The position numbers and the translations under genes were made by a program. This document shows positions 1-64,000 of a stretch of DNA of 64,000 nt, piece by piece. The notes below the pieces were generated by a model that worked only from the letters and a program-made list of their open reading frames with translations, searched no databases and was not told where the DNA came from. This stretch comes from Thunnus maccoyii. Its lineage: Eukaryota; Chordata; Actinopteri; Scombriformes; Scombridae. Each line of letters begins with the position of its first letter. The first letter of the stretch is position 1. The stretch spans positions 20,848,505-20,912,504 of the forward strand of contig NC_056535.1 of assembly GCF_910596095.1 (NCBI RefSeq), written 5' to 3'.

Positions 1-18
1 ATATCTGTCATGTTTGAC

Positions 19-40
19 TGTGTGTGTGTGTGTGTGTGTG
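19..40. repeat. (TG)n microsatellite
   Basis: Eleven uninterrupted TG units lie at the left edge. This is simple sequence with no coding role seen. Confidence 0.95.
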
Positions 41-531
41 CGCACTCGTGGTGGTGTTGTGTTACATCCCAAAGCTAACTGATAGGTCTCATCTGTCATC
101 CTCTGCTCTGTGACTCATCAGACGAGTTATCTGTGATCTCTGAGTTAGACTGCTCTCCTCCTGTGGTTTTTACCTGCTGGAACTGGTGGTATGAGACATT
201 TCCTACAATCTAATTTGATTTAATTTGCACAGCAATTAAATACTGAAAAGATGATGTGGTGCATTGGGGTGGAGATGTGCTAAAAATGTTTAAACACATT
301 ATTTTGTATGAGAACATAATATTTTTTTGTTAATAATGATAGTTTTTGTTCCTTTTTTGTTTTTATTCTATTTTACTTGTAGTAATCAATTATTTTTTAA
401 TAGGACAGATAAAAATAGTACTATACTACTATATCCAATCCAGCATCTGATGCTCATTATATGCACATTTAGCCAAAGATAACTATAAATTTCCCTACAG
501 ATAAAAGTGCTTTTTCATGTTCTTCAGATCA

Positions 532-649
532 ATGGCAGCCAAAGCGTTCCCCGTTCACATGAGTAGCTTTAGAAGATGCTCCAGAGTGAGATACAAAACC
601 ACTCACAACAATGACGCACAGTGTTTTCAGATGATGGACTCTCTTAAAG
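532..649 (+). other. Candidate exon of unknown gene (weak)
   Basis: A pyrimidine-rich acceptor (TTCTTCAG, ending at 527) is followed by a stretch that stays open from an ATG at 532 to a donor-like AAAG|GTAAAA at 649/650. The open frame gives 39 codons plus one base and is rich in Arg and Lys, with the start MAAKAFPVHMSSFRRC. I do not recognise the protein. No partner exon could be assigned on either side, so this may be an exon of a gene lying mostly to the left, a lncRNA exon, or chance. The shape of both splice sites is the only support. Confidence 0.22.
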
Positions 650-3600
650 GTAAAACCTCTCTTTTTCAAGCCTCATTTGAAGTTAGGTAGCCTGTTTGTG
701 AGCAGCTGGAGAAACATCCTATGAGTGGGCGGCTGGATTTGAACAGTAAGAAATTGTTGTCGCTACAGGGTGAAACACTTGGAAGTTAGAGGAGCAGGGA
801 GCAAGCGAGTACTGTGGAATTTTACCAGGTCAACCTTATGTAAGAGGCTGAGCTGCCACAGGACAGAGGATAAGAGTCATATGCAGAGTCAGACAGAAAG
901 AGAGAGAAGAGAGAAAGGAGAGCAGCTAGACAGACAAGAGAGGTAGTAATAGAGGATACTGTGGAGGAGGGTAATGCTGTTTATGAGGAGAGAAATAAAG
1001 GAGGAGGTTTGGGAAGTCTCTTGCCTAAAGCTCTGGCCCGACAGCATGACTCTCTTAAGACCTCTAATTCAGTTTTCTTTCTGTCATTGTTGAACCTTTT
1101 CACTCTCCGTTTCCGTCCAACACGTGAGTCATGCTCTGAGGCTGTCAGTCATCGGATGATTTGATGCGGGTTTATTAAAAGGAGGTGCGTCTTTCCCTCT
1201 GACTCAATAATTGCTTCCTTCTGAAGACAGACAGAGCTCAGCATCTGCTATGAAGAACAGAAGAGGAGGAGGAGTAGGAGGAGGAAGGGTTGAGGTGGGA
1301 GGGGGGGTTGCCTGTTTTTAGAAACATACCAGCTGCCACAGTCCGACCCTCGGGGTGTCTGTTCTCCTAAGCACAGGTTAGGAGCTGCCTCAGCCCACAT
1401 GCCCAGTCATTTCAGGGAACCTGACTCTGTCTCCAGTCATAGTCCTTTTCATGGTTCACACAGCGAGTATAAAGACAGATTTCATCATTAAGTGAAAGAG
1501 GTAGAGCTTGTGCTTTCAGTTGCATTTTCCTGGTCAGTGCCTGTATATCTGATGTTGTAGGGTAGTTTTGCCACTTGTATTGAAAAAAGTACACTACAAA
1601 GTTCATTGAAATCATACAATGCACCAGAAAGAATGAGAGTAGAATAATTCTGTGTCAACCTTTTTTGAGGATTTCATTAGTTTTTGAGAAGTGGCAGGAT
1701 GAAATGCATACTTGAGATATGTTGAATGTTTTTCTCTAAATTCAAAAAAAGCCATTTAGATTTTTTAATAGATTTTTGCCAGACATGCCACATCTTTTAA
1801 ACATGAATGCAAACACCGGCTGCTAGTTACCTGCTCATCAGTGAGAAAAGCAATTAACCCCATAGCGTCGTTTAACTAGAGGCTTCACATTACTGTTATC
1901 ACTCCATCACTGGCCTGCATTTTCCAGCATTCACTGATGAGTTGCAGATGAAGGCAGTACCTCTGTAGTCAGTTTCCAGCTGCTCATTAAGGCTGCTTGA
2001 CAGTGTATCACTATTTCAATTATTTTTAGTGCCGCCAGCCTTAGCGCAGCCATGTGGGAGAGAAGAAGAAGAAGGGAGAAGTCTGTCTAAGAACAATACT
2101 CAAGTGTACTTTGAAAAGGTTCGCTGTAATTGTCCTGCATGTTCATACTGGCAGTGAAGACACCCCTTCCTAATTCGACTCCAGTGTAAGTGATGGGGGA
2201 CAAAATCCAGTCTGCTTGTTCTGTACAAAAATATGTTCTAAAGTTCAGCTGAAGTTACTACGAGGCTTCAGCGGTCAGTCAAATAAATATCTTGCAAAGT
2301 TACAGTCTTTTGAGTACAACATTTCCCAGGAGCGTTTGCTTACAGCTAGTAACACAAGGAGGGAATTTTAGTAGCTTAATGCATTTTTGCACAGAACAGG
2401 GACTATGGATTTTGTCTCCCATCTGTCACACCAGAGTGTTTCTAAGAAGTGATCATTTCAGAGCCACAATGGAGAAAAGGATCAATTACAGCAACTCATA
2501 CATGCATATGTCTTTCACACATGTACACAATATACAGTATTGCCACATGAGCATAAGCAAGACTTGAAAAAATACAAACCTGTCCTTTAAGATGTCGACT
2601 GTCCTATTTGTTTATACATATTGACGTATCGTGGAAGGTGTAATACAGTATACTATACATATATGGGTCATCTGACCTGTTGGAGGAAAAGTGGAAACCC
2701 ACATGAGGAGATCATGTAAACTCTACACATAAACACCCCAGTTAAACCTGGTCAGATCTGAAGGACCTTCTTGCTGTGAGCCATCATAATATTACAAAGT
2801 GGAACAATATATGACCTAAAACAGGACATCTACAAAAACTGAAAACCGGAGAAGGGGGATCCTGTCTATCTGTCTATCATACACAGTATATACCAAGTTT
2901 GGCGACACTCTGTTTCAAATTCAACGTGACAGACATCTGAAAGTGCTACACTCACACCAGTTATATTGTATTTTATTTGGATAGATGACTCAGTTTGTGC
3001 TCTTGAGACACGGGTTTTGCGTCACTCTGGTGACCTTACAGGAAAATCCACATTGCATTACTCCAGGCAGGTGACAATAACAGTCGTCACCATTATCATG
3101 CATTGGTAATAGCCGTCATGATGACAAGCTAGTACTGTGATACAGGGCAGGGCTCTGGATTGGACTGAGGACCCCAGGCTCTGTTCAAACTACTTAAGCC
3201 TAAATTAGGAAGAATGACCTGTTAGTCTGCAGGATGTTCTTTAGATCCTCAAGAGTCTGTTTATCTAATCTGAAGACCGAGATTTAACTCTCTGTTTCTC
3301 TGTTATGGTGCTTAATACAACCTTTATCAGCGGCTGTTATCCTTAACCATAGTAAGTGCAAACTCTACCTGTGTCTGCTATCAACTTTCCTCCCATGAGA
3401 GAGATCAGTCATATCTAAGCCTGGTCTAAATCTGTCAACGTGTAAACACAGACACCCCAGCTGCAGACCCCTCCAACTGTCTCCAGCGTGATGAATGATA
3501 ACCTGTGTGCCGCAGCTCCTCCTGACTGACAGCCAGCTTGCGTGTGAAGATGCAGGCTGCCTCACGACTATAAACCTAAAAAACCTGGGGAAGGGGGTGG

Positions 3601-4092
3601 TGTTAGAGGCCTCCCTTAAATTGCAAAACACCTGTATCTGACTCATGCAGAGTTAATCACACACCTTTACGGCTCAGCGGAACAGCTCTGCACTGTTCCA
3701 CACTGTGGGAAGAGAAAGACAGCGAGAACAATGAGACGGACACTGACTGATCTACTTGATCTACATTGTTTATTTTATTTTTATCATTCTGTAGCCATTG
3801 ACTATTTATTTATTATTATTATTATTAATGCCTATCGGTAACTCACATGTGCATACACATAAAAAAAATGATTGGTCTTTTTTTATTGACATTAAAAAAA
3901 TTTGATGTAAGGTTGTTGCAGTTACACATTTAAAGCACTTTTCTTTGATATCTTGATTTTTATATACTTACATACTTGTACGTGAGTTTTTTCTAAAGTC
4001 AGTTTAAATCAATATTCATTCACTTTTGAATTTTTAAACTTAAATTCACTTTAAGCAAGAAAGCAATAGAAAGAGACAGAGAGAGATTTGAG
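650..4092. other. Non-coding stretch, nothing recognised
   Basis: Every frame is closed by frequent stops and no open stretch has splice sites or recognisable protein content. A purine-rich patch (AGAGAG/GGAGGA runs) lies around 890-960 and 1255-1310. A distal errfi1 enhancer could sit here, but the sequence alone gives no proof. Confidence 0.6.
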
Positions 4093-4208
4093 TGCACTAA
4101 ATGTCCAAAAGTATATGGACACACTTTTCCACATATCTTTGACAACAGTGTTCATGTTCAACTATCACATATGTTCAGGTTTCCATATATTTTTGGCCAT
4201 GTAGTGTA
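4093..4208. mobile_element. Short inverted-repeat element (MITE-like relic)
   Basis: The left end TGCACTAAATGTCCAAAAGT and the reverse complement of the right end (TACACTACATGGCCAAAAAT) match imperfectly over about 30 bases. This gives a roughly 116-bp palindromic element without coding capacity, which is the form of a non-autonomous DNA transposon remnant. The superfamily is not assigned. Confidence 0.65.
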
Positions 4209-4543
4209 GCTTAACTTTAATTACAAAGACACATTGAGTTCTTTCAGTTGATAAAACTCTGCTACATGTTAATCCCTGCAGTACTGACTGATTGAAGGAT
4301 TAGTCTGTGAGCAGAGGAATCAGGGCAGGATGGTTGGCAGCCCAGCATCCAGACATCCATTAGCAGCTGCGTGGGATATACTGTACTGACTGTCCACATT
4401 TTACATTAATGCCAGGTCGCTCTGTCAGAGGTGAGCAGTCAGCCTCTCCTGCTTACTCCCGTATGGCTGGTGTTTATGAGGTCAGTATGTGAGAGAGCAA
4501 ACCACCCAGCTCTCTTATACTTGCTTTTGCCCCCTGGCTTGAG

Positions 4544-4546
<3 letters not shown>

Positions 4547-4584
<38 letters not shown>
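4547..4584. repeat. (TG)19 microsatellite
   Basis: A perfect dinucleotide run of 38 bases follows GAGCTA and runs into TGAGTGAG. Confidence 0.97.
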
Positions 4585-4586
<2 letters not shown>

Positions 4587-5374
4587 TGAGTTTTCCAGCT
4601 GAGTGGACAAACCAGGAGGCTACAGTGGAAAAAAGAAAGGGAGGAGCTACTATTCAACTTCATATCCAAAACAAATCTCAAACCTCATATGTTTACATTT
4701 GTATGGTAGCAATAAGATTGAGGCAGTTATGAAAATAGTCATGTGTGTTGGGCAAACAGTGTGTATGTGCACACGACAGACTGAGTAGTATGTACTTGTG
4801 ATTAGTCATGAGTAATGTGGTGTTAGGGTAAAGTGGAACAGTATAAACCCAGTACACCTGTATAGAGTACAGTATGTATTAGCAAGAGAAAAATAGAGTA
4901 AAGAGGTGATGCATGTGCGTGTGTGTGTGCAGAGGGGTGCGTGTGCTGAGGGTAAAGTGGATGGTTGACTCCACTGGAATGTGGCGCTGACTCAGTCCGT
5001 CTGTCAGCCTCGGCCATGTTCGTTCTGTGGACTTATTCACACTCTGCGACCCTTTCAGGGGGGCGGCCTGTTGCCTCATGTCGGATTTCCGGCAGGACTC
5101 TTGGAATTTCAGGGAACAGAACTCCAAGAAGTTTTGGGGTATGGCCTTGTTTGGGTTCAGGCTTCACTTTCCTGTTGTGAGTAAAACATCAACAGCAGAC
5201 AATCTCAAGCTGCTAAAATATGCTATTTCATGCACTGCTGCTGTTAGTATTAGAAGTATTTGTGCATTCTGAGGAAATTACAGAAAACTGAGGTGAAATG
5301 ATGGGATTGATCACCCAGTTCTTCTAAACTTTTTAAGGCTTTTGGTATTAATGCCAACATAGTAGTTAATATGT

Positions 5375-5645
5375 GCTAATATGCTAATGTTGGAATTACC
5401 CTAACATGTAAAACATTAGCATTTCATCATGCTATCATGGAAAACATTACATGCTACATGTTATATTGCTAATTGTTGGTTAGTATGGTGGTAACATTAT
5501 AATTTTGAAAATGCTAAATTCATAGGCCTATTACATAGTTAAAAATGATAACATACTCACAACATGCTGGCATGTTGACATATAACATCAGCATATTAAC
5601 CAGTAATTATCTTGCTAACGGAGGACATGCTAACATGCTATGTTT
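5375..5645. repeat. Degenerate ATGCTAA/TTAGCAT-type repeat
   Basis: Words such as ATGCTAAT, ACATGCTA, TTAGCAT and CATGTTA recur many times on both strands across about 270 bases. The pattern is a decayed AT-rich minisatellite of a kind often seen in fish intergenic DNA. No coding potential is seen. Confidence 0.5.
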
Positions 5646-6184
5646 AGTTCAAAGTGGGGCTGAGCCTGCTGAGTTAGATGTCCCAAAATGCACAATGTAG
5701 GGCAGATAAGCCCTTTTTAATTAGATAAAAATGTGTTTGTCCATGTAGCTCTAAACCAAACACCCATTGTTGCCGCACTAGAGGTAAAAGAACAGAAGAT
5801 TTAGTAGCAGAGGTTTCCTATAGGATTTTGATTTTTTTGTGATTATTGTGGCCAAAAATGCTTGATTTTGCAAAAATTGCTTTGCAGTAGAAAACTCACT
5901 GTCCAGTGAAAGTTTCCACTTGTGGTTGATCAACGGCCCTCCGCAGTTTCCCTCCACTGTCGTACAAAACATTTGGGAATTGTTTTGCATTTGGGAACTT
6001 TTTTTGCATGGTCTATGGCAGTAATTTTTGTTGGCAGGTGATATTTGTCCATCTCCCACCCGAATACACGTCTGAATCCTTGCTGAATTTGTGCTTTGTT
6101 GACGTAAGTCACCATTACATAAAATGCGACAACTGGTCCCAATCACAAGCAGTCTGTTGATTTGGCCATTTTGTGCGGAAAAGT

Positions 6185-6285
6185 TGTAGCAATTTAGCAA
6201 AATTGATTGATTGATTGTATTTATTTGTTGGGGCAGTGTACAGTTTTTAACATAAAAAATATGCACTGCACCGGAGTTAGCTTAA
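6185..6285. mobile_element. Possible retroelement 3' end relic
   Basis: An (ATTG)n-like tail (GATTGATTGATTG, near 6203) is followed by a GGGGCAGTGTACAG...CACCGGAGTTAGC block. This looks like a reversed, truncated non-LTR or SINE tail familiar from fish genomes. The assignment rests on resemblance from memory and is weak. Confidence 0.3.
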
Positions 6286-6810
6286 CGCAAGCTCTTGCAA
6301 ATATTGAAGAGATTCCTTGAATTTGCATTAATTATTGTGATCGAAAAATCACTATTTCCTGGAGGGAACACAGATCCTTCCACTGAAATTAGCGAGTCAC
6401 CCAACAAGAACCCTCACGGCACTGCTCGTCTGTCTGTGGCAATCAGATGCGTCTCATGTTAGTGAGTGACTGGTGTTGTCATGTAATCACAGTTGTTGCA
6501 GGAGAAAAGGCTTTGTCTTGGCCTCCCACGCTCCTCGTCCCACCCTGTCCAGACAGACAGGGAGTGTGTGTGTGTGTGTGTCTTTTCTCTGTGGGCTCAT
6601 CATCTCTAGATGCTGGCCAGGGAAGAAGACAAGACCAGGACAAGGTATCTTTCATCCTGGGATTACCTGGGCCTCTTCTCCCTCACAGGGCTATCAAAAC
6701 AAATGTGTTACTTCAGAGGAAAGACTCACTTCTCATACTGCGTGTATATCAAGTTGAAGTGTTGCTGATTTGGCATTAATGGTGAATACCAAGATCTCAA
6801 GCTGGTAGCC

Positions 6811-7126
6811 AGTGGTGGAATGACACTTACTCAAGTACTATACTGAAGTACATTTGTGGCACTTTAATTGAGCATTTCCACTTTCTCCTATTTCATACTT
6901 TGAATTTAATATATTTCAAAGTCAAATATTGCATTTTTTGCTCCACTACACATATGTATCATTTATGTATCATCTATATTTTAAAGAATAAGAATAAAAT
7001 GACCATCTTATAAAATATGATTAAACTGTATACATCAGTATACCAGGTAGTTAAAGTTAGCTCTAACCCAACTGGCTATATAAATGCTTTTTTAAGTAAA
7101 GGATCTGAGTACTTCTTTCACCACAA
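6811..7126. mobile_element. Degenerate teleost interspersed repeat (non-autonomous, inverted ends)
   Basis: It starts AGTGGTGGAATGACACTTAC and continues with tactcaagtac, aagtacattt, catttccac and gctccactaca. It ends with GAGTACTTCTTTCACCAC, the approximate inverse of the start. This is the layout of a very common fish repeat whose ends read agtggtggaa...ttccaccact. There is no open frame inside. The family name is left open. Confidence 0.65.
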
Positions 7127-10100
7127 GTGGTACCTAAAGTTGATTTACCATGTCTTAACTTCTTTTTAAAAAACCTCTGAAATTAGTTAATTACAGAGTA
7201 GTCCTGCTCCCTGCATAAAAAAACATGTTTATTTCTTAAGTCTCTGCCTCTGGTGGATCTCTGTGACTAGATTAGTTTCCAAACTGTGTTGAATTTCTCA
7301 CACTATAGTGCTGTACTGAATTTCCTCACTTCCGCTGGTGTTCTCAAGTGTCAAGCACACAGAATCTAAATCAACCAGATAGACTTAAAATATGTCTATC
7401 CGCAATTGATCCTGAAGGATCACTGTCCACCCCGGAGCAAACAGCAGTTTCTCATAGTGCTCACCTCCCAGCCAGCCAGGAGGACTGGAGACAGCCACAT
7501 TAATCACATTCCTGTATAACATGTCCTTTTACAGCTCTATATTTCAAATACAACCTCCGTGTGTGTATGTGTGTGCACCTCTATCTGTCACCATGTGCAG
7601 AACTTTCTGGCAGTGCTTCTCCTCTAACAGAATGCAGTTTGTGGCATGAAAGACAAACAACTCATGCACACATACACGCACACACACTACACAGGCACAC
7701 ACACACTTCCACACTACTTGAACCCTGGGGCAGAATGCCAAAGCGCTGGAGGAATGTGACCCGGTGACCTTGGCTTGCAGACTTCCACATGGAGACCGGA
7801 CACTAGGATGGTGTGCATCGGAAGAGGAGGCCAGAATAGCTCCGGTGTCCGGTAACGGGATACAGACTCTGTTTGTAAACCGTGGCCATTTGACACACAC
7901 AGAGTCTGCAGTGCACATGTATGTGCACAGATGCACAGGTGGTGGAAACACATGTACTCATGTCCAGAGGTTAGGAGGTGGGCGATGATGGGTAACATGA
8001 AAGGAGGTGCTCAGTTTGAGATCAGTATGTATGTTTTCTCTGGTACAACGTTGGGTTAACCTTGCAGCCACACATTTTTCTGCTTTCATAAATCCTGACT
8101 TTCCTGTTTGACGTTTCAAGTTTCTTTTTTTTTCTTTTTCTTTAAATGCATGCTCAGTGTAGAGAGAGGCAAAGTTTGAGTCACTCAGTAGTACTTCAAT
8201 CTGCAAAATCTGTCAAATGAAACAAGTTTTCCAGTGAGACAAAAATCCAGCATGTACATGGACACAGAATACGTGATGCACACGTATGCGCACCCAGATT
8301 AATAAATGCAGTTTTGCATATGTGTATGCATACATTTACTTACATGACCTGGAGCACACAACAATCTCAGTGCCAATAGGTTGCACAATATGCTGACCTG
8401 CTTTTCCTTTCGTCAGTGAATGCATGCAGTGGGGATCTAAGTCATGCATCAAAGATGGTGAAGATAAAGTGTAACACAGCTGCTAGAAATACGTACATGT
8501 GACACCTTTATAAACTACAGGCTGGTAAGTGTATTGTCGGACCTCCTCTCTCAGAAGCCTGTTGATATAAAAAGTAAGTAGCAACATTATAGTTTTAGTA
8601 ATATAATTTTACTAGTTACACAATCTGCACGAGTTCGATATTTTACCCATTTCTTTTGAGAAACAGAGGAGATGCTGTGTTGGGTTTTTTTTTTCCAAAA
8701 CACAAAAAATATGAATGTTCAGTGTAAATCATTTTTTTACTCTTCAGCACAGACAGGCCAGGGGTAAACCCCACCCTCTGTGCTCTGTGAAAGGACAGAG
8801 ATACATGTGACAGATCAGGTCCAACCAGTCACAGATGACAAACCTTCAGAGTTGCCCCACGATTATCTGACAAACGTTTGAGCCCTCTGCAAGAGCCATT
8901 GTTTGAAACCCTTTGATTTCTTGATAACGTAACCATCATTTTTACAGTCCAAAAGCCTTAAAAAGTACAAAAACCTTGAAACCTAATTGACTTTCCTGCA
9001 TTATTTTGTAATTTATTTTGTTCAACAGAGTACATTTCTTGCCAATGGCTTGAAACATAGTTTGAGAAAAGGTGAGGAGGCCCTGTAATTTCATACTTAA
9101 GATTATTTATGTTCATATTGTCAGCACAGTAGCACAGGTTGTTGTCTCTAAGGTGTGATGATATTGTATAAGTTCGTCTGATTCCACATCTACACTTACT
9201 CATAAAGTATCTTACTCCTCTGACTCAGAACACAGTCAGCTTTGAAGGCTAGGAAGGCTGTCTCCAGACCTGTGTGTAGTTTGTGCCCTATCAGTCTTGC
9301 TGAACACACAGATGCAGATCCTACCTGAGGCAGACGGTCTGGTGCCAATGGGTTGTAAAGCAATTAGAGGGAGGTAATATATCCCTCTACCTATGAAATA
9401 GCTAACAGGGCAGAAAAGGAACAGCCTGTTGATCCAGAAACAAACAGCATTCAGCCTTCACCCCTCCCCATCTGGCCCAGGATGATCTGTTTTGGTCTCT
9501 CTCCATCACTGTCACTCCAGAAACAGACTCCCAATGCCACATACAGACACTCCTGCCTTCCTCCAAATTGGGTAAAGTTACCACTCATACACTCAGCACA
9601 GAGAGTGACCATCTAATTTTGACTGTAACTTCTAGAAAGGTCTTATTTAAGACAAAGCTGTTGCTCTGAATCTGTATGTGTATATCTGCGGCTGACACTA
9701 AATCTTAACAAAGAAGACACTGTGTACTTAATGCTACCAAAAGCAAACATACCCAGCATGATTTATTCGGCAGGATTGATTTTCCGTTATCGTAGACTAC
9801 AGTATGTCTGATCCATATCTCTTCTCATAAGTTGAGCGGAAGCAGAGCAAACAATTAAGCCTGTGCCCGGCCAGTGCTACCCCCACGCCATCTATTCAGG
9901 TCAACTATTAAGAGATGCCACTATCACTACGGCAACAAGTAAAACAAACAATGTGTGGGTTTTGTATGTGTATGAAACACTAGACTTAAATCAGTCAGCC
10001 ACACAAAATACAGTTTGTGGGAAGAGGAGGAGGTCTGCGCCCAGTTCTAACTGTACTCTCGACCACGTCCTGCCCTTACGAGACAGTGTGGGTGGTGGGA

Positions 10101-13100
10101 TTTAAAAGCTGTCAGACTTTTTTTAATCCATGTTTACCACAATGGGAAACTCTGTAAACACAGGGTTTGCCACAACATTATTCCAACAAGCCGGCGTGCT
10201 TGGATCCACGGCTCACTGAGGTCTTTCCAATGTGGGGCTGATTTGACTCTGGAATGAGGTGGCTCCTAACTGTTTAACTTTTCCCAGGCTTTTGGTAACA
10301 TTGTGACATGGAACAATGACTGATCACGATAACTTTGGGATGATAATTCAGTAATCTGTTTATGCTTGCCAGTATTTAAAACCTTTTGTGCAGGTGTTTA
10401 AATTCTAAATATACCTCTAAACCTCCACTGCTTTACTGTTCTTGCCATCAGTCATTGGTTTGTGTATCTGACCCTGACGCTGACTAATGCTAGAGCTGGT
10501 ACCTGCGCTTATAGTGGTTACAAACACAACTTGGCCCCTGGGCTGTTGAGTAATCAAGTCATACACAGGCCACTCTTCAGGAAAGTTTTTACTTTGTGTG
10601 TCACTGTGTGGCTTCCGTAGGTAGAGACGATTTCAACATATCCAATCAGGAAACTCCCTTAAGCCCCAGCAGAGCTTGTAAGAACAGATTTATACACACC
10701 ACATGTGTGTCGTGCCCGGGTAAGAGTGCACACTAACTATTCCGTCTGTCGTAATCACAAGCTCTTATCTTAGTGTCCATAGGAGGGAGGATTTATCAGC
10801 TTGGCTATACAAGCTGGAGGGAGACAGAGTGTACGCAAAGTGACCAGGGACACAGTCAGATAAAAGCAGGAAACAAAACAAAACATCAGGTGTTATATGT
10901 TATCATTACCACACATGTTGATAGCTAACTCGGGACAACATTAATACTCTTCTAAGGACATTGCACCACAGCTCACTTTCCTTAAGTTCTCTCAGATGTC
11001 TTACTTTGACATGTGAAGGAAAGTTATATCCCTTTCAGGAAGAAAATTTGTCTCTTTTTTTTGCCCATCTCACAGAAATTAATGATCCTGTTTTGCAACA
11101 TGATTGATTAGAGATTGCAAGAAAAGAGTAATAAGAAGCACACAATGTTCCAAACAGTGTCAACAATGCATATAACTACCGTCCAGACAGCACAAAACAG
11201 AAATCATAAATGTCACTATTGGTAGAATAACAAAAGGCGGGGATGATCTCTTAAATGTGGAAAATGAAACAAAAGTCTTGCAGAGCTCAGTTATTCACTA
11301 GTAAAGCATGCTACACACCCTCACTGCAGCAGGAGTGACACTGATGACAACGTGCATGACTACAAGCTTTGACAGTGTGCTCTCTGCGGGGCTGTATGTC
11401 ATGATTTGGATCATTGTGGTCTACTGTAATCAGCCGCCAGCCACCGCGGCTCCGTTCGCGAACGCTGTTGCCAGTGATTTGGGCGATCCGCTCTGCTCTG
11501 GCTCAGGGTCAGGCAGCACATCCTGGAGAGGAGGGGACCCAGTGTTGTGTCCCCGTCCCACAGCCGTGTGCCAACCAAACCGCATGAGTCAAGCCTTTGT
11601 GGTAAGAGTGGGTGGCTTCTCTCCTGTGACTACTCCCTGACCCATCTCTCAAACTCCCTCACACTCTTCCTCTCTAACTCCCTCTTTCCGTCTGAATCAT
11701 CGAGCCGATTTAGGTGATGAATGTTCAGCCCCAGAAATTCCTCTTCACTTCCTGACCATGATTTGACCATGAAGTTGTAAATATCACCAATACTACACTG
11801 GTTTGGAACATGACACAGGTCTGTTTGCCAAGCTACAGCCGTGTCACATGAGAGATCTGCATTATGTCACATGGACACGTGCCTATGCAAACACAAAAGG
11901 CCAGCAGACAGCAGGGAGTGGTGTTTGTGCTGTTGTACAAGTAAGGTGTTCGTTGCAGGCCAGCACGTCCATCAGACTTACGTCTTTCCCATTACAAAAT
12001 CCATCCCTCCTGTGTGTCTGCTGTTCTGAGCAACAGGCAACCGGGGAGTAGGAAAACACATCTAGTGTCATGTCTGCTTCTTCTCACACCGAGTGCCAAC
12101 AACACGCTTACATACTCCCAAGAAGTCCTGCCTGTACTCTGAGTTCTGCTCTTCATCCTGCGCTGACGTTATTTGCCCTGCTTTTACGCTTGCGATGACA
12201 CAGGCACAAGTGCATGTGGACATACTGTACATGCACATGAACACTCATAAACACAAACTCAACACTTTTCAGCTCCTAAGATCCTTTATCTACTTCCTAT
12301 TAGCTCAATTTCCCAGGGCAGGGAAAAGCCAGAGGAAGCAGAGCTGTTGTTGTCTCTCTTGGCTGGGTGCTTCCTGTCCTGATAGAGGGACAAGTAGAGA
12401 TATCCCTGAAAGGAGCTGTTGGAACAAGGGGGGGTAGCTGGGGGACTTGGACCCCTTTCAATGACTTACAATCTTATCTGGCCGGAGTTTGGTATGCATC
12501 CACTAGTTAGTGCTGGGCAGAGTTTGGGAGAATGTGTTAGAGCCTCCCTGCTTCCCCTCTCCTTTACAAATAGTAAACAATTTGCAGAGCTGCAGAATAC
12601 AATACAATACAAAATACAAGAAAACACCTTAAGATTCAGAATTTTATCATGCTTTCTTACCACACAGCACCTGTTCGCTCATTTCAACCTTTGACTGTTT
12701 GAGTCTTACCCTGAAAAGACTTGAGATTTCGAAGTGATTTGTTTGGTATTTGCAGCATTCCAAACTGTATTTCAAAGGAGCTACTTTCAGCGTTTTAATG
12801 AGCATGGACTTAATTAGCGGGTCCTGCTGGGAACACTTTGCAGGCTCACTTGAAAAAAAGATTACAGCTATGCAGGATAAGCTCAAAGCACACTCACTGA
12901 ACAGCAGCATATTGTTTTATATAAACAACAGGAGTCTAAAATATTCCTTAATATTCATATACTATCTTTTTAATGCCAGCTAACTGTTTGTGCAACCATT
13001 CTTTACTCTCTTTCTTACGGTCATAGTCAGGTATATGTGATTACTTGTGCCACGCATCCTTTTTTTTTCTCACATCAAACACTTCAACGTGACACACTCT

Positions 13101-15096
13101 GCTATCTTGTTCTCCTGTCAACCTGTGCTGCATTTTAAGATGCTTACTTTCAGTTTAATCTGAGTAAACATTCGAAGACAGGCCGCCTCCTCGTCTGTCT
13201 AGTCTGTCTACCACTGTGTTGTCCCTCATTCTCGCTTAAGACACAATGGCAGCCTGAGAGGCTCGATCTGTGGGAAAACACTGTTGTATGTTTGTGGTGG
13301 GTGTAAATGCAAACTCCTCTTCCTCCAGGTCCAGCCAGCAGATAAGAGTTACGGAAATGGATATGATTAAATAACGAGCTGAGGAACAGATGGGACTAGA
13401 CTATCACTGGTAGTCAGGATAGCCGAGCTTATCCTTGTCAAGGAAACATGATTGGTAATTGGATGGCCGGCTATTGTCGCCTACAAATGAAGGACACTGA
13501 TACTGATGTCTCAGACGTCACAGACACGCTCATGGAAAATTACCCACACTTTAATCTGAAGCTTTGTGCTCAAGTGTATTTTTTGCAGAGTTATTACAGG
13601 GTATTATGGCTGCATTTTAATTAGGCAATGCTAATTATCAGGCGGTAGTTAGTCAGACACAGACGTGCTCAAGGGCCATTGTGTGATGTCTAATATGCTT
13701 GATCTCCCTAAAAATGCATAGTGGAAAGCTTACATGGGCTGAGCATGTTTTCGCAATACTTTCTCCAAGTTCCAAGAAACTAGTATTGCTACACATGCTC
13801 TACTAATCTTTTTTTTTCTTTTGTAAAACTAGAGAAATTGTTCACAACATTATTCTTTTGAAAATGTCTTTTGAAGACAGACACATTCAGGGCCTGGCTC
13901 AGGTTATAAGAGATAACATACAAGGCTCTTTTGACACAAGCAGAGTGTCACAATGTGTCTTAAACACTTCGACGTGAGCCCCTATTTAAAGCCAGTCCTT
14001 CAACAAAGGCAGTCGGAGGTTACAGGGACACGTATGTGAGTGTGATATCTCTTAGAGAAGTGTAAAATGATACTCTTTTCCTGTGTAGTGGATCTCTCAA
14101 AGGTTTTTTTCAGTAAGGGTATTCAGGGAGGGCTCCAAATGATGGAGTAATTATGTCAGAGACTTGACAGTTTTAGAGCAGGATTTTTGGGTAGAGTGTC
14201 TTAAGTATAGGCTATTGCCCTGCAAGTGTTGTTTGCTGTGTGGAAAAATGATAAAACTGAATTTGAAAGTTTCTGTGCTTGTCTTTTACCTATGTATGTA
14301 TGTGTGTGTGTTTATGTGTCTGCAAGTGTGTGCAGGCATCTGTGCACAGATTTTTTTCATGAGTCAATATGATTTTATGTGCATGTCTGTGTATACAGCA
14401 GAGTCTGTTTTTTTACTTGACGAGGAAGTAACAAGCACTTTGTGCCCCGTGAGCTTGGTGCACACCTCCCACACGCCCTTAGGCTCCAGAGGCCCTTGCA
14501 GTGTTTGGTCTGGGGCGGCTCCCTGGCTGATTTACTTCCTGCCAAGGACCACAGCAGTGTGTGTGGAGGACAGCGTTTCCAGGGTTTTGCCGGGAGGCGG
14601 AAAGAAGGCACTGGTAAACTGAGATTTTTGTTTAATTTACAAGACCTTACAACCGTTAATTCTACATTTCATTGCGTCTTCAAACAGAAGCTGCCCATCT
14701 CAGCGACCCCACTGCTCTATAAACTGTTAGCTCACTGAATGTATGAGAAACCTCCAGGACAAAGCACAACCTGTGTTTTAGATGCTAAATCAGAATTACA
14801 CTGTTGAACCAAAGTAAGACCTTGAACATAACCAGCTTCACTTGTTACATGATTTAAAAATAGGTTGTGCAGAAGCGATAACCCATTATTTTTCTGCCGA
14901 GCTGAGGATAATCTGCTGGCTCCAAGATAATTACAGTCCTTATTTGAACTTGACACTGAGTGTTCTTTCCACCCAGAGCTAAATTTACAAAGCAGGGAAG
15001 GTGGCCCAAGTGAAACCTCTATTTTTCTTTTGTTTTGTCTTGGCAGTATCAGAATATGTGATTTTCCATCATTTTCAGTTGTTTTTAGAAATATAA
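7127..15096. other. Long non-coding stretch
   Basis: No gene is supportable. It holds CA/TG-rich patches (about 7555-7580 and 7660-7710) and short open frames (for example 7544-7951, 11308-11640 and 14164-14622) that lack splice sites, domains or plausible composition. AT-rich homeobox-like words occur near 13610-13640 (TTTAATTAGGCAATGCTAATTATC), but I cannot show conservation. The block is best read as intergenic DNA upstream of errfi1. Confidence 0.6.
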
Positions 15097-15560
15097 ATAT
15101 ACAGACTGGTGACAAATTAATCACAAAACAACATAAAGTAGGGTGTTGGGCCACCACGAGCCGTCACATTCAGTGTTGTTTGGCTCTACAGATCTTGAAC
15201 TCTACCAGGGGTATGAACAAAATTCTTCCAAAACATATCGTTTTAGAACAACTTGCTAAAGGACTGCAGTTGAAAATTAGAAATGTCGATTGATGTGTGT
15301 TGTCTTTATAAATAAATTAATGCAATTTTCACTTATCCGGTATTTTGATGGTGTTGGGGAGCACAGTCTACAACATCAATCCAAAATCTCCCATTGTTGT
15401 TCAACTAGGTTGTGATCTGATGGCTGTGAAGGCCTCAGTACATAATTTAACATTATTTTCACACTTGTCACTTTCAGTGACCCCTTTTGCCCTGTATGGA
15501 AGCATCTACATTCGTTATGTATCTACTCATTTGTTCAGGTTTTTCCTTTCATTTGTCTGG
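15097..15560. mobile_element. Decayed fish interspersed repeat
   Basis: The order of words AGACTGGTGACAAATTAA, GTGTTGGGCCACCACGAGCC, GAACTCTACCAGGGGTATG, aattcttccaaaa, GGTTGTGATCTGATG and GTGAAGGCC is typical of a repeat family met often in teleosts. Here it is corrupted and has no intact reading frame. The class is not assigned. Confidence 0.55.
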
Positions 15561-18500
15561 ATATTGTATATTGATACATTACATGAAGCAGTACAATGAT
15601 GCTAATGCAGGATTTTTTTGTATACTATGAACAAATAACTCTAATATACTTGTTGGTGAAGCTGTCTGTCCAGAACTCATTGTTCTTCAATATAATGCCA
15701 TGGTGTGACTTTGCATTAGCTTGTGAGAAAAGGTTTAAATGATGTTGTGGTGCAGATTAGATGGCAGTTTAGTTATTCATCTGGCTTGGCTTTTAGCATG
15801 TAGCCTCAAGGCTCTAACAGTCCTTGTACCACTATGATTGAATTTAGGAGAGCACTGTGTATTTCCACCCACGCCTGGTTCTCTCCCTGGAGCGCCACAT
15901 TTTGCCCCAAACATATGCGTCTGCACAGCCAACCTGCTCGTAGGGAATGGAAAATGGGAGCTGGGCCTCGTCTGCATTCTCCTGAACCAGTAGGCTCGCT
16001 CGTTAAGAGGCTTGTGTGAGCAGTGATCCAGAGCATTTCTGTTGTGAGGAATTAATGTGGCTGCTGCCCAGCACCGGATCAGGTGGCCAGGCTGACTTCA
16101 TCAGGGGCCCTAAATCCATGTGTGAATGAAACAAAAGGCACCCTGACAAAGCACATAATCTGCCTGGAGTGACTCAGCCTCTGTCATCAGCACACATTCA
16201 TACACACTTACACAGACAGACACAAATGGGGAAACAGGACTTGTTCAGCTCATTGACAGTAGTTCATCTGTGGACTTCCACTGCATCCTTCATTACTCGT
16301 GTTTTTCTGTACACTTACTGTACCTAGAGAGCAATGCTTTCTTAACCCTGTGGCTATTGATTTATTCCTATACTGACCTATACTGCATTAGAAGTGCCCC
16401 CTTTGATGGCAAGCCTGCAGATCTCCTTGGTAGACAACCAAACCAGACAACATCTGAAATCTTTATCAGCAGAGCCGAGGGCCCTGGGACCTGCTGTGTG
16501 CTGTGCTTCTAATATCTCCCATGAGAGGGGCTTAACCAGGAAATCAGGGGGAGACTGAACTCCCCCAGCAATCAGTTGTTACTTAAGATTAATAGATTGC
16601 TACATTTAGTAAAGCTTTAACCTTCTGTGCTGCAGGCTGACACCAGGAACACCGGAAACCTGGGATACTCATCGGCCAAATGCCAGAAACTCCTGTTTTG
16701 GCCGTTTGAAATACAATACAGGCATTACTTCGTGGAAACAGGTATCATGTATTTCTTCATGATACCCTTTAGGATTCAGTAATGCAGCCAGAACAGAAAA
16801 TGAAAATGTAGGCAGAAGATAACTGATGTTCTGTACACTGAATATTAGTTGTGGGACCAAATGTGCCGGAAACAAGGCATATTAGGAACCGTTTTCCATC
16901 TGTGTCAGTCAATTCTGTAGAGCTCCAGTGGAGCAGCCTGTGTACGGAGTTGGCTCTGAACCAGCAGCTGGAGAGAGTCGAACCAGCGTGACGTTCTCCA
17001 TCACACCACAGCTGTCGTTTTCACAGCTTCTCCCCAAACATCAGACACCAATGAGAGTGTTTGTGTGGGTGTCTGCGTATGTGAATTTGTGTGACTGTGA
17101 GTGCATTCTCTTCACTATTTCAGAAAATCAAAAGGAAGAAGAATTATTACAGCATGTTACCAGTGAACTAATAATAATAATCAGCCATCGTAATTACAAA
17201 CAAAACTTTGATTCAGTCTCAGTCATAGGATATGCTCGCCAGGAACTCCCCCGGTCTATGTCTAAAGCAATCCTCAGGTCCTGGAGACTAAACACACCCT
17301 GTCATCATCAAGGAGGCGGACTGGCTCGCTTCACCTATTACTAACAGCAGGCTGCGGCTGTACTTGAACCACTCAACATAACAATGTTGAGGAATGATGC
17401 AATGATGACTCGCTATTGCTGCTTTTGATTATATTGTGCACCAAAATAGAAAAATACCTGTGTGTGAGACAATTTACCCTAAAATCCCTCCATTTCCCAG
17501 AAGCCTTTGTACCAATAAAGGAAGTGATTAATAACTTAGGCAGCTGGAGGACTCTCAGGAGCTTGGTATGGCTAACAAGTAGAAAATGTGCTTTAATATG
17601 GTCGTATTTACATTGTAGTGAGAGATGACAGACCCGTTGCCTGGGGATTTGTGTTTTGTTTCCACGACAGGAGCCAAGTGTGTGTGGGTCTGCCAGATGA
17701 AACCACCATCCAGCAGTAATACATGACGATGTGTCAGCCTGAGCCTCGTTTGTGAGGCTCACAGCTGCACCGGCTGGACGCACAGCTCATCTGCAGTGTG
17801 AACCACGAGGGCGGGAAACAGTCACATTGAAATGAAAAGTGTATTCTTTCTGTGGGCTACTGTCCACACACTGTGTGTGTGTGAACAACAGGCACTGACT
17901 CACATTCATAGACTCACAGTAATTTAAGTTATTTACTGTATTTAGCACCTTTCTGGAGCAAAATTAATACATAAAAACAAGTCAAATCATTTTTGTCATA
18001 TTAATATTATAAATCTATATTTTCTCATTTATTCCAAGTGGTATCTAGCCATGGAGATAGTTTTACTTGTATTTGCCAAAATTTATGTCCATCTCTGAGG
18101 TTTCTGCCACCACCCCAAATACAATAGAGGAGAATTGATAGGGTTGAAATTCACAAGGTCCACTGACTTGCTTGGTTATACTGGAGCTTTCAACCACATC
18201 TGGCCCTCATGAGCAGATGGGGTTTGATGGAGGATGCCAGAGACCATCACTGCTGAACCGAGACAGGAGTTCGATCTCTTCCCTACATATGACCAACCTG
18301 TCGTCATGTGACCAAAATTCCATACTTATATCACATGATGACATCTAAATCATCTCCATGACAACTAAACAAACCCCCTGATAAGACATTTTTGTCCAAC
18401 AGCAGCATGTTTGACAAAAAATAACAACAACATGCTCCACTGACTCTGAATAACCTCACTGTGAACACTTTTCATTGGAGCTACATTTAATCCCAATGTC

Positions 18501-19528
18501 AACTGTTCAGATCTGTGGTTTGTCACCAGTATGGGGACATTAATTCTGCAACGACACATTGCTGCTGTGCTTTTTAAAAATTTTTCATTGCTTTTAGCAC
18601 CAAAATCTAAATTCCATTCACCTCCATTGCATTGGAGTTGAGACAGATATCTCAAGATATCTGCAGACTAAACAAAAAACATTGCATGGCCAGATATGAT
18701 TACGGTTAAGTGAAAAAAACTTTTAGTAATGTGGGTGAACTACTTAAGGTTCCAACAGGTTGCTCATAATGTCCAAATGAAGACAGTTGCAGGTTACCTC
18801 AGATTTTTGATCCCCTTCCATTTTTAATCTAGATCTAAGGACAGACAGAAAACCAGTCTTTTGTTCAAATGAAAAATGTAAACAAAGCAAATACAAACAC
18901 AAGTATAACACCTATTCACTGAACTCTTTTAACAGGCTTGACGTCACCTTACTACAAAACTCAACCTTTTGCTGCTGTGTTTATATCAGTATGAACTTTG
19001 GTCGCAGGCTGAATATGCATGTAATTTAATTACCTCAGCAGGCAGGGGCAATCAATGCTGTGACCTCCAGAGTGAATAAATCATTTACAGTGATGATAAA
19101 GAAGGGTTTTTTTTGTGCCTTGCTTCCAACTAAACTCCATCCTTCCGGTTGGTAAGGGATTCATAGTAATCAGCTGAGAGACTGTAGCGTCACTTTATAA
19201 GTATACCAGTGTGTTGGAGCGTGAACCACAAAGGGAAATTCCTTTCTGCTCCAAGTGCAGCTGAGAGGAAAGTGAGCTGAAGGTGTCATTTTTCTTTTCT
19301 TGGTTTTTTGGGGGATATTTTGGATAGAGCTCAGCATGAGTCATGAGGCAGAACCAAAGAAAAAGAACAGTCATTTTTCCTGAGAAGGATATCCTCTGTG
19401 ATACAAGTTCTTTCATCTGCCATCTCAAACTCACATCAGAGCTGCCTCTGGCTGTGGTTGCTTATCTCCCTCCCTGACTAACTTTATAAGGAAGTTCCTG
19501 TGAGTGATGACATCACGACGTGGCTCAC
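15561..19528. other. Non-coding stretch, nothing recognised
   Basis: Frames are closed throughout and no splice-bounded open segment, RNA gene or repeat with clear ends was found. Several short open frames exist, as expected by chance. Confidence 0.55.
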
Positions 19529-19586
19529 AGGCAGGGAGGGGAGGGGAGGGGAGGGGAAGGGAGAGGAGGGGAAGGGGAAGGGGGGA
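19529..19586 (+). repeat. G-rich (GGGGA)n tract, quadruplex-prone
   Basis: About 58 bases consist almost only of G and A, with at least nine G-runs of three or more separated by single A or short spacers. The + strand meets the usual G3+N1-7 pattern for an intramolecular quadruplex several times over. It lies about 2.3 kb upstream of the inferred errfi1 start. Confidence 0.85.
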
Positions 19587-21743
19587 TAGTTTGGACATGA
19601 AGGTTATTTAACCTAGTGAATGTGTCTGTTTGGTGGAAACAGATTCAGTTAAGAAAAGCTGAATGCTAGATTTAGGAATACACATAGATACATGCTTTTT
19701 GAACTGGATTTGATTATATTTGCATTTCTCCCACTTTTGAAATCTTACCTTTTCCAGATAAATCTTTCCAAGTCAGTATTGCCTGCACCATCTGTCACAT
19801 TAAACTTTAAATTGTCACTTGTAAATCTCTGTCAACTGTAAATCTCACCTTGTAGAAAGTTCACCCCCTCCCCTCCCCCTGCTGGTCACAACTGGCCCAG
19901 AGGAATCCCAGAAATGTGCTTGAAATTATAAAGGGGGATTAGAGAGAGCCTGGTCCATGAAGGGGCCAAATATGTAATGATAAGCCTTTTGGGTTTGGGG
20001 GGCCCCTTGCCCAAGCTGTAAAGGATTTACGAACTCAGGGACAAGAACACTCTGTTCTCTCTGTGCACCTCTGCTTTCTGCCACTATTGATTCAACACTC
20101 GAGTTGTTTGTAGCTTTTGTATTGCTGTGTTTGGATAGTGTGCATGTCAGTGTTGGGTTTGTTTAGCCCAGTTTGGTTAGGTGACATAGTTAATACAACA
20201 CCACTTAAGGTCTAAGTAGTTACTGGAAGCAGAGAGTGTGTGAGATTGTCTCCCACCTCCCAGATTATAGCCTACATATATTACCCTAAACTGAAACAAA
20301 ATAGTCTACAGTATGTATTTCAATCCTGTATCATAGGCTACCTAAATACATTGTGTTTAAGTGAACATTATGTCAGGTAAACAGAGGAAAGGTTCAGCTA
20401 AAGAAAATGCCTCGGGTGATCTGATAAGCGAGTAACTAAACAATCTGGGCTCCATTCAGCTGGCAGCAGGGTTTGTGCAGATAAGAGTGTTTCTTTGCCT
20501 GCTGTCTGTGTTATCTACCCTGGAGCCATCCCCATTACTCCTCCTGTCCCCATGCAGATCTGCAGCCTGTGTACTTGTTGTTTATGAGGCCATGCAGGAG
20601 ACACATTTTAAGAAAATACAGGTAATGCAATAGGATGTTTTGAAAGGCTAAGCTTCATGTTATAATTCTCACTTTGATGCTGCAAAGGCTGCAAAGAAAT
20701 AGTGCAAACAGTATTCTGTCAAACATCAAACAGGAATTGAGTGGGATCAACTAATATTATGAATAATATAAACTCAATTTGTCATTTCTAGTTTTCATTT
20801 CAGAATGTATAAACATGAATTCTCCTGTCTTGAAATAATGAGTTATATGGATGGTGAGAGTTCACTCAACTCTTTAAATTAAGTTTCTGAAGAAACATCA
20901 TCAGCATATTAACAGACTTCCCAGCATTCATTGTTTGAGAGTAAAAACTCTCTTTTTTGTTTGTCGTTTGAAGAAAACATACATGATTGGAACTTGCTGT
21001 GTGTCTAAAATACATGTTAAGATCAGTCATGGTTGTTTCTTCTTCATAATAATGAAAACAATGCTAACCACGATGAAAGTTAAGTGTCGATTTCAGTCTC
21101 CACCCCCTCAGCTAGATGTACTACATACATTATATCTGTTGCATTGCTTATCTGTTTATAACAATGTTAAACTATATTGTCCCTGTTAATTGATTGAACA
21201 TTTGTTGATTCAACTTAATACTTTATATTTACTGAGCTTAATATCTCCAGTTGAGTTAACTTTTCTGAGTTCAACGTAGTTGGTTTTACATTTTGAAAAC
21301 TCATGAGACAACTTTGAACTTATATTAAACTTAAATTCAGTTAAGTCACACTTTTAAGGCAGCAGGGGGACTTAGTTGCACCAGTTTAATATGCTACAGA
21401 TACGGAATCAACATAACTTTTCTGTGAAATGAGCTGCAAGCATGTACAGAACAAGCCCATCTCCTTGAGCTCTGATCGACTACTCACAGAGCTGCTGCAT
21501 GTCTAATAGTTGAGGTGTTTACTGCACACTGCATGTCCCCCCATCCCACTGGAACAGTTAATCAGCTGACTGTATCTTTGTGTTCACACCTGCTCTGTCC
21601 TCTGAGGTTAAAAGCAGATAAATAAAGCACTGCAGACTTTGATCACATCGAGTTAACTTATGCTTTTAAATGAGGGCTGTGTATATATGTGCAAGGGTGA
21701 TTCTGCAATGCATGTGCAGTCAGCCTGTCCTGCTGCACGTACA

Positions 21744-21747
<4 letters not shown>
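19587..21747. other. Non-coding upstream flank of errfi1
   Basis: No coding sequence was seen. Near-repeats of TTGATTCAACTTAAT and GAGTTAACTT occur around 21205-21310, suggesting an old AT-rich repeat. The last part (about 21,560-21,747) adjoins the promoter. Confidence 0.5.

Positions 21748-21788
<41 letters not shown>
21748..21788. repeat. (AG)20 microsatellite upstream of errfi1 TATA
   Basis: A near-perfect AG run of 41 bases ends 68 bases before the TATA-like box at 21857. GAGA-type tracts near promoters are often nucleosome-poor. Any role here is inference. Confidence 0.95.
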
Positions 21789-21791
<3 letters not shown>

Positions 21792-21886
21792 GGGCTGTGC
21801 CTTTAAGGGCAAGTGTGCAAGGCGGAGTCAGAGCGTCTCTGTAGTGTGGTGGAGCCTATAAGACATTGCTCACTACAATACAAGAC
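21789..21886 (+). promoter_or_regulatory. Likely errfi1 core promoter (TATA-like)
   Basis: A TATAAG motif lies at 21857-21862, about 30 bases upstream of where a transcript would need to begin for the donor at 22077/22078 to close a first exon. GGGCAAGTGTGCAAGGCGGAG lies just upstream. The call rests on the TATA-like word, its distance to a good donor site (TTAG|GTGAGTTG) and its position 2.9 kb upstream of the errfi1 start codon. The start site is not measured. Confidence 0.45.
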
Positions 21887-22077
21887 TTATCTAAAAGTGT
21901 CACATTATAGCCAGAGCGCCACCAATTCGCTGGCGTCCTTCCTGATACAATAGAGACCTGAAGACTTACAGACTCAAATCAACCCCCCCACCCCCCAAAA
22001 GAAAGTGAGGAGCTATATTTGACCAAAGAGGACTCACGAGGGGTCAGTCAGCGGAGGAGAAGTGCGAGGTGATTTAG
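21887..22077 (+). other. errfi1: Likely non-coding first exon of errfi1
   Basis: The segment runs from the predicted start site below the TATA-like box to a strong donor (GTGAGTTG at 22078). Mammalian ERRFI1 also has an untranslated first exon followed by a long first intron, so the arrangement fits. The intron would run to the acceptor TGTGTTACAG ending at 24673. The exact 5' end is unknown. Confidence 0.45.
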
Positions 22078-23311
22078 GTGAGTTGAGAAAGTAATTAGAA
22101 ATGTGTGCTGTTGGCTTCTGTATGAGCCCATGTCTGTGTCTAGTCACTAGTGTTTTGTATGTGGGTGCCAGCACGACATAGACAGACGCTGATTGATGTC
22201 ACTTCAGGTCCTGTTGAGATCATGTGTGTGTTATATATCTTGTTTTTGCTTTTGACGCATAGAGCCATGTAGAGGAGAAATAGTCTTTAAACCGAAGTCG
22301 AGAAGATTTAAAATGTTCTGATAAAACAAACCAGAAACTGGGAACACATTTGCCAACATTTACCAGGTTTACAATCTTTTACAATCAATCTAAAATTGGA
22401 AGATGTTTCCTATCCCTTTTATATATGCTTTCAACTTGCAAGACTAGCCTATAACCTGCTTTGATTCTTCGATTTTACTTATATCAGTTTTGATCTTTTC
22501 CGCTCACACAAAAAGGAAAATTACAATTCATTCTGTATCATCATTACATGTCCTGGCCAAAGAGCTGACTTGTGTGTTGTGGTGTGAGTCACCTGCCTGC
22601 TAGAGGGCTTTTAACCATTATTATCTCAGTCCGGTAAAGTGAGGGGGTGTGCGCGCTGTTTGCTTGCCGCACAGGTAGAGCGGGTATGGTTGCTCGGAAA
22701 CCGCTGCAGGGGTGTCATGAGCGGGGTGTGAACTCCTTCTTTCAAGGTCTGTGTGTGACTACTACTAGAGCTATCAACAGCTAAGCTATCTGCTGATGTT
22801 TTACATCACTGCTGACACAGCCAGACCTCCTCCTTTTTTTTTTCTCCTAGCACCCATGGGCCCTGTTTGGTCCTCACACACTCTGCTTCTCTGCACCTAT
22901 TGTGTAAACACAGAAGTCAAACTTGACCATAAAAAAGAGCCACATTGTCTGGTCAAATGATCTGAATTAAGTGACTTACAGAATTCCTCCTGCAGAGGGT
23001 TAATGCTCTGCATGACTACACATCATTTGTTTTAATCCTGTTGCCTGTAAATGCTCCTATGGTTAACTGCCAGGATGAACTGTCTTTGCACCTGTTGCAA
23101 GAGGAAGCACAAGCCCCTGGGGGTTCATTATCAAGGATCATGTTGCTTCCCGTCCCCGCCGAACCGAATCGACGGCCCTGGCAGGGGGATTGCATGCCTT
23201 GTTGGGCAGTTTGGCTCAGGCTGATGCCCCAGGCTTCCTGTTGTTTTAGAGCTTTGTTTCTCACCAGCTGTCAGGGCAGCACATAAATATGGCTCATAGG
23301 AGACCAGGAGC

Positions 23312-23355
23312 GAGAGAGAGAGAGAGAGGGGGGGGGGGGGGGGGGGGGGGGGGGG
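23312..23355 (+). repeat. (GA)8 followed by 28 consecutive G
   Basis: In intron 1 of errfi1 a GA run (23312-23327) turns directly into an unbroken run of 28 G (23328-23355). Such a run is prone to sequencing and assembly length error and to quadruplex formation. Confidence 0.95.
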
Positions 23356-24752
23356 CGTGTTCTTCTCAGTCATCAGTCCTGCATTATAAGGAGGACAGCA
23401 TGACTCTGGGTGTGCGTGAACCTCATTTGTGGTCTCCAGAAGAGTTGACCAACAAGGTTATGGATGCACCTGTTTTCCTGCATTCTGAAAAATCAGATTG
23501 ATAGTGTTAAGACTACCGCTAGTGAGCTGACGTTGTTTGGGGATTTACTGCAACAAGGCACGGCTGGCGTCACAGTGAACATAGACATACTCAGATACAC
23601 TTGCTTTAAAGTATAAAGGCTCTCTGTACTTATACTTTCTACACTTTTTCTCTAGAGATTGTGACATACTGAACAGGTTAATCCAGTAAAATCAGATCAC
23701 ATTTTGCCTGCAGTGTATTTCTGACCCCAGAAATATCAATATGCTGCCAGGTTTCCTTCTCTCTGAATATTGTATACATTGTTTACTCAGCCCTGACACA
23801 TACTTGACATGACACAAACATTCAGGTCATTTGACATGAGGAGTTCTTGCAACATCAGGTACATCTCTGGTAACAGGAGGAGCCCCTTCCTCTGCTGTTC
23901 AGGCCAAGCGAGATTGCAGCACTGAAGCACACAGTCAAGTTTTAAAATATACTGTTAACTTATTAGAGTAGAGGGAAAGTTTGTAGGAACAGAAATCTGA
24001 AAGTTTGTTAATTGGTCAACACCTAAAACTGTTATGTTAAACTTATAAAGACTCTGACTCATGGACTATAGAAACACAAAAGCTTTTGAAAAGTCACTGT
24101 TGGGCTTTGCATTTATTTATCAATCTGCACCTTAAATAAGTCAAAGAAGTCAAAATTTAAGCACCCATTGATCTTACTTTTTCCATGTCAGAAAATTAAT
24201 ACATAACCAATGTGTCCACATCCAATCTTGCTTGACAAAAAACAATCTGTGCAATAAAACAACATTTTTTTAGAAGAAGAGCTTTATTAGGGACTTTTAT
24301 TCTTATGTATCAGTTTCACTCTGACTAGAATATAATGAATGACCGATTGCTCTGTCCTCAGGGTGTCATGTCAAACTGAGCTTTGGTCATTCCTCTGTTA
24401 TAAAAGATTGTTGCCTCATCTCCTCACAGAAAAAGAAATTCACATTGACCAGGTCATAACTACCTGGGCAGCAGAGAGGGGGGAGATTTCTGTTATTTGC
24501 TTTCTATTCTAATATCAGTATTGTCTTTCTTTCCTGGCTTCCCCTGAGTATGTTGGCTCTGCTTTCAGAGAGTATTTTTCAGTGTGCCACTAGATGTTCT
24601 GTTTCTCTTCATCTGCTTTTGCTTTCAGCCTCCTTTCACTGTCATTCATGGCTGTGTTTTGGCTGTGTTACAGGTACACCAGAAGTAGGGGCAGCCAGCC
24701 GGGGCGATCTGAGTGTTTCCTGGCTTTGATGCGACCCGAGTGTGCCTGGAGC

Positions 24753-26582
24753 ATGTCCACAGTGGGCCTGACTGCCCAGGAGACATCTTTTCCCACAGAA
24801 AACCCCTTCCTGCGGGGCAGCTACTGTCACAGCATGGCTGGATCCAAATCATCCTGGAGCTATCGCCATGAGCTGGACAAGTGAGTGTTCAGGTGTCAGG
24901 ATTAGCAATCCATTAGGGGAAGGGGGCAATTTTTTAAATCTGCATGAAATGCTGAAGTTTTATGGTTCAGGTCACGCTGAAAATTCTTGTATATTATGAT
25001 GAACATGGCTTATTTGAAACTTTAACAAATCAGAATTTTCTTCTTTTGAACAGCTTCTACTTCAGTATGGACACTGCACACGCAGACACAAACAGCTCTC
25101 GTGCCCAGCAAAAGGGGCCACCTCCACCATCTCTAAGTCATGAGAGTAAGTGCATGATCTGTCATCTGCACAGTGCATTTCTTCTGAAATACACAAATGC
25201 TGCATTGCATGTATTATGCATTTGAATCATCTGCTACATACTGGATATAGTAAGTGGTTTTCCAGAAATATAGATAAAGCAAAGGGTTCTAATCCAAATG
25301 TCCAATGGCAACATATAAATTCACATAAAAACATTTTTCTGTCCTTTTCTACAGGATACGATTAAGTTGTAGTTGTAAATTTTACCATCGTTGTTAATCA
25401 GCCATAATAGTTTAATACTGTGCCATTAATGTAATGTTGTTTTTTTTTTTTTTTAATTTTTCCTCTCTGTCAGGACATAAACACAGTCCCAGCACACAGA
25501 TATTACCTCCCAAGAAATCCCGGCCCTCCCATCTCTCCCTGTCCTGCAACGCTGAACCATCCACCCCGAGTCCTGCTGATGACGACCAGGTGGTCCCTTC
25601 ATTCCAGAGGCTCTCTGTGTACGAGTGTAGCAGTCCACCACAGACACCAGGCAGATGCTCCAAGCCTCTGCCCCCCATCCCTCTACATACAGACATCTCC
25701 CCTGAGCAGGCAATGGATAATGAGGTAGAATTTTTCACAAGTTCGGACGATAGCTGCTGCCTGGTGTCTGATCAGTCTCCCAAATCGTCGCCTTTTCGAC
25801 ATGGAGTCCCCAGCCGAAGGAGCTTCAGGGACTGCGGGCAGATTAATTATGCTTATTATGATGGTCCTTTAGGACCACCGAGCCCGAGACAGCCGCAACA
25901 GCAACACCAGGCACATCCTCCACAGGAAGTGCGGGAACAGCATGAGCAGCAGCGACAGGAACTGCCAGTGGTCTGTCAGAGACAGCAGGACAAGAGTCAG
26001 AGGAGGCTACGGCGCTCTCACTCCGGCCCAGCTGGATCATTTAACAAGCCCTCTGTGCTGCGCCTCACTTGCCACAAACGCCACACCCACAGTACAGATA
26101 AGCCAGAGGTGCCACCCCCTATCCCTCCAAGAGCAATCAAGACAGTAGACTACCGCCGCTGGTCAGCAGAGGTCTCGTCTGGGGCTTATAGCGATGAGGA
26201 CAAACCACCCAAGGTGCCCCCGAGGGATCCTTTGTCCAGAGGCAGCTCCCGCACCCCCAGCCCCAAGAGCCTCCCAACATACATCAATGGAGTGATGCCC
26301 CCAACCCAAAGCTTTGCACCGGACCCTAAGTATGTAAGCTGTCGGGGTTTACAGAGACAGAACAGTGAGGGCTCCCCCTGTATCCTGCCTGTTATGGAGA
26401 ACGGCAAGAAGGCCAGCACCACACATTATTACCTTCTGCCTCAGCGGCCGGCTTTCGTGGACTCACCTTGTGTAGAGAAATTTCTTCGGGTCATGGACAG
26501 CCCAGCGGCTCGCAATACCGATGTATCAGACTCAGACTGGGACTGCCACACCAGGAGGAAAGCACAAGTGGATCTAGTTTGA
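24753..26582 (+). CDS. errfi1: ERBB receptor feedback inhibitor 1 (Mig-6), three coding exons
   Basis: Coding exons are 24753-24880, 25054-25145 and 25474-26582, all with GT-AG introns and consistent phases (2, then 1), giving 442 residues. The protein is a cytosolic scaffold that binds the EGFR/ErbB kinase domain, blocks its activation and promotes receptor down-regulation. It is a fast-response feedback gene. The start is [14 protein letters not shown], matching the N-terminus of the family. Visible landmarks are [12 protein letters not shown]; the [11 protein letters not shown] phosphosite/14-3-3 region (about residues 253-263); DYRRWSAEV; the SH3-ligand PPKVPPRDP (318-326); the ErbB-binding segment from [15 protein letters not shown] (348 onward); and the tyrosine pair in [10 protein letters not shown] (Y392, Y393), whose phosphorylation completes kinase inhibition in mammals. 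A Gln-rich stretch (QPQQQHQ...) in the middle looks lineage-specific. The C-terminal tail is shorter than in human. Fish have two paralogues; I cannot say which this is. Confidence 0.95.
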
Positions 26583-28565
26583 AAGGTTTTAGTTGAAGTA
26601 GCAGAGGACTCTTACTGTATATGAGCAAATACCACTTGACAAAATGGTGAAACTGGATGCTAACAACCCTCAAACTGCTGCTTTTACTGTTTTTTTTTTT
26701 TTTTTTTTTAACCCCTTATGTATTCTGAACACACAGGGTATGTGCACACTGTATTGAGTTACTGGTAATGTTGGAATAGCTATCACAACTGAGATCCTTT
26801 ACTTAAAACTGTATCTCTGAATTTAGATAGTGGGCAAAATTCAACATTGTAAAGTATATTTTTGATATGATTTTTATGTCATGACACTCAATGTTGTGCC
26901 ATTTTTTGCTGATATATGGTACAGTCAGAAGGTACAAGCGGGCCTTGAACCTCATGTGCTCAGTGTTTTGTGTGTGGGAGTTGGAGTATGTGTCAGTGAG
27001 ATACATTGGGGCTTTTTGATGCTGCTTTTGTGTCTCACAAGGGACGAAAGGTCAGTAATGTAACCATGTGTCACTTAATATATGAAGTCTAAATACAAGG
27101 CCAATTAATTTTTAACAAAATGAAGGATGCTAGCATACAAATCTCCATTCTGTCTGCTATTCTGTGTGTGGGGATATGCTTTATAGAGTACATGTCAACG
27201 CTGGCATGGTCTCCCTGCCTTTGTGAAGTTTCAGTCTTACTCAGGCCAATATATCTGTGTAAAATTTGTGCCTCCCACATGTTGTCATGGTACATTTTGT
27301 ACTAAGAGGTGGGTACATTACTGGTAGCTATGCATGTTTCCATTGGAATGTCTAGTGCAGCTTATATGGTGTAGTTGTCTGTGGATGAGTGTGTTTGTGC
27401 ATATGTAGGTGCGTGGACGTGTTTGTGCATAAGTGAATGTGAACAGCAGACAGAAAAGTTGTTCTGGTGATACTATATATAGTGAACAATTAGTAGAAAT
27501 CTGTCAACCATACTTGTTACTGTGCTCTGCTTGTTTGCAGCGCCTGCTTTTGAGTACAGCCGTCTGAAGTGCACACATTCGATTGCTTTCTTTTCAGTGT
27601 CCGGGTCTGTTTTGTTGCACGGAAATTGGCCTGTTGAACATAAGTGAATGTATGCTTTTCTCACTTCAGTCAAATAGTTGGAGGAGCTTATTTTTGAGTC
27701 AATGCATGGAGCAAATTTGCCTCAACTGCTACCTCCCTTGATATTAATCCTATATTTCATATACTCCCCATTTAAATAAGGCAAAATCTAAATTTATAAT
27801 CAACAAAAGAGTGGCTAACTAGCTCCATAGTTGACCCGACACAATTTTTTTATTAAGTATCACTTAATTAAAAAAAACAAAACTGTTAGATTTAAGAGTA
27901 ACAAAGTCAAGTCTAACCGGATATCCTTAAATAGAGATCTTAGATCACACAGATGTTAACCTGTTAATACAGACGCATTACAAAGACAGTGCAGGGTTAT
28001 ACCGACCTGACACAGACTTTCCTGTTCTGCTCATGCATTCCTGCCTTACATGATTGCAGCGGGTGTGGTCTGAGAGACTTTGGCTGCTGGCAGCCAAGAA
28101 AATATATGAATTTTATTGTTGTAGATTATTCAAGAAACATCAGGATGGTATAGTAAATGTAGCACATGTATTGAAGTAACCCTTGGTATCGAACACGGTG
28201 TTCAGTTTGGGGAAACAGATAACTGCTAAGGTCAAACGGTCATTGAAGTATACTTTTTCTCTCCCTCCTGCTCACAAACCCTTGCCAACACAATGTTGCT
28301 TTGACTTAAACGTCTGAAAAAATGTTTACATCATACACTGATACTATTTAATCTTAAGGTATTCATATGTCTTATTAGGAATAATAAAACTGAATGAACA
28401 CAAGTTTATCAAAAAAAATAACTTCTCTGCTGTGGTGAAGACATGCACTGGGAGAGTACAGTATGCTGTGTACAGTATTTAACGATTCCATTTTGTTGTT
28501 ATGAATAGTTGTTAAGTATATAGTCTTTAAAAAGAAAGCAAAATAAAATGACTTATTTATGAGCC
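26583..28565 (+). other. errfi1: errfi1 3' UTR
   Basis: The sequence after the stop is non-coding. It holds a T20+ tract (about 26689-26710), an early AATAAA at 28383-28388 and a better-placed AATAAA at 28542-28547, after which the transcript probably ends near 28,565. A 3' UTR of about 2 kb is in keeping with this labile, strongly regulated mRNA. Confidence 0.6.
28542..28547 (+). terminator. errfi1: errfi1 polyadenylation signal
   Basis: A canonical AATAAA lies within GCAAAATAAAATGAC and is followed by T/G-rich sequence (CTGTTTCTTGGATCTGT) about 25-45 bases on, as expected for a downstream element. An alternative signal is at 28383. Confidence 0.55.
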
Positions 28566-31500
28566 TGCTTCACTCTGTTTCTTGGATCTGTCAGAGTGAA
28601 CTCTCAACTCAGCTGCTTGGCCTGTTTTATCACCCACACACCCTCATGCTGTGCCTTATTGTGACTGGCCTCTATCCAGAGAAAGACAAGTCACTTATAA
28701 TGGTCGACTGACAGGTGTACAGTATATTGCCTTCCTCTTCCTGGTTATAACACGGTCTCCTCCTGCATGACAGCTTAGATGCACTGTGTTAGCCAGCTTT
28801 TGCACCCACAGGTTTTTAAGCATTTAACAATGTTGCAAGTGTTTTAATCTTGACTAGCGTCCATGTGGTTGGGCATGGAGCCGAAACCACAATTAGAGGT
28901 GAAATGATTACTAAATAAACTGGAATTCAGCTGCAGTTACAATATCCACTATGTAGGTTTGCTGCACTGATAGTAACCGATTTTGTATTATCCTCTCATG
29001 GGAACAAAAGGCAACAGTTTGAACATCTAGGCCACCTGCAAACCCTTTCACCTGGTTCACTCTTAGATGAGCTGCTAGGCGACAGCATAGGTGGCGACTA
29101 TGGCAACTAGACACAGGCTGCTCAATTTTAAAGTAGTCTGTTGGGGGTGAGAAAGATCAAGTGCCAAATGAATAAACAAGGCGAGTGGTTTAAGATTAGC
29201 TTCTTACCAAATGAAAAGACAAACACAATATTGCACTATTGTGGCACTAAAAGGCATTGCTGTGCTCTAGGCCAGAGCTTAGACTTGTGACTTGACTCTT
29301 TTCACCATTTTCATGACTCTTGACTTGACATGTGAAACTTTTTTCATAATTGTGAAACTTCTTTTCACAAGTCAAGAATGAAGGCAAAGGGCCTAATTAT
29401 GACTCTGTGTGAAATTCAGTCACTTTGTGTCCCAAAATGTTTTTGACGCTGTTTCTGTCCTCTTTCTGTTTCTTCTTAAAGCCACCATTACACATAAACC
29501 CTTTTGTCTCCTGAATGAGTTGTATTTTGTCAACACAACTTGAGTCTTAAACGTGACTTTACATCCAACATATTTATGGTATCAGTTAATTTGATAGAAG
29601 TCACTGGTTGGCACTGCTGATGGATTAACAAATGGAACAAACTCATTTAAATGATAAGAATTATTATAGTCATTATGATTATTGCCTCATTAATTGCTAT
29701 ACAGCCTCTGCTGTTTGGTCTGCAGCTGTCTGTGTGGAAGAGAGCAGAGTCTGTTTTCTGTGTCTGGCTCTTAACATAAGTCTGCAAGGCATCTGCATTG
29801 TACACAGATGCAGTGGTAGTTGGAGTAATGTTTAGAAAATAATAATAATATAACCCCCCCCAACCCTAAATAGGTCAAATGGACATCATAATAATGATAA
29901 CATAATGCAGGAATCTACTGGCTCTACTGGTGCGATATTTAAAAAAAAAAAAAAGAAAAGTGGTGGGCAAAGAACCTGAAATTACATCAAATGTTGCTAT
30001 GAATTTGGGAAGAACAAATAGGTATGTTGATCAGAAACAAAACCTATTTGACAGTTTATGCAGATATGATTGTAACACTTATGGATCTCACTCTGAGGTC
30101 CAGAAATTAAATTTGAGTAAGCAGCTGCTGTTGCACTGCAGCACAGAGAAATAATTAAATAAAATGAAATATTAATTGGTTAAATGCAACTTTTGGTAAT
30201 AAATAGGCTGATTTAAAATCTTATACTGTCAAAACAGCTTCCTCTGCAGACATGAGGCTATAGATTTCTGTATATCCTGTTAAAAATATTCAACAACATA
30301 AGCTCAGAGGTTTAAGAGTATTCACACCATATCTCCTTTCAGTTCTAACATCTGTAATTTTAGTCCACAATCAACTATACAGTATACTGTATTTAAAAAT
30401 GTGGCATGTATGTACTTGTTGTATTATTATTTATGATATGTGTGCTCACTAGTCACTTACATGTAAGTTATTGTTATTCAGAATAGAGTAGTTAATTTGT
30501 AAAATTATATCAGGCTGTGTTAGGATAATACCCAACAAATAATGAGCATCTGAACAAGAGTTGAACTGGGAAAACATATCTAAAAGGCACATAGAAAGAG
30601 AATGCTCAACATTCTAATCTTGTCATAAATAATGAAGTAAAAATATGTGAAACAAAGATGGTATTCTTGAAATGATTCCTGAATGTTCAACTGGCTCTTA
30701 TCTTTATATGCATGAAAATGCATATCTGCCAGTACAGTTTGTACATTCCCTGGTGTCTGCTTGGGTTTTCTATGTGTATTCTGATTCTTACTGTACCCTA
30801 CATTTCAAAAACATGCAGCTAAATTGGATAAAAATCACAACAAACCAAAGAGTTAATTAATCCCCTTTTTATATGTAATTAGCAATTGCTTTAAAGCAAG
30901 TGCACTGACGTTTTGTTTTGGTGTATCTTTTCATGTCATTTGCTGTGAGGGGTGGACAGAGTTGTGAATATTTAACTAAGACTGAAGTGCTGCTGGTTAA
31001 ATTTTATTCAGGTCAGAGTGGTTGTGTGGTAAATACAGGACATCAAGAGAAGGCAAAGAAGCCGGTCTTCTGAGTCAGCCACGAGGTGGAGACAAATAGC
31101 CATCAATAGTTCAAATAAAAAGATATCAATAAACTTTGTATTGCTGTTGTAGACCGGCAGCAGGAGTGTGCACGACATTTTGAAGTGCAAAGGCACCGTT
31201 CAAAGAAGATCTCACCAATGTCAGTATCACAACTAGTCAGACTTTGGCAGGAGCAATAATATTGGACTAATATTGTACTGATATAGCTGTTGTTACATGA
31301 TGTTGATAGTACACAGTCCCAATTCTACAACAGAGAAGAGATAGTCATTGATTAAACCATGGAGCATTCTCAGACCATTCATTAAATATCACAGAAATTA
31401 GTATTAAACACGTGTTGGTTTCTCTGCCTCCTGCCTTTCACTGTCTTTATGCCTTCACATATTGAGAAGGCAAAATATTAAAAGGAGAACATGTCTACCA

Positions 31501-32362
31501 TCTAGTGACAGGATGTTGTAATGATTCTGGGGGAAGGCCACAGAGTTGTCAGTACTGCCACTACATATACAATGCAGACAATTACACAGTTACAGAAACT
31601 CCAGATTGTGATTTTAAAAATCAACACTTCTCTGACACAGTCAAAGTAGTATTGTGTGGCTACTGTATTGGATTGAATAAAATTAGACATTGGAGGTTCT
31701 TAATTGTGTCCACCCCATGTATTTGATCGCTACAGATTATTGTATATGTTATTGTGATTTTCTGTTACAAAAATATTATTATAGAAAAATATATTAAGTG
31801 GTCTCAAAATCAAGTTGGGCCACACCCAGGATCAACATTAAAGGACTGGTTCACTCGTTTTCTGAGGGAATTTGATGCTAAAAAGATCGATATTATTAAC
31901 TCAGACTGCTGAAGCCTCATATAAGCTTCAGATAAACTTTTAAATACATTTTTTCACAAAATGACTGTGTGGACACACTGTGGATTTTGGCCCCCATCAC
32001 TTAAATTGAAAGTGCATTTGAAGGGGATCTTTTAACAGCCAGTATGAACAGGAGGAATGATTACAGCGAGGAAAACCTCTTTCAGTGTTAATATGGGCCC
32101 CTGACTGATGTTTTAAGACAGACTTGATAAATTGTGAACCTAGCCTTTAATAAGAACTACACTCATCTAAGCTACCTTGAATTTTGTTCTTGTACTGTAG
32201 TTTACTCTACATTTGCATCTGAGTGAATTCATGGCATTTTTTCATTTTCTCCATTTAAAAAATATATTGTGGGTGTAGATGTAAAATTCTTGCAGCAAAA
32301 GACACCAGGTCAAAAATGTACGCAATAAAATAACAGCATTATTTGCTTAATTATTTTAATAA
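28566..32362. other. Intergenic region between errfi1 and the mucin gene
   Basis: This is about 3.8 kb of AT-rich DNA between two convergent genes. It has an A-run at 29,941-29,955, an acttgactc-type degenerate repeat around 29,283-29,365, and short chance open frames only. No third gene was seen. Confidence 0.6.
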
Positions 32363-32368
32363 TTTAAT
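32363..32368 (-). terminator. Candidate mucin polyadenylation signal (ATTAAA)
   Basis: TTTAAT on the + strand reads ATTAAA on the - strand, about 127 bases past the mucin stop codon. A second copy lies at 32355-32360. No canonical AATAAA is closer, so this is the best nearby candidate. A longer 3' UTR cannot be excluded. Confidence 0.3.
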
Positions 32369-32494
32369 TTAATAATTAATTTATGTGCAAATCATAGCTG
32401 ATAGCTCAAACAACACTCAGACTGATCTGTAATTATCTCTATTGCATGCATGGAAAACTTCTTAATTAGAACAAAATTCTCCAGTCTGTAGCCT

Positions 32495-32928
32495 TCATCT
32501 AGGGTTGATGTTCCAAACGTCTGGTCGTTTTGTTGTGACCTGGAGAAACACAAGAAGGACAGCATATTAAATCAACTTTTAAACTATGATCTCACATTTA
32601 CCTGCTCTTGGATTCTAAAATCTAACACTTTTTTGGTACTATATGTACAGAAAAATAAACAAGAATACCTGCAATCGGGTGTCAACATTTTCTAGATGTG
32701 GCCAAAAACCACGTGATGTGTAAGTGCCCGCAAATCCCAAGTTGTGCTCTCCTGGACAAAATAATATGATAATTTTGAAACTGTGTACAGCATGTCCTTG
32801 CTCTGCATTTGTTTACATCATTGAAAAAGATCAGTGATTACTAAAAAACATATATACCTGTATCTGAGAAGTCAAAGAAATCTTCTTCAAAAGCAGACAG
32901 TCTTCTGTTATAGGAATTGTTCCTTCTC
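32495..32928 (-). CDS. Mucin cytoplasmic tail exons (three)
   Basis: Exon 32858-32928 begins after the membrane exon and encodes RRNNSYNRRLSAFEEDFFDF. Exon 32669-32751 encodes GTYTSRGFWPHLENVDTRLQ. The last coding exon, 32495-32539, encodes VTTKRPDVWNINPR and a TGA stop. The tail is about 65 residues, with acidic and aromatic clusters. The ENVDT...KRP motif is shared with human MUC17 and relatives (from memory of the family), which is the strongest family marker. Mammalian relatives end in a PDZ ligand; this tail ends in NINPR and does not. Splice sites are good at each join, including acceptors TTTGTCCAG and TGTTTCTCCAG. Confidence 0.8.
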
Positions 32929-35900
32929 CTAAAATAAAGACAGCTTCATCAGTTTCACATGACAATGTTTATTACTGTATATCTACAGGCTACGAGGAAG
33001 ATTAATTTGTCTATACAGCACCAGTAAAAGGTTTGGACACACCTTCCCATTTACATGAATGAGAACATGTGTCCAAACTTTTGACTGGTATTGTAGGAAG
33101 ATGCATTTTAGGCATCAAAACCTACCAAATGCCTGTATACTTTTTTTTGACCACAACAGCAATGACAATGATAATCAAGAGCAGGAGTGCTGCTGCCAGT
33201 GATCCAAACAGTGCTCCATAGAAACCTGGACCCCGGCGGAAGAGCTCACACTGTGGGCCATAAAACTGCTCCAGGCTAGACTCGTAACACCTATGTCGAA
33301 AGGCCACAAAAGTGAAGTACGTTGACAAAATTATTATTATGAACAAGCATATTAGATGTATCTAAGCTCTTTGCAATTAAAATAAAGTAAAAAGTGGATG
33401 GTTGGGCTTACCTGCAAATGGACCCTATGTAAATGTCATTAAGACAATCTCCATGATGATGACAGTAATCAGGGTTTGTTTTGCATGGTCCAACACACTG
33501 CCACTGACCATTACTAATCACGGCAGTGTAATCAACAAACCGACTGCAGTTAACAAAAGGCTTCAAGTCTGTGATATCTGATTGATAAAAAAAATGTTAC
33601 GTATTAATCATTTTGTAGGAGTATCATCACACAAAAATAGAAATTTTGACAAATTGAATAAACACTATTATAAGCAATATGAGAAATACACATTCAGCGT
33701 TGACATATATTCACTTACTTTTAATCTCAGGTGACTGGAAGGTGAGTCCATTTAACTGCACACTGGCATTATTAAATGCCCGAGAAATCTTATTGAGGTT
33801 ATTTGTGTCATTCAAGATGTTGGTCAACACCCCATCTAGTTTGGTGTTGACATAGTGGATTTGTGTTTCATTGTTCAGATAGTTGTACTCTGCTACGCTC
33901 TCTGCAACAACAGATCCTGGTCTACAATAGGTAAATAGAAATATATTACCAAATGAAAACAATTTCTACTTGGATAAATAGTACTCATTTAAATAATTTT
34001 ATCAGTAAAGTTTAATAAAAACCTACATTAAATTGATGATTTGTACTTTTTTAAAGGCCAGTGGATCAGCTTCTTTGCACAGGGCTTCGAGCTGGAAATG
34101 AGAACATGACAGATGTGACATTTGCTATTATTGCCCGGTAAATAATTATTAGTTAGTGGTTATAAGACAGAGGTAAATATGCTGAAGTGAGATCACTTAT
34201 TGTGCAAAAATCATTAAATCATGCCACAATAACATATGCCTTACCTCCTTTCTTAATTTGTTGATGAATTTCAAGGACTCAAGTGAGTTTAAATTTTTAT
34301 AAGCATCCACAAAATTGATGTTGATTTTCATTGTAACATTTACCCGTCGAGTTGGTATTGCTCCGGAATCTGGAAAAAAAAACAACAGATGACACCCTTA
34401 TATTAATATTGCAATAACATGATATATACATTTCAGTAACATTTTACATTCAATGTGGTGAGAAATATCACTTCGAACAGCAAATAAATTTGAAATTAAC
34501 ATATTGCTAAAAGCTTAAAACTTATCTCTGCGTTCAAAAGTTATTTTCATCTTAAACATTATTATGAAGAACTGTAGTTGGGAAGAAAAAGTCTCACCAA
34601 TATTAGGGTGGGTGTTGTTCTGTCCAAAAACACAGGAATCTCCATAGACTGATTCTTGACAATGGCAGTGACATCTGCCTAGTGTCGTGTTGAATATACA
34701 CTCTCCCCCGTTACACTGACAGTCCTCATCTCTGCACTGAGGAGTTGTAGATGGTGTTGTCACAGTGACAGTGGCATTTGAGAGAGGGATAATGGTAGAT
34801 GTTTTAACTGTGTTTGAGCTGATGATTTCTGCTGATGTCAAAGCCTTTGAAGTTTGTGTCATTGGTAAAGATGTTTGTGGATTGCTACTTGTTTTTCCAT
34901 TAGTTGTCTCTTCACTTGTGGATACAGCAGTAGGTTTTGTCAAAGGTGTTGTGTTCGAGGAGACTGTAGAAGGTGTATGACTTGTAACTGAAGAATTTGA
35001 TTGTGGTCTGACAGTAGGTGTAGGTGGAAAAGAAGTTTGTGTCATGACATTAGTTGTCTGTGTGGTGTGCTTGGAAGCCGTGGACAGCGATGAGGTGAAC
35101 TCAGTTGGCAGATGTGACTCTGTTGATAAAGTTGTTGTTGTAGGTGTAACTGTATTTGTTGATGTAGAAAGTGCTTGTTTGGTTGTCAACAGTGTGGTAA
35201 TTGGAGAGATTGTAGAGGTTGCACTTGATGTTCCCTGACTGTCAATTGGAAGCCGAGTTGTGTTCTCAGTTGATATTGTTGTTGTTTGAATAATGACAGC
35301 AGGTGTGGTTACGTTGGAATTGGTAGATAGTGTAAATCCAGTTGAGGGAATTACTGAACTTGAAGCTGATGATGCAGTTGTTGTTGTCTGTGCTAGTGGT
35401 GAGGTTGAGTTAGTCATTGAATCTTTCTGAGTTGATGCTGTTTGCTCAGACATTCCAGTTGTTTCTGTATTCTGAAGGGTTGATGGTTGTGAAACAGTTG
35501 TAGATGTGGATGATGGTGATGATCTAATAGATTCGCTTGTTACAGTGACTGGCATACTCTGTGTTGAGGAAGAAGGTCCGGGAGATGTTTGAGTGAAATG
35601 ACTAATCAATGGAGTGACTGTAGATGGTAAATTAGATGAAACCTTGGAAATTATCGGGAAATTGATATTTGATGTGGAATAATCAGTGTTGATAGAGGCT
35701 GTAACTTCATTTGTGGTAATAGTTGAGGTAGATGCTGTTGATTCAGTTGTTCCTGTAGGTGGCGGTGTTGTCACAGATGTAGACTGCAGCTCTGTGGGAG
35801 AGTACAGTATTGTGGATGATTCCTGGATTGTTTGCGTAAGCAGAGTTGTGTTTGTATGAGTACTTATTGAAGGGAATAAGGAGGGTAAATTGGGTGAAAC

Positions 35901-38900
35901 CTCTGTATTTGTGGGGAAAGTGCTTGTTGTTGTGGAATGATCAATGTTGACAGTGGCTGTAATTTCGTTTGTGGTGAGTGTTGAGGTTGATGCTGATGAT
36001 TCAGTTGTCCCTGTGGGTGTTGTTGTCGTAACAAATGTAGACTGTGGCTCTGTGGGTGAGGACATTATTGTTGTAGATGATTCCTGGATGGTTGGTGGTA
36101 GCTGAGTTGTATTTGTGTGATTGCTTATTGGAGGGAATGTGAAGGTTGAACTGGGTGATGTCTTGGTACTTGTCAGGTTATTGACCGTTGTGAAAATGTC
36201 AGTTGCAGTAGTTTTTCTAACTCCGCCTGTAATGACTGTTGAAGTTGATAGCATAGATTCAGTTCTTCCTGTAGGTGTCACCGTCGTGACAGATGAAGAC
36301 GGTCGCTCTGTAGGTGAGGACAAGATTTTTGTAGATGATTCCTGGCTGGTTGGTGGTAGCTGAGTTGTGTTTGTGTGAGTGCCTATTGTAGGGGATAAAG
36401 AGGGTGGATTGGGCGAAACCCCTGTATTTGTGCGGGAACTGATAGTTGTGGAATGATCAGTGTTGGCAGTTTGAGGAACTTCATTTGTGGTGACTGTTTG
36501 TTTTGTTTCAGTTGTTCCTGTGGGTCCCACCGTTGTAAAAAATGTAGATTGTGGCTCTGCAGGGGAGGACGTTTTGGTTGTAGATCTTTCCTGGCTGCTT
36601 ACCAAAAGCTGAGTTGTATCCGGATTTGTTGGTGTTTCAGATTTGAGTCCAGGAGATGTTTGACTAAAATGAGTGGTTAAAGGAGGTAGTGTGGAGGGTG
36701 AACTGGGTGAAAGCTCTGCATTTGTTGGTAAATTGATGGTTCTTGTGGAATGATCAACGTTAGTAGCTTTAGTAATTTCATTTGTGGTGAGTCTTGAGGT
36801 TGACAGCATTGATTCAGTTGTTCCTGTGGGTGTCGCCATTGTGACAGGTGTAGACGGTGGCTCTGTGGTTGAGGACATTATTGTTGTAGATGATTTCTGG
36901 CTGCTTGGCGGAATCTGAGTTGTGTTCGTGTGAGTTCCTATTGTAGTGGATAAAGAGGGTGAATTGGGCAAAACCTCTGTATTTGTGGGAGAACTGAACA
37001 TTGTGGAGTGATCAGGGTTGGTAGCTTTAGTAACTTCATTTGTGGTGAGTGTTGAGGTTGACAGCATTGATTCAGTTGTTCCTGTGGGTGTCGCCATTGT
37101 CAGAGATGTAGACTGTGGCTCTGTGGGTGAGGATATTTTTGTTGTAGAGATTTCCTGGCTGGTTGGTGGAAGCTGAGTTGTGTTTGTGTGAGTGCCTATT
37201 GTTGGGGATAAAGAGGGTGAATTGGATGAAACCTCTGTATTTGTGGGGGAACTGGAAGTTGTGGACTGATCAGGGTTAGTAGTTGTAGTGACTTCATTTG
37301 TGGTGAGTGTTGAGGTTGACAACATTGATTCAGTTGTTCCTGTGGGTGTCGCCATTGTCAGAGATGTAGACTGTGGCTCTGTGGGTGAGGATATTTTTGT
37401 TGTAGAGAATTCCTGGCTGGTTGGTGGAAGCTGAGTTGTGTTTGTGTGAGTGCTTATTGTAGGGGATAAAGAGGGTGAATTGGGCAAAACCTCTGTATTT
37501 GTGGGGGAACTGAAAGTTGTGGTATGATCAGTGTTGGTAATTTTGGTAACTTCATTTGTGGTGAGTGCTGAGGTTGACAACATTGATTCAGTTGTTCCTG
37601 TGGGTGTCACCATTGTCACAGATGTAGACTGTGGCTCTGTGGGGGAGGACATTTTTGTTGTAGATGATTCCTGGCTGGTTGGTGGTAGCTGAGATGTGTT
37701 TGTGTGATTGCTCATGGGAGGGAATGTGGAAGTTGAACCGGGTGATACCTCAGTACTTGTCAGGTTATTGATAGTCGTGACAATGTCAGTTGCTGTGGTT
37801 TTTCTAACTCCACTTGTGGTGACTGTTGAGGTTGACACCATTGATTCAGTTGTTCTTATGGGTGTTGCCATTGTCACAGATGTAGATTGTGACTCAGTAG
37901 GTGAGGACATTATTGTTGTAGATGATAACTGGCTGCTTGGTGGAAGCTGAGTTGTGTTTGTGTGAGTGCTGGTTGTTGGGATTCTGGAAGGTAAACTGGT
38001 TGATACCTCTGTACTTGTCGGGAAATTCCTAGGTGTTGTAGAATGATCAGTGTTGATAGTTGCTGTAACTCCAATTGTGGTGAGTACTGAGGATGATGCT
38101 GATGATTCAGATGTTCCTGTGGGTATCACTGTCGTAACAGATGTAGACTGTGGCTCTGTGGTTGAGAACATTATTGTTGTTGATGATTCTTGGCTTGTTA
38201 GCAGAATCTGAGTTGTGTTCATATGAGTGCTTATTGGAGGGAATGTGGAGGATGAACTGGGTGAAACCTCTGTATTTGTGGGGGAACTGACGGTTGTGGA
38301 ATGATCAGAGTTGGTACTCTTGGTAACTTCATTTGTGGTGAGAGTTGAGGTTGACACCTTTGATTCAGTTGTTCCTGTGGGTGTCACCGTGGTAAAAGAT
38401 GTAGACTGTGGCTCTGCAGGGGAGGACACTTTTGTTGAAGATGTTTCCTGGCTGCTTAGCAAAAGCTGAGTTGTATCTGGATTAGTTGGTGTTTCGGATT
38501 TGAGTCCAGGAGATGTTTGACTAAAATCAGTGGTTAAAGGCAGGGACGTGGAGGGTGAACTGGGTGAAACCTCTGTATTTGTTGGTAAATTGGTGGCTCT
38601 TGTGGAATGATCAGTGTTGGTAGTTTTACTAAGCTCATTTGTGGTGAGTGTTGAGGTTGACACCACTGATTCAGTTGTTCCTGTGGGTGTCACCATTGTC
38701 ACAGATGTAGACTGTGGCTCTGTGGGGGAGGACATTTTTGTTGTAGATGATTCCTGGCTGGTTGGTGGTAGCTGAGATGTGTTTGTGTGATTGCTCATGG
38801 GAGGGAATGTGGAAGTTGAACCGGGTGATACCTCAGTACTTGTCAGGTTATTGATAGTCGTGACAATGTCGGTTGCTGTGGTTTTTCTAACTCCACTTGT

Positions 38901-41900
38901 GGTGACTGTTGAGGTTGACACCATTGATTCAGTTGTTCTTATGGGTGTTGCCATTGTCACAGATGTAGATTGTGACTCAGTGGGTGAGGACATTATTGTT
39001 GTAGATGATAACTGGCTGCTTGGTGGAAGCTGAGTTGTGTTTGTGTGAGTGCTGGTTGTTGGGATTCTGGAAGGTAAACTGGTTGATACCTCTGTACTTG
39101 TCGGGAAATTCGTAGGTGTTGTAGAATGATCAGTGTTGATAGTTGCTGTAACTCCAATTGTGGTGAGTACTGAGGATGATGCGGATGATTCAGATGTTCC
39201 TGTGGGTATCACTGTCGTAACAGATGTAGACTGTGGCTCTGTGGTTGAGAACATTATTGTTGTTGATGATTCTTGGCTTGTTAGCAGAATCTGAGTTGTG
39301 TTCATATGAGTGCTTATTGGAGGGAATGTGGAGGATGAACTGGGTGAAACCTCTGTATTTGTGGGGGAACTGACGGTTGTGGAATGATCAGAGTTGGTAC
39401 TCTTGGTAACTTCATTTGTGAAGAGAGTTGAGGTTGACACCTTTGATTCAGTTGTTCCTGTGGGTGTCACCGTGGTAAAAGATGTAGACTGTGGCTCTGC
39501 AGGGGAGGACACTTTTGTTGAAGATGTTTCCTGGCTGCTTAGCAAAAGCTGAGTTGTATCTGGATTAGTTGGTGTTTCGGATTTGAGTCCAGGAGATGTT
39601 TGACTAAAATCAGTGGTTAAAGGCAGGGACGTGGAGGGTGAACTGGGTGAAACCTCTGTATTTGTTGGTAAATTGGTGGCTCTTGTGGAATGATCAGTGT
39701 TGGTAGTTTTACTAAGCTCATTTGTGGTGAGTGTTGAGGTTGACACCACTGATTCAGTTGTTCCTGTGGGTGTCACCACTGTCACAGATGTAGACTGTGG
39801 CTCTGTGGGGGAGGACATTTTTGTTGTAGATGATTCCTGGCTGGTTGGTGGTAGCTGAGATGTGTTTGTGTGATTGCTCATGGGAGGGAATGTGGAAGTT
39901 GAACCGGGTGATACCTCAGTACTTGTCAGGTTATTGATAGTCGTGACAATGTCAGTTGCTGTAGTTTTTCTAACTCCACTTGTGGTGACTGTTGAGGTTG
40001 ACACCATTGATTCAGTTGTTCTTATGGGTGTTGCCATTGTCACAGATGTAGATTGTGACTCAATGGGTGAGGACATTATTGTTGTAGATGATAACTGGCT
40101 GCTTGGTGGAAGCTGAGTTGTGTTTGTGTGAGTGCTGGTTGTTGGGATTCTGGAAGGTAAACTGGTTGATACCTCTGTACTTGTCGGGAAATTCCTAGGT
40201 GTTGTAGAATGATCAGTGTTGATAGTTGCTGTAACTCCAATTGTGGTGAGTACTGAGGATGATGCTGATGATTCAGATGTTCCTGTGGGTATCACTGTCG
40301 TAACAGATGTAGACTGTGGCTCTGTGGTTGAGAACATTATTGTTGTTGATGATTCTTGGCTTGTTAGCAGAATCTGAGTTGTGTTCATATGAGTGCTTAT
40401 TGGAGGGAATGTGGAGGATGAACTGGGTGAAACCTCTGTATTTGTGGGGGAACTGACAGTTGTGGAATGATCAGAGTTGGTACTCTTGGTAACTTCATTT
40501 GTGAAGAGAGTTGAGGTTGACACCTTTGATTCAGTTGTTCCTGTGGGTGTCACCGTGGTAAAAGATGTAGACTGTGGCTCTGCAGGGGAGGACACTTTTG
40601 TTGAAGATGTTTCCTGGCTGCTTAGCAAAAGCTGAGTTGTATCTGGATTAATTGGTGTTTCGGATTTGAGTCCAGGAGATGTTTGACTAAAATCAGTGGT
40701 TAAAGGCAGGGACGTGGAGGGTGAACTGGGTGAAACCTCTGTATTTGTTGGTAAATTGGTGGCTCTTGTGGAATGATCAGTGTTGGTAGTTTTACTAAGC
40801 TCATTTGTGGTGAGTGTTGCGGTTGACACCACTGATTCAGTTGTTCCTGTGGGTGTCACCATTGTCACAGATGTAGACTGTGGCTCTGTGGGGGAGGACA
40901 TTTTTGTTGTAGATGATTCCTGGCTGGTTGGTGGTAGCTGAGATGAGATTGTGTGATTGCTCATGGGAGGGAATGTGGAAGTTGAACCGGGTGATACCTC
41001 AGTACTTGTCAGGTTATTGATAGTCGTGACAATGTCAGTTGCTGTAGTTTTTCTAACTCCACTTGTGGTGACTGTTGAGGTTGACACCATTGATTCAGTT
41101 GTTCTTATGGGTGTTGCCATTGTCACAGATGTAGATTGTGACTCAGTGGGTGAGGACATTATTGTTGTAGATGATAACTGGCTGCTTGGTGGAAGCTGAG
41201 TTGTGTTTGTGTGAGTGCTGGTTGTTGGGATTCTGGAAGGTAAACTGGTTGATACCTCTGTACTTGTCGGGAAATTCCTAGGTGTTGTAGAATGATCAGT
41301 GTTGATAGTTGCTGTAACTCCAATTGTGGTGAGTACTGAGGATGATGCTGATGATTCAGATATTCCTGTGGGTATCACTGTCGTAACAGATGTAGACTGT
41401 GGCTCTGTGGTTGAGAACATTATTGTTGTTGATGATTCTTGACTTGTTAGCGGAATCTGAGTTGTGTTCATATGAGTGCTTATTGGAGGGAATGTGGAGG
41501 ATGAACTGGGTGAAACCTCTGTATTTGTGGGGGAACTGACAGTTGTGGAATGATCAGAGTTGGTACTCTTGGTAACTTCATTTGTGGTGAGAGTTGAGGT
41601 TGACACCTTTGATTCAGTTGTTCCTGTGGGTGTCATCGTGGTAAAAGATGTAGACTGTGGCTCTGCAGGGGAGGACACTTTTGTTGAAGATGTTTCCTGG
41701 CTGCTTAGCAAAAGCTGAGTTGTATCTGGATTAGTTGGTGTTTCGGATTTGAGTCCAGGAGATGTTTGACTAAAATCAGTGGTTAAAGGCAGGGACGTGG
41801 AGGGTGAACTGGGTGAAACCTCTGTATTTGTTGGTAAATTGGTGGCTCTTGTGGAATGATCAGTGTTGGTAGTTTTACTAAGCTCATTTGTGGTGAGTGT

Positions 41901-44900
41901 TGAGGTTGACACCACTGATTCAGTTGTTCCTGTGGGTGTCACCATTGTCACAGATGTAGACTGTGGCTCTGTGGGGGAGGACATTTTTGTTGTAGATGAT
42001 TCCTGGCTGGTTGGTGGTAGCTGAGATGTGTTTGTGTGATTGCTCATGGGAGGGAATGTGGAAGTTGAACCGGGTGATACCTCAGTACTTGTCAGGTTAT
42101 TGATAGTCGTGACAATGTCAGTTGCTGTAGTTTTTCTAACTCCACTTGTGGTGACTGTTGAGGTTGACACCATTGATTCAGTTGTTCTTATGGGTGTTGC
42201 CATTGTCACAGATGTAGATTGTGACTCAGTGGGTGAGGACATTATTGTTGTAGATGATAACTGGCTGCTTGGTGGAAGCTGAGTTGTGTTTGTGTGAGTG
42301 CTGGTTGTTGGGATTCTGGAAGGTAAACTGGTTGATACCTCTGTACTTGTCGGGAAATTCGTAGGTGTTGTAGAATGATCAGTGTTGATAGTTGCTGTAA
42401 CTCCAATTGTGGTGAGTACTGAGGATGATGCTGATGATTCAGATGTTCCTGTGGGTATCACTGTCGTAACAGATGTAGACTGTGGCTCTGTGGTTGAGAA
42501 CATTATTGTTGTTGATGATTCTTGGCTTGTTAGCAGAATCTGAGTTGTGTTCATATGAGTGCTTATTGGAGGGAATGTGGAGGATGAACTGGGTGAAACC
42601 TCTGTATTTGTGGGGGAACTGACAGTTGTGGAATGATCAGAGTTGGTACTCTTGGTAACTTCATTTGTGGTGAGAGTTGAGGTTGACACCTTTGATTCAG
42701 TTGTTCCTGTGGGTGTCACCGTGGTAAAAGATGTAGACTGTGGCTCTGCAGGGGAGGACACTTTTGTTGAAGATGTTTCCTGGCTGCTTAGCAAAAGCTG
42801 AGTTGTATCTGGATTAGTTGGTGTTTCGGATTTGAGTCCAGGAGATGTTTGACTAAAATCAGTGGTTAAAGGCAGGGACGTGGAGGGTGAACTGGGTGAA
42901 ACCTCTGTATTTGTTGGTAAATTGGTGGCTCTTGTGGAATGATCAGTGTTGGTAGTTTTACTAAGCTCATTTGTGGTGAGTGTTGAGGTTGACACCACTG
43001 ATTCAGTTGTTCCTGTGGGTGTCACCATTGTCACAGATGTAGACTGTGGCTCTGTGGGGGAGGACATTTTTGTTGTAGATGATTCCTGGCTGGTTGGTGG
43101 TAGCTGAGATGTGTTTGTGTGATTGCTCATGGGAGGGAATGTGGAAGTTGAACCGGGTGATACCTCAGTACTTGTCAGGTTATTGATAGTCGTGACAATG
43201 TCGGTTGCTGTGGTTTTTCTAACTCCACTTGTGGTGACTGTTGAGGTTGACACCATTGATTCAGTTGTTTTTATGGGTGTTGCCATTGTCACAGATGTAG
43301 ATTGTGACTCAATGGGTGAGGACATTATTGTTGTAGATGATAACTGGCTGCTTGGTGGAAGCTGAGTTGTGTTTGTGTGAGTGCTGGTTGTTGGGATTCT
43401 GGAAGGTAAACTGGTTGATAACTCTGTACTTGTCGGGAAATTCCTAGGTGTTGTAGAATGATCAGTGTTGATAGTTGCTGTAACTCCAATTGTGGTGAGT
43501 ACTGAGGATGATGCTGATGATTCAGATGTTCCTGTGGGTATCACTGTTGTAACAGATGTAGACTGTGGCTCTGTGGTTGAGAACATTATTGTTGTTGATG
43601 ATTCTTGACTTGTTAGCGGAATCTGAGTTGTGTTCATATGAGTGCTTATTGGAGGGAATGTGGAGGATGAACTGGGTGAAACCTCTGTATTTGTGGGGGA
43701 ACTGACAGTTGTGGAATGATCAGAGTTGGTACTCTTGGTAACTTCATTTGTGGTGAGAGTTGAGGTTGACACCTTTGATTCAGTTGTTCCTGTGGGTGTC
43801 ATCGTGGTAAAAGATGTAGACTGTGGCTCTGCAGGGGAGGACACTTTTGTTGAAGATGTTTCCTGGCTGCTTAGCAAAAGCTGAGTTGTATCTGGATTAG
43901 TTGGTGTTTCGGATTTGAGTCCAGGAGATGTTTGACTAAAATCAGTGGTTAAAGGCAGGGACGTGGAGGGTGAACTGGGTGAAACCTCTGTATTTGTTGG
44001 TAAATTGGTGGCTCTTGTGGAATGATCAGTGTTGGTAGTTTTACTAAGCTCATTTGTGGTGAGTGTTGAGGTTGACACCACTGATTCAGTTGTTCCTGTG
44101 GGTGTCACCATTGTCACAGATGTAGACTGTGGCTCTGTGGGGGAGGACATTTTTGTTGTAGATGATTCCTGGCTGGTTGGTGGTAGCTGAGATGTGTTTG
44201 TGTGATTGCTCATGGGAGGGAATGTGGAAGTTGAACCGGGTGATACCTCAGTACTTGTCAGGTTATTGATAGTCGTGACAATGTCAGTTGCTGTAGTTTT
44301 TCTAACTCCACTTGTGGTGACTGTTGAGGTTGACACCATTGATTCAGTTGTTCTTATGGGTGTTGCCATTGTCACAGATGTAGATTGTGACTCAGTGGGT
44401 GAGGACATTATTGTTGTAGATGATAACTGGCTGCTTGGTGGAAGCTGAGTTGTGTTTGTGTGAGTGCTGGTTTTTGGGATTCTGGAAGGTAAACTGGTTG
44501 ATACCTCTGTACTTGTCGGGAAATTCGTAGGTGTTGTAGAATGATCAGTGTTGATAGTTGCTGTAACTCCAATTGTGGTGAGTACTGAGGATGATGCTGA
44601 TGATTCAGATGTTCCTGTGGGTATCACTGTCGTAACAGATGTAGACTGTGGCTCTGTGGTTGAGAACATTATTGTTGTTGATGATTCTTGGCTTGTTAGC
44701 AGAATCTGAGTTGTGTTCATATGAGTGCTTATTGGAGGGAATGTGGAGGATGAACTGGGTGAAACCTCTGTATTTGTGGGGGAACTGACGGTTGTGGAAT
44801 GATCAGAGTTGGTACTCTTGGTAACTTCATTTGTGGTGAGAGTTGAGGTTGACACCTTTGATTCAGTTGTTCCTGTGGGTGTCACCGTGGTAAAAGATGT

Positions 44901-47900
44901 AGATTGTGACTCGATGGATGATGAAGTTGTAAATGTCTCCAGGCAAATGGGCCCTTTGTAAATATCGTTCAGACATTCACCATGATGATGACAGTAATCA
45001 GGGTATATTTTGCATGGTCCAAAACACTGCCATTGACCATTATTAATCTCAGCAGTGTAATTGGCAAACCGACTGCAGTTAACAAAAGGCTTCAGGTCCG
45101 TGATATCTGATTGATTAAAAAAAATGTTACAAATTAATCATTTTGTATGAGTGTCGTCACACAAAAATAGAAATTTCGACAAATTGAATGAACTTTCAAA
45201 TAAGCAATATTTGAAATACACATTCAGAGTTGACATATAGTCACTTACTTTTAATCTCAGGTGACTGGAAGGTGAGTCCATATAACTGCACAGTGGCATT
45301 ACCAAATGCCCGAGAAATCTTATTGAGGTTGCTTGTGTCATTCAAAATGTTGGTCAACACACCATGTAGCTCAGTGTTGACATAGTGGATTTGTGTTTCA
45401 TTGTTCAGATAGTTGTACTCCGCTACACTCTCTGCAACAACACTTCCTGGTCTACAACAGGAAAATAGAAATATATTAATAATGAAAACAACTTCTACTT
45501 GAATAAAAAATAATCATTCAAATAATTTGAAATAATAAATAAATAATAAATAATAATAAAAGTGTAAAACAAACTTACATTAATTTTTTGATTTGTACTC
45601 TTTTAAAGGCCAGTGGATCCGCTTCTTTGCACAGGGCTTCGAGCTGGAAATGATAACATGACAGATGTGACATTTGCTATTATTGCCTGGTAAATAATAT
45701 TTAGTTAGTAGTTGTAAGACAGAGGTAAATACTCTGAAGTGAGATCACTTATTGTGTAAAAATCATTAAGTCATGCCACATTAGAGAATTCTCTACCTCC
45801 TCTGTTAACGTATTGATGAACGTCAATGACTCAGGCGAGTTTAACTTAGAATAAGCATCCACAAAAGTCATGTTGATTTTCAACATAACATTTACTTGTC
45901 GAATTGGTATTGCTCCGGTATCTGAAAAAAAAGGATAGATAACACCCTTATATTAACATTGAAATAACATGATATATACGTTTCAGTAACATTATACATT
46001 CAACGTTGTGAGAAATATCAATTCCAACAGCAAACAAATTTTAATATTAACATATTGTTAAAAACTTACATCTTATCTCGTCATTCAAAAATTATTTTCC
46101 GCTAACACAATATTTTCAATAACTGTGGTTGGGAAGAAAAAATCTCACCAATATTAGCGTAGGTGTTGTTCTCTCCAAAAACACAGGAATCTCCATAGAC
46201 TGATTCTTGACAATGGCAGTGACATCTGCCTAGTGTCGTGTTGAATATACACTCTCCCCTGTCACACTGACAGTCCTCATCTCTGCACTGAGGAGTTGTA
46301 GATGGTGTTGTCACAGTGACAGTGGCATTTGAGGGAGGTATAGAGGTAGATGTTTTAACTGTGTTTGAGCTGATGATTTCTGCTGATGTCAAAGCCTTTG
46401 AAGTTTGTGTCATTGGTAAAGATGTTTGTGGATTGCTACTTGTTTTTCCATTAGTTGTCTCTTCACTTGTGGATACAGCAGTAGGTTTTGTCAAAGGTGT
46501 TGTGTTCGAGGAGACTGTAGAAGGTGTATGACTTGTGACTGAAGAATTTGATTGTGGTCTGACAGTAAGTGTAGGTGGAAAAGAAGTTTGTGTCATGACA
46601 TTAGTTGTCTGTGAGGTGTGCTTGGAAGCCGTGGACAGTGATGAGTTGAACTCAGTTGGCAGATGTGACTCTGTGGATACAGTTGTTGTAGGTGTAACTG
46701 TACTGGTTGATATAGAGAGTTCCTGTCTGGTTGTCAACAGTGTGGTAATTGGAGGGATTGTAGAGGTTGCACTTGATTTTCCCTGACTGCTTATAGGAAG
46801 CTGAGATGTGTTCTCAGTTGCTATTGTTGTTTGAATACTGACAGTAGGTGTGGAGGGGGAGGGCTCTGCAGGGGAGGACATTTTTGTTGTAGAAGTTTCC
46901 TGGCTGTTTAGTGGAAGCTGAGTTGTATCGGGATTTTTTGGTGTTTCGGATTTGTGTCCTGGAGATGTTTGACTGAAATGAGTGGCTAAAGGAGGGAGTG
47001 TGGAGGGTGAACTGGGTGAAAGCGCTGCATTTGTCGGGACATTGATAGTTCTTGTGGAATGATCAGCATTGGTAGTTTTGGTAACTTCATTAGTGGTGAG
47101 GATTGAAGTTGACACCATTGATTCAGTTGTTCCTGTGGGTGTTGCCATTGTTACAGATGTAGATTGTGGCTCTGTGGTTGAGGACATTATTGTTGTGGAT
47201 GATTCTTGTCTGGTTGGTGAGAGTTGAGTTGTGTTTGTGTGATTGCTTATTGGAGGAAATGTGGAGGGGGAACTATCTGATGCCTCAGTACTTGTTGGAT
47301 TATTGTTAGTTGTGAAAATGTCAGTCGTGCTAATTTTTCTAACTTCACTTGTGGTGAGGGTTGAGGTTGACACCATTGATTCAGTTGTTCCTGTGGGTGT
47401 CACTGTCGTAATAGATGAAGACTGTGGCTCTGTGGGTGAGGAAATCATTGTTGTAGATGATTCCTTGCTGGTGGGTGGTAGCTGAGTTGTGTCTGTGTGA
47501 GTGCCTATTGTAGGGGATGAAGAGGGTGAATTGGATGAAACCTCTGTATTTGTAGGGGAAATGAAAGCTGTGGAATGATTAGGGTTGGTAGATTTAATAA
47601 CTTCATTTGTGGTGAGTGTTGAGGTTGACAACATTGATTCAGTTGTTCCTGTGGGTGCCACCATTGTGACAGATGTAGACTGTGGCTCTGTGGGTGAGGA
47701 TATTTTTGTTGTAGAGAATTCCTGGCTGGTTGGTGGTAGCTGAGTTGTGTTTGTGTGAATGCGTATTGTAGGGGATAAAGAGGGTGAACTGGGTGAAAAC
47801 GCTGTATTTGTGGGGGAACTGAAAGTTGTGGAGTGATCAGGGTTGGTAGTTTTGGTAACTTCATTTGTGGTGAGTGTTGAGGTTGACAACATTGATTCAG

Positions 47901-50900
47901 TTCTTGTGGGTGTCACCATTGTCACAGATGTAGACTGTGGCTCTGTGGGTGAGGATATTTTTGTTGTAGAGAATTCCTGGCTGGTTGGTGGTAGCTGAGT
48001 TGTGTTTGTGTGAGTGGCTATTGTAGGGGATAAGGAGGATGAATTGGGTGAAACCTCTGTATTCATGGGGGAACTGGAAGTTGTGGAGTAATCAGGGTTG
48101 GTAGCTTTAGTAACTTCATTTGTGGTGAGTGTTGAGGTTGACAACATTGATTCAGTTCTTGTGGGTGTCACCATTGTCACAGATGTAGATTGTGACTCAA
48201 TGGGTGAGGACATTATTGTTGTAGATGATAACTGACTGCTTGGTGGAAGCTGAGTTGTGTTTGTGTGAGTGCTAATTGTTGGGATTCTGGAAGGTAAACT
48301 GGTTGATACCTCTGTACTTGTCGGGAAATTCCTAGGTGTTGTAGAATGATCAGTGTTGATAGTTGCTGTAACTCCAATTGTGGTGAGTACTGAGGATGAT
48401 GCTGATGATTCAGATGTTCCTGTGGGTATCACTGTCGTAACAGATGTAGACTGTGGCTCTGTGGTTGAGAACATTATTGTTGTTGATGATTCTTGGCTTG
48501 TTAGCGGAATCTGAGTTGTGTTCATATGAGTGCTTATTGGAGGGAATGTGGAGGATGAACTGGGTGAAACCTCTGTATTTGTGGGGGAACTGAACGTTGT
48601 GGTACGATCAGTGTTGGTACTTTTAGTAACTTCATTTGTGGTGAGTGTTGAGGTTGACACCATTGATTCAGTTGTTCCTGTGGGTGTTGCCATTGTCCGA
48701 GATGTAGACTGTGTCTCTGTGGGTGAGGACATTATTGTTGTAGATGATAACTGGCTGCTTGGTGGAAGCTGAGTTGTGTTTGTGTGAGTGCTGGTTGTTG
48801 GGATTCTGGAAGGTAAACTGGTTGATACCTCTGTACTTGTCGGGAAATTCCTAGGTGTTGTAGAATGATCAGTGTTGATAGTTGCTGTAACTCCAATTGT
48901 GGTGAGTACTGAGGATGATGCTGATGATTCAGATGTTCCTGTGGGTATCACTGTCGTAACAGATGTAGACTGTGGCTCTGTGGTTGAGAACATTATTGTT
49001 GTTGATGATTCTTGGCTTGTTAGCGGAATCTGAGTTGTGTTCATATGAGTGCTTATTGGAGGGAATGTGGAGGATGAACTGGGTGAAACCTCTGTATTTG
49101 TGGGGGAACTGAACGTTGTGGTACGATCAGTGTTGGTACTTTTAGTAACTTCATTTGTGGTGAGTGTTGAGGTTGACACCATTGATTCAGTTGTTCCTGT
49201 GGGTGTTGCCATTTTCCGAGATGTAGACTGTGTCTCTGTGGGTGAGGACATTATTGTTGTAGATGATAACTGGCTGCTTGGTGGAAGCTGAGTTGTGTTT
49301 GTGTGAGTGCTGGTTGTTGGGATTCTGGAAGGTAAACTGGTTGATACCTCTGTACTTGTCGGGAAATTCCTAGGTGTTGTAGAATGATCAGTGTTGGTAG
49401 TTGCTGTAACTCCAATTGTGGTGAGTACTGAGGATGATGCTGATGATTCAGATGTTCCTGTGGGTATCACTGTCGTAACAGATGTAGACTGTGGCTCTGT
49501 GGTTGAGAACATTATTGTTGTTGATGATTCTTGGCTTGTTAGCGGAATCTGAGTTGTGTTCATATGAGTGCTTATTGGAGGGAATGTGGAGGATGAACTG
49601 GGTGAAACCTCTGTATTTGTGGGGGAACTGAACGTTGTGGTACGATCAGTGTTGGTACTTTTAGTAACTTCATTTGTGGTGAGTATTGAGGTTGACACCA
49701 TTGATTCAGTTGTTCCTGTGGGTGTTGCCATTGTCCGAGATGTAGACTGTGTCTCTGTGGGTGAGGACATTATTGTTGTAGATGATAACTGGCTGCTTGG
49801 TGGAAGCTGAGTTGTGTTTGTGTGAGTGCTGGTTGTTGGGATTCTGGAAGGTAAACTGGTTGATACCTCTGTACTTGTCGGGAAATTCCTAGGTGTTGTA
49901 GAATGATCAGTGTTGGTAGTTGCTGTAACTCCAATTGTGGTGAGTACTGAGGATGATGCTGATGATTCAGATGTTCCTGTGGGTATCACTGTCGTAACAG
50001 ATGTAGACTGTGGCTCTGTGGTTGAGAACATTATTGTTGTTGATGATTCTTGGCTTGTTAGCGGAATCTGAGTTGTGTTCATATGAGTGCTTATTGGAGG
50101 GAATGTGGAGGATGAACTGGGTGAAACCTCTGTATTTGTGGGGGAACTGAACGTTGTGGTACGATCAGTGTTGGTACTTTTAGTAACTTCATTTGTGGTG
50201 AGTGTTGAGGTTGACACCATTGATTCAGTTGTTCCTGTGGGTGTTGCCATTGTCCGAGATGTAGACTGTGTCTCTGTGGGTGAGGACATTATTGTTGTAG
50301 ATGATAACTGGCTGCTTGGTGGAAGCTGAGTTGTATCTGGATTAGTTGGTGTTTCGGATTTGAGTCCAGGAGATGTTTGACTAAAATCAGTGGTTAAAGG
50401 CAGGGACGTGGAGGGTGAACTGGGTGAAACCTCTGTATTTGTTGGTAAATTGGTGGCTCTTGTGGAATGATCAGTGTTGGTAGTTTTACTAAGCTCATTT
50501 GTGGTGAGTGTTGAGGTTGACACCACTGATTCAGTTGTTCCTGTGGGTGTCACCATTGTCACAGATGTAGACTGTGGCTCTGTGGGGGAGGACATTTTTG
50601 TTGTAGATGATTCCTGGCTGGTTGGTGGTAGCTGAGATGTGTTTGTGTGATTGCTCATGGGAGGGAATGTGGAAGTTGAACCGGGTGATACCTCAGTACT
50701 TGTCAGGTTATTGATAGTCGTGACAATGTCAGTTGCTGTAGTTTTTCTAACTCCACTTGTGGTGACTGTTGAGGTTGACACCATTGATTCAGTTGTTCTT
50801 ATGGGTGTTGCCATTGTCACAGATGTAGATTGTGACTCAATGGGTGAGGACATTATTGTTGTAGATGATAACTGGCTGCTTGGTGGAAGCTGAGTTGTGT

Positions 50901-53900
50901 TTGTGTGAGTGCTGGTTGTTGGGATTCTGGAAGGTAAACTGGTTGATACCTCTGTACTTGTCGGGAAATTCCTAGGTGTTGTAGAATGATCAGTGTTGAT
51001 AGTTGCTGTAACTCCAATTGTGGTGAGTACTGAGGATGATGCTGATGATTCAGATGTTCCTGTGGGTATCACTGTCGTAACAGATGTAGACTGTGGCTCT
51101 GTGGTTGAGAACATTATTGTTGTTGATGATTCTTGGCTTGTTAGCAGAATCTGAGTTGTGTTCATATGAGTGCTTATTGGAGGGAATGTGGAGGATGAAC
51201 TGGGTGAAACCTCTGTATTTGTGGGGGAACTGACGGTTGTGGAATGATCAGAGTTGGTACTCTTGGTAACTTCATTTGTGGTGAGAGTTGAGGTTGACAC
51301 CTTTGATTCAGTTGTTCCTGTGGGTGTCACCGTGGTAAAAGATGTAGATTGTGACTCGATGGATGATGAAGTTGTAAATGTCTCCAGGCAAATGGGCCCT
51401 TTGTAAATATCGTTCAGACATTCACCATGATGATGACAGTAATCAGGGTATATTTTGCATGGTCCAAAACACTGCCATTGACCATTATTAATCTCAGCAG
51501 TGTAATTGGCAAACCGACTGCAGTTAACAAAAGGCTTCAGGTCCGTGATATCTGATTGATTAAAAAAAATGTTACAAATTAATCATTTTGTATGAGTGTC
51601 GTCACACAAAAATAGAAATTTCGACAAATTGAATGAACTTTCAAATAAGCAATATTTGAAATACACATTCAGAGTTGACATATAGTCACTTACTTTTAAT
51701 CTCAGGTGACTGGAAGGTGAGTCCATATAACTGCACAGTGGCATTACCAAATGCCCGAGAAATCTTATTGAGGTTGCTTGTGTCATTCAAAATGTTGGTC
51801 AACACACCATGTAGCTCAGTGTTGACATAGTGGATTTGTGTTTCATTGTTCAGATAGTTGTACTCCGCTACACTCTCTGCAACAACACTTCCTGGTCTAC
51901 AACAGGAAAATAGAAATATATTAACAATGAAAACAACTTCTACTTGAATAAAAAGTAATCATTCAAATAATTTTATCAGAAAAGTGTAAAACAAACTTAC
52001 ATTAATTTTTTGATTTGTACTTTTTTAAAGGCCAGTGGATCCGCTTCTTTGCACAGGGCTTCGAGCTGGAAATGATAAAATGACAGATGTGACATTTGCT
52101 ATTATTGCCTGGTAAATAATATTTAGTTAGTAGTTGTAAGACAGAGGTAAATACTCTGAAGTGAGATCACTTATTGTGTAAAAATCATTAAGTCATGCCA
52201 CAATAAGGAATTCTCTACCTCCTCTGTTAACGTATTGATGAACTTCAATGACTCAGGTGAGTTTAACTTAGAATAAGCATCCACAAAAGTCATGTTGATT
52301 TTCAACATAACATTTACTTGTCGAATTGGTATTGCTCCGGTATCTGAAAAAAAAGGATAGATAACACCCTTATATTAACATTGAAATAACATGATATGTA
52401 CGTTTCAGTAACATTTTACATTCAATGTTGTGAGAAATATCACTTCCAACAGAAAATAAATGTTAAATTGCCATATTGCTAAAAGCTTAAAACTTATCTC
52501 TGCGTTCAAAAGTTATTTTCATCTTAAACATTATTATGAAGAACTGTAGTTGGGAAGAAAAAGTCTCACCAATATTAGGGTTGGTGTTGTTCTGTCCAAA
52601 AACACAGGAATCTCCATAGACTGATTCTTGACAATGGCAGTGACATCTGCCTAGTGTCGTGTTGAATATACACTCTCCCCTGTCACACTGACAGTCCTCA
52701 TCTCTGCACTGAGGAGTTGTAGATGGTGTTGTCACAGTGACAGTGGCATTTGAGGGAGGTATAGAGGTAGATGTTTTAACTGTGTTTGAGCTGATGATTT
52801 CTGCTGATGTCAAAGCCTTTGAAGTTTGTGTCATTGGTAAAGATGTTTGTGGATTGCTACTTGTTTTTCCATTAGTTGTCTCTTCACTCGTGGATGTAGC
52901 AGTAGGTTTTGTCAAAGGTGTTGTGTTCGAGGAGACTGTAGAAGGTGTATGACTTGTAACTGTAGTTTTTGATTGTGGTCTGACAGTAAGTGTAGGTGGA
53001 AAAGAAGTTTGTGTCATGACATTAGTTGTCTGTGAGGTGTGCTTGGAAGCCGTGGACAGCGATGAGTTGAACTCAGTTGGCAGATGTGACTCTGTGGATA
53101 CAGTTGTTGTAGGTGTAACTGTACTGGTTGATATAGAGAGTTCCTGTCTGGTTGTCAACAGTGTGGTAATTGGAGGGATTGTAGAGGTTGCACTTGATTT
53201 TCCCTGACTGCTTATAGGAAGCTGAGTTGTGTTCTCAGTTGCTATTGTTGTTTGAATACTGACAGCAGGTGTGGAGGGGGAGGGCTCTGCAGGGGAGGAC
53301 ATTTTTGTTGTAGAAGTTTCCTGGCTGTTTAGTGGAAGCTGAGTTGTATCGGGATTTTTTGGTGTTTCGGATTTGTGTCCTGGAGATGTTTGACTGAAAT
53401 GAGTGGCTAAAGGAGGGAGTGTGGAGGGTGAACTGGGTGAAAGCGCTGCATTTGTCGGGACATTGATAGTTCTTGTGGAATGATCAGCATTGGTAGTTTT
53501 GGTAACTTCATTAGTGGTGAGGATTGAAGTTGACACCATTGATTCAGTTGTTCCTGTGGGTGTTGCCATTGTTACAGATGTAGATTGTGGCTCTGTGGTT
53601 GAGGACATTATTGTTGTGGATGATTCTTGTCTGGTTGGTGGTAGCTGAGTTGTGTTTGTGTGAGTGCCTATTGGAGGGGATAAAGAGGGTGAATTGGCTG
53701 AAACCTCTGTGTTCGTGGGGGAACTGGAAGTTGTGGAGTGCTCAGGGTTGGTAGCTTTAGTAACTTCATTTGTGGTGAGTGTTGAGGTTGACAACATTGA
53801 TTCAGTTCTTGTGGGTGTCACCATTGTCACAGATGTAGATTGTGACTCAATGGGTGAGGACATTATTGTTGTAGATGATAACTGACTGCTTGGTGGAAGC

Positions 53901-56900
53901 TGAGTTGTGTTTGTGTGAGTGCTAATTGTTGGGATTCTGGAAGGTAAACTGGTTGATACCTCTGTACTTGTCGGGAAATTCCTAGGTGTTGTAGAATGAT
54001 CAGTGTTGATAGTTGCTGTAACTCCAATTGTGGTGAGTACTGAGGATGATGCTGATGATTCAGATGTTCCTGTGGGTATCACTGTCGTAACAGATGTAGA
54101 CTGTGGCTCTGTGGTTGAGAACATTATTGTTGTTGATGATTCTTGGCTTGTTAGCGGAATCTGAGTTGTGTTCATATGAGTGCTTATTGGAGGGAATGTG
54201 GAGGATGAACTGGGTGAAACCTCTGTATTTGTGGGGGAACTGAACGTTGTGGTACGATCAGTGTTGGTACTTTTAGTAACTTCATTTGTGGTGAGTGTTG
54301 AGGTTGACACCATTGATTCAGTTGTTCCTGTGGGTGTTGCCATTGTCCGAGATGTAGACTGTGTCTCTGTGGGTGAGGACATTATTGTTGTAGATGATAA
54401 CTGGCTGCTTGGTGGAAGCTGAGTTGTGTTTGTGTGAGTGCTGGTTGTTGGGATTCTGGAAGGTAAACTGGTTGATACCTCTGTACTTGTCGGGAAATTC
54501 CTAGGTGTTGTAGAATGATCAGTGTTGATAGTTGCTGTAACTCCAATTGTGGTGAGTACTGAGGATGATGCTGATGATTCAGATGTTCCTGTGGGTATCA
54601 CTGTCGTAACAGATGTAGACTGTGGCTCTGTGGTTGAGAACATTATTGTTGTTGATGATTCTTGGCTTGTTAGCGGAATCTGAGTTGTGTTCATATGAGT
54701 GCTTATTGGAGGGAATGTGGAGGATGAACTGGGTGAAACCTCTGTATTTGTGGGGGAACTGAACGTTGTGGTACGATCAGTGTTGGTACTTTTAGTAACT
54801 TCATTTGTGAAGAGAGTTGAGGTTGACACCTTTGATTCAGTTGTTCCTGTGGGTGTTGCCATTGTCCGAGATGTAGACTGTGTCTCTGTGGGTGAGGACA
54901 TTATTGTTGTAGATGATAACTGGCTGCTTGGTGGAAGCTGAGTTGTGTTTGTGTGAGTGCTGGTTGTTGGGATTCTGGAAGGTAAACTGGTTGATACCTC
55001 TGTACTTGTCGGGAAATTCCTAGGTGTTGTAGAATGATCAGTGTTGATAGTTGCTGTAACTCCAATTGTGGTGAGTACTGAGGATGATGCTGATGATTCA
55101 GATGTTCCTGTGGGTATCACTGTCGTAACAGATGTAGACTGTGGCTCTGTGGTTGAGAACATTATTGTTGTTGATGATTCTTGGCTTGTTAGCGGAATCT
55201 GAGTTGTGTTCATATGAGTGCTTATTGGAGGGAATGTGGAGGATGAACTGGGTGAAACCTCTGTATTTGTGGGGGAACTGAACGTTGTGGTACGATCAGT
55301 GTTGGTACTTTTAGTAACTTCATTTGTGGTGAGTGTTGAGGTTGACACCATTGATTCAGTTGTTCCTGTGGGTGTTGCCATTGTCCGAGATGTAGACTGT
55401 GTCTCTGTGGGTGAGGACATTATTGTTGTAGATGATAACTGGCTGCTTGGTGGAAGCTGAGTTGTGTTTGTGTGAGTGCTGGTTGTTGGGATTCTGGAAG
55501 GTAAACTGGTTGATACCTCTGTACTTGTCGGGAAATTCCTAGGTGTTGTAGAATGATCAGTGTTGATAGTTGCTGTAACTCCAATTGTGGTGAGTACTGA
55601 GGATGATGCTGATGATTCAGATGTTCCTGTGGGTATCACTGTCGTAACAGATGTAGACTGTGGCTCTGTGGTTGAGAACATTATTGTTGTTGATGATTCT
55701 TGGCTTGTTAGCGGAATCTGAGTTGTGTTCATATGAGTGCTTATTGGAGGGAATGTGGAGGATGAACTGGGTGAAACCTTTGTATTTGTGGGGGAACTGA
55801 ACGTTGTGGTACGATCAGTGTTGGTACTTTTAGTAACTTCATTTGTGGTGAGTGTTGAGGTTGACACCATTGATTCAGTTGTTCCTGTGGGTGTTGCCAT
55901 TGTCCGAGATGTAGACTGTGTCTCTGTGGGTGAGGACATTATTGTTGTAGATGATAACTGGCTGCTTGGTGGAAGCTGAGTTGTGTTTGTGTGAGTGCTG
56001 GTTGTTGGGATTCTGGAAGGTAAACTGGTTGATACCTCTGTACTTGTCGGGAAATTCCTAGGTGTTGTAGAATGATCAGTGTTGATAGTTGCTGTAACTC
56101 CAATTGTGGTGAGTACTGAGGATGATGCTGATGATTCAGATGTTCCTGTGGGTATCACTGTCGTAACAGATGTAGACTGTGGCTCTGTGGTTGAGAACAT
56201 TATTGTTGTTGATGATTCTTGGCTTGTTAGCGGAATCTGAGTTGTGTTCATATGAGTGCTTATTGGAGGGAATGTGGAGGATGAACTGGGTGAAACCTCT
56301 GTATTTGTGGGGGAACTGAACGTTGTGGTACGATCAGTGTTGGTACTTTTAGTAACTTCATTTGTGGTGAGTGTTGAGGTTGACACCATTGATTCAGTTG
56401 TTCCTGTGGGTGTTGCCATTGTCCGAGATGTAGACTGTGTCTCTGTGGGTGAGGACATTATTGTTGTAGATGATAACTGGCTGCTTGGTGGAAGCTGAGT
56501 TGTGTTTGTGTGAGTGCTGGTTGTTGGGATTCTGGAAGGTAAACTGGTTGATACCTCTGTACTTGTCGGGAAATTCCTAGGTGTTGTAGAATGATCAGTG
56601 TTGGTAGTTGCTGTAACTCCAATTGTGGTGAGTACTGAGGATGATGCTGATGATTCAGATGTTCCTGTGGGTATCACTGTCGTAACAGATGTAGACTGTG
56701 GCTCTGTGGTTGAGAACATTATTGTTGTTGATGATTCTTGGCTTGTTAGCGGAATCTGAGTTGTGTTCATATGAGTGCTTATTGGAGGGAATGTGGAGGA
56801 TGAACTGGGTGAAACCTCTGTATTTGTGGGGGAACTGAACGTTGTGGTACGATCAGTGTTGGTACTTTTAGTAACTTCATTTGTGGTGAGTGTTGAGGTT

Positions 56901-59900
56901 GACACCATTGATTCAGTTGTTCCTGTGGGTGTTGCCATTGTCCGAGATGTAGACTGTGTCTCTGTGGGTGAGGACATTATTGTTGTAGATGATAACTGGC
57001 TGCTTGGTGGAAGCTGAGTTGTGTTTGTGTGAGTGCTGGTTGTTGGGATTCTGGAAGGTAAACTGGTTGATACCTCTGTACTTGTCGGGAAATTCGTAGG
57101 TGTTGTAGAATGATCAGTGTTGATAGTTGCTGTAACTCCAATTGTGGTGAGTACTGAGGATGACGCGGATGATTCAGATGTTCCTGTGGGTATCACTGTC
57201 GTAACAGATGTTGACTGTGGCTCTGTGGGGGAGGACATTTTTGTTGTAGAAGATTCCTGGCTGATTGGTGTTGTAAATGTTTCCAGGCAAATGGGCCCTT
57301 TGTGAATGTCATTAACACATTCCCCATGTTGATGACAGTAATCAGGGTTTGTTTTGCATGGTCCAACACACTGCCATTGACCATTACTAATCTCAGCAGT
57401 GTAATTGGCAAACCGACTACAGTTAACAAAAGGCCTCAGGTCCGTGATATCTGATTGATTAAAAAAAATGTTACATATTAATAATTTTGTATGAGTGTCG
57501 TCACACAAAAATAGAAATTTCGACAAATTGAATGAACAGTCAAATAAGCAATATTTGTAATACACATTCAGAGTTGACATATAGTCACTTACTTTTAATC
57601 TCAGGTGACTGGAAGGTGAGTCCATATAACTGCACAGTGGCATTACCAAATGCCCGAGAAATCTTATTGAGGTTGCTTGTGTCATTCAAAATGTTGGTCA
57701 ACACACCATGTAGCTCAGTGTTGACATAGTGGATTTGTGTTTCATTGTTCAGATAGTTGTACTCCGCTACACTCTCTGCAACAACACTTCCTGGTCTACA
57801 ACAGGAAAATAGAAATATATTAACAATGAAAACAACTTCTACTTGAATAAAAAGTAATCATTCAAATAATTTTATCAGAAAAGTGTAAAACAAACTTACA
57901 TTAATTTTTTGATTTGTACTTTTTTAAAGGCCAGTGGATCCGCTTCTTTGCACAGAGCTTCGAGCTGGAAATGATAACATGACAGATGTGACATTTGCTA
58001 TTATTGCCTGGTAAATAATATTTAGTTAGTAGTTGTAAGACAGAGGTAAATACTCTGAAGTGAGATCACTTATTGTGTAAAAATCATTAAGTCATGCCAC
58101 AATAAAGAATTCTCTACCTCCTCTGTTAACGTATTGATGAACTTCAATGACTCAGGTGAGTTTAACTTAGAATAAGCATCCACAAAAGTCATGTTGATTT
58201 TCAACATAACATTTACTTGTCGAATTGGTATTGCTCCGGTATCTGAAAAAAAAGGATAGATAACACCCTTATATTAACATTGAAATAACATGATATGTAC
58301 GTTTCAGTAACATTTTACATTCAATGTTGTGAGAAATATCACTTCCAACAGAAAATAAATTTTAAATTACCATATTGCTAAAAGCTTAAAACTTATCTCT
58401 GCGTTCAAAAGTTATTTTCATCTTAAACATTATTATGAAGAACTGTAGTTGGGAAGAAAAAGTCTCACCAATATTAGGGTTGGTGTTGTTCTGTCCAAAA
58501 ACACAGGAATCTCCATAGACTGATTCTTGACAATGGCAGTGACATCTGCCTAGTGTCGTGTTGAATATACACTCTCCCCCGTTACACTGACAGTCCTCAT
58601 CTCTGCACTGAGGAGTTGTAGATGGTATTGTCACAGTGACAGTGGCATTTGAGAGAGGTATAGAGGTAGATGTTTTAACTGTGTTTGAGCTGATGATTTC
58701 TGCTGATGTCAAAGCCTTTGAAGTTTGTGTCATTGGTAAAGATGTTTGTGGATTGCTACTTGTTTTTCCATTAGTTGTCTCTTCACTTGTGTATGCAGCA
58801 GTAGGTTTTGTCAAAGGTGTTGTGTTCGAGGAAACTGTAGTAGGTGTATGACTTGTAACTGTAGAATTTGATTGTGGTCTGACAGTCGGAGTAGGTGGAA
58901 AAGAAGTTTGTGTCACGACATTAGTTGTCTGTGAGGTGTGCTTGGAAGCCGTGGACAGCGATGAGTTGAACTCAGTTGGCAGATGTGACTCTGTGGATAC
59001 AGTTGCTGTAGGTGTTACTGTACTGGTTGATATAGAGAGTTCCTGTCTGGTTGTCAACAGTGTGGTAATTGGAGGGATTGTAGAAGTTGCACTTGATTTT
59101 CCCTGACTGCTTATAGGAAGCTGAGATGTGTTCTCAGTTGCTATTGTTGTTTGAATACTGACAGCAGGTGTGGAGGGGGAGGGCTCTGCAGGGGAGGACA
59201 TTTTTGTTGTAGAAGATTCCTGGCTGGTAGGTGGAAGCTGAGTTGTGTTTGTGTGAGTGCCTATTGTAGGGGATAAAGAGGGTGAATTGGGCGAAACCTC
59301 TGTATTCATGGGGGAACTGAAAGTTGTGGAGTGATCAGGGTTGGTAGCTTTAGTAACTTCATTTGTGGTGAGTGTTGAGGTTGACAACATTGATTCAGTT
59401 GTCCCTGTGGGTGTTGCCATTGTCACAGATGTAGACTGTGTTTCTGTGGGGGAGGACATTTTTGTTGTAGATGTTTCCTGGCTGGTAGGTGGAAGCTGAG
59501 TTGTGTTTGTGTGAGTGCCTATTTGAGGGGATAAAGAGGGTGAATTGGCTGAAACCTCTGTGTTCGTGGGGGAACTGGAAGTTGTGGAGTGCTCAGGGTT
59601 GGCAGTTTTAGTAACTTCATTTGTGGTGAGTGTTGAGGTTGACAACATTGATTCAGTTCTTGTTGGTGTCGCAATTGTCACAGATGTAGACTGTGGCTCT
59701 GTGGGTGAGGATATTTTTGTTGTAGAGAATTCCTGGCTGGTTGGTGGTAGCTGAGTTGTGTTTGTGTGAGTGCCTATTGTCGTTGATAAAGAGGGTGAAT
59801 TGGATGAAACTGCTGTATTTGTGGGGGAACTGAAAGTTGTGGAGTGATCAGGGTTGGTAGCTTTGGTAACTTCATTTGTGGTGAGTGTTGAGGTTGACAA

Positions 59901-62900
59901 CATTGATTCAGTTGTTCCTGTGGTTGTCGCCATTGTCCGAGATGTAGACTGTGGCTCTGTGGGTGAGGATATTTTTGTTGTAGATGTTTCCTGGCTGGTT
60001 GGTGGAAGCTGAGTTGTGTTAGTGTGAGTGCCTATCTTAGGGGATAAAGAAAGTGAATTGGATGAAACCTCTGTATTTGTGGGGGAACTGGAAGTTGTGG
60101 AGTGATCAGGGTTGGTAGTTGTAGTAACTTCATTTGTGGTTAGTGTTGAGTTTGACAACATTGATTCAGTTGTTCCTGTGGGTGTCGCCATAGTCACAGA
60201 TGTAGACTGTGGCTCTGTGGGGGAGGATATTTTTGTTGTAGAAGATTCCTGGCTGGTAGGTGGAAGCTGAGTTGTGTTTGTGTGAGTGCCTATTGTCGTT
60301 GATAAAGAGGGTGAATTGGATGAAACTGCTGTATTTGTGGGGGAACTGAAAGTTGTGGAGTGATCAGGGTTGGTAGCTTTAGTAACTTCATTTGTGGTGA
60401 GTGTTGAGGTTGACAACATTGATTCAGTTGTTCCTCTGGGTGTCACCATTGTCACAGATGTAGACTGTGTTTCTGTGGGTGAGGACATTTTTGTTGTAGA
60501 AGATTCCTTGCTGGTAGGTGGTAGCTGAGTTGTGTTTGTGTGAGTGCCTATTGTAGGGGATAAAGAGGGTGAATTGGGTGAAACCTCTGTATTCATGGGG
60601 GAACTGGAAGTTGTGGAGTAATCAGGGTTGATAGCTTTAGTAACTTCATTTGTGGTGAGTGTTGAGGTTGACAACATTGATTCAGTTGTTCCTCTGGGTG
60701 TCACCATTGTCACAGATGTAGACTGTGTTTCTGTGGGTGAGGACATTTTTGTTGTAGAAGATTCCTGGCTGGTAGGTGGTAGCTGAGTTGTGTTTGTGTG
60801 AGTACGCATTGTAGGCGATGAAGAGGGTGAATTGGATGAAACCTCTGTATTTGTAGGGGAACTGAAAGTTGTGGAATGATAAGGGTTGGTAGATTTAATA
60901 ACTTCATTTGTGGTGAGTGTTGAGGTTGACAACATTGATCCAGTTGTTCCTGTGGGAGTCACCATTGTCACAGATGTAGACTGTGGCTCTGTGGGGGAGG
61001 ACATTTTTGTTGCTGAAGATTCCTGGCTGGTTGTTGGTAGCTGAGTTGTGTTTGTGTGAGTGCCTATCTTAGGGGATAAAGAAAGTGAATTGGATGAAAC
61101 TGCTGTATTTGTGGGGGAACTGAAAGTTGTGGAGTGATCAGGGTTGGTAGCTTTGGTTACTTCATTTGTGGTGAGTGTTGAGGTTGACAACATTGATTCA
61201 GTTGTTCCTGTGGTTGTCGCCATTGTCCGAGATGTAGACTGTGGCTCTGTGGGTGAGGATATTTTTGTTGTAGATGTTTCCTGGCTGGTTGGTGGAAGCT
61301 GAGTTGTGTTTGTGTGAGTGCCTATTGTAGGGGATAAAGAGGGTGAATTGGGTGAAACCTCCGTATTCATGGGGGAACTGGAAGTTGTGGAGTAATCAGG
61401 GTTGATAGCTTTAGTAACTTCATTTGTGGTGAGTGTTGAGGTTGACAACATTGATTCAGTTGTTCCTCTGGGTGTCGCCATAATCACAGATGTAGACTGT
61501 GGCTCTGTGAGTGAGGATATTTTTGTTGTAGAAGATTCCTGGCTGGTTGGTGGAAGCTGAGTTGTGTTTGTGTGAGTGCCTATTTTAGGGGATAAAGAAA
61601 GTGAATTGGATGAAACCTCTGTATTTGTGGGGGAACTGAAAGTTGTGGAGTGATCAGGGTTGGTAGTTGTAGTAACTTCATTTGTGGTTAGTGTTGAGTT
61701 TGACAACATTGATTCAGTTGTTCCTGTGGGTGTCGCCATAGTCACAGATGTAGACTGTGTTTCTGTGGGTGAGGACATTTTTGTTGTAGAAGATTCCTGG
61801 CTGATTGTTGGTAGCTGAGTTGTGTTTGTGTGAGTGCCTATTGTAGGGGATAAAGAGGGTGAACTGGGTGAAACTGCTGTATTTGTAGGGGAACTGAAAG
61901 TTGTGGAGTGCTCAGGGTTGGTAGCTTTAGTAACTTCATTTGTGGTGAGTGTTGAGGTTGACAACATTGATTCAGTTGTTCTTGTGGGTGTCGCCATTGT
62001 CACAGATGTAGAATGTGGCTCTGTGGGGGAGGACACTTTTGTTGTAGAAGATTCCTGGCTGGTTGGTGGAAGCTGAGTTGTGTTTGTGTGAGTGCCTATT
62101 GTTGGGGATAAAGAGGGTGAATTGGATGAAACCTCTGTATTTGTGGGGGAACTGGAAGTTGTGGACTGATCAGGGTTGGTAGTTGTAGTGACTTCATTTG
62201 TGGTGAGTGTTGAGGTTGACAACATTGATTCAGTTGTTCCTGTGGGTGTCGCCATAGTCACAGATGTAGACTGTGTTTCTGTGGGTGAGGACATTTTTGT
62301 TGTAGAAGATTCCTGGCTGATTGTTGGTAGCTGAGTTGTGTTTGTGTGAGTGCCTATTGTAGGGGATAAAGAGGGTGAACTGGTTGAAACTGCTGTATTT
62401 GTAGGGGAACTGAAAGTTGTGGAGTGCTCAGGGTTGGTAGCTTTAGTAACTTCATTTGTGGTGAGTGTTGAGGTTGACAACATTAATTCAGTTGTTCTTG
62501 TGGGTGTCGCCATTGTCACAGATGTAGAATGTGGCTCTGTGGGGGAGGACACTTTTGTTGTCGAAGATTCCTGGCTGGTTGGTGGAAGCTGAGTTGTGTT
62601 TGTGTGAGTGCCTATTGTTGGGGATAAAGAGGGTGAATTGGATGAAACCTCTGTATTTGTGGGGGAACTGGAAGTTGTGGACTGATCAGGGTTGGTAGTT
62701 GTAGTGACTTCATTTGTGGTGAGTGTTGAGGTTGACAACATTGATTCAGTTGTTCCTGTGGGTGTCGCCATTGTCACAGATGTAGACTGTGGCTCTGTGG
62801 GGGAGGACATTTTTGTTGTTGAAGATTCCTGGCTGGTTGGTGGTAGCTGAGTTGTGTTGGTGTGAGTGCCTATCGGAGGGGATAAAGAGGGTGAATTGGG

Positions 62901-64000
62901 TGAAACCTCTGTATTCGTGGGGGAACTGGAAGTTGTGGAGTGCCCAGGGTTGGTAGCTTTGGCAACTTCATTTGTGGTGAGCGTTGAGGTTGACAACATT
63001 GATTCAGTTCTTGTGGGTGTCGCCATTGTCAGAGATGTAGACTGTGTTTCTGTGGGTGAGGACATTTTTGTTGTAAAAGATTCCTGGCTGGTTGGTGGTA
63101 GCTGAGTTGTGTTTGTGTGAGTGGCTATTGTAGGGGATAAAGAGGGTGAATTGGGTGAAACCTCTGTATTTGTGGGGGAACTGGAAGTTGTGGAGTGCTC
63201 AGGGTTGGCAGTTTTAGTAACTTCATTTGTGGTGAGTGTTGAGTTTGACAACATTGATTCAGTTCTTGTGGGTGTCGCAATTGTCACAGATGTAGACTGT
63301 GCCCCTGTGGGTGAGGATATTTTTGTTGTAGAAGATTCCTGGCTGGTTGGTGTTGTAAATGTTTCCAGGCAAATGGGCCCTTTGTGAATGTCATTAACAC
63401 ATTCCCCATGTTGATGACAGTAATCAGGGTTTGTTTTGCAAGGTCCGACACACTGCCATTGACCATTACTAATCTCAGCAGTGTAATTAGCAAACCGACT
63501 GCAGTTAACAAAAGGCTTCAGGTCTGTGATATCTGATTGATAAAAAAAACGTTACGTATTAATCATTTTGTCTGAGTATCATCACACAAATTAGAAATTT
63601 TGAGAAATTGAATTTAGAATCAAATAAGCAATATGTGAAATACACATTCAGAGTTGACTTATAGTCACTTACTTTTAATCTCAGGTGACTGGAAAATGAG
63701 TCCATTTAACTGCACACTGGCATTATCAAATGCCCGAGAAATCTTATTGAGGTTGCTTGTGTCTTTCAAGATGTTGGTCAACACACCATCTAGCTCATTG
63801 TTGACAAAGTGGATTTGTGTTTCATTGTTCAGATAGTTGTACTCCGCTACACTCTCTGCAACAACACTTCCTGGTCTACAACAGGAAAATAGAAATATAT
63901 TAACAATGAAAACAACTTCTACTTGAATAAAAAGTAATCATTCAAATAATTTTATCAGAAAAGTGTAAAACAAACTTACATTAATTTTTTGATTTGTACT
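32495..64000 (-). CDS. Giant multi-SEA transmembrane mucin, MUC3/12/17-like (5' end beyond window)
   Basis: This is one transcription unit. From 3' to 5' the exons are 32495-32539, 32669-32751, 32858-32928, 33126-33290, 33412-33577, then four cassettes of SEA exons plus a giant mucin exon, then part of a fifth SEA. All introns are GT-AG and every phase joins. Coding sequence inside the window totals about 28.2 kb, or roughly 9,390 residues. The architecture of each cassette is PTS-EGF-SEA-EGF, and only the last ends in a membrane helix. This order and the tail motif NVDTR...KRP match the MUC3/MUC12/MUC17 family of gut-type membrane mucins, which form the glycocalyx on the apical surface. No signal peptide is visible because the gene continues to the right. 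Treating the cassettes as one gene rests on the 140-bp introns between them and on the absence of any other membrane, tail or signal-peptide exon. Confidence 0.85.
33014..33095. mobile_element. 82-bp hairpin MITE in a mucin intron
   Basis: TACAGCACCAGTAAAAGGTT at the left matches the reverse complement of the right end (TACAATACCAGTCAAAAGTT) with few changes. The element is flanked by TA on the left and lies in the intron between the membrane exon and the first tail exon. The terminal word ACCAGTCAAAAGTTTGGACA is widespread in vertebrate DNA-transposon derivatives. Confidence 0.75.
33126..33290 (-). CDS. Mucin exon: end of EGF plus transmembrane helix
   Basis: The exon starts inside a codon (Arg split by the intron) with CYESSLEQFYGPQCELF, which closes the EGF begun in the upstream exon. 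It continues into FYGALFGSLAAALLLLIIIVIAVVV, one strong membrane helix of about 23 residues, followed by a KKK stop-transfer run and YTGI. This is the only membrane segment found in the whole mucin region, so it anchors the entire chain. Lengths and phases (166-nt exon before, 71-nt after) fit exactly. Confidence 0.9.
33412..33577 (-). CDS. Mucin exon: complete terminal EGF, first part
   Basis: The exon encodes NITDLKPFVNCSRFVDYTA and then WQCVGPCKTNPDYCHHHGDC to SIC, and ends at a proper donor (GCAG|GTAAGC). Cysteine spacing and the CHHHGDC core are EGF-like and parallel the second EGF of MUC17. Unlike its internal homologues at the start of each giant exon, this copy keeps the splice site that joins it to the last two cysteines in the membrane exon. 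Confidence 0.85.
33719..34369 (-). CDS. SEA domain, cassette 1 (membrane-proximal), three exons
   Basis: Exons are 34245-34369 (125 nt), 34027-34091 (65 nt) and 33719-33921 (203 nt). Together they encode about 131 residues: RRVNVTMKININFVDAYKNL..., LEALCKEADPLAFKKVQI, then PGSVVAESVAEYNYLNN. GSVVA matches the SEA autoproteolysis site, where the chain cleaves between Gly and Ser and the halves stay bound. Several N-glycosylation sequons (NVT, NNET, NDT, NAS) are visible. This copy sits next to the membrane, so cleavage here would allow shedding of the whole ectodomain. Confidence 0.88.
34598..45106 (-). CDS. Giant mucin exon, cassette 1 (10,509 nt)
   Basis: A single exon encodes 3,503 residues in phase 1-1. 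It opens after acceptor TCAATCAG with ITDLKPFVNCSRFANYTAEI and a truncated EGF (CHHHGEC ... GPICLETFTT). It then runs through more than 3,300 Cys-free Thr/Ser/Pro-rich residues and closes with an EGF-like module (PQCRDEDCQCNGGECIF ... CHCHCQESVYGDSC). The donor is ATTG|GTGAGAC. The 5' two-thirds is seven copies of a 361-residue unit. The 3' third holds more diverged monomers of about 86 residues and a non-periodic Thr/Ser region. Each monomer carries an NTT or NTS sequon in a THTNTTQLPP-like context. Dense O-glycosylation is expected. The frame is open through the part before 44,885, so the exon begins well upstream of the first candidate start codon. Confidence 0.9.
37610..44885 (-). repeat. 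Higher-order repeat array: 1,083 bp x 7 (last copy three-quarters)
   Basis: Units begin at TPTGTTESKVSTSTL at about 44885, 43802, 42719, 41636, 40553, 39470 and 38387, exactly 1,083 bp apart. Each unit is 361 residues: three monomers of about 86 residues and one of about 103 that contains a unique insert (SQTSPGLKSETPTNPDTTQL). The seventh copy lacks the long monomer and runs straight into diverged monomers. Copies differ by only a few residues (for example TPT/TPR before NFPTSTE, STLTT/STLFT), so homogenisation is recent. Confidence 0.93.
45249..45921 (-). CDS. SEA domain, cassette 2, three exons
   Basis: Exons are 45797-45921 (125 nt), 45579-45643 (65 nt) and 45249-45451 (203 nt), with sizes and phases identical to cassette 1. 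The products include TGAIPIRQVNVMLKINMTF, LEALCKEADPLAFKRVQIKK and PGSVVAESVAEYNYLNN. The cleavage signature GSVVA is intact. The intron between the first two coding blocks holds a short AATAAATAATA expansion (about 45528-45561) that the otherwise similar cassette 3 lacks. This SEA lies between two mucin exons and is not next to a membrane segment. Confidence 0.87.
46149..51551 (-). CDS. Giant mucin exon, cassette 2 (5,403 nt)
   Basis: This exon encodes 1,801 residues in phase 1-1, with the same plan as cassette 1: ITDL...NCSRFANYTAEI, truncated EGF, CLETFTT, mucin array, terminal EGF (CQCDRGEC ... CHCHCQESVYGDSC). The array is a mosaic. The 5' end is one full 361-residue unit of the cassette 1 type (50,330-51,330). 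It switches inside a monomer to 173-residue dimers of the cassette 3 type (to about 48,190). Diverged monomers and a Thr/Ser-rich linker close the exon. The donor is ATTG|GTGAGATT. Confidence 0.9.
48190..50330 (-). repeat. 519-bp dimer array in cassette 2
   Basis: Four near-identical units lie at a 519-bp (173-residue) spacing, followed at the 3' end by a partial one. Each is two monomers: one with TESMVSTSTLTTNEVTKSTN and one with SESSASSSVLTTIGVTAT. Copies differ by single residues (for example a TMA/KMA change and NTD versus INTD). Confidence 0.9.
51694..52343 (-). CDS. SEA domain, cassette 3, three exons
   Basis: Exons are 52219-52343 (125 nt), 52001-52065 (65 nt) and 51694-51896 (203 nt). 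The exon with the cleavage site (PGSVVAESVAEYNYL) appears nearly identical to its cassette 2 homologue 6,445 bp to the left. Phases and flanking AG/GT sites are conserved. The product has the same sequons (NMT, NNET, NDT, NAT) and no internal stop. Confidence 0.87.
52570..57450 (-). CDS. Giant mucin exon, cassette 3 (4,881 nt)
   Basis: This exon encodes 1,627 residues in phase 1-1. It opens with ITDLRPFVNCSRFANYTAEI and a truncated EGF (CHQHGEC ... GPICLETFTTPI). It then passes into about seven 173-residue dimers, a few diverged monomers, the SPSTPAVSIQTT linker and Thr/Ser-rich sequence shared with cassettes 2 and 4, and a terminal EGF (CQCDRGEC ... CHCHC). An open frame also continues through the upstream intron to about 57685, but the acceptor at 57451 is conserved in all cassettes, so the exon is taken to start there. 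Confidence 0.9.
53840..57215 (-). repeat. 519-bp dimer array in cassette 3
   Basis: Units recur every 519 bp, with equivalent points at 54180, 54699, 55218, 55737, 56256 and 56775. These are the same two-monomer units as in cassette 2. One copy (about 54,700-54,940) carries the STLFT variant seen also in two 1,083-bp units of cassette 1, which suggests sequence exchange between arrays. Confidence 0.9.
57593..58242 (-). CDS. SEA domain, cassette 4, three exons
   Basis: Exons are 58118-58242 (125 nt), 57900-57964 (65 nt) and 57593-57795 (203 nt). All three sit exactly 5,899 bp to the right of their cassette 3 homologues, and the introns are also closely alike. GSVVA is intact and frames are open. 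Confidence 0.87.
58469..63532 (-). CDS. Giant mucin exon, cassette 4 (5,064 nt)
   Basis: This exon encodes 1,688 residues in phase 1-1. It opens with ITDLKPFVNCSRFANYTAEI and a truncated EGF ending GPICLETFTTPTSQESS. It continues through about sixteen 86-residue monomers of the TESMLSTSTLTTNEVT type, the AEPSPSTPAVSIQTT linker, a Thr/Ser-rich stretch, and a terminal EGF (CQCNGGEC ... CHCHCQESVYGDSC). The array is more monomeric and more diverged than the others, with local 516-bp dimers. The frame is open from the acceptor at 63533 onward. Confidence 0.9.
59170..63290 (-). repeat. 86-residue (258-bp) monomer array with 516-bp dimers
   Basis: Monomers follow the pattern TESMLSTSTLTTNEVT-x-TNPDHSTT-SSPTNTEVS-x-NSPSLSP-x-IGTHTNTTQLPP. 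Part of the array (about 61,800-63,100) repeats every 516 bp. A few units drop two bases' worth of codons (TPTRTESM versus TPTRTTESM), always in multiples of three. This exon shows the basic repeat from which the longer units in cassettes 1-3 are built. Confidence 0.88.
63673..64000 (-). CDS. SEA domain, cassette 5 (partial at window edge)
   Basis: The 203-nt exon 63673-63875 is complete and carries PGSVVAESVAEYNYLNN; the 65-nt exon enters at 63980 and runs off the window. It shows that at least one more mucin cassette, and the 5' end of the gene with the signal peptide, must lie to the right. Confidence 0.85.

Follow-up and report, generated by a model that had tools for sequence, protein, structure and literature searches.

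A predicted tuna membrane mucin gene with five repeated PTS-SEA cassettes and one membrane anchor

Organization of the predicted mucin gene

The window, a stretch of 64,000 nucleotides from Thunnus maccoyii, holds part of a predicted minus-strand gene that spans 73169 to 32495, in window numbering extended beyond 64000, and has 26 coding exons encoding 12,023 residues (Table 1). The five giant PTS exons (4.9–10.5 kb) and the five SEA exon triplets are preceded by a signal-type exon and followed by a single membrane exon and the exons of a 73-residue tail that ends in WNINPR. There are no internal stops, all introns are GT-AG, and the exon phases match and repeat across the cassettes, so that one continuous reading frame leads from the signal-type exon to the stop codon; a preliminary description of the window had placed its cassettes in one reading frame. 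The start exon at 73169–73052 is a prediction, and the open frame, the matched phases, the five complete cassettes and the one anchor exon are read directly from the sequence.

Table 1. Coordinates of the predicted gene, in window numbering continued past 64000.
Feature	Position	Strand	Remarks
Signal-type start exon	73169-73052	-	Outside window, upstream
Giant PTS exon 1	72150-64549 (7602 nt)	-	Outside window
SEAa1	64322-64198	-	Outside window
SEAb exon, cassette 1	64044-63980 (65 nt); in-window part 63980..64000	-	
SEAc exon, cassette 1	63673..63875 (203 nt)	-	Contains PGSVVAES
Giant exon 2	58469..63532 (5064 nt)	-	SEA-region end, half EGF2, PTS (steps of about 86 or 172 aa), EGF1-like Cys-rich end
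SEA triplet, cassette 2	57593..58242 (58242-58118, 57964-57900, 57795-57593)	-	
Giant exon 3	52570..57450 (4881 nt)	-	PTS steps mostly 172-173 aa
SEA triplet, cassette 3	51694..52343 (52343-52219, 52065-52001, 51896-51694)	-	
Giant exon 4	46149..51551 (5403 nt)	-	
SEA triplet, cassette 4	45249..45921 (45921-45797, 45643-45579, 45451-45249)	-	
Giant exon 5	34598..45106 (10509 nt)	-	PTS steps mostly 361 aa (1083 nt)
SEA triplet, cassette 5, membrane-adjoining	33719..34369 (34369-34245, 34091-34027, 33921-33719)	-	Pfam SEA E 2.8e-5 (spliced domain), under curated cut-off
EGF2 first-half exon (sole complete EGF2)	33412..33577	-	Exon end ...SICR; Pfam EGF_2 E 5.7e-4 (spliced domain), under curated cut-off
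EGF2 remainder and single transmembrane helix	33126..33290	-	Seabream imuc primer site 33251 to 33150, 102 bp
Three cytoplasmic-tail exons and stop codon	32495..32928 (32928-32858, 32751-32669, 32539-32495)	-	

The span of 32495–64000 given in the preliminary description stands as a partial one, since the gene's start exon, its first giant exon, SEAa1 and some of the SEAb exon of cassette 1 fall outside it. Its count of at least four and a half cassettes held as to the repetition and became five when 9.2 kb to the right were read, and its minimum of 9,390 residues agrees with the 28,183 coding nucleotides (about 9,394 codons) that lie within the window. Four large minus-strand open frames (3540, 1826, 1732 and 1721 aa) are found inside the window and a fifth giant frame of 2598 aa lies beyond it. 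In each of the five giant exons, which range from 4881 to 10509 nt (1627–3503 codons), the coding frame has no stop, compared with 50–179 stops in the other two minus-strand frames. The SEA starts are spaced 1,758 to 3,634 aa apart in the predicted protein. Rfam gave zero matches at gathering scores in the window.

The introns of the cassette array measure 104–228 bp. Those proposed earlier between the SEAc exon and the next giant exon (45107–45248, 51552–51693 and 57451–57592) are exact, each being 142 bp with GT and AG ends, and the corresponding introns at 63533–63672 and 33578–33718 are 140 and 141 bp, which bears out the estimate of about 140 bp; likewise, the SEAc exon is 203 nt in all five copies, as claimed. 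These 140–142-bp introns are too small for a promoter, a 3' end and a start exon, which argues against a tandem row of separate membrane-mucin genes that each begin and end on their own and whose anchor was assembled or recognised in the last one only. Such an arrangement has a precedent in the tandem cluster of human MUC3A, MUC3B, MUC12 and MUC17, and was named by the seabream authors as one possibility for the intestinal mucin imuc. Against it, the membrane exon and the tail exons were found once each in the whole assembly, as expected from the single membrane exon described earlier, and all phases match. Signal-peptide exons inside the array had been named as evidence that would count against a single gene; in a scan that extended upstream as far as 73.2 kb, and that also yielded the exon at 73169, none of the five stretches between giant exons gave a start-type exon that has a donor. 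We regard the tandem arrangement as very improbable.

Two hydrophobic stretches occur in the 12,023 residues, one N-terminal and the other C-terminal. Introns of the inter-giant stretches also hold open hydrophobic 19-residue stretches, the best scoring 2.28–2.84 versus 3.15 for the real helix. Should the N-terminal stretch (about residues 15–36) be an uncleaved signal anchor, the protein would form a loop attached to the membrane by each of its ends; the length of the stretch (∼22 residues), the RR ahead of it and cleavage sites that are weak by the -3/-1 rule (read by eye) fit this reading. However, a candidate site such as ASC-V satisfies that rule, and a cleaved signal with type-I topology is the rule for this mucin family, so that a double attachment appears distinctly unlikely.

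PTS, SEA and EGF regions

A mucin PTS domain is defined by S+T above 40% and P of at least 5% (PMC5728529). Residues 201–2500 contain 28.6% T, 20.7% S and 9.1% P, and the four frames in the window contain 46–48% S+T and 8.5–9.3% P; by bulk composition (no sliding window), all are PTS by this definition.

When three of the five SEA copies were scanned in spliced form, SEA was the top Pfam match for all three (E 2.8e-5 to 2.6e-4, under the 26.4-bit cut-off). No family was matched at E 0.1 by a longer cassette-1 query, and neither a PDB sequence search with the spliced cassette (at E 1) nor a PDB search with the SEA profile returned a SEA structure. Internalin matches from the profile search (E 0.025–0.079) and the Pfam matches D_CNTX, TrbC_Ftype, SKA2 and Serine_rich were judged to be due to chance. 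The motif IPGSVVAES is present in all five copies, and the MUC1 chain A in the PDB, which ends in FRPG, aligns at the PGSVV of the fish copies, the motif being GSVVAE in the fish and GSVVV in MUC1; hhalign of the fish SEA against MUC1 aligned 20 columns only, at 2.7% probability. Every SEA retains P-G-S-V-V at the position of the G-S cut in MUC1, and so each probably self-cleaves during folding, with the halves staying together non-covalently.

The PTS-EGF-SEA-EGF cassette of the preliminary description was recovered except for its second EGF, of which each of the four internal junctions keeps just a fragment; this has four of the six cysteines, ends in GPICLETFTT and is fused to the next PTS. 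Pfam EGF_2 was matched in the terminal copy only (20.6 bits versus a cut-off of 22.1), and EGF1 matched no Pfam family. The gene has two features of the MUC3/12/17 type, a SEA between the PTS and the membrane helix and an EGF before the helix.

Divergence among the cassettes

A search of the 782-Mb genome listed 25 cassette matches, all of which fall in this gene and correspond to five cassettes of five pieces each. Because all four internal junctions have the same breakpoint (ATTTGC|CTGGA), the first internal cassette probably arose in a single event, when the EGF2 first-half exon was joined illegitimately to a PTS repeat; unequal crossing over and gene conversion would then have multiplied and homogenised the cassettes.

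Cassettes 1 and 2 show no difference in 873 aligned nucleotides from the end of EGF1 to intron 3, and cassettes 2, 3 and 4 show none in the 203 nt of SEAc. Identity of this kind is what would be seen if the assembly of a repetitive locus had multiplied or mis-ordered the cassettes. Yet the copies have a mosaic structure with differences in other parts (between cassettes 1 and 2, at 10 of 203 SEAc positions and at 16 of the 140 positions of intron 4), the giant exons are unequal in length and in PTS step, and the sequence contains no N over 143.5 kb. An assembly artefact is in our judgment very unlikely, and the exact cassette number may still be wrong.

The SEAa exons of cassettes 1–4 differ from that of cassette 5 at 21–23 of 125 nt, which is above most introns, so that no constraint is visible on this exon. 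The dN/dS ratio of cassettes 1–4 to cassette 5 is 0.41–0.44, in comparisons that are non-independent (a shared copy 5, and gene conversion) and in which SEAa alone indicates no constraint; for the pair 3–4 the ratio is 1.32. We considered decay of the internal SEA copies and rejected it, since motif and frame are kept in all five and the ratios to cassette 5 are low. The coding DNA of the membrane-proximal SEA is ∼10% different from the other SEA copies.

In all five cassettes the giant exon starts, and the SEA triplet ends, in phase 1, and therefore any number of cassettes can be skipped or lost with the frame intact. This phasing would allow one gene to produce mature transcripts most of which skip cassettes; the usual protein would then have one or two SEA domains, and one with all five cassettes would be rare. 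Giant exons 1–4, however, are stop-free over 1627–2534 codons, and the ratios to cassette 5 lie below 1; we consider skipping on this scale unlikely.

Related mucins and the inferred molecule

The closest known gene is the gilthead seabream intestinal mucin I-Muc, or imuc (JQ277712, XM_030418634), of which the tuna gene is a probable counterpart. The published imuc primers align to the membrane exon in the right order and strand with 8 of 36 positions mismatched (none of 500 shuffled pairs was as good) and span 102 bp; the number 102 is printed behind the primers in PMC6171182, and we take it as the seabream product length. The reverse primer alone has further sites with four mismatches in the region. 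As described, imuc is alike in being membrane-bound, with a SEA adjoining the membrane helix, an EGF before the helix and large PTS stretches upstream on the chromosome; its C terminus alone was identified, and the authors left undecided whether the upstream stretches are part of imuc or of a gene in tandem with it. The tuna protein has a tail of 73 aa; for I-Muc and two other seabream membrane mucins the printed range is 26–52 aa. The excerpts on imuc do not mention SEA repetition.

An EGF before the helix is a feature of MUC3A/3B, MUC12 and MUC17. The literature on these mucins gives them a PTS exon, a SEA, a single helix and a tail, as in the tuna gene, but MUC3A/3B are described with one PTS exon, and MUC12 and MUC17 with one SEA, in contrast to five of each in tuna; a class I PDZ motif is conserved at the C terminus in the human MUC3 cluster, unlike the tuna protein, which ends in NPR without it. 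A C-terminal alignment to a provisional human MUC12 sequence covers 304 columns at 84.7 bits, and the score of the tail was reached by none of 2000 shuffles. For the AP-small-subunit (PF01217) and cholinesterase (PF00135) families, which we take to be 7q22 neighbour markers of the human MUC3 cluster, the mucin's contig had none among the 25 PF01217 matches listed and none among the 89 PF00135 matches listed (84 of 121 candidates scored).

MUC16 is similar in size to the tuna protein, and both carry several SEA domains in one membrane mucin. In MUC16 as described, a glycosylated N-terminal region is followed by ∼60 repeats of ∼156 aa that contain ∼56 SEA domains; the SEA domains of tuna are instead separated by giant exons of 1627–3503 codons, with EGF-like parts repeated too. 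The preliminary description had drawn this contrast, and that with the one-SEA MUC3/12/17, in agreement with the literature, in which MUC12/13/17 have one SEA. IMPG1 and IMPG2 have two SEA domains flanking one mucin-like stretch, IMPG2 also having EGF and a helix, and neither is known to have a repeated cassette like that of the tuna gene. Our literature search found no described mucin with a repeated PTS-SEA cassette and a single anchor, consistent with the earlier view that the plan is undescribed; the probable fish counterpart is imuc.

Taken together, these results make it likely that the locus holds a single gene, probably corresponding to seabream imuc, that encodes a very large MUC3/12/17-type membrane mucin, and that a module was copied within this gene to give five PTS rods, five SEA domains and one C-terminal helix. 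The copied module would consist of PTS, EGF1-like, SEA and post-SEA parts. Serial SEA cleavage, as suggested by the conserved motif, is probable, and the mature molecule would then be a series of six polypeptide segments, linked in an epithelial glycocalyx by five joints that force can release. We tentatively hypothesize, at somewhat less than even confidence, that in this chain of self-cleaved SEA joints, whose six segments would be linked by five non-covalent folds, the glycocalyx sheds stepwise and leaves a shorter mucin still anchored, that cassette number, and with it coat height and joint number, varies stepwise between individuals, species or splice forms, and that the membrane-proximal SEA is distinct and perhaps stronger.

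SEA membrane mucins, as they are generally described, have one breakaway joint at the base, and a protein with five in series would allow the proposed role of SEA as a mechanical fuse to be tested comparatively. The tuna gene would show that a mucin can gain whole functional modules, beyond longer repeats, and it provides, from a related gene, a concrete answer as to whether seabream imuc includes the PTS stretches that lie upstream of it. As imuc is a gut and gill condition marker in farmed fish, the assay, because it sits in the membrane exon, may report one very large transcript.

Extent and make-up of the mucin gene

The genome examined comprised 782 Mb in 54 contigs, with the window at G000:C3:20848505-20912504 (contig C3 of the T. 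maccoyii assembly, G000). Four giant minus-strand open frames lie within the window. We extended it rightwards by 80 kb in eight pieces (79.5 kb new) and joined these to the window sequence, the joined sequence containing no N characters, and found that the gene is completed outside the window by a fifth giant frame and a signal-type exon. The start exon and the giant exon 1 acceptor were chosen from sequence by eye with a phase check, start exons being considered up to 73.2 kb. In the resulting model, 26 exons totalling 36,072 nt code for 12,023 aa; its one stop is terminal, all introns are GT-AG, and the phases fit throughout. The mucin architecture is real in the assembly and complete as a predicted gene. 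Where the preliminary description saw a cassette repeated at least four and a half times in one frame, the one frame held and the count is five.

Each cassette consists of a giant exon and the three exons SEAa (125 nt), SEAb (65 nt), and SEAc (203 nt). Every giant exon carries the PTS region and then an eight-cysteine EGF1-like end, preceded in giant exons 2 to 5 by the post-SEA region with half of the second EGF (EGF2). An EGF2 exon, a membrane exon, and three tail exons lie downstream of the fifth SEA. Residues 201 to 2500 contain 28.6% T, 20.7% S, and 9.1% P. Judged from the spacing of one motif, giant exons 1 and 2 have a PTS step of about 86 aa, alongside steps of 172; the step is 172 to 173 aa in giant exon 3, mixed in giant exon 4, and mostly 361 aa in giant exon 5. 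Each giant exon seems to be homogenized separately, because giant exon 5 has a 1083-bp higher-order repeat with about four 258-bp units in each, whereas the others mostly have shorter repeat steps.

Features of the mucin gene and its surroundings (window coordinates continued past 64000)
Feature	Position	Strand	Remark
Predicted mucin gene	73169-32495	-	five cassettes
Signal-type start exon	73169-73052	-	same interval as L002 9669-9552
Fifth giant frame	64469-72262	-
Giant exon 1		-	7602 nt
Giant exon 2		-	5064 nt
Giant exon 3		-	4881 nt
Giant exon 4		-	5403 nt
Giant exon 5		-	10509 nt
Higher-order repeat, giant exon 5	38548-44912
SEAa, copy 5	34245-34369	-
imuc primer span	33251-33150		102 bp
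Start-type candidates without donor	63647; 45999
ATTAAA in array introns	46045; 34016
Inhibitor_Mig-6 frame	25416-26582	+	388 aa

Mean hydropathy over 19 residues exceeds 1.6 in two stretches only, at about residues 10-38 and 11924-11958. The N-terminal stretch spans about 22 residues preceded by RR, and may be either a signal peptide or a signal anchor. About 6 kb downstream, on the opposite strand, an open frame matches Pfam Inhibitor_Mig-6 (E 1.1e-7), which by content we take to be an ERRFI1-like last exon.

One gene or several

Introns within the array measure 104 to 228 bp. The five inter-giant stretches were scanned for a start codon with, behind it, first a hydrophobic stretch and then a donor site; no start-type exon with a donor was found in them, so the signal-peptide exons that the preliminary description held would speak against a single gene did not appear, while the identical scan recovered the exon at 73169. 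Hydrophobic open 19-residue windows do occur in the inter-giant introns (best 2.28-2.84 versus 3.15 for the real helix), none of them in predicted exons. AATAAA/ATTAAA hexamers are limited to two ATTAAA in the array introns, with six in the first intron (901 bp) and one in the intron after the membrane exon. Searching the assembly with cassette protein at an E threshold of 0.01 gave at least 25 matches; those listed, five pieces with five copies each, all fall within the gene. The membrane exon and tail found the mucin locus alone among the matches listed, in agreement with the single membrane exon proposed earlier; the post-SEA piece shared by this query also matches the four internal copies. 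These search counts are lower bounds.

SEA was the top Pfam match for all three spliced copies tested of the five (E 2.6e-4, 1.1e-4, and 2.8e-5 for copies 1, 2, and 5), all below the curated cut-off; with a longer query, copy 5 gave E 1.7e-4 and copy 1 matched no Pfam family at E 0.1. A genome-wide Pfam SEA search returned a sole match on another contig (G000:C11:23233593-23233745) and missed the mucin SEA; the likely reason is that this domain is divided among three exons, each of which scores low by itself. All five copies contain IPGSVVAES. On the query, the boundary between chains A and B of MUC1 in the PDB lies after FRPG and before SVVV, and hhalign places IPGSVVAES on this spot in a short alignment (20 columns, 2.7% probability). 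The SEA of such membrane mucins is described in the cited passage as self-cleaved in the ER and unfolding under force (PMC6705488), and self-cleavage of each tuna copy is moderately likely.

An EGF-SEA-EGF order in every cassette, as originally proposed, stood for the terminal EGF2 and failed internally. The last EGF2 copy, ...DYCHHHGDCLNDIYIGSIC-R-CYESSLEQFYGPQC, has a match to Pfam EGF_2 (E 5.7e-4, below cut-off), while all four internal copies read ...GPICLETFTT, and a Pfam scan of one of the four internal junctions, that into giant exon 2, gave no EGF match.

Evolution of the cassettes

In the DNA, ATTTGC is the common point of departure from the EGF2 exon for all four internal junctions, which continue CTGGA(A/G)ACATTTACAAC and then PTS, while the last copy continues AG|GTAAGC. 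Because the four depart at the same point, one founding join of the EGF2 exon to PTS would be their source.

Coding and intron differences show that the predicted cassette copies are a mosaic. No difference separates copies 1 and 2 between the EGF1 end and the end of intron 3 (0/873 aligned nt, four segments summed), but they differ at 10 of 203 nt in SEAc, which is identical among copies 2, 3, and 4; copies 3 and 4 agree across intron 4 and the next 150 nt. Copy 2 differs from copy 4 at 4/393 coding versus 37/623 intron nt (Fisher p 5e-5), and copy 3 from copy 4 at 3/393 versus 36/623 (p 1.4e-5). Gene conversion can also be the source of such low coding differences. Copy 5 differs from the others at 41-44/393 SEA versus 59-85/623 intron nt, so that by this measure the SEA exons do not evolve more slowly than the introns. 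Over EGF1-SEA-post-SEA, dN/dS of copies 1 to 4 against copy 5 is 0.41-0.44 (p 0.001-0.004, comparisons non-independent), and among copies 1 to 4 it is 0.33 to 1.32, the highest value being pair 3-4 with six changes only. The SEAa of copy 5 differs from the others at 21-23/125 nt, a larger difference than in most of the adjacent introns and a hint that selection on the membrane-proximal SEA is relaxed or divergent.

Relation to seabream imuc and other mucins

The gilthead seabream intestinal mucin I-Muc (imuc) is known, from the passages cited, as a partial C terminus (PMC3680472, PMC11035888). We compared its primers with both strands of 143.5 kb of sequence, in which the membrane exon is the best site for the pair, with 8/36 mismatches; none of 500 composition-shuffled pairs reached 8 (best 9, in three), the reverse primer alone being non-specific with further 4-mismatch sites. 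The span in the tuna gene equals the 102 printed behind identical primers (PMC6171182; the column is taken as product length). The primer-encoded residues are CDLFR and VIAVI in imuc versus CELFR and VIAVV in tuna. From these likenesses, the tuna gene is probably the counterpart of imuc.

In the passages cited, imuc peaks among intestinal segments in the posterior intestine and decreases under Enteromyxum leei infection (PMC3680472), and rises in gills 32 days into exposure to Sparicotyle (PMC11035888); this pattern may be transferable to the tuna gene only if it is an orthologue. The 2024 seabream authors regard the PTS upstream as part of imuc or of a tandem mucin and call for long reads (PMC11035888). 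The tuna gene, with primer sites that differ from seabream's, favours the upstream PTS being part of imuc.

In the passages cited, 12 exons, one of them the PTS exon, make up human MUC3A and MUC3B (PMC9578598), in contrast to five giant PTS exons here; MUC12, MUC13, and MUC17 have one SEA each, against five in tuna, and MUC16 has about 56 SEA domains within ~156-aa repeats (PMC4456727). Among titles, abstract starts, and cited passages, we found no mucin with such an alternation of PTS and SEA, as the preliminary description had supposed, though a printed description may exist, for instance in the subscription literature. By its predicted structure, the tuna gene is of the MUC3/12/17 kind, and the repeated SEA cassettes are its new feature.
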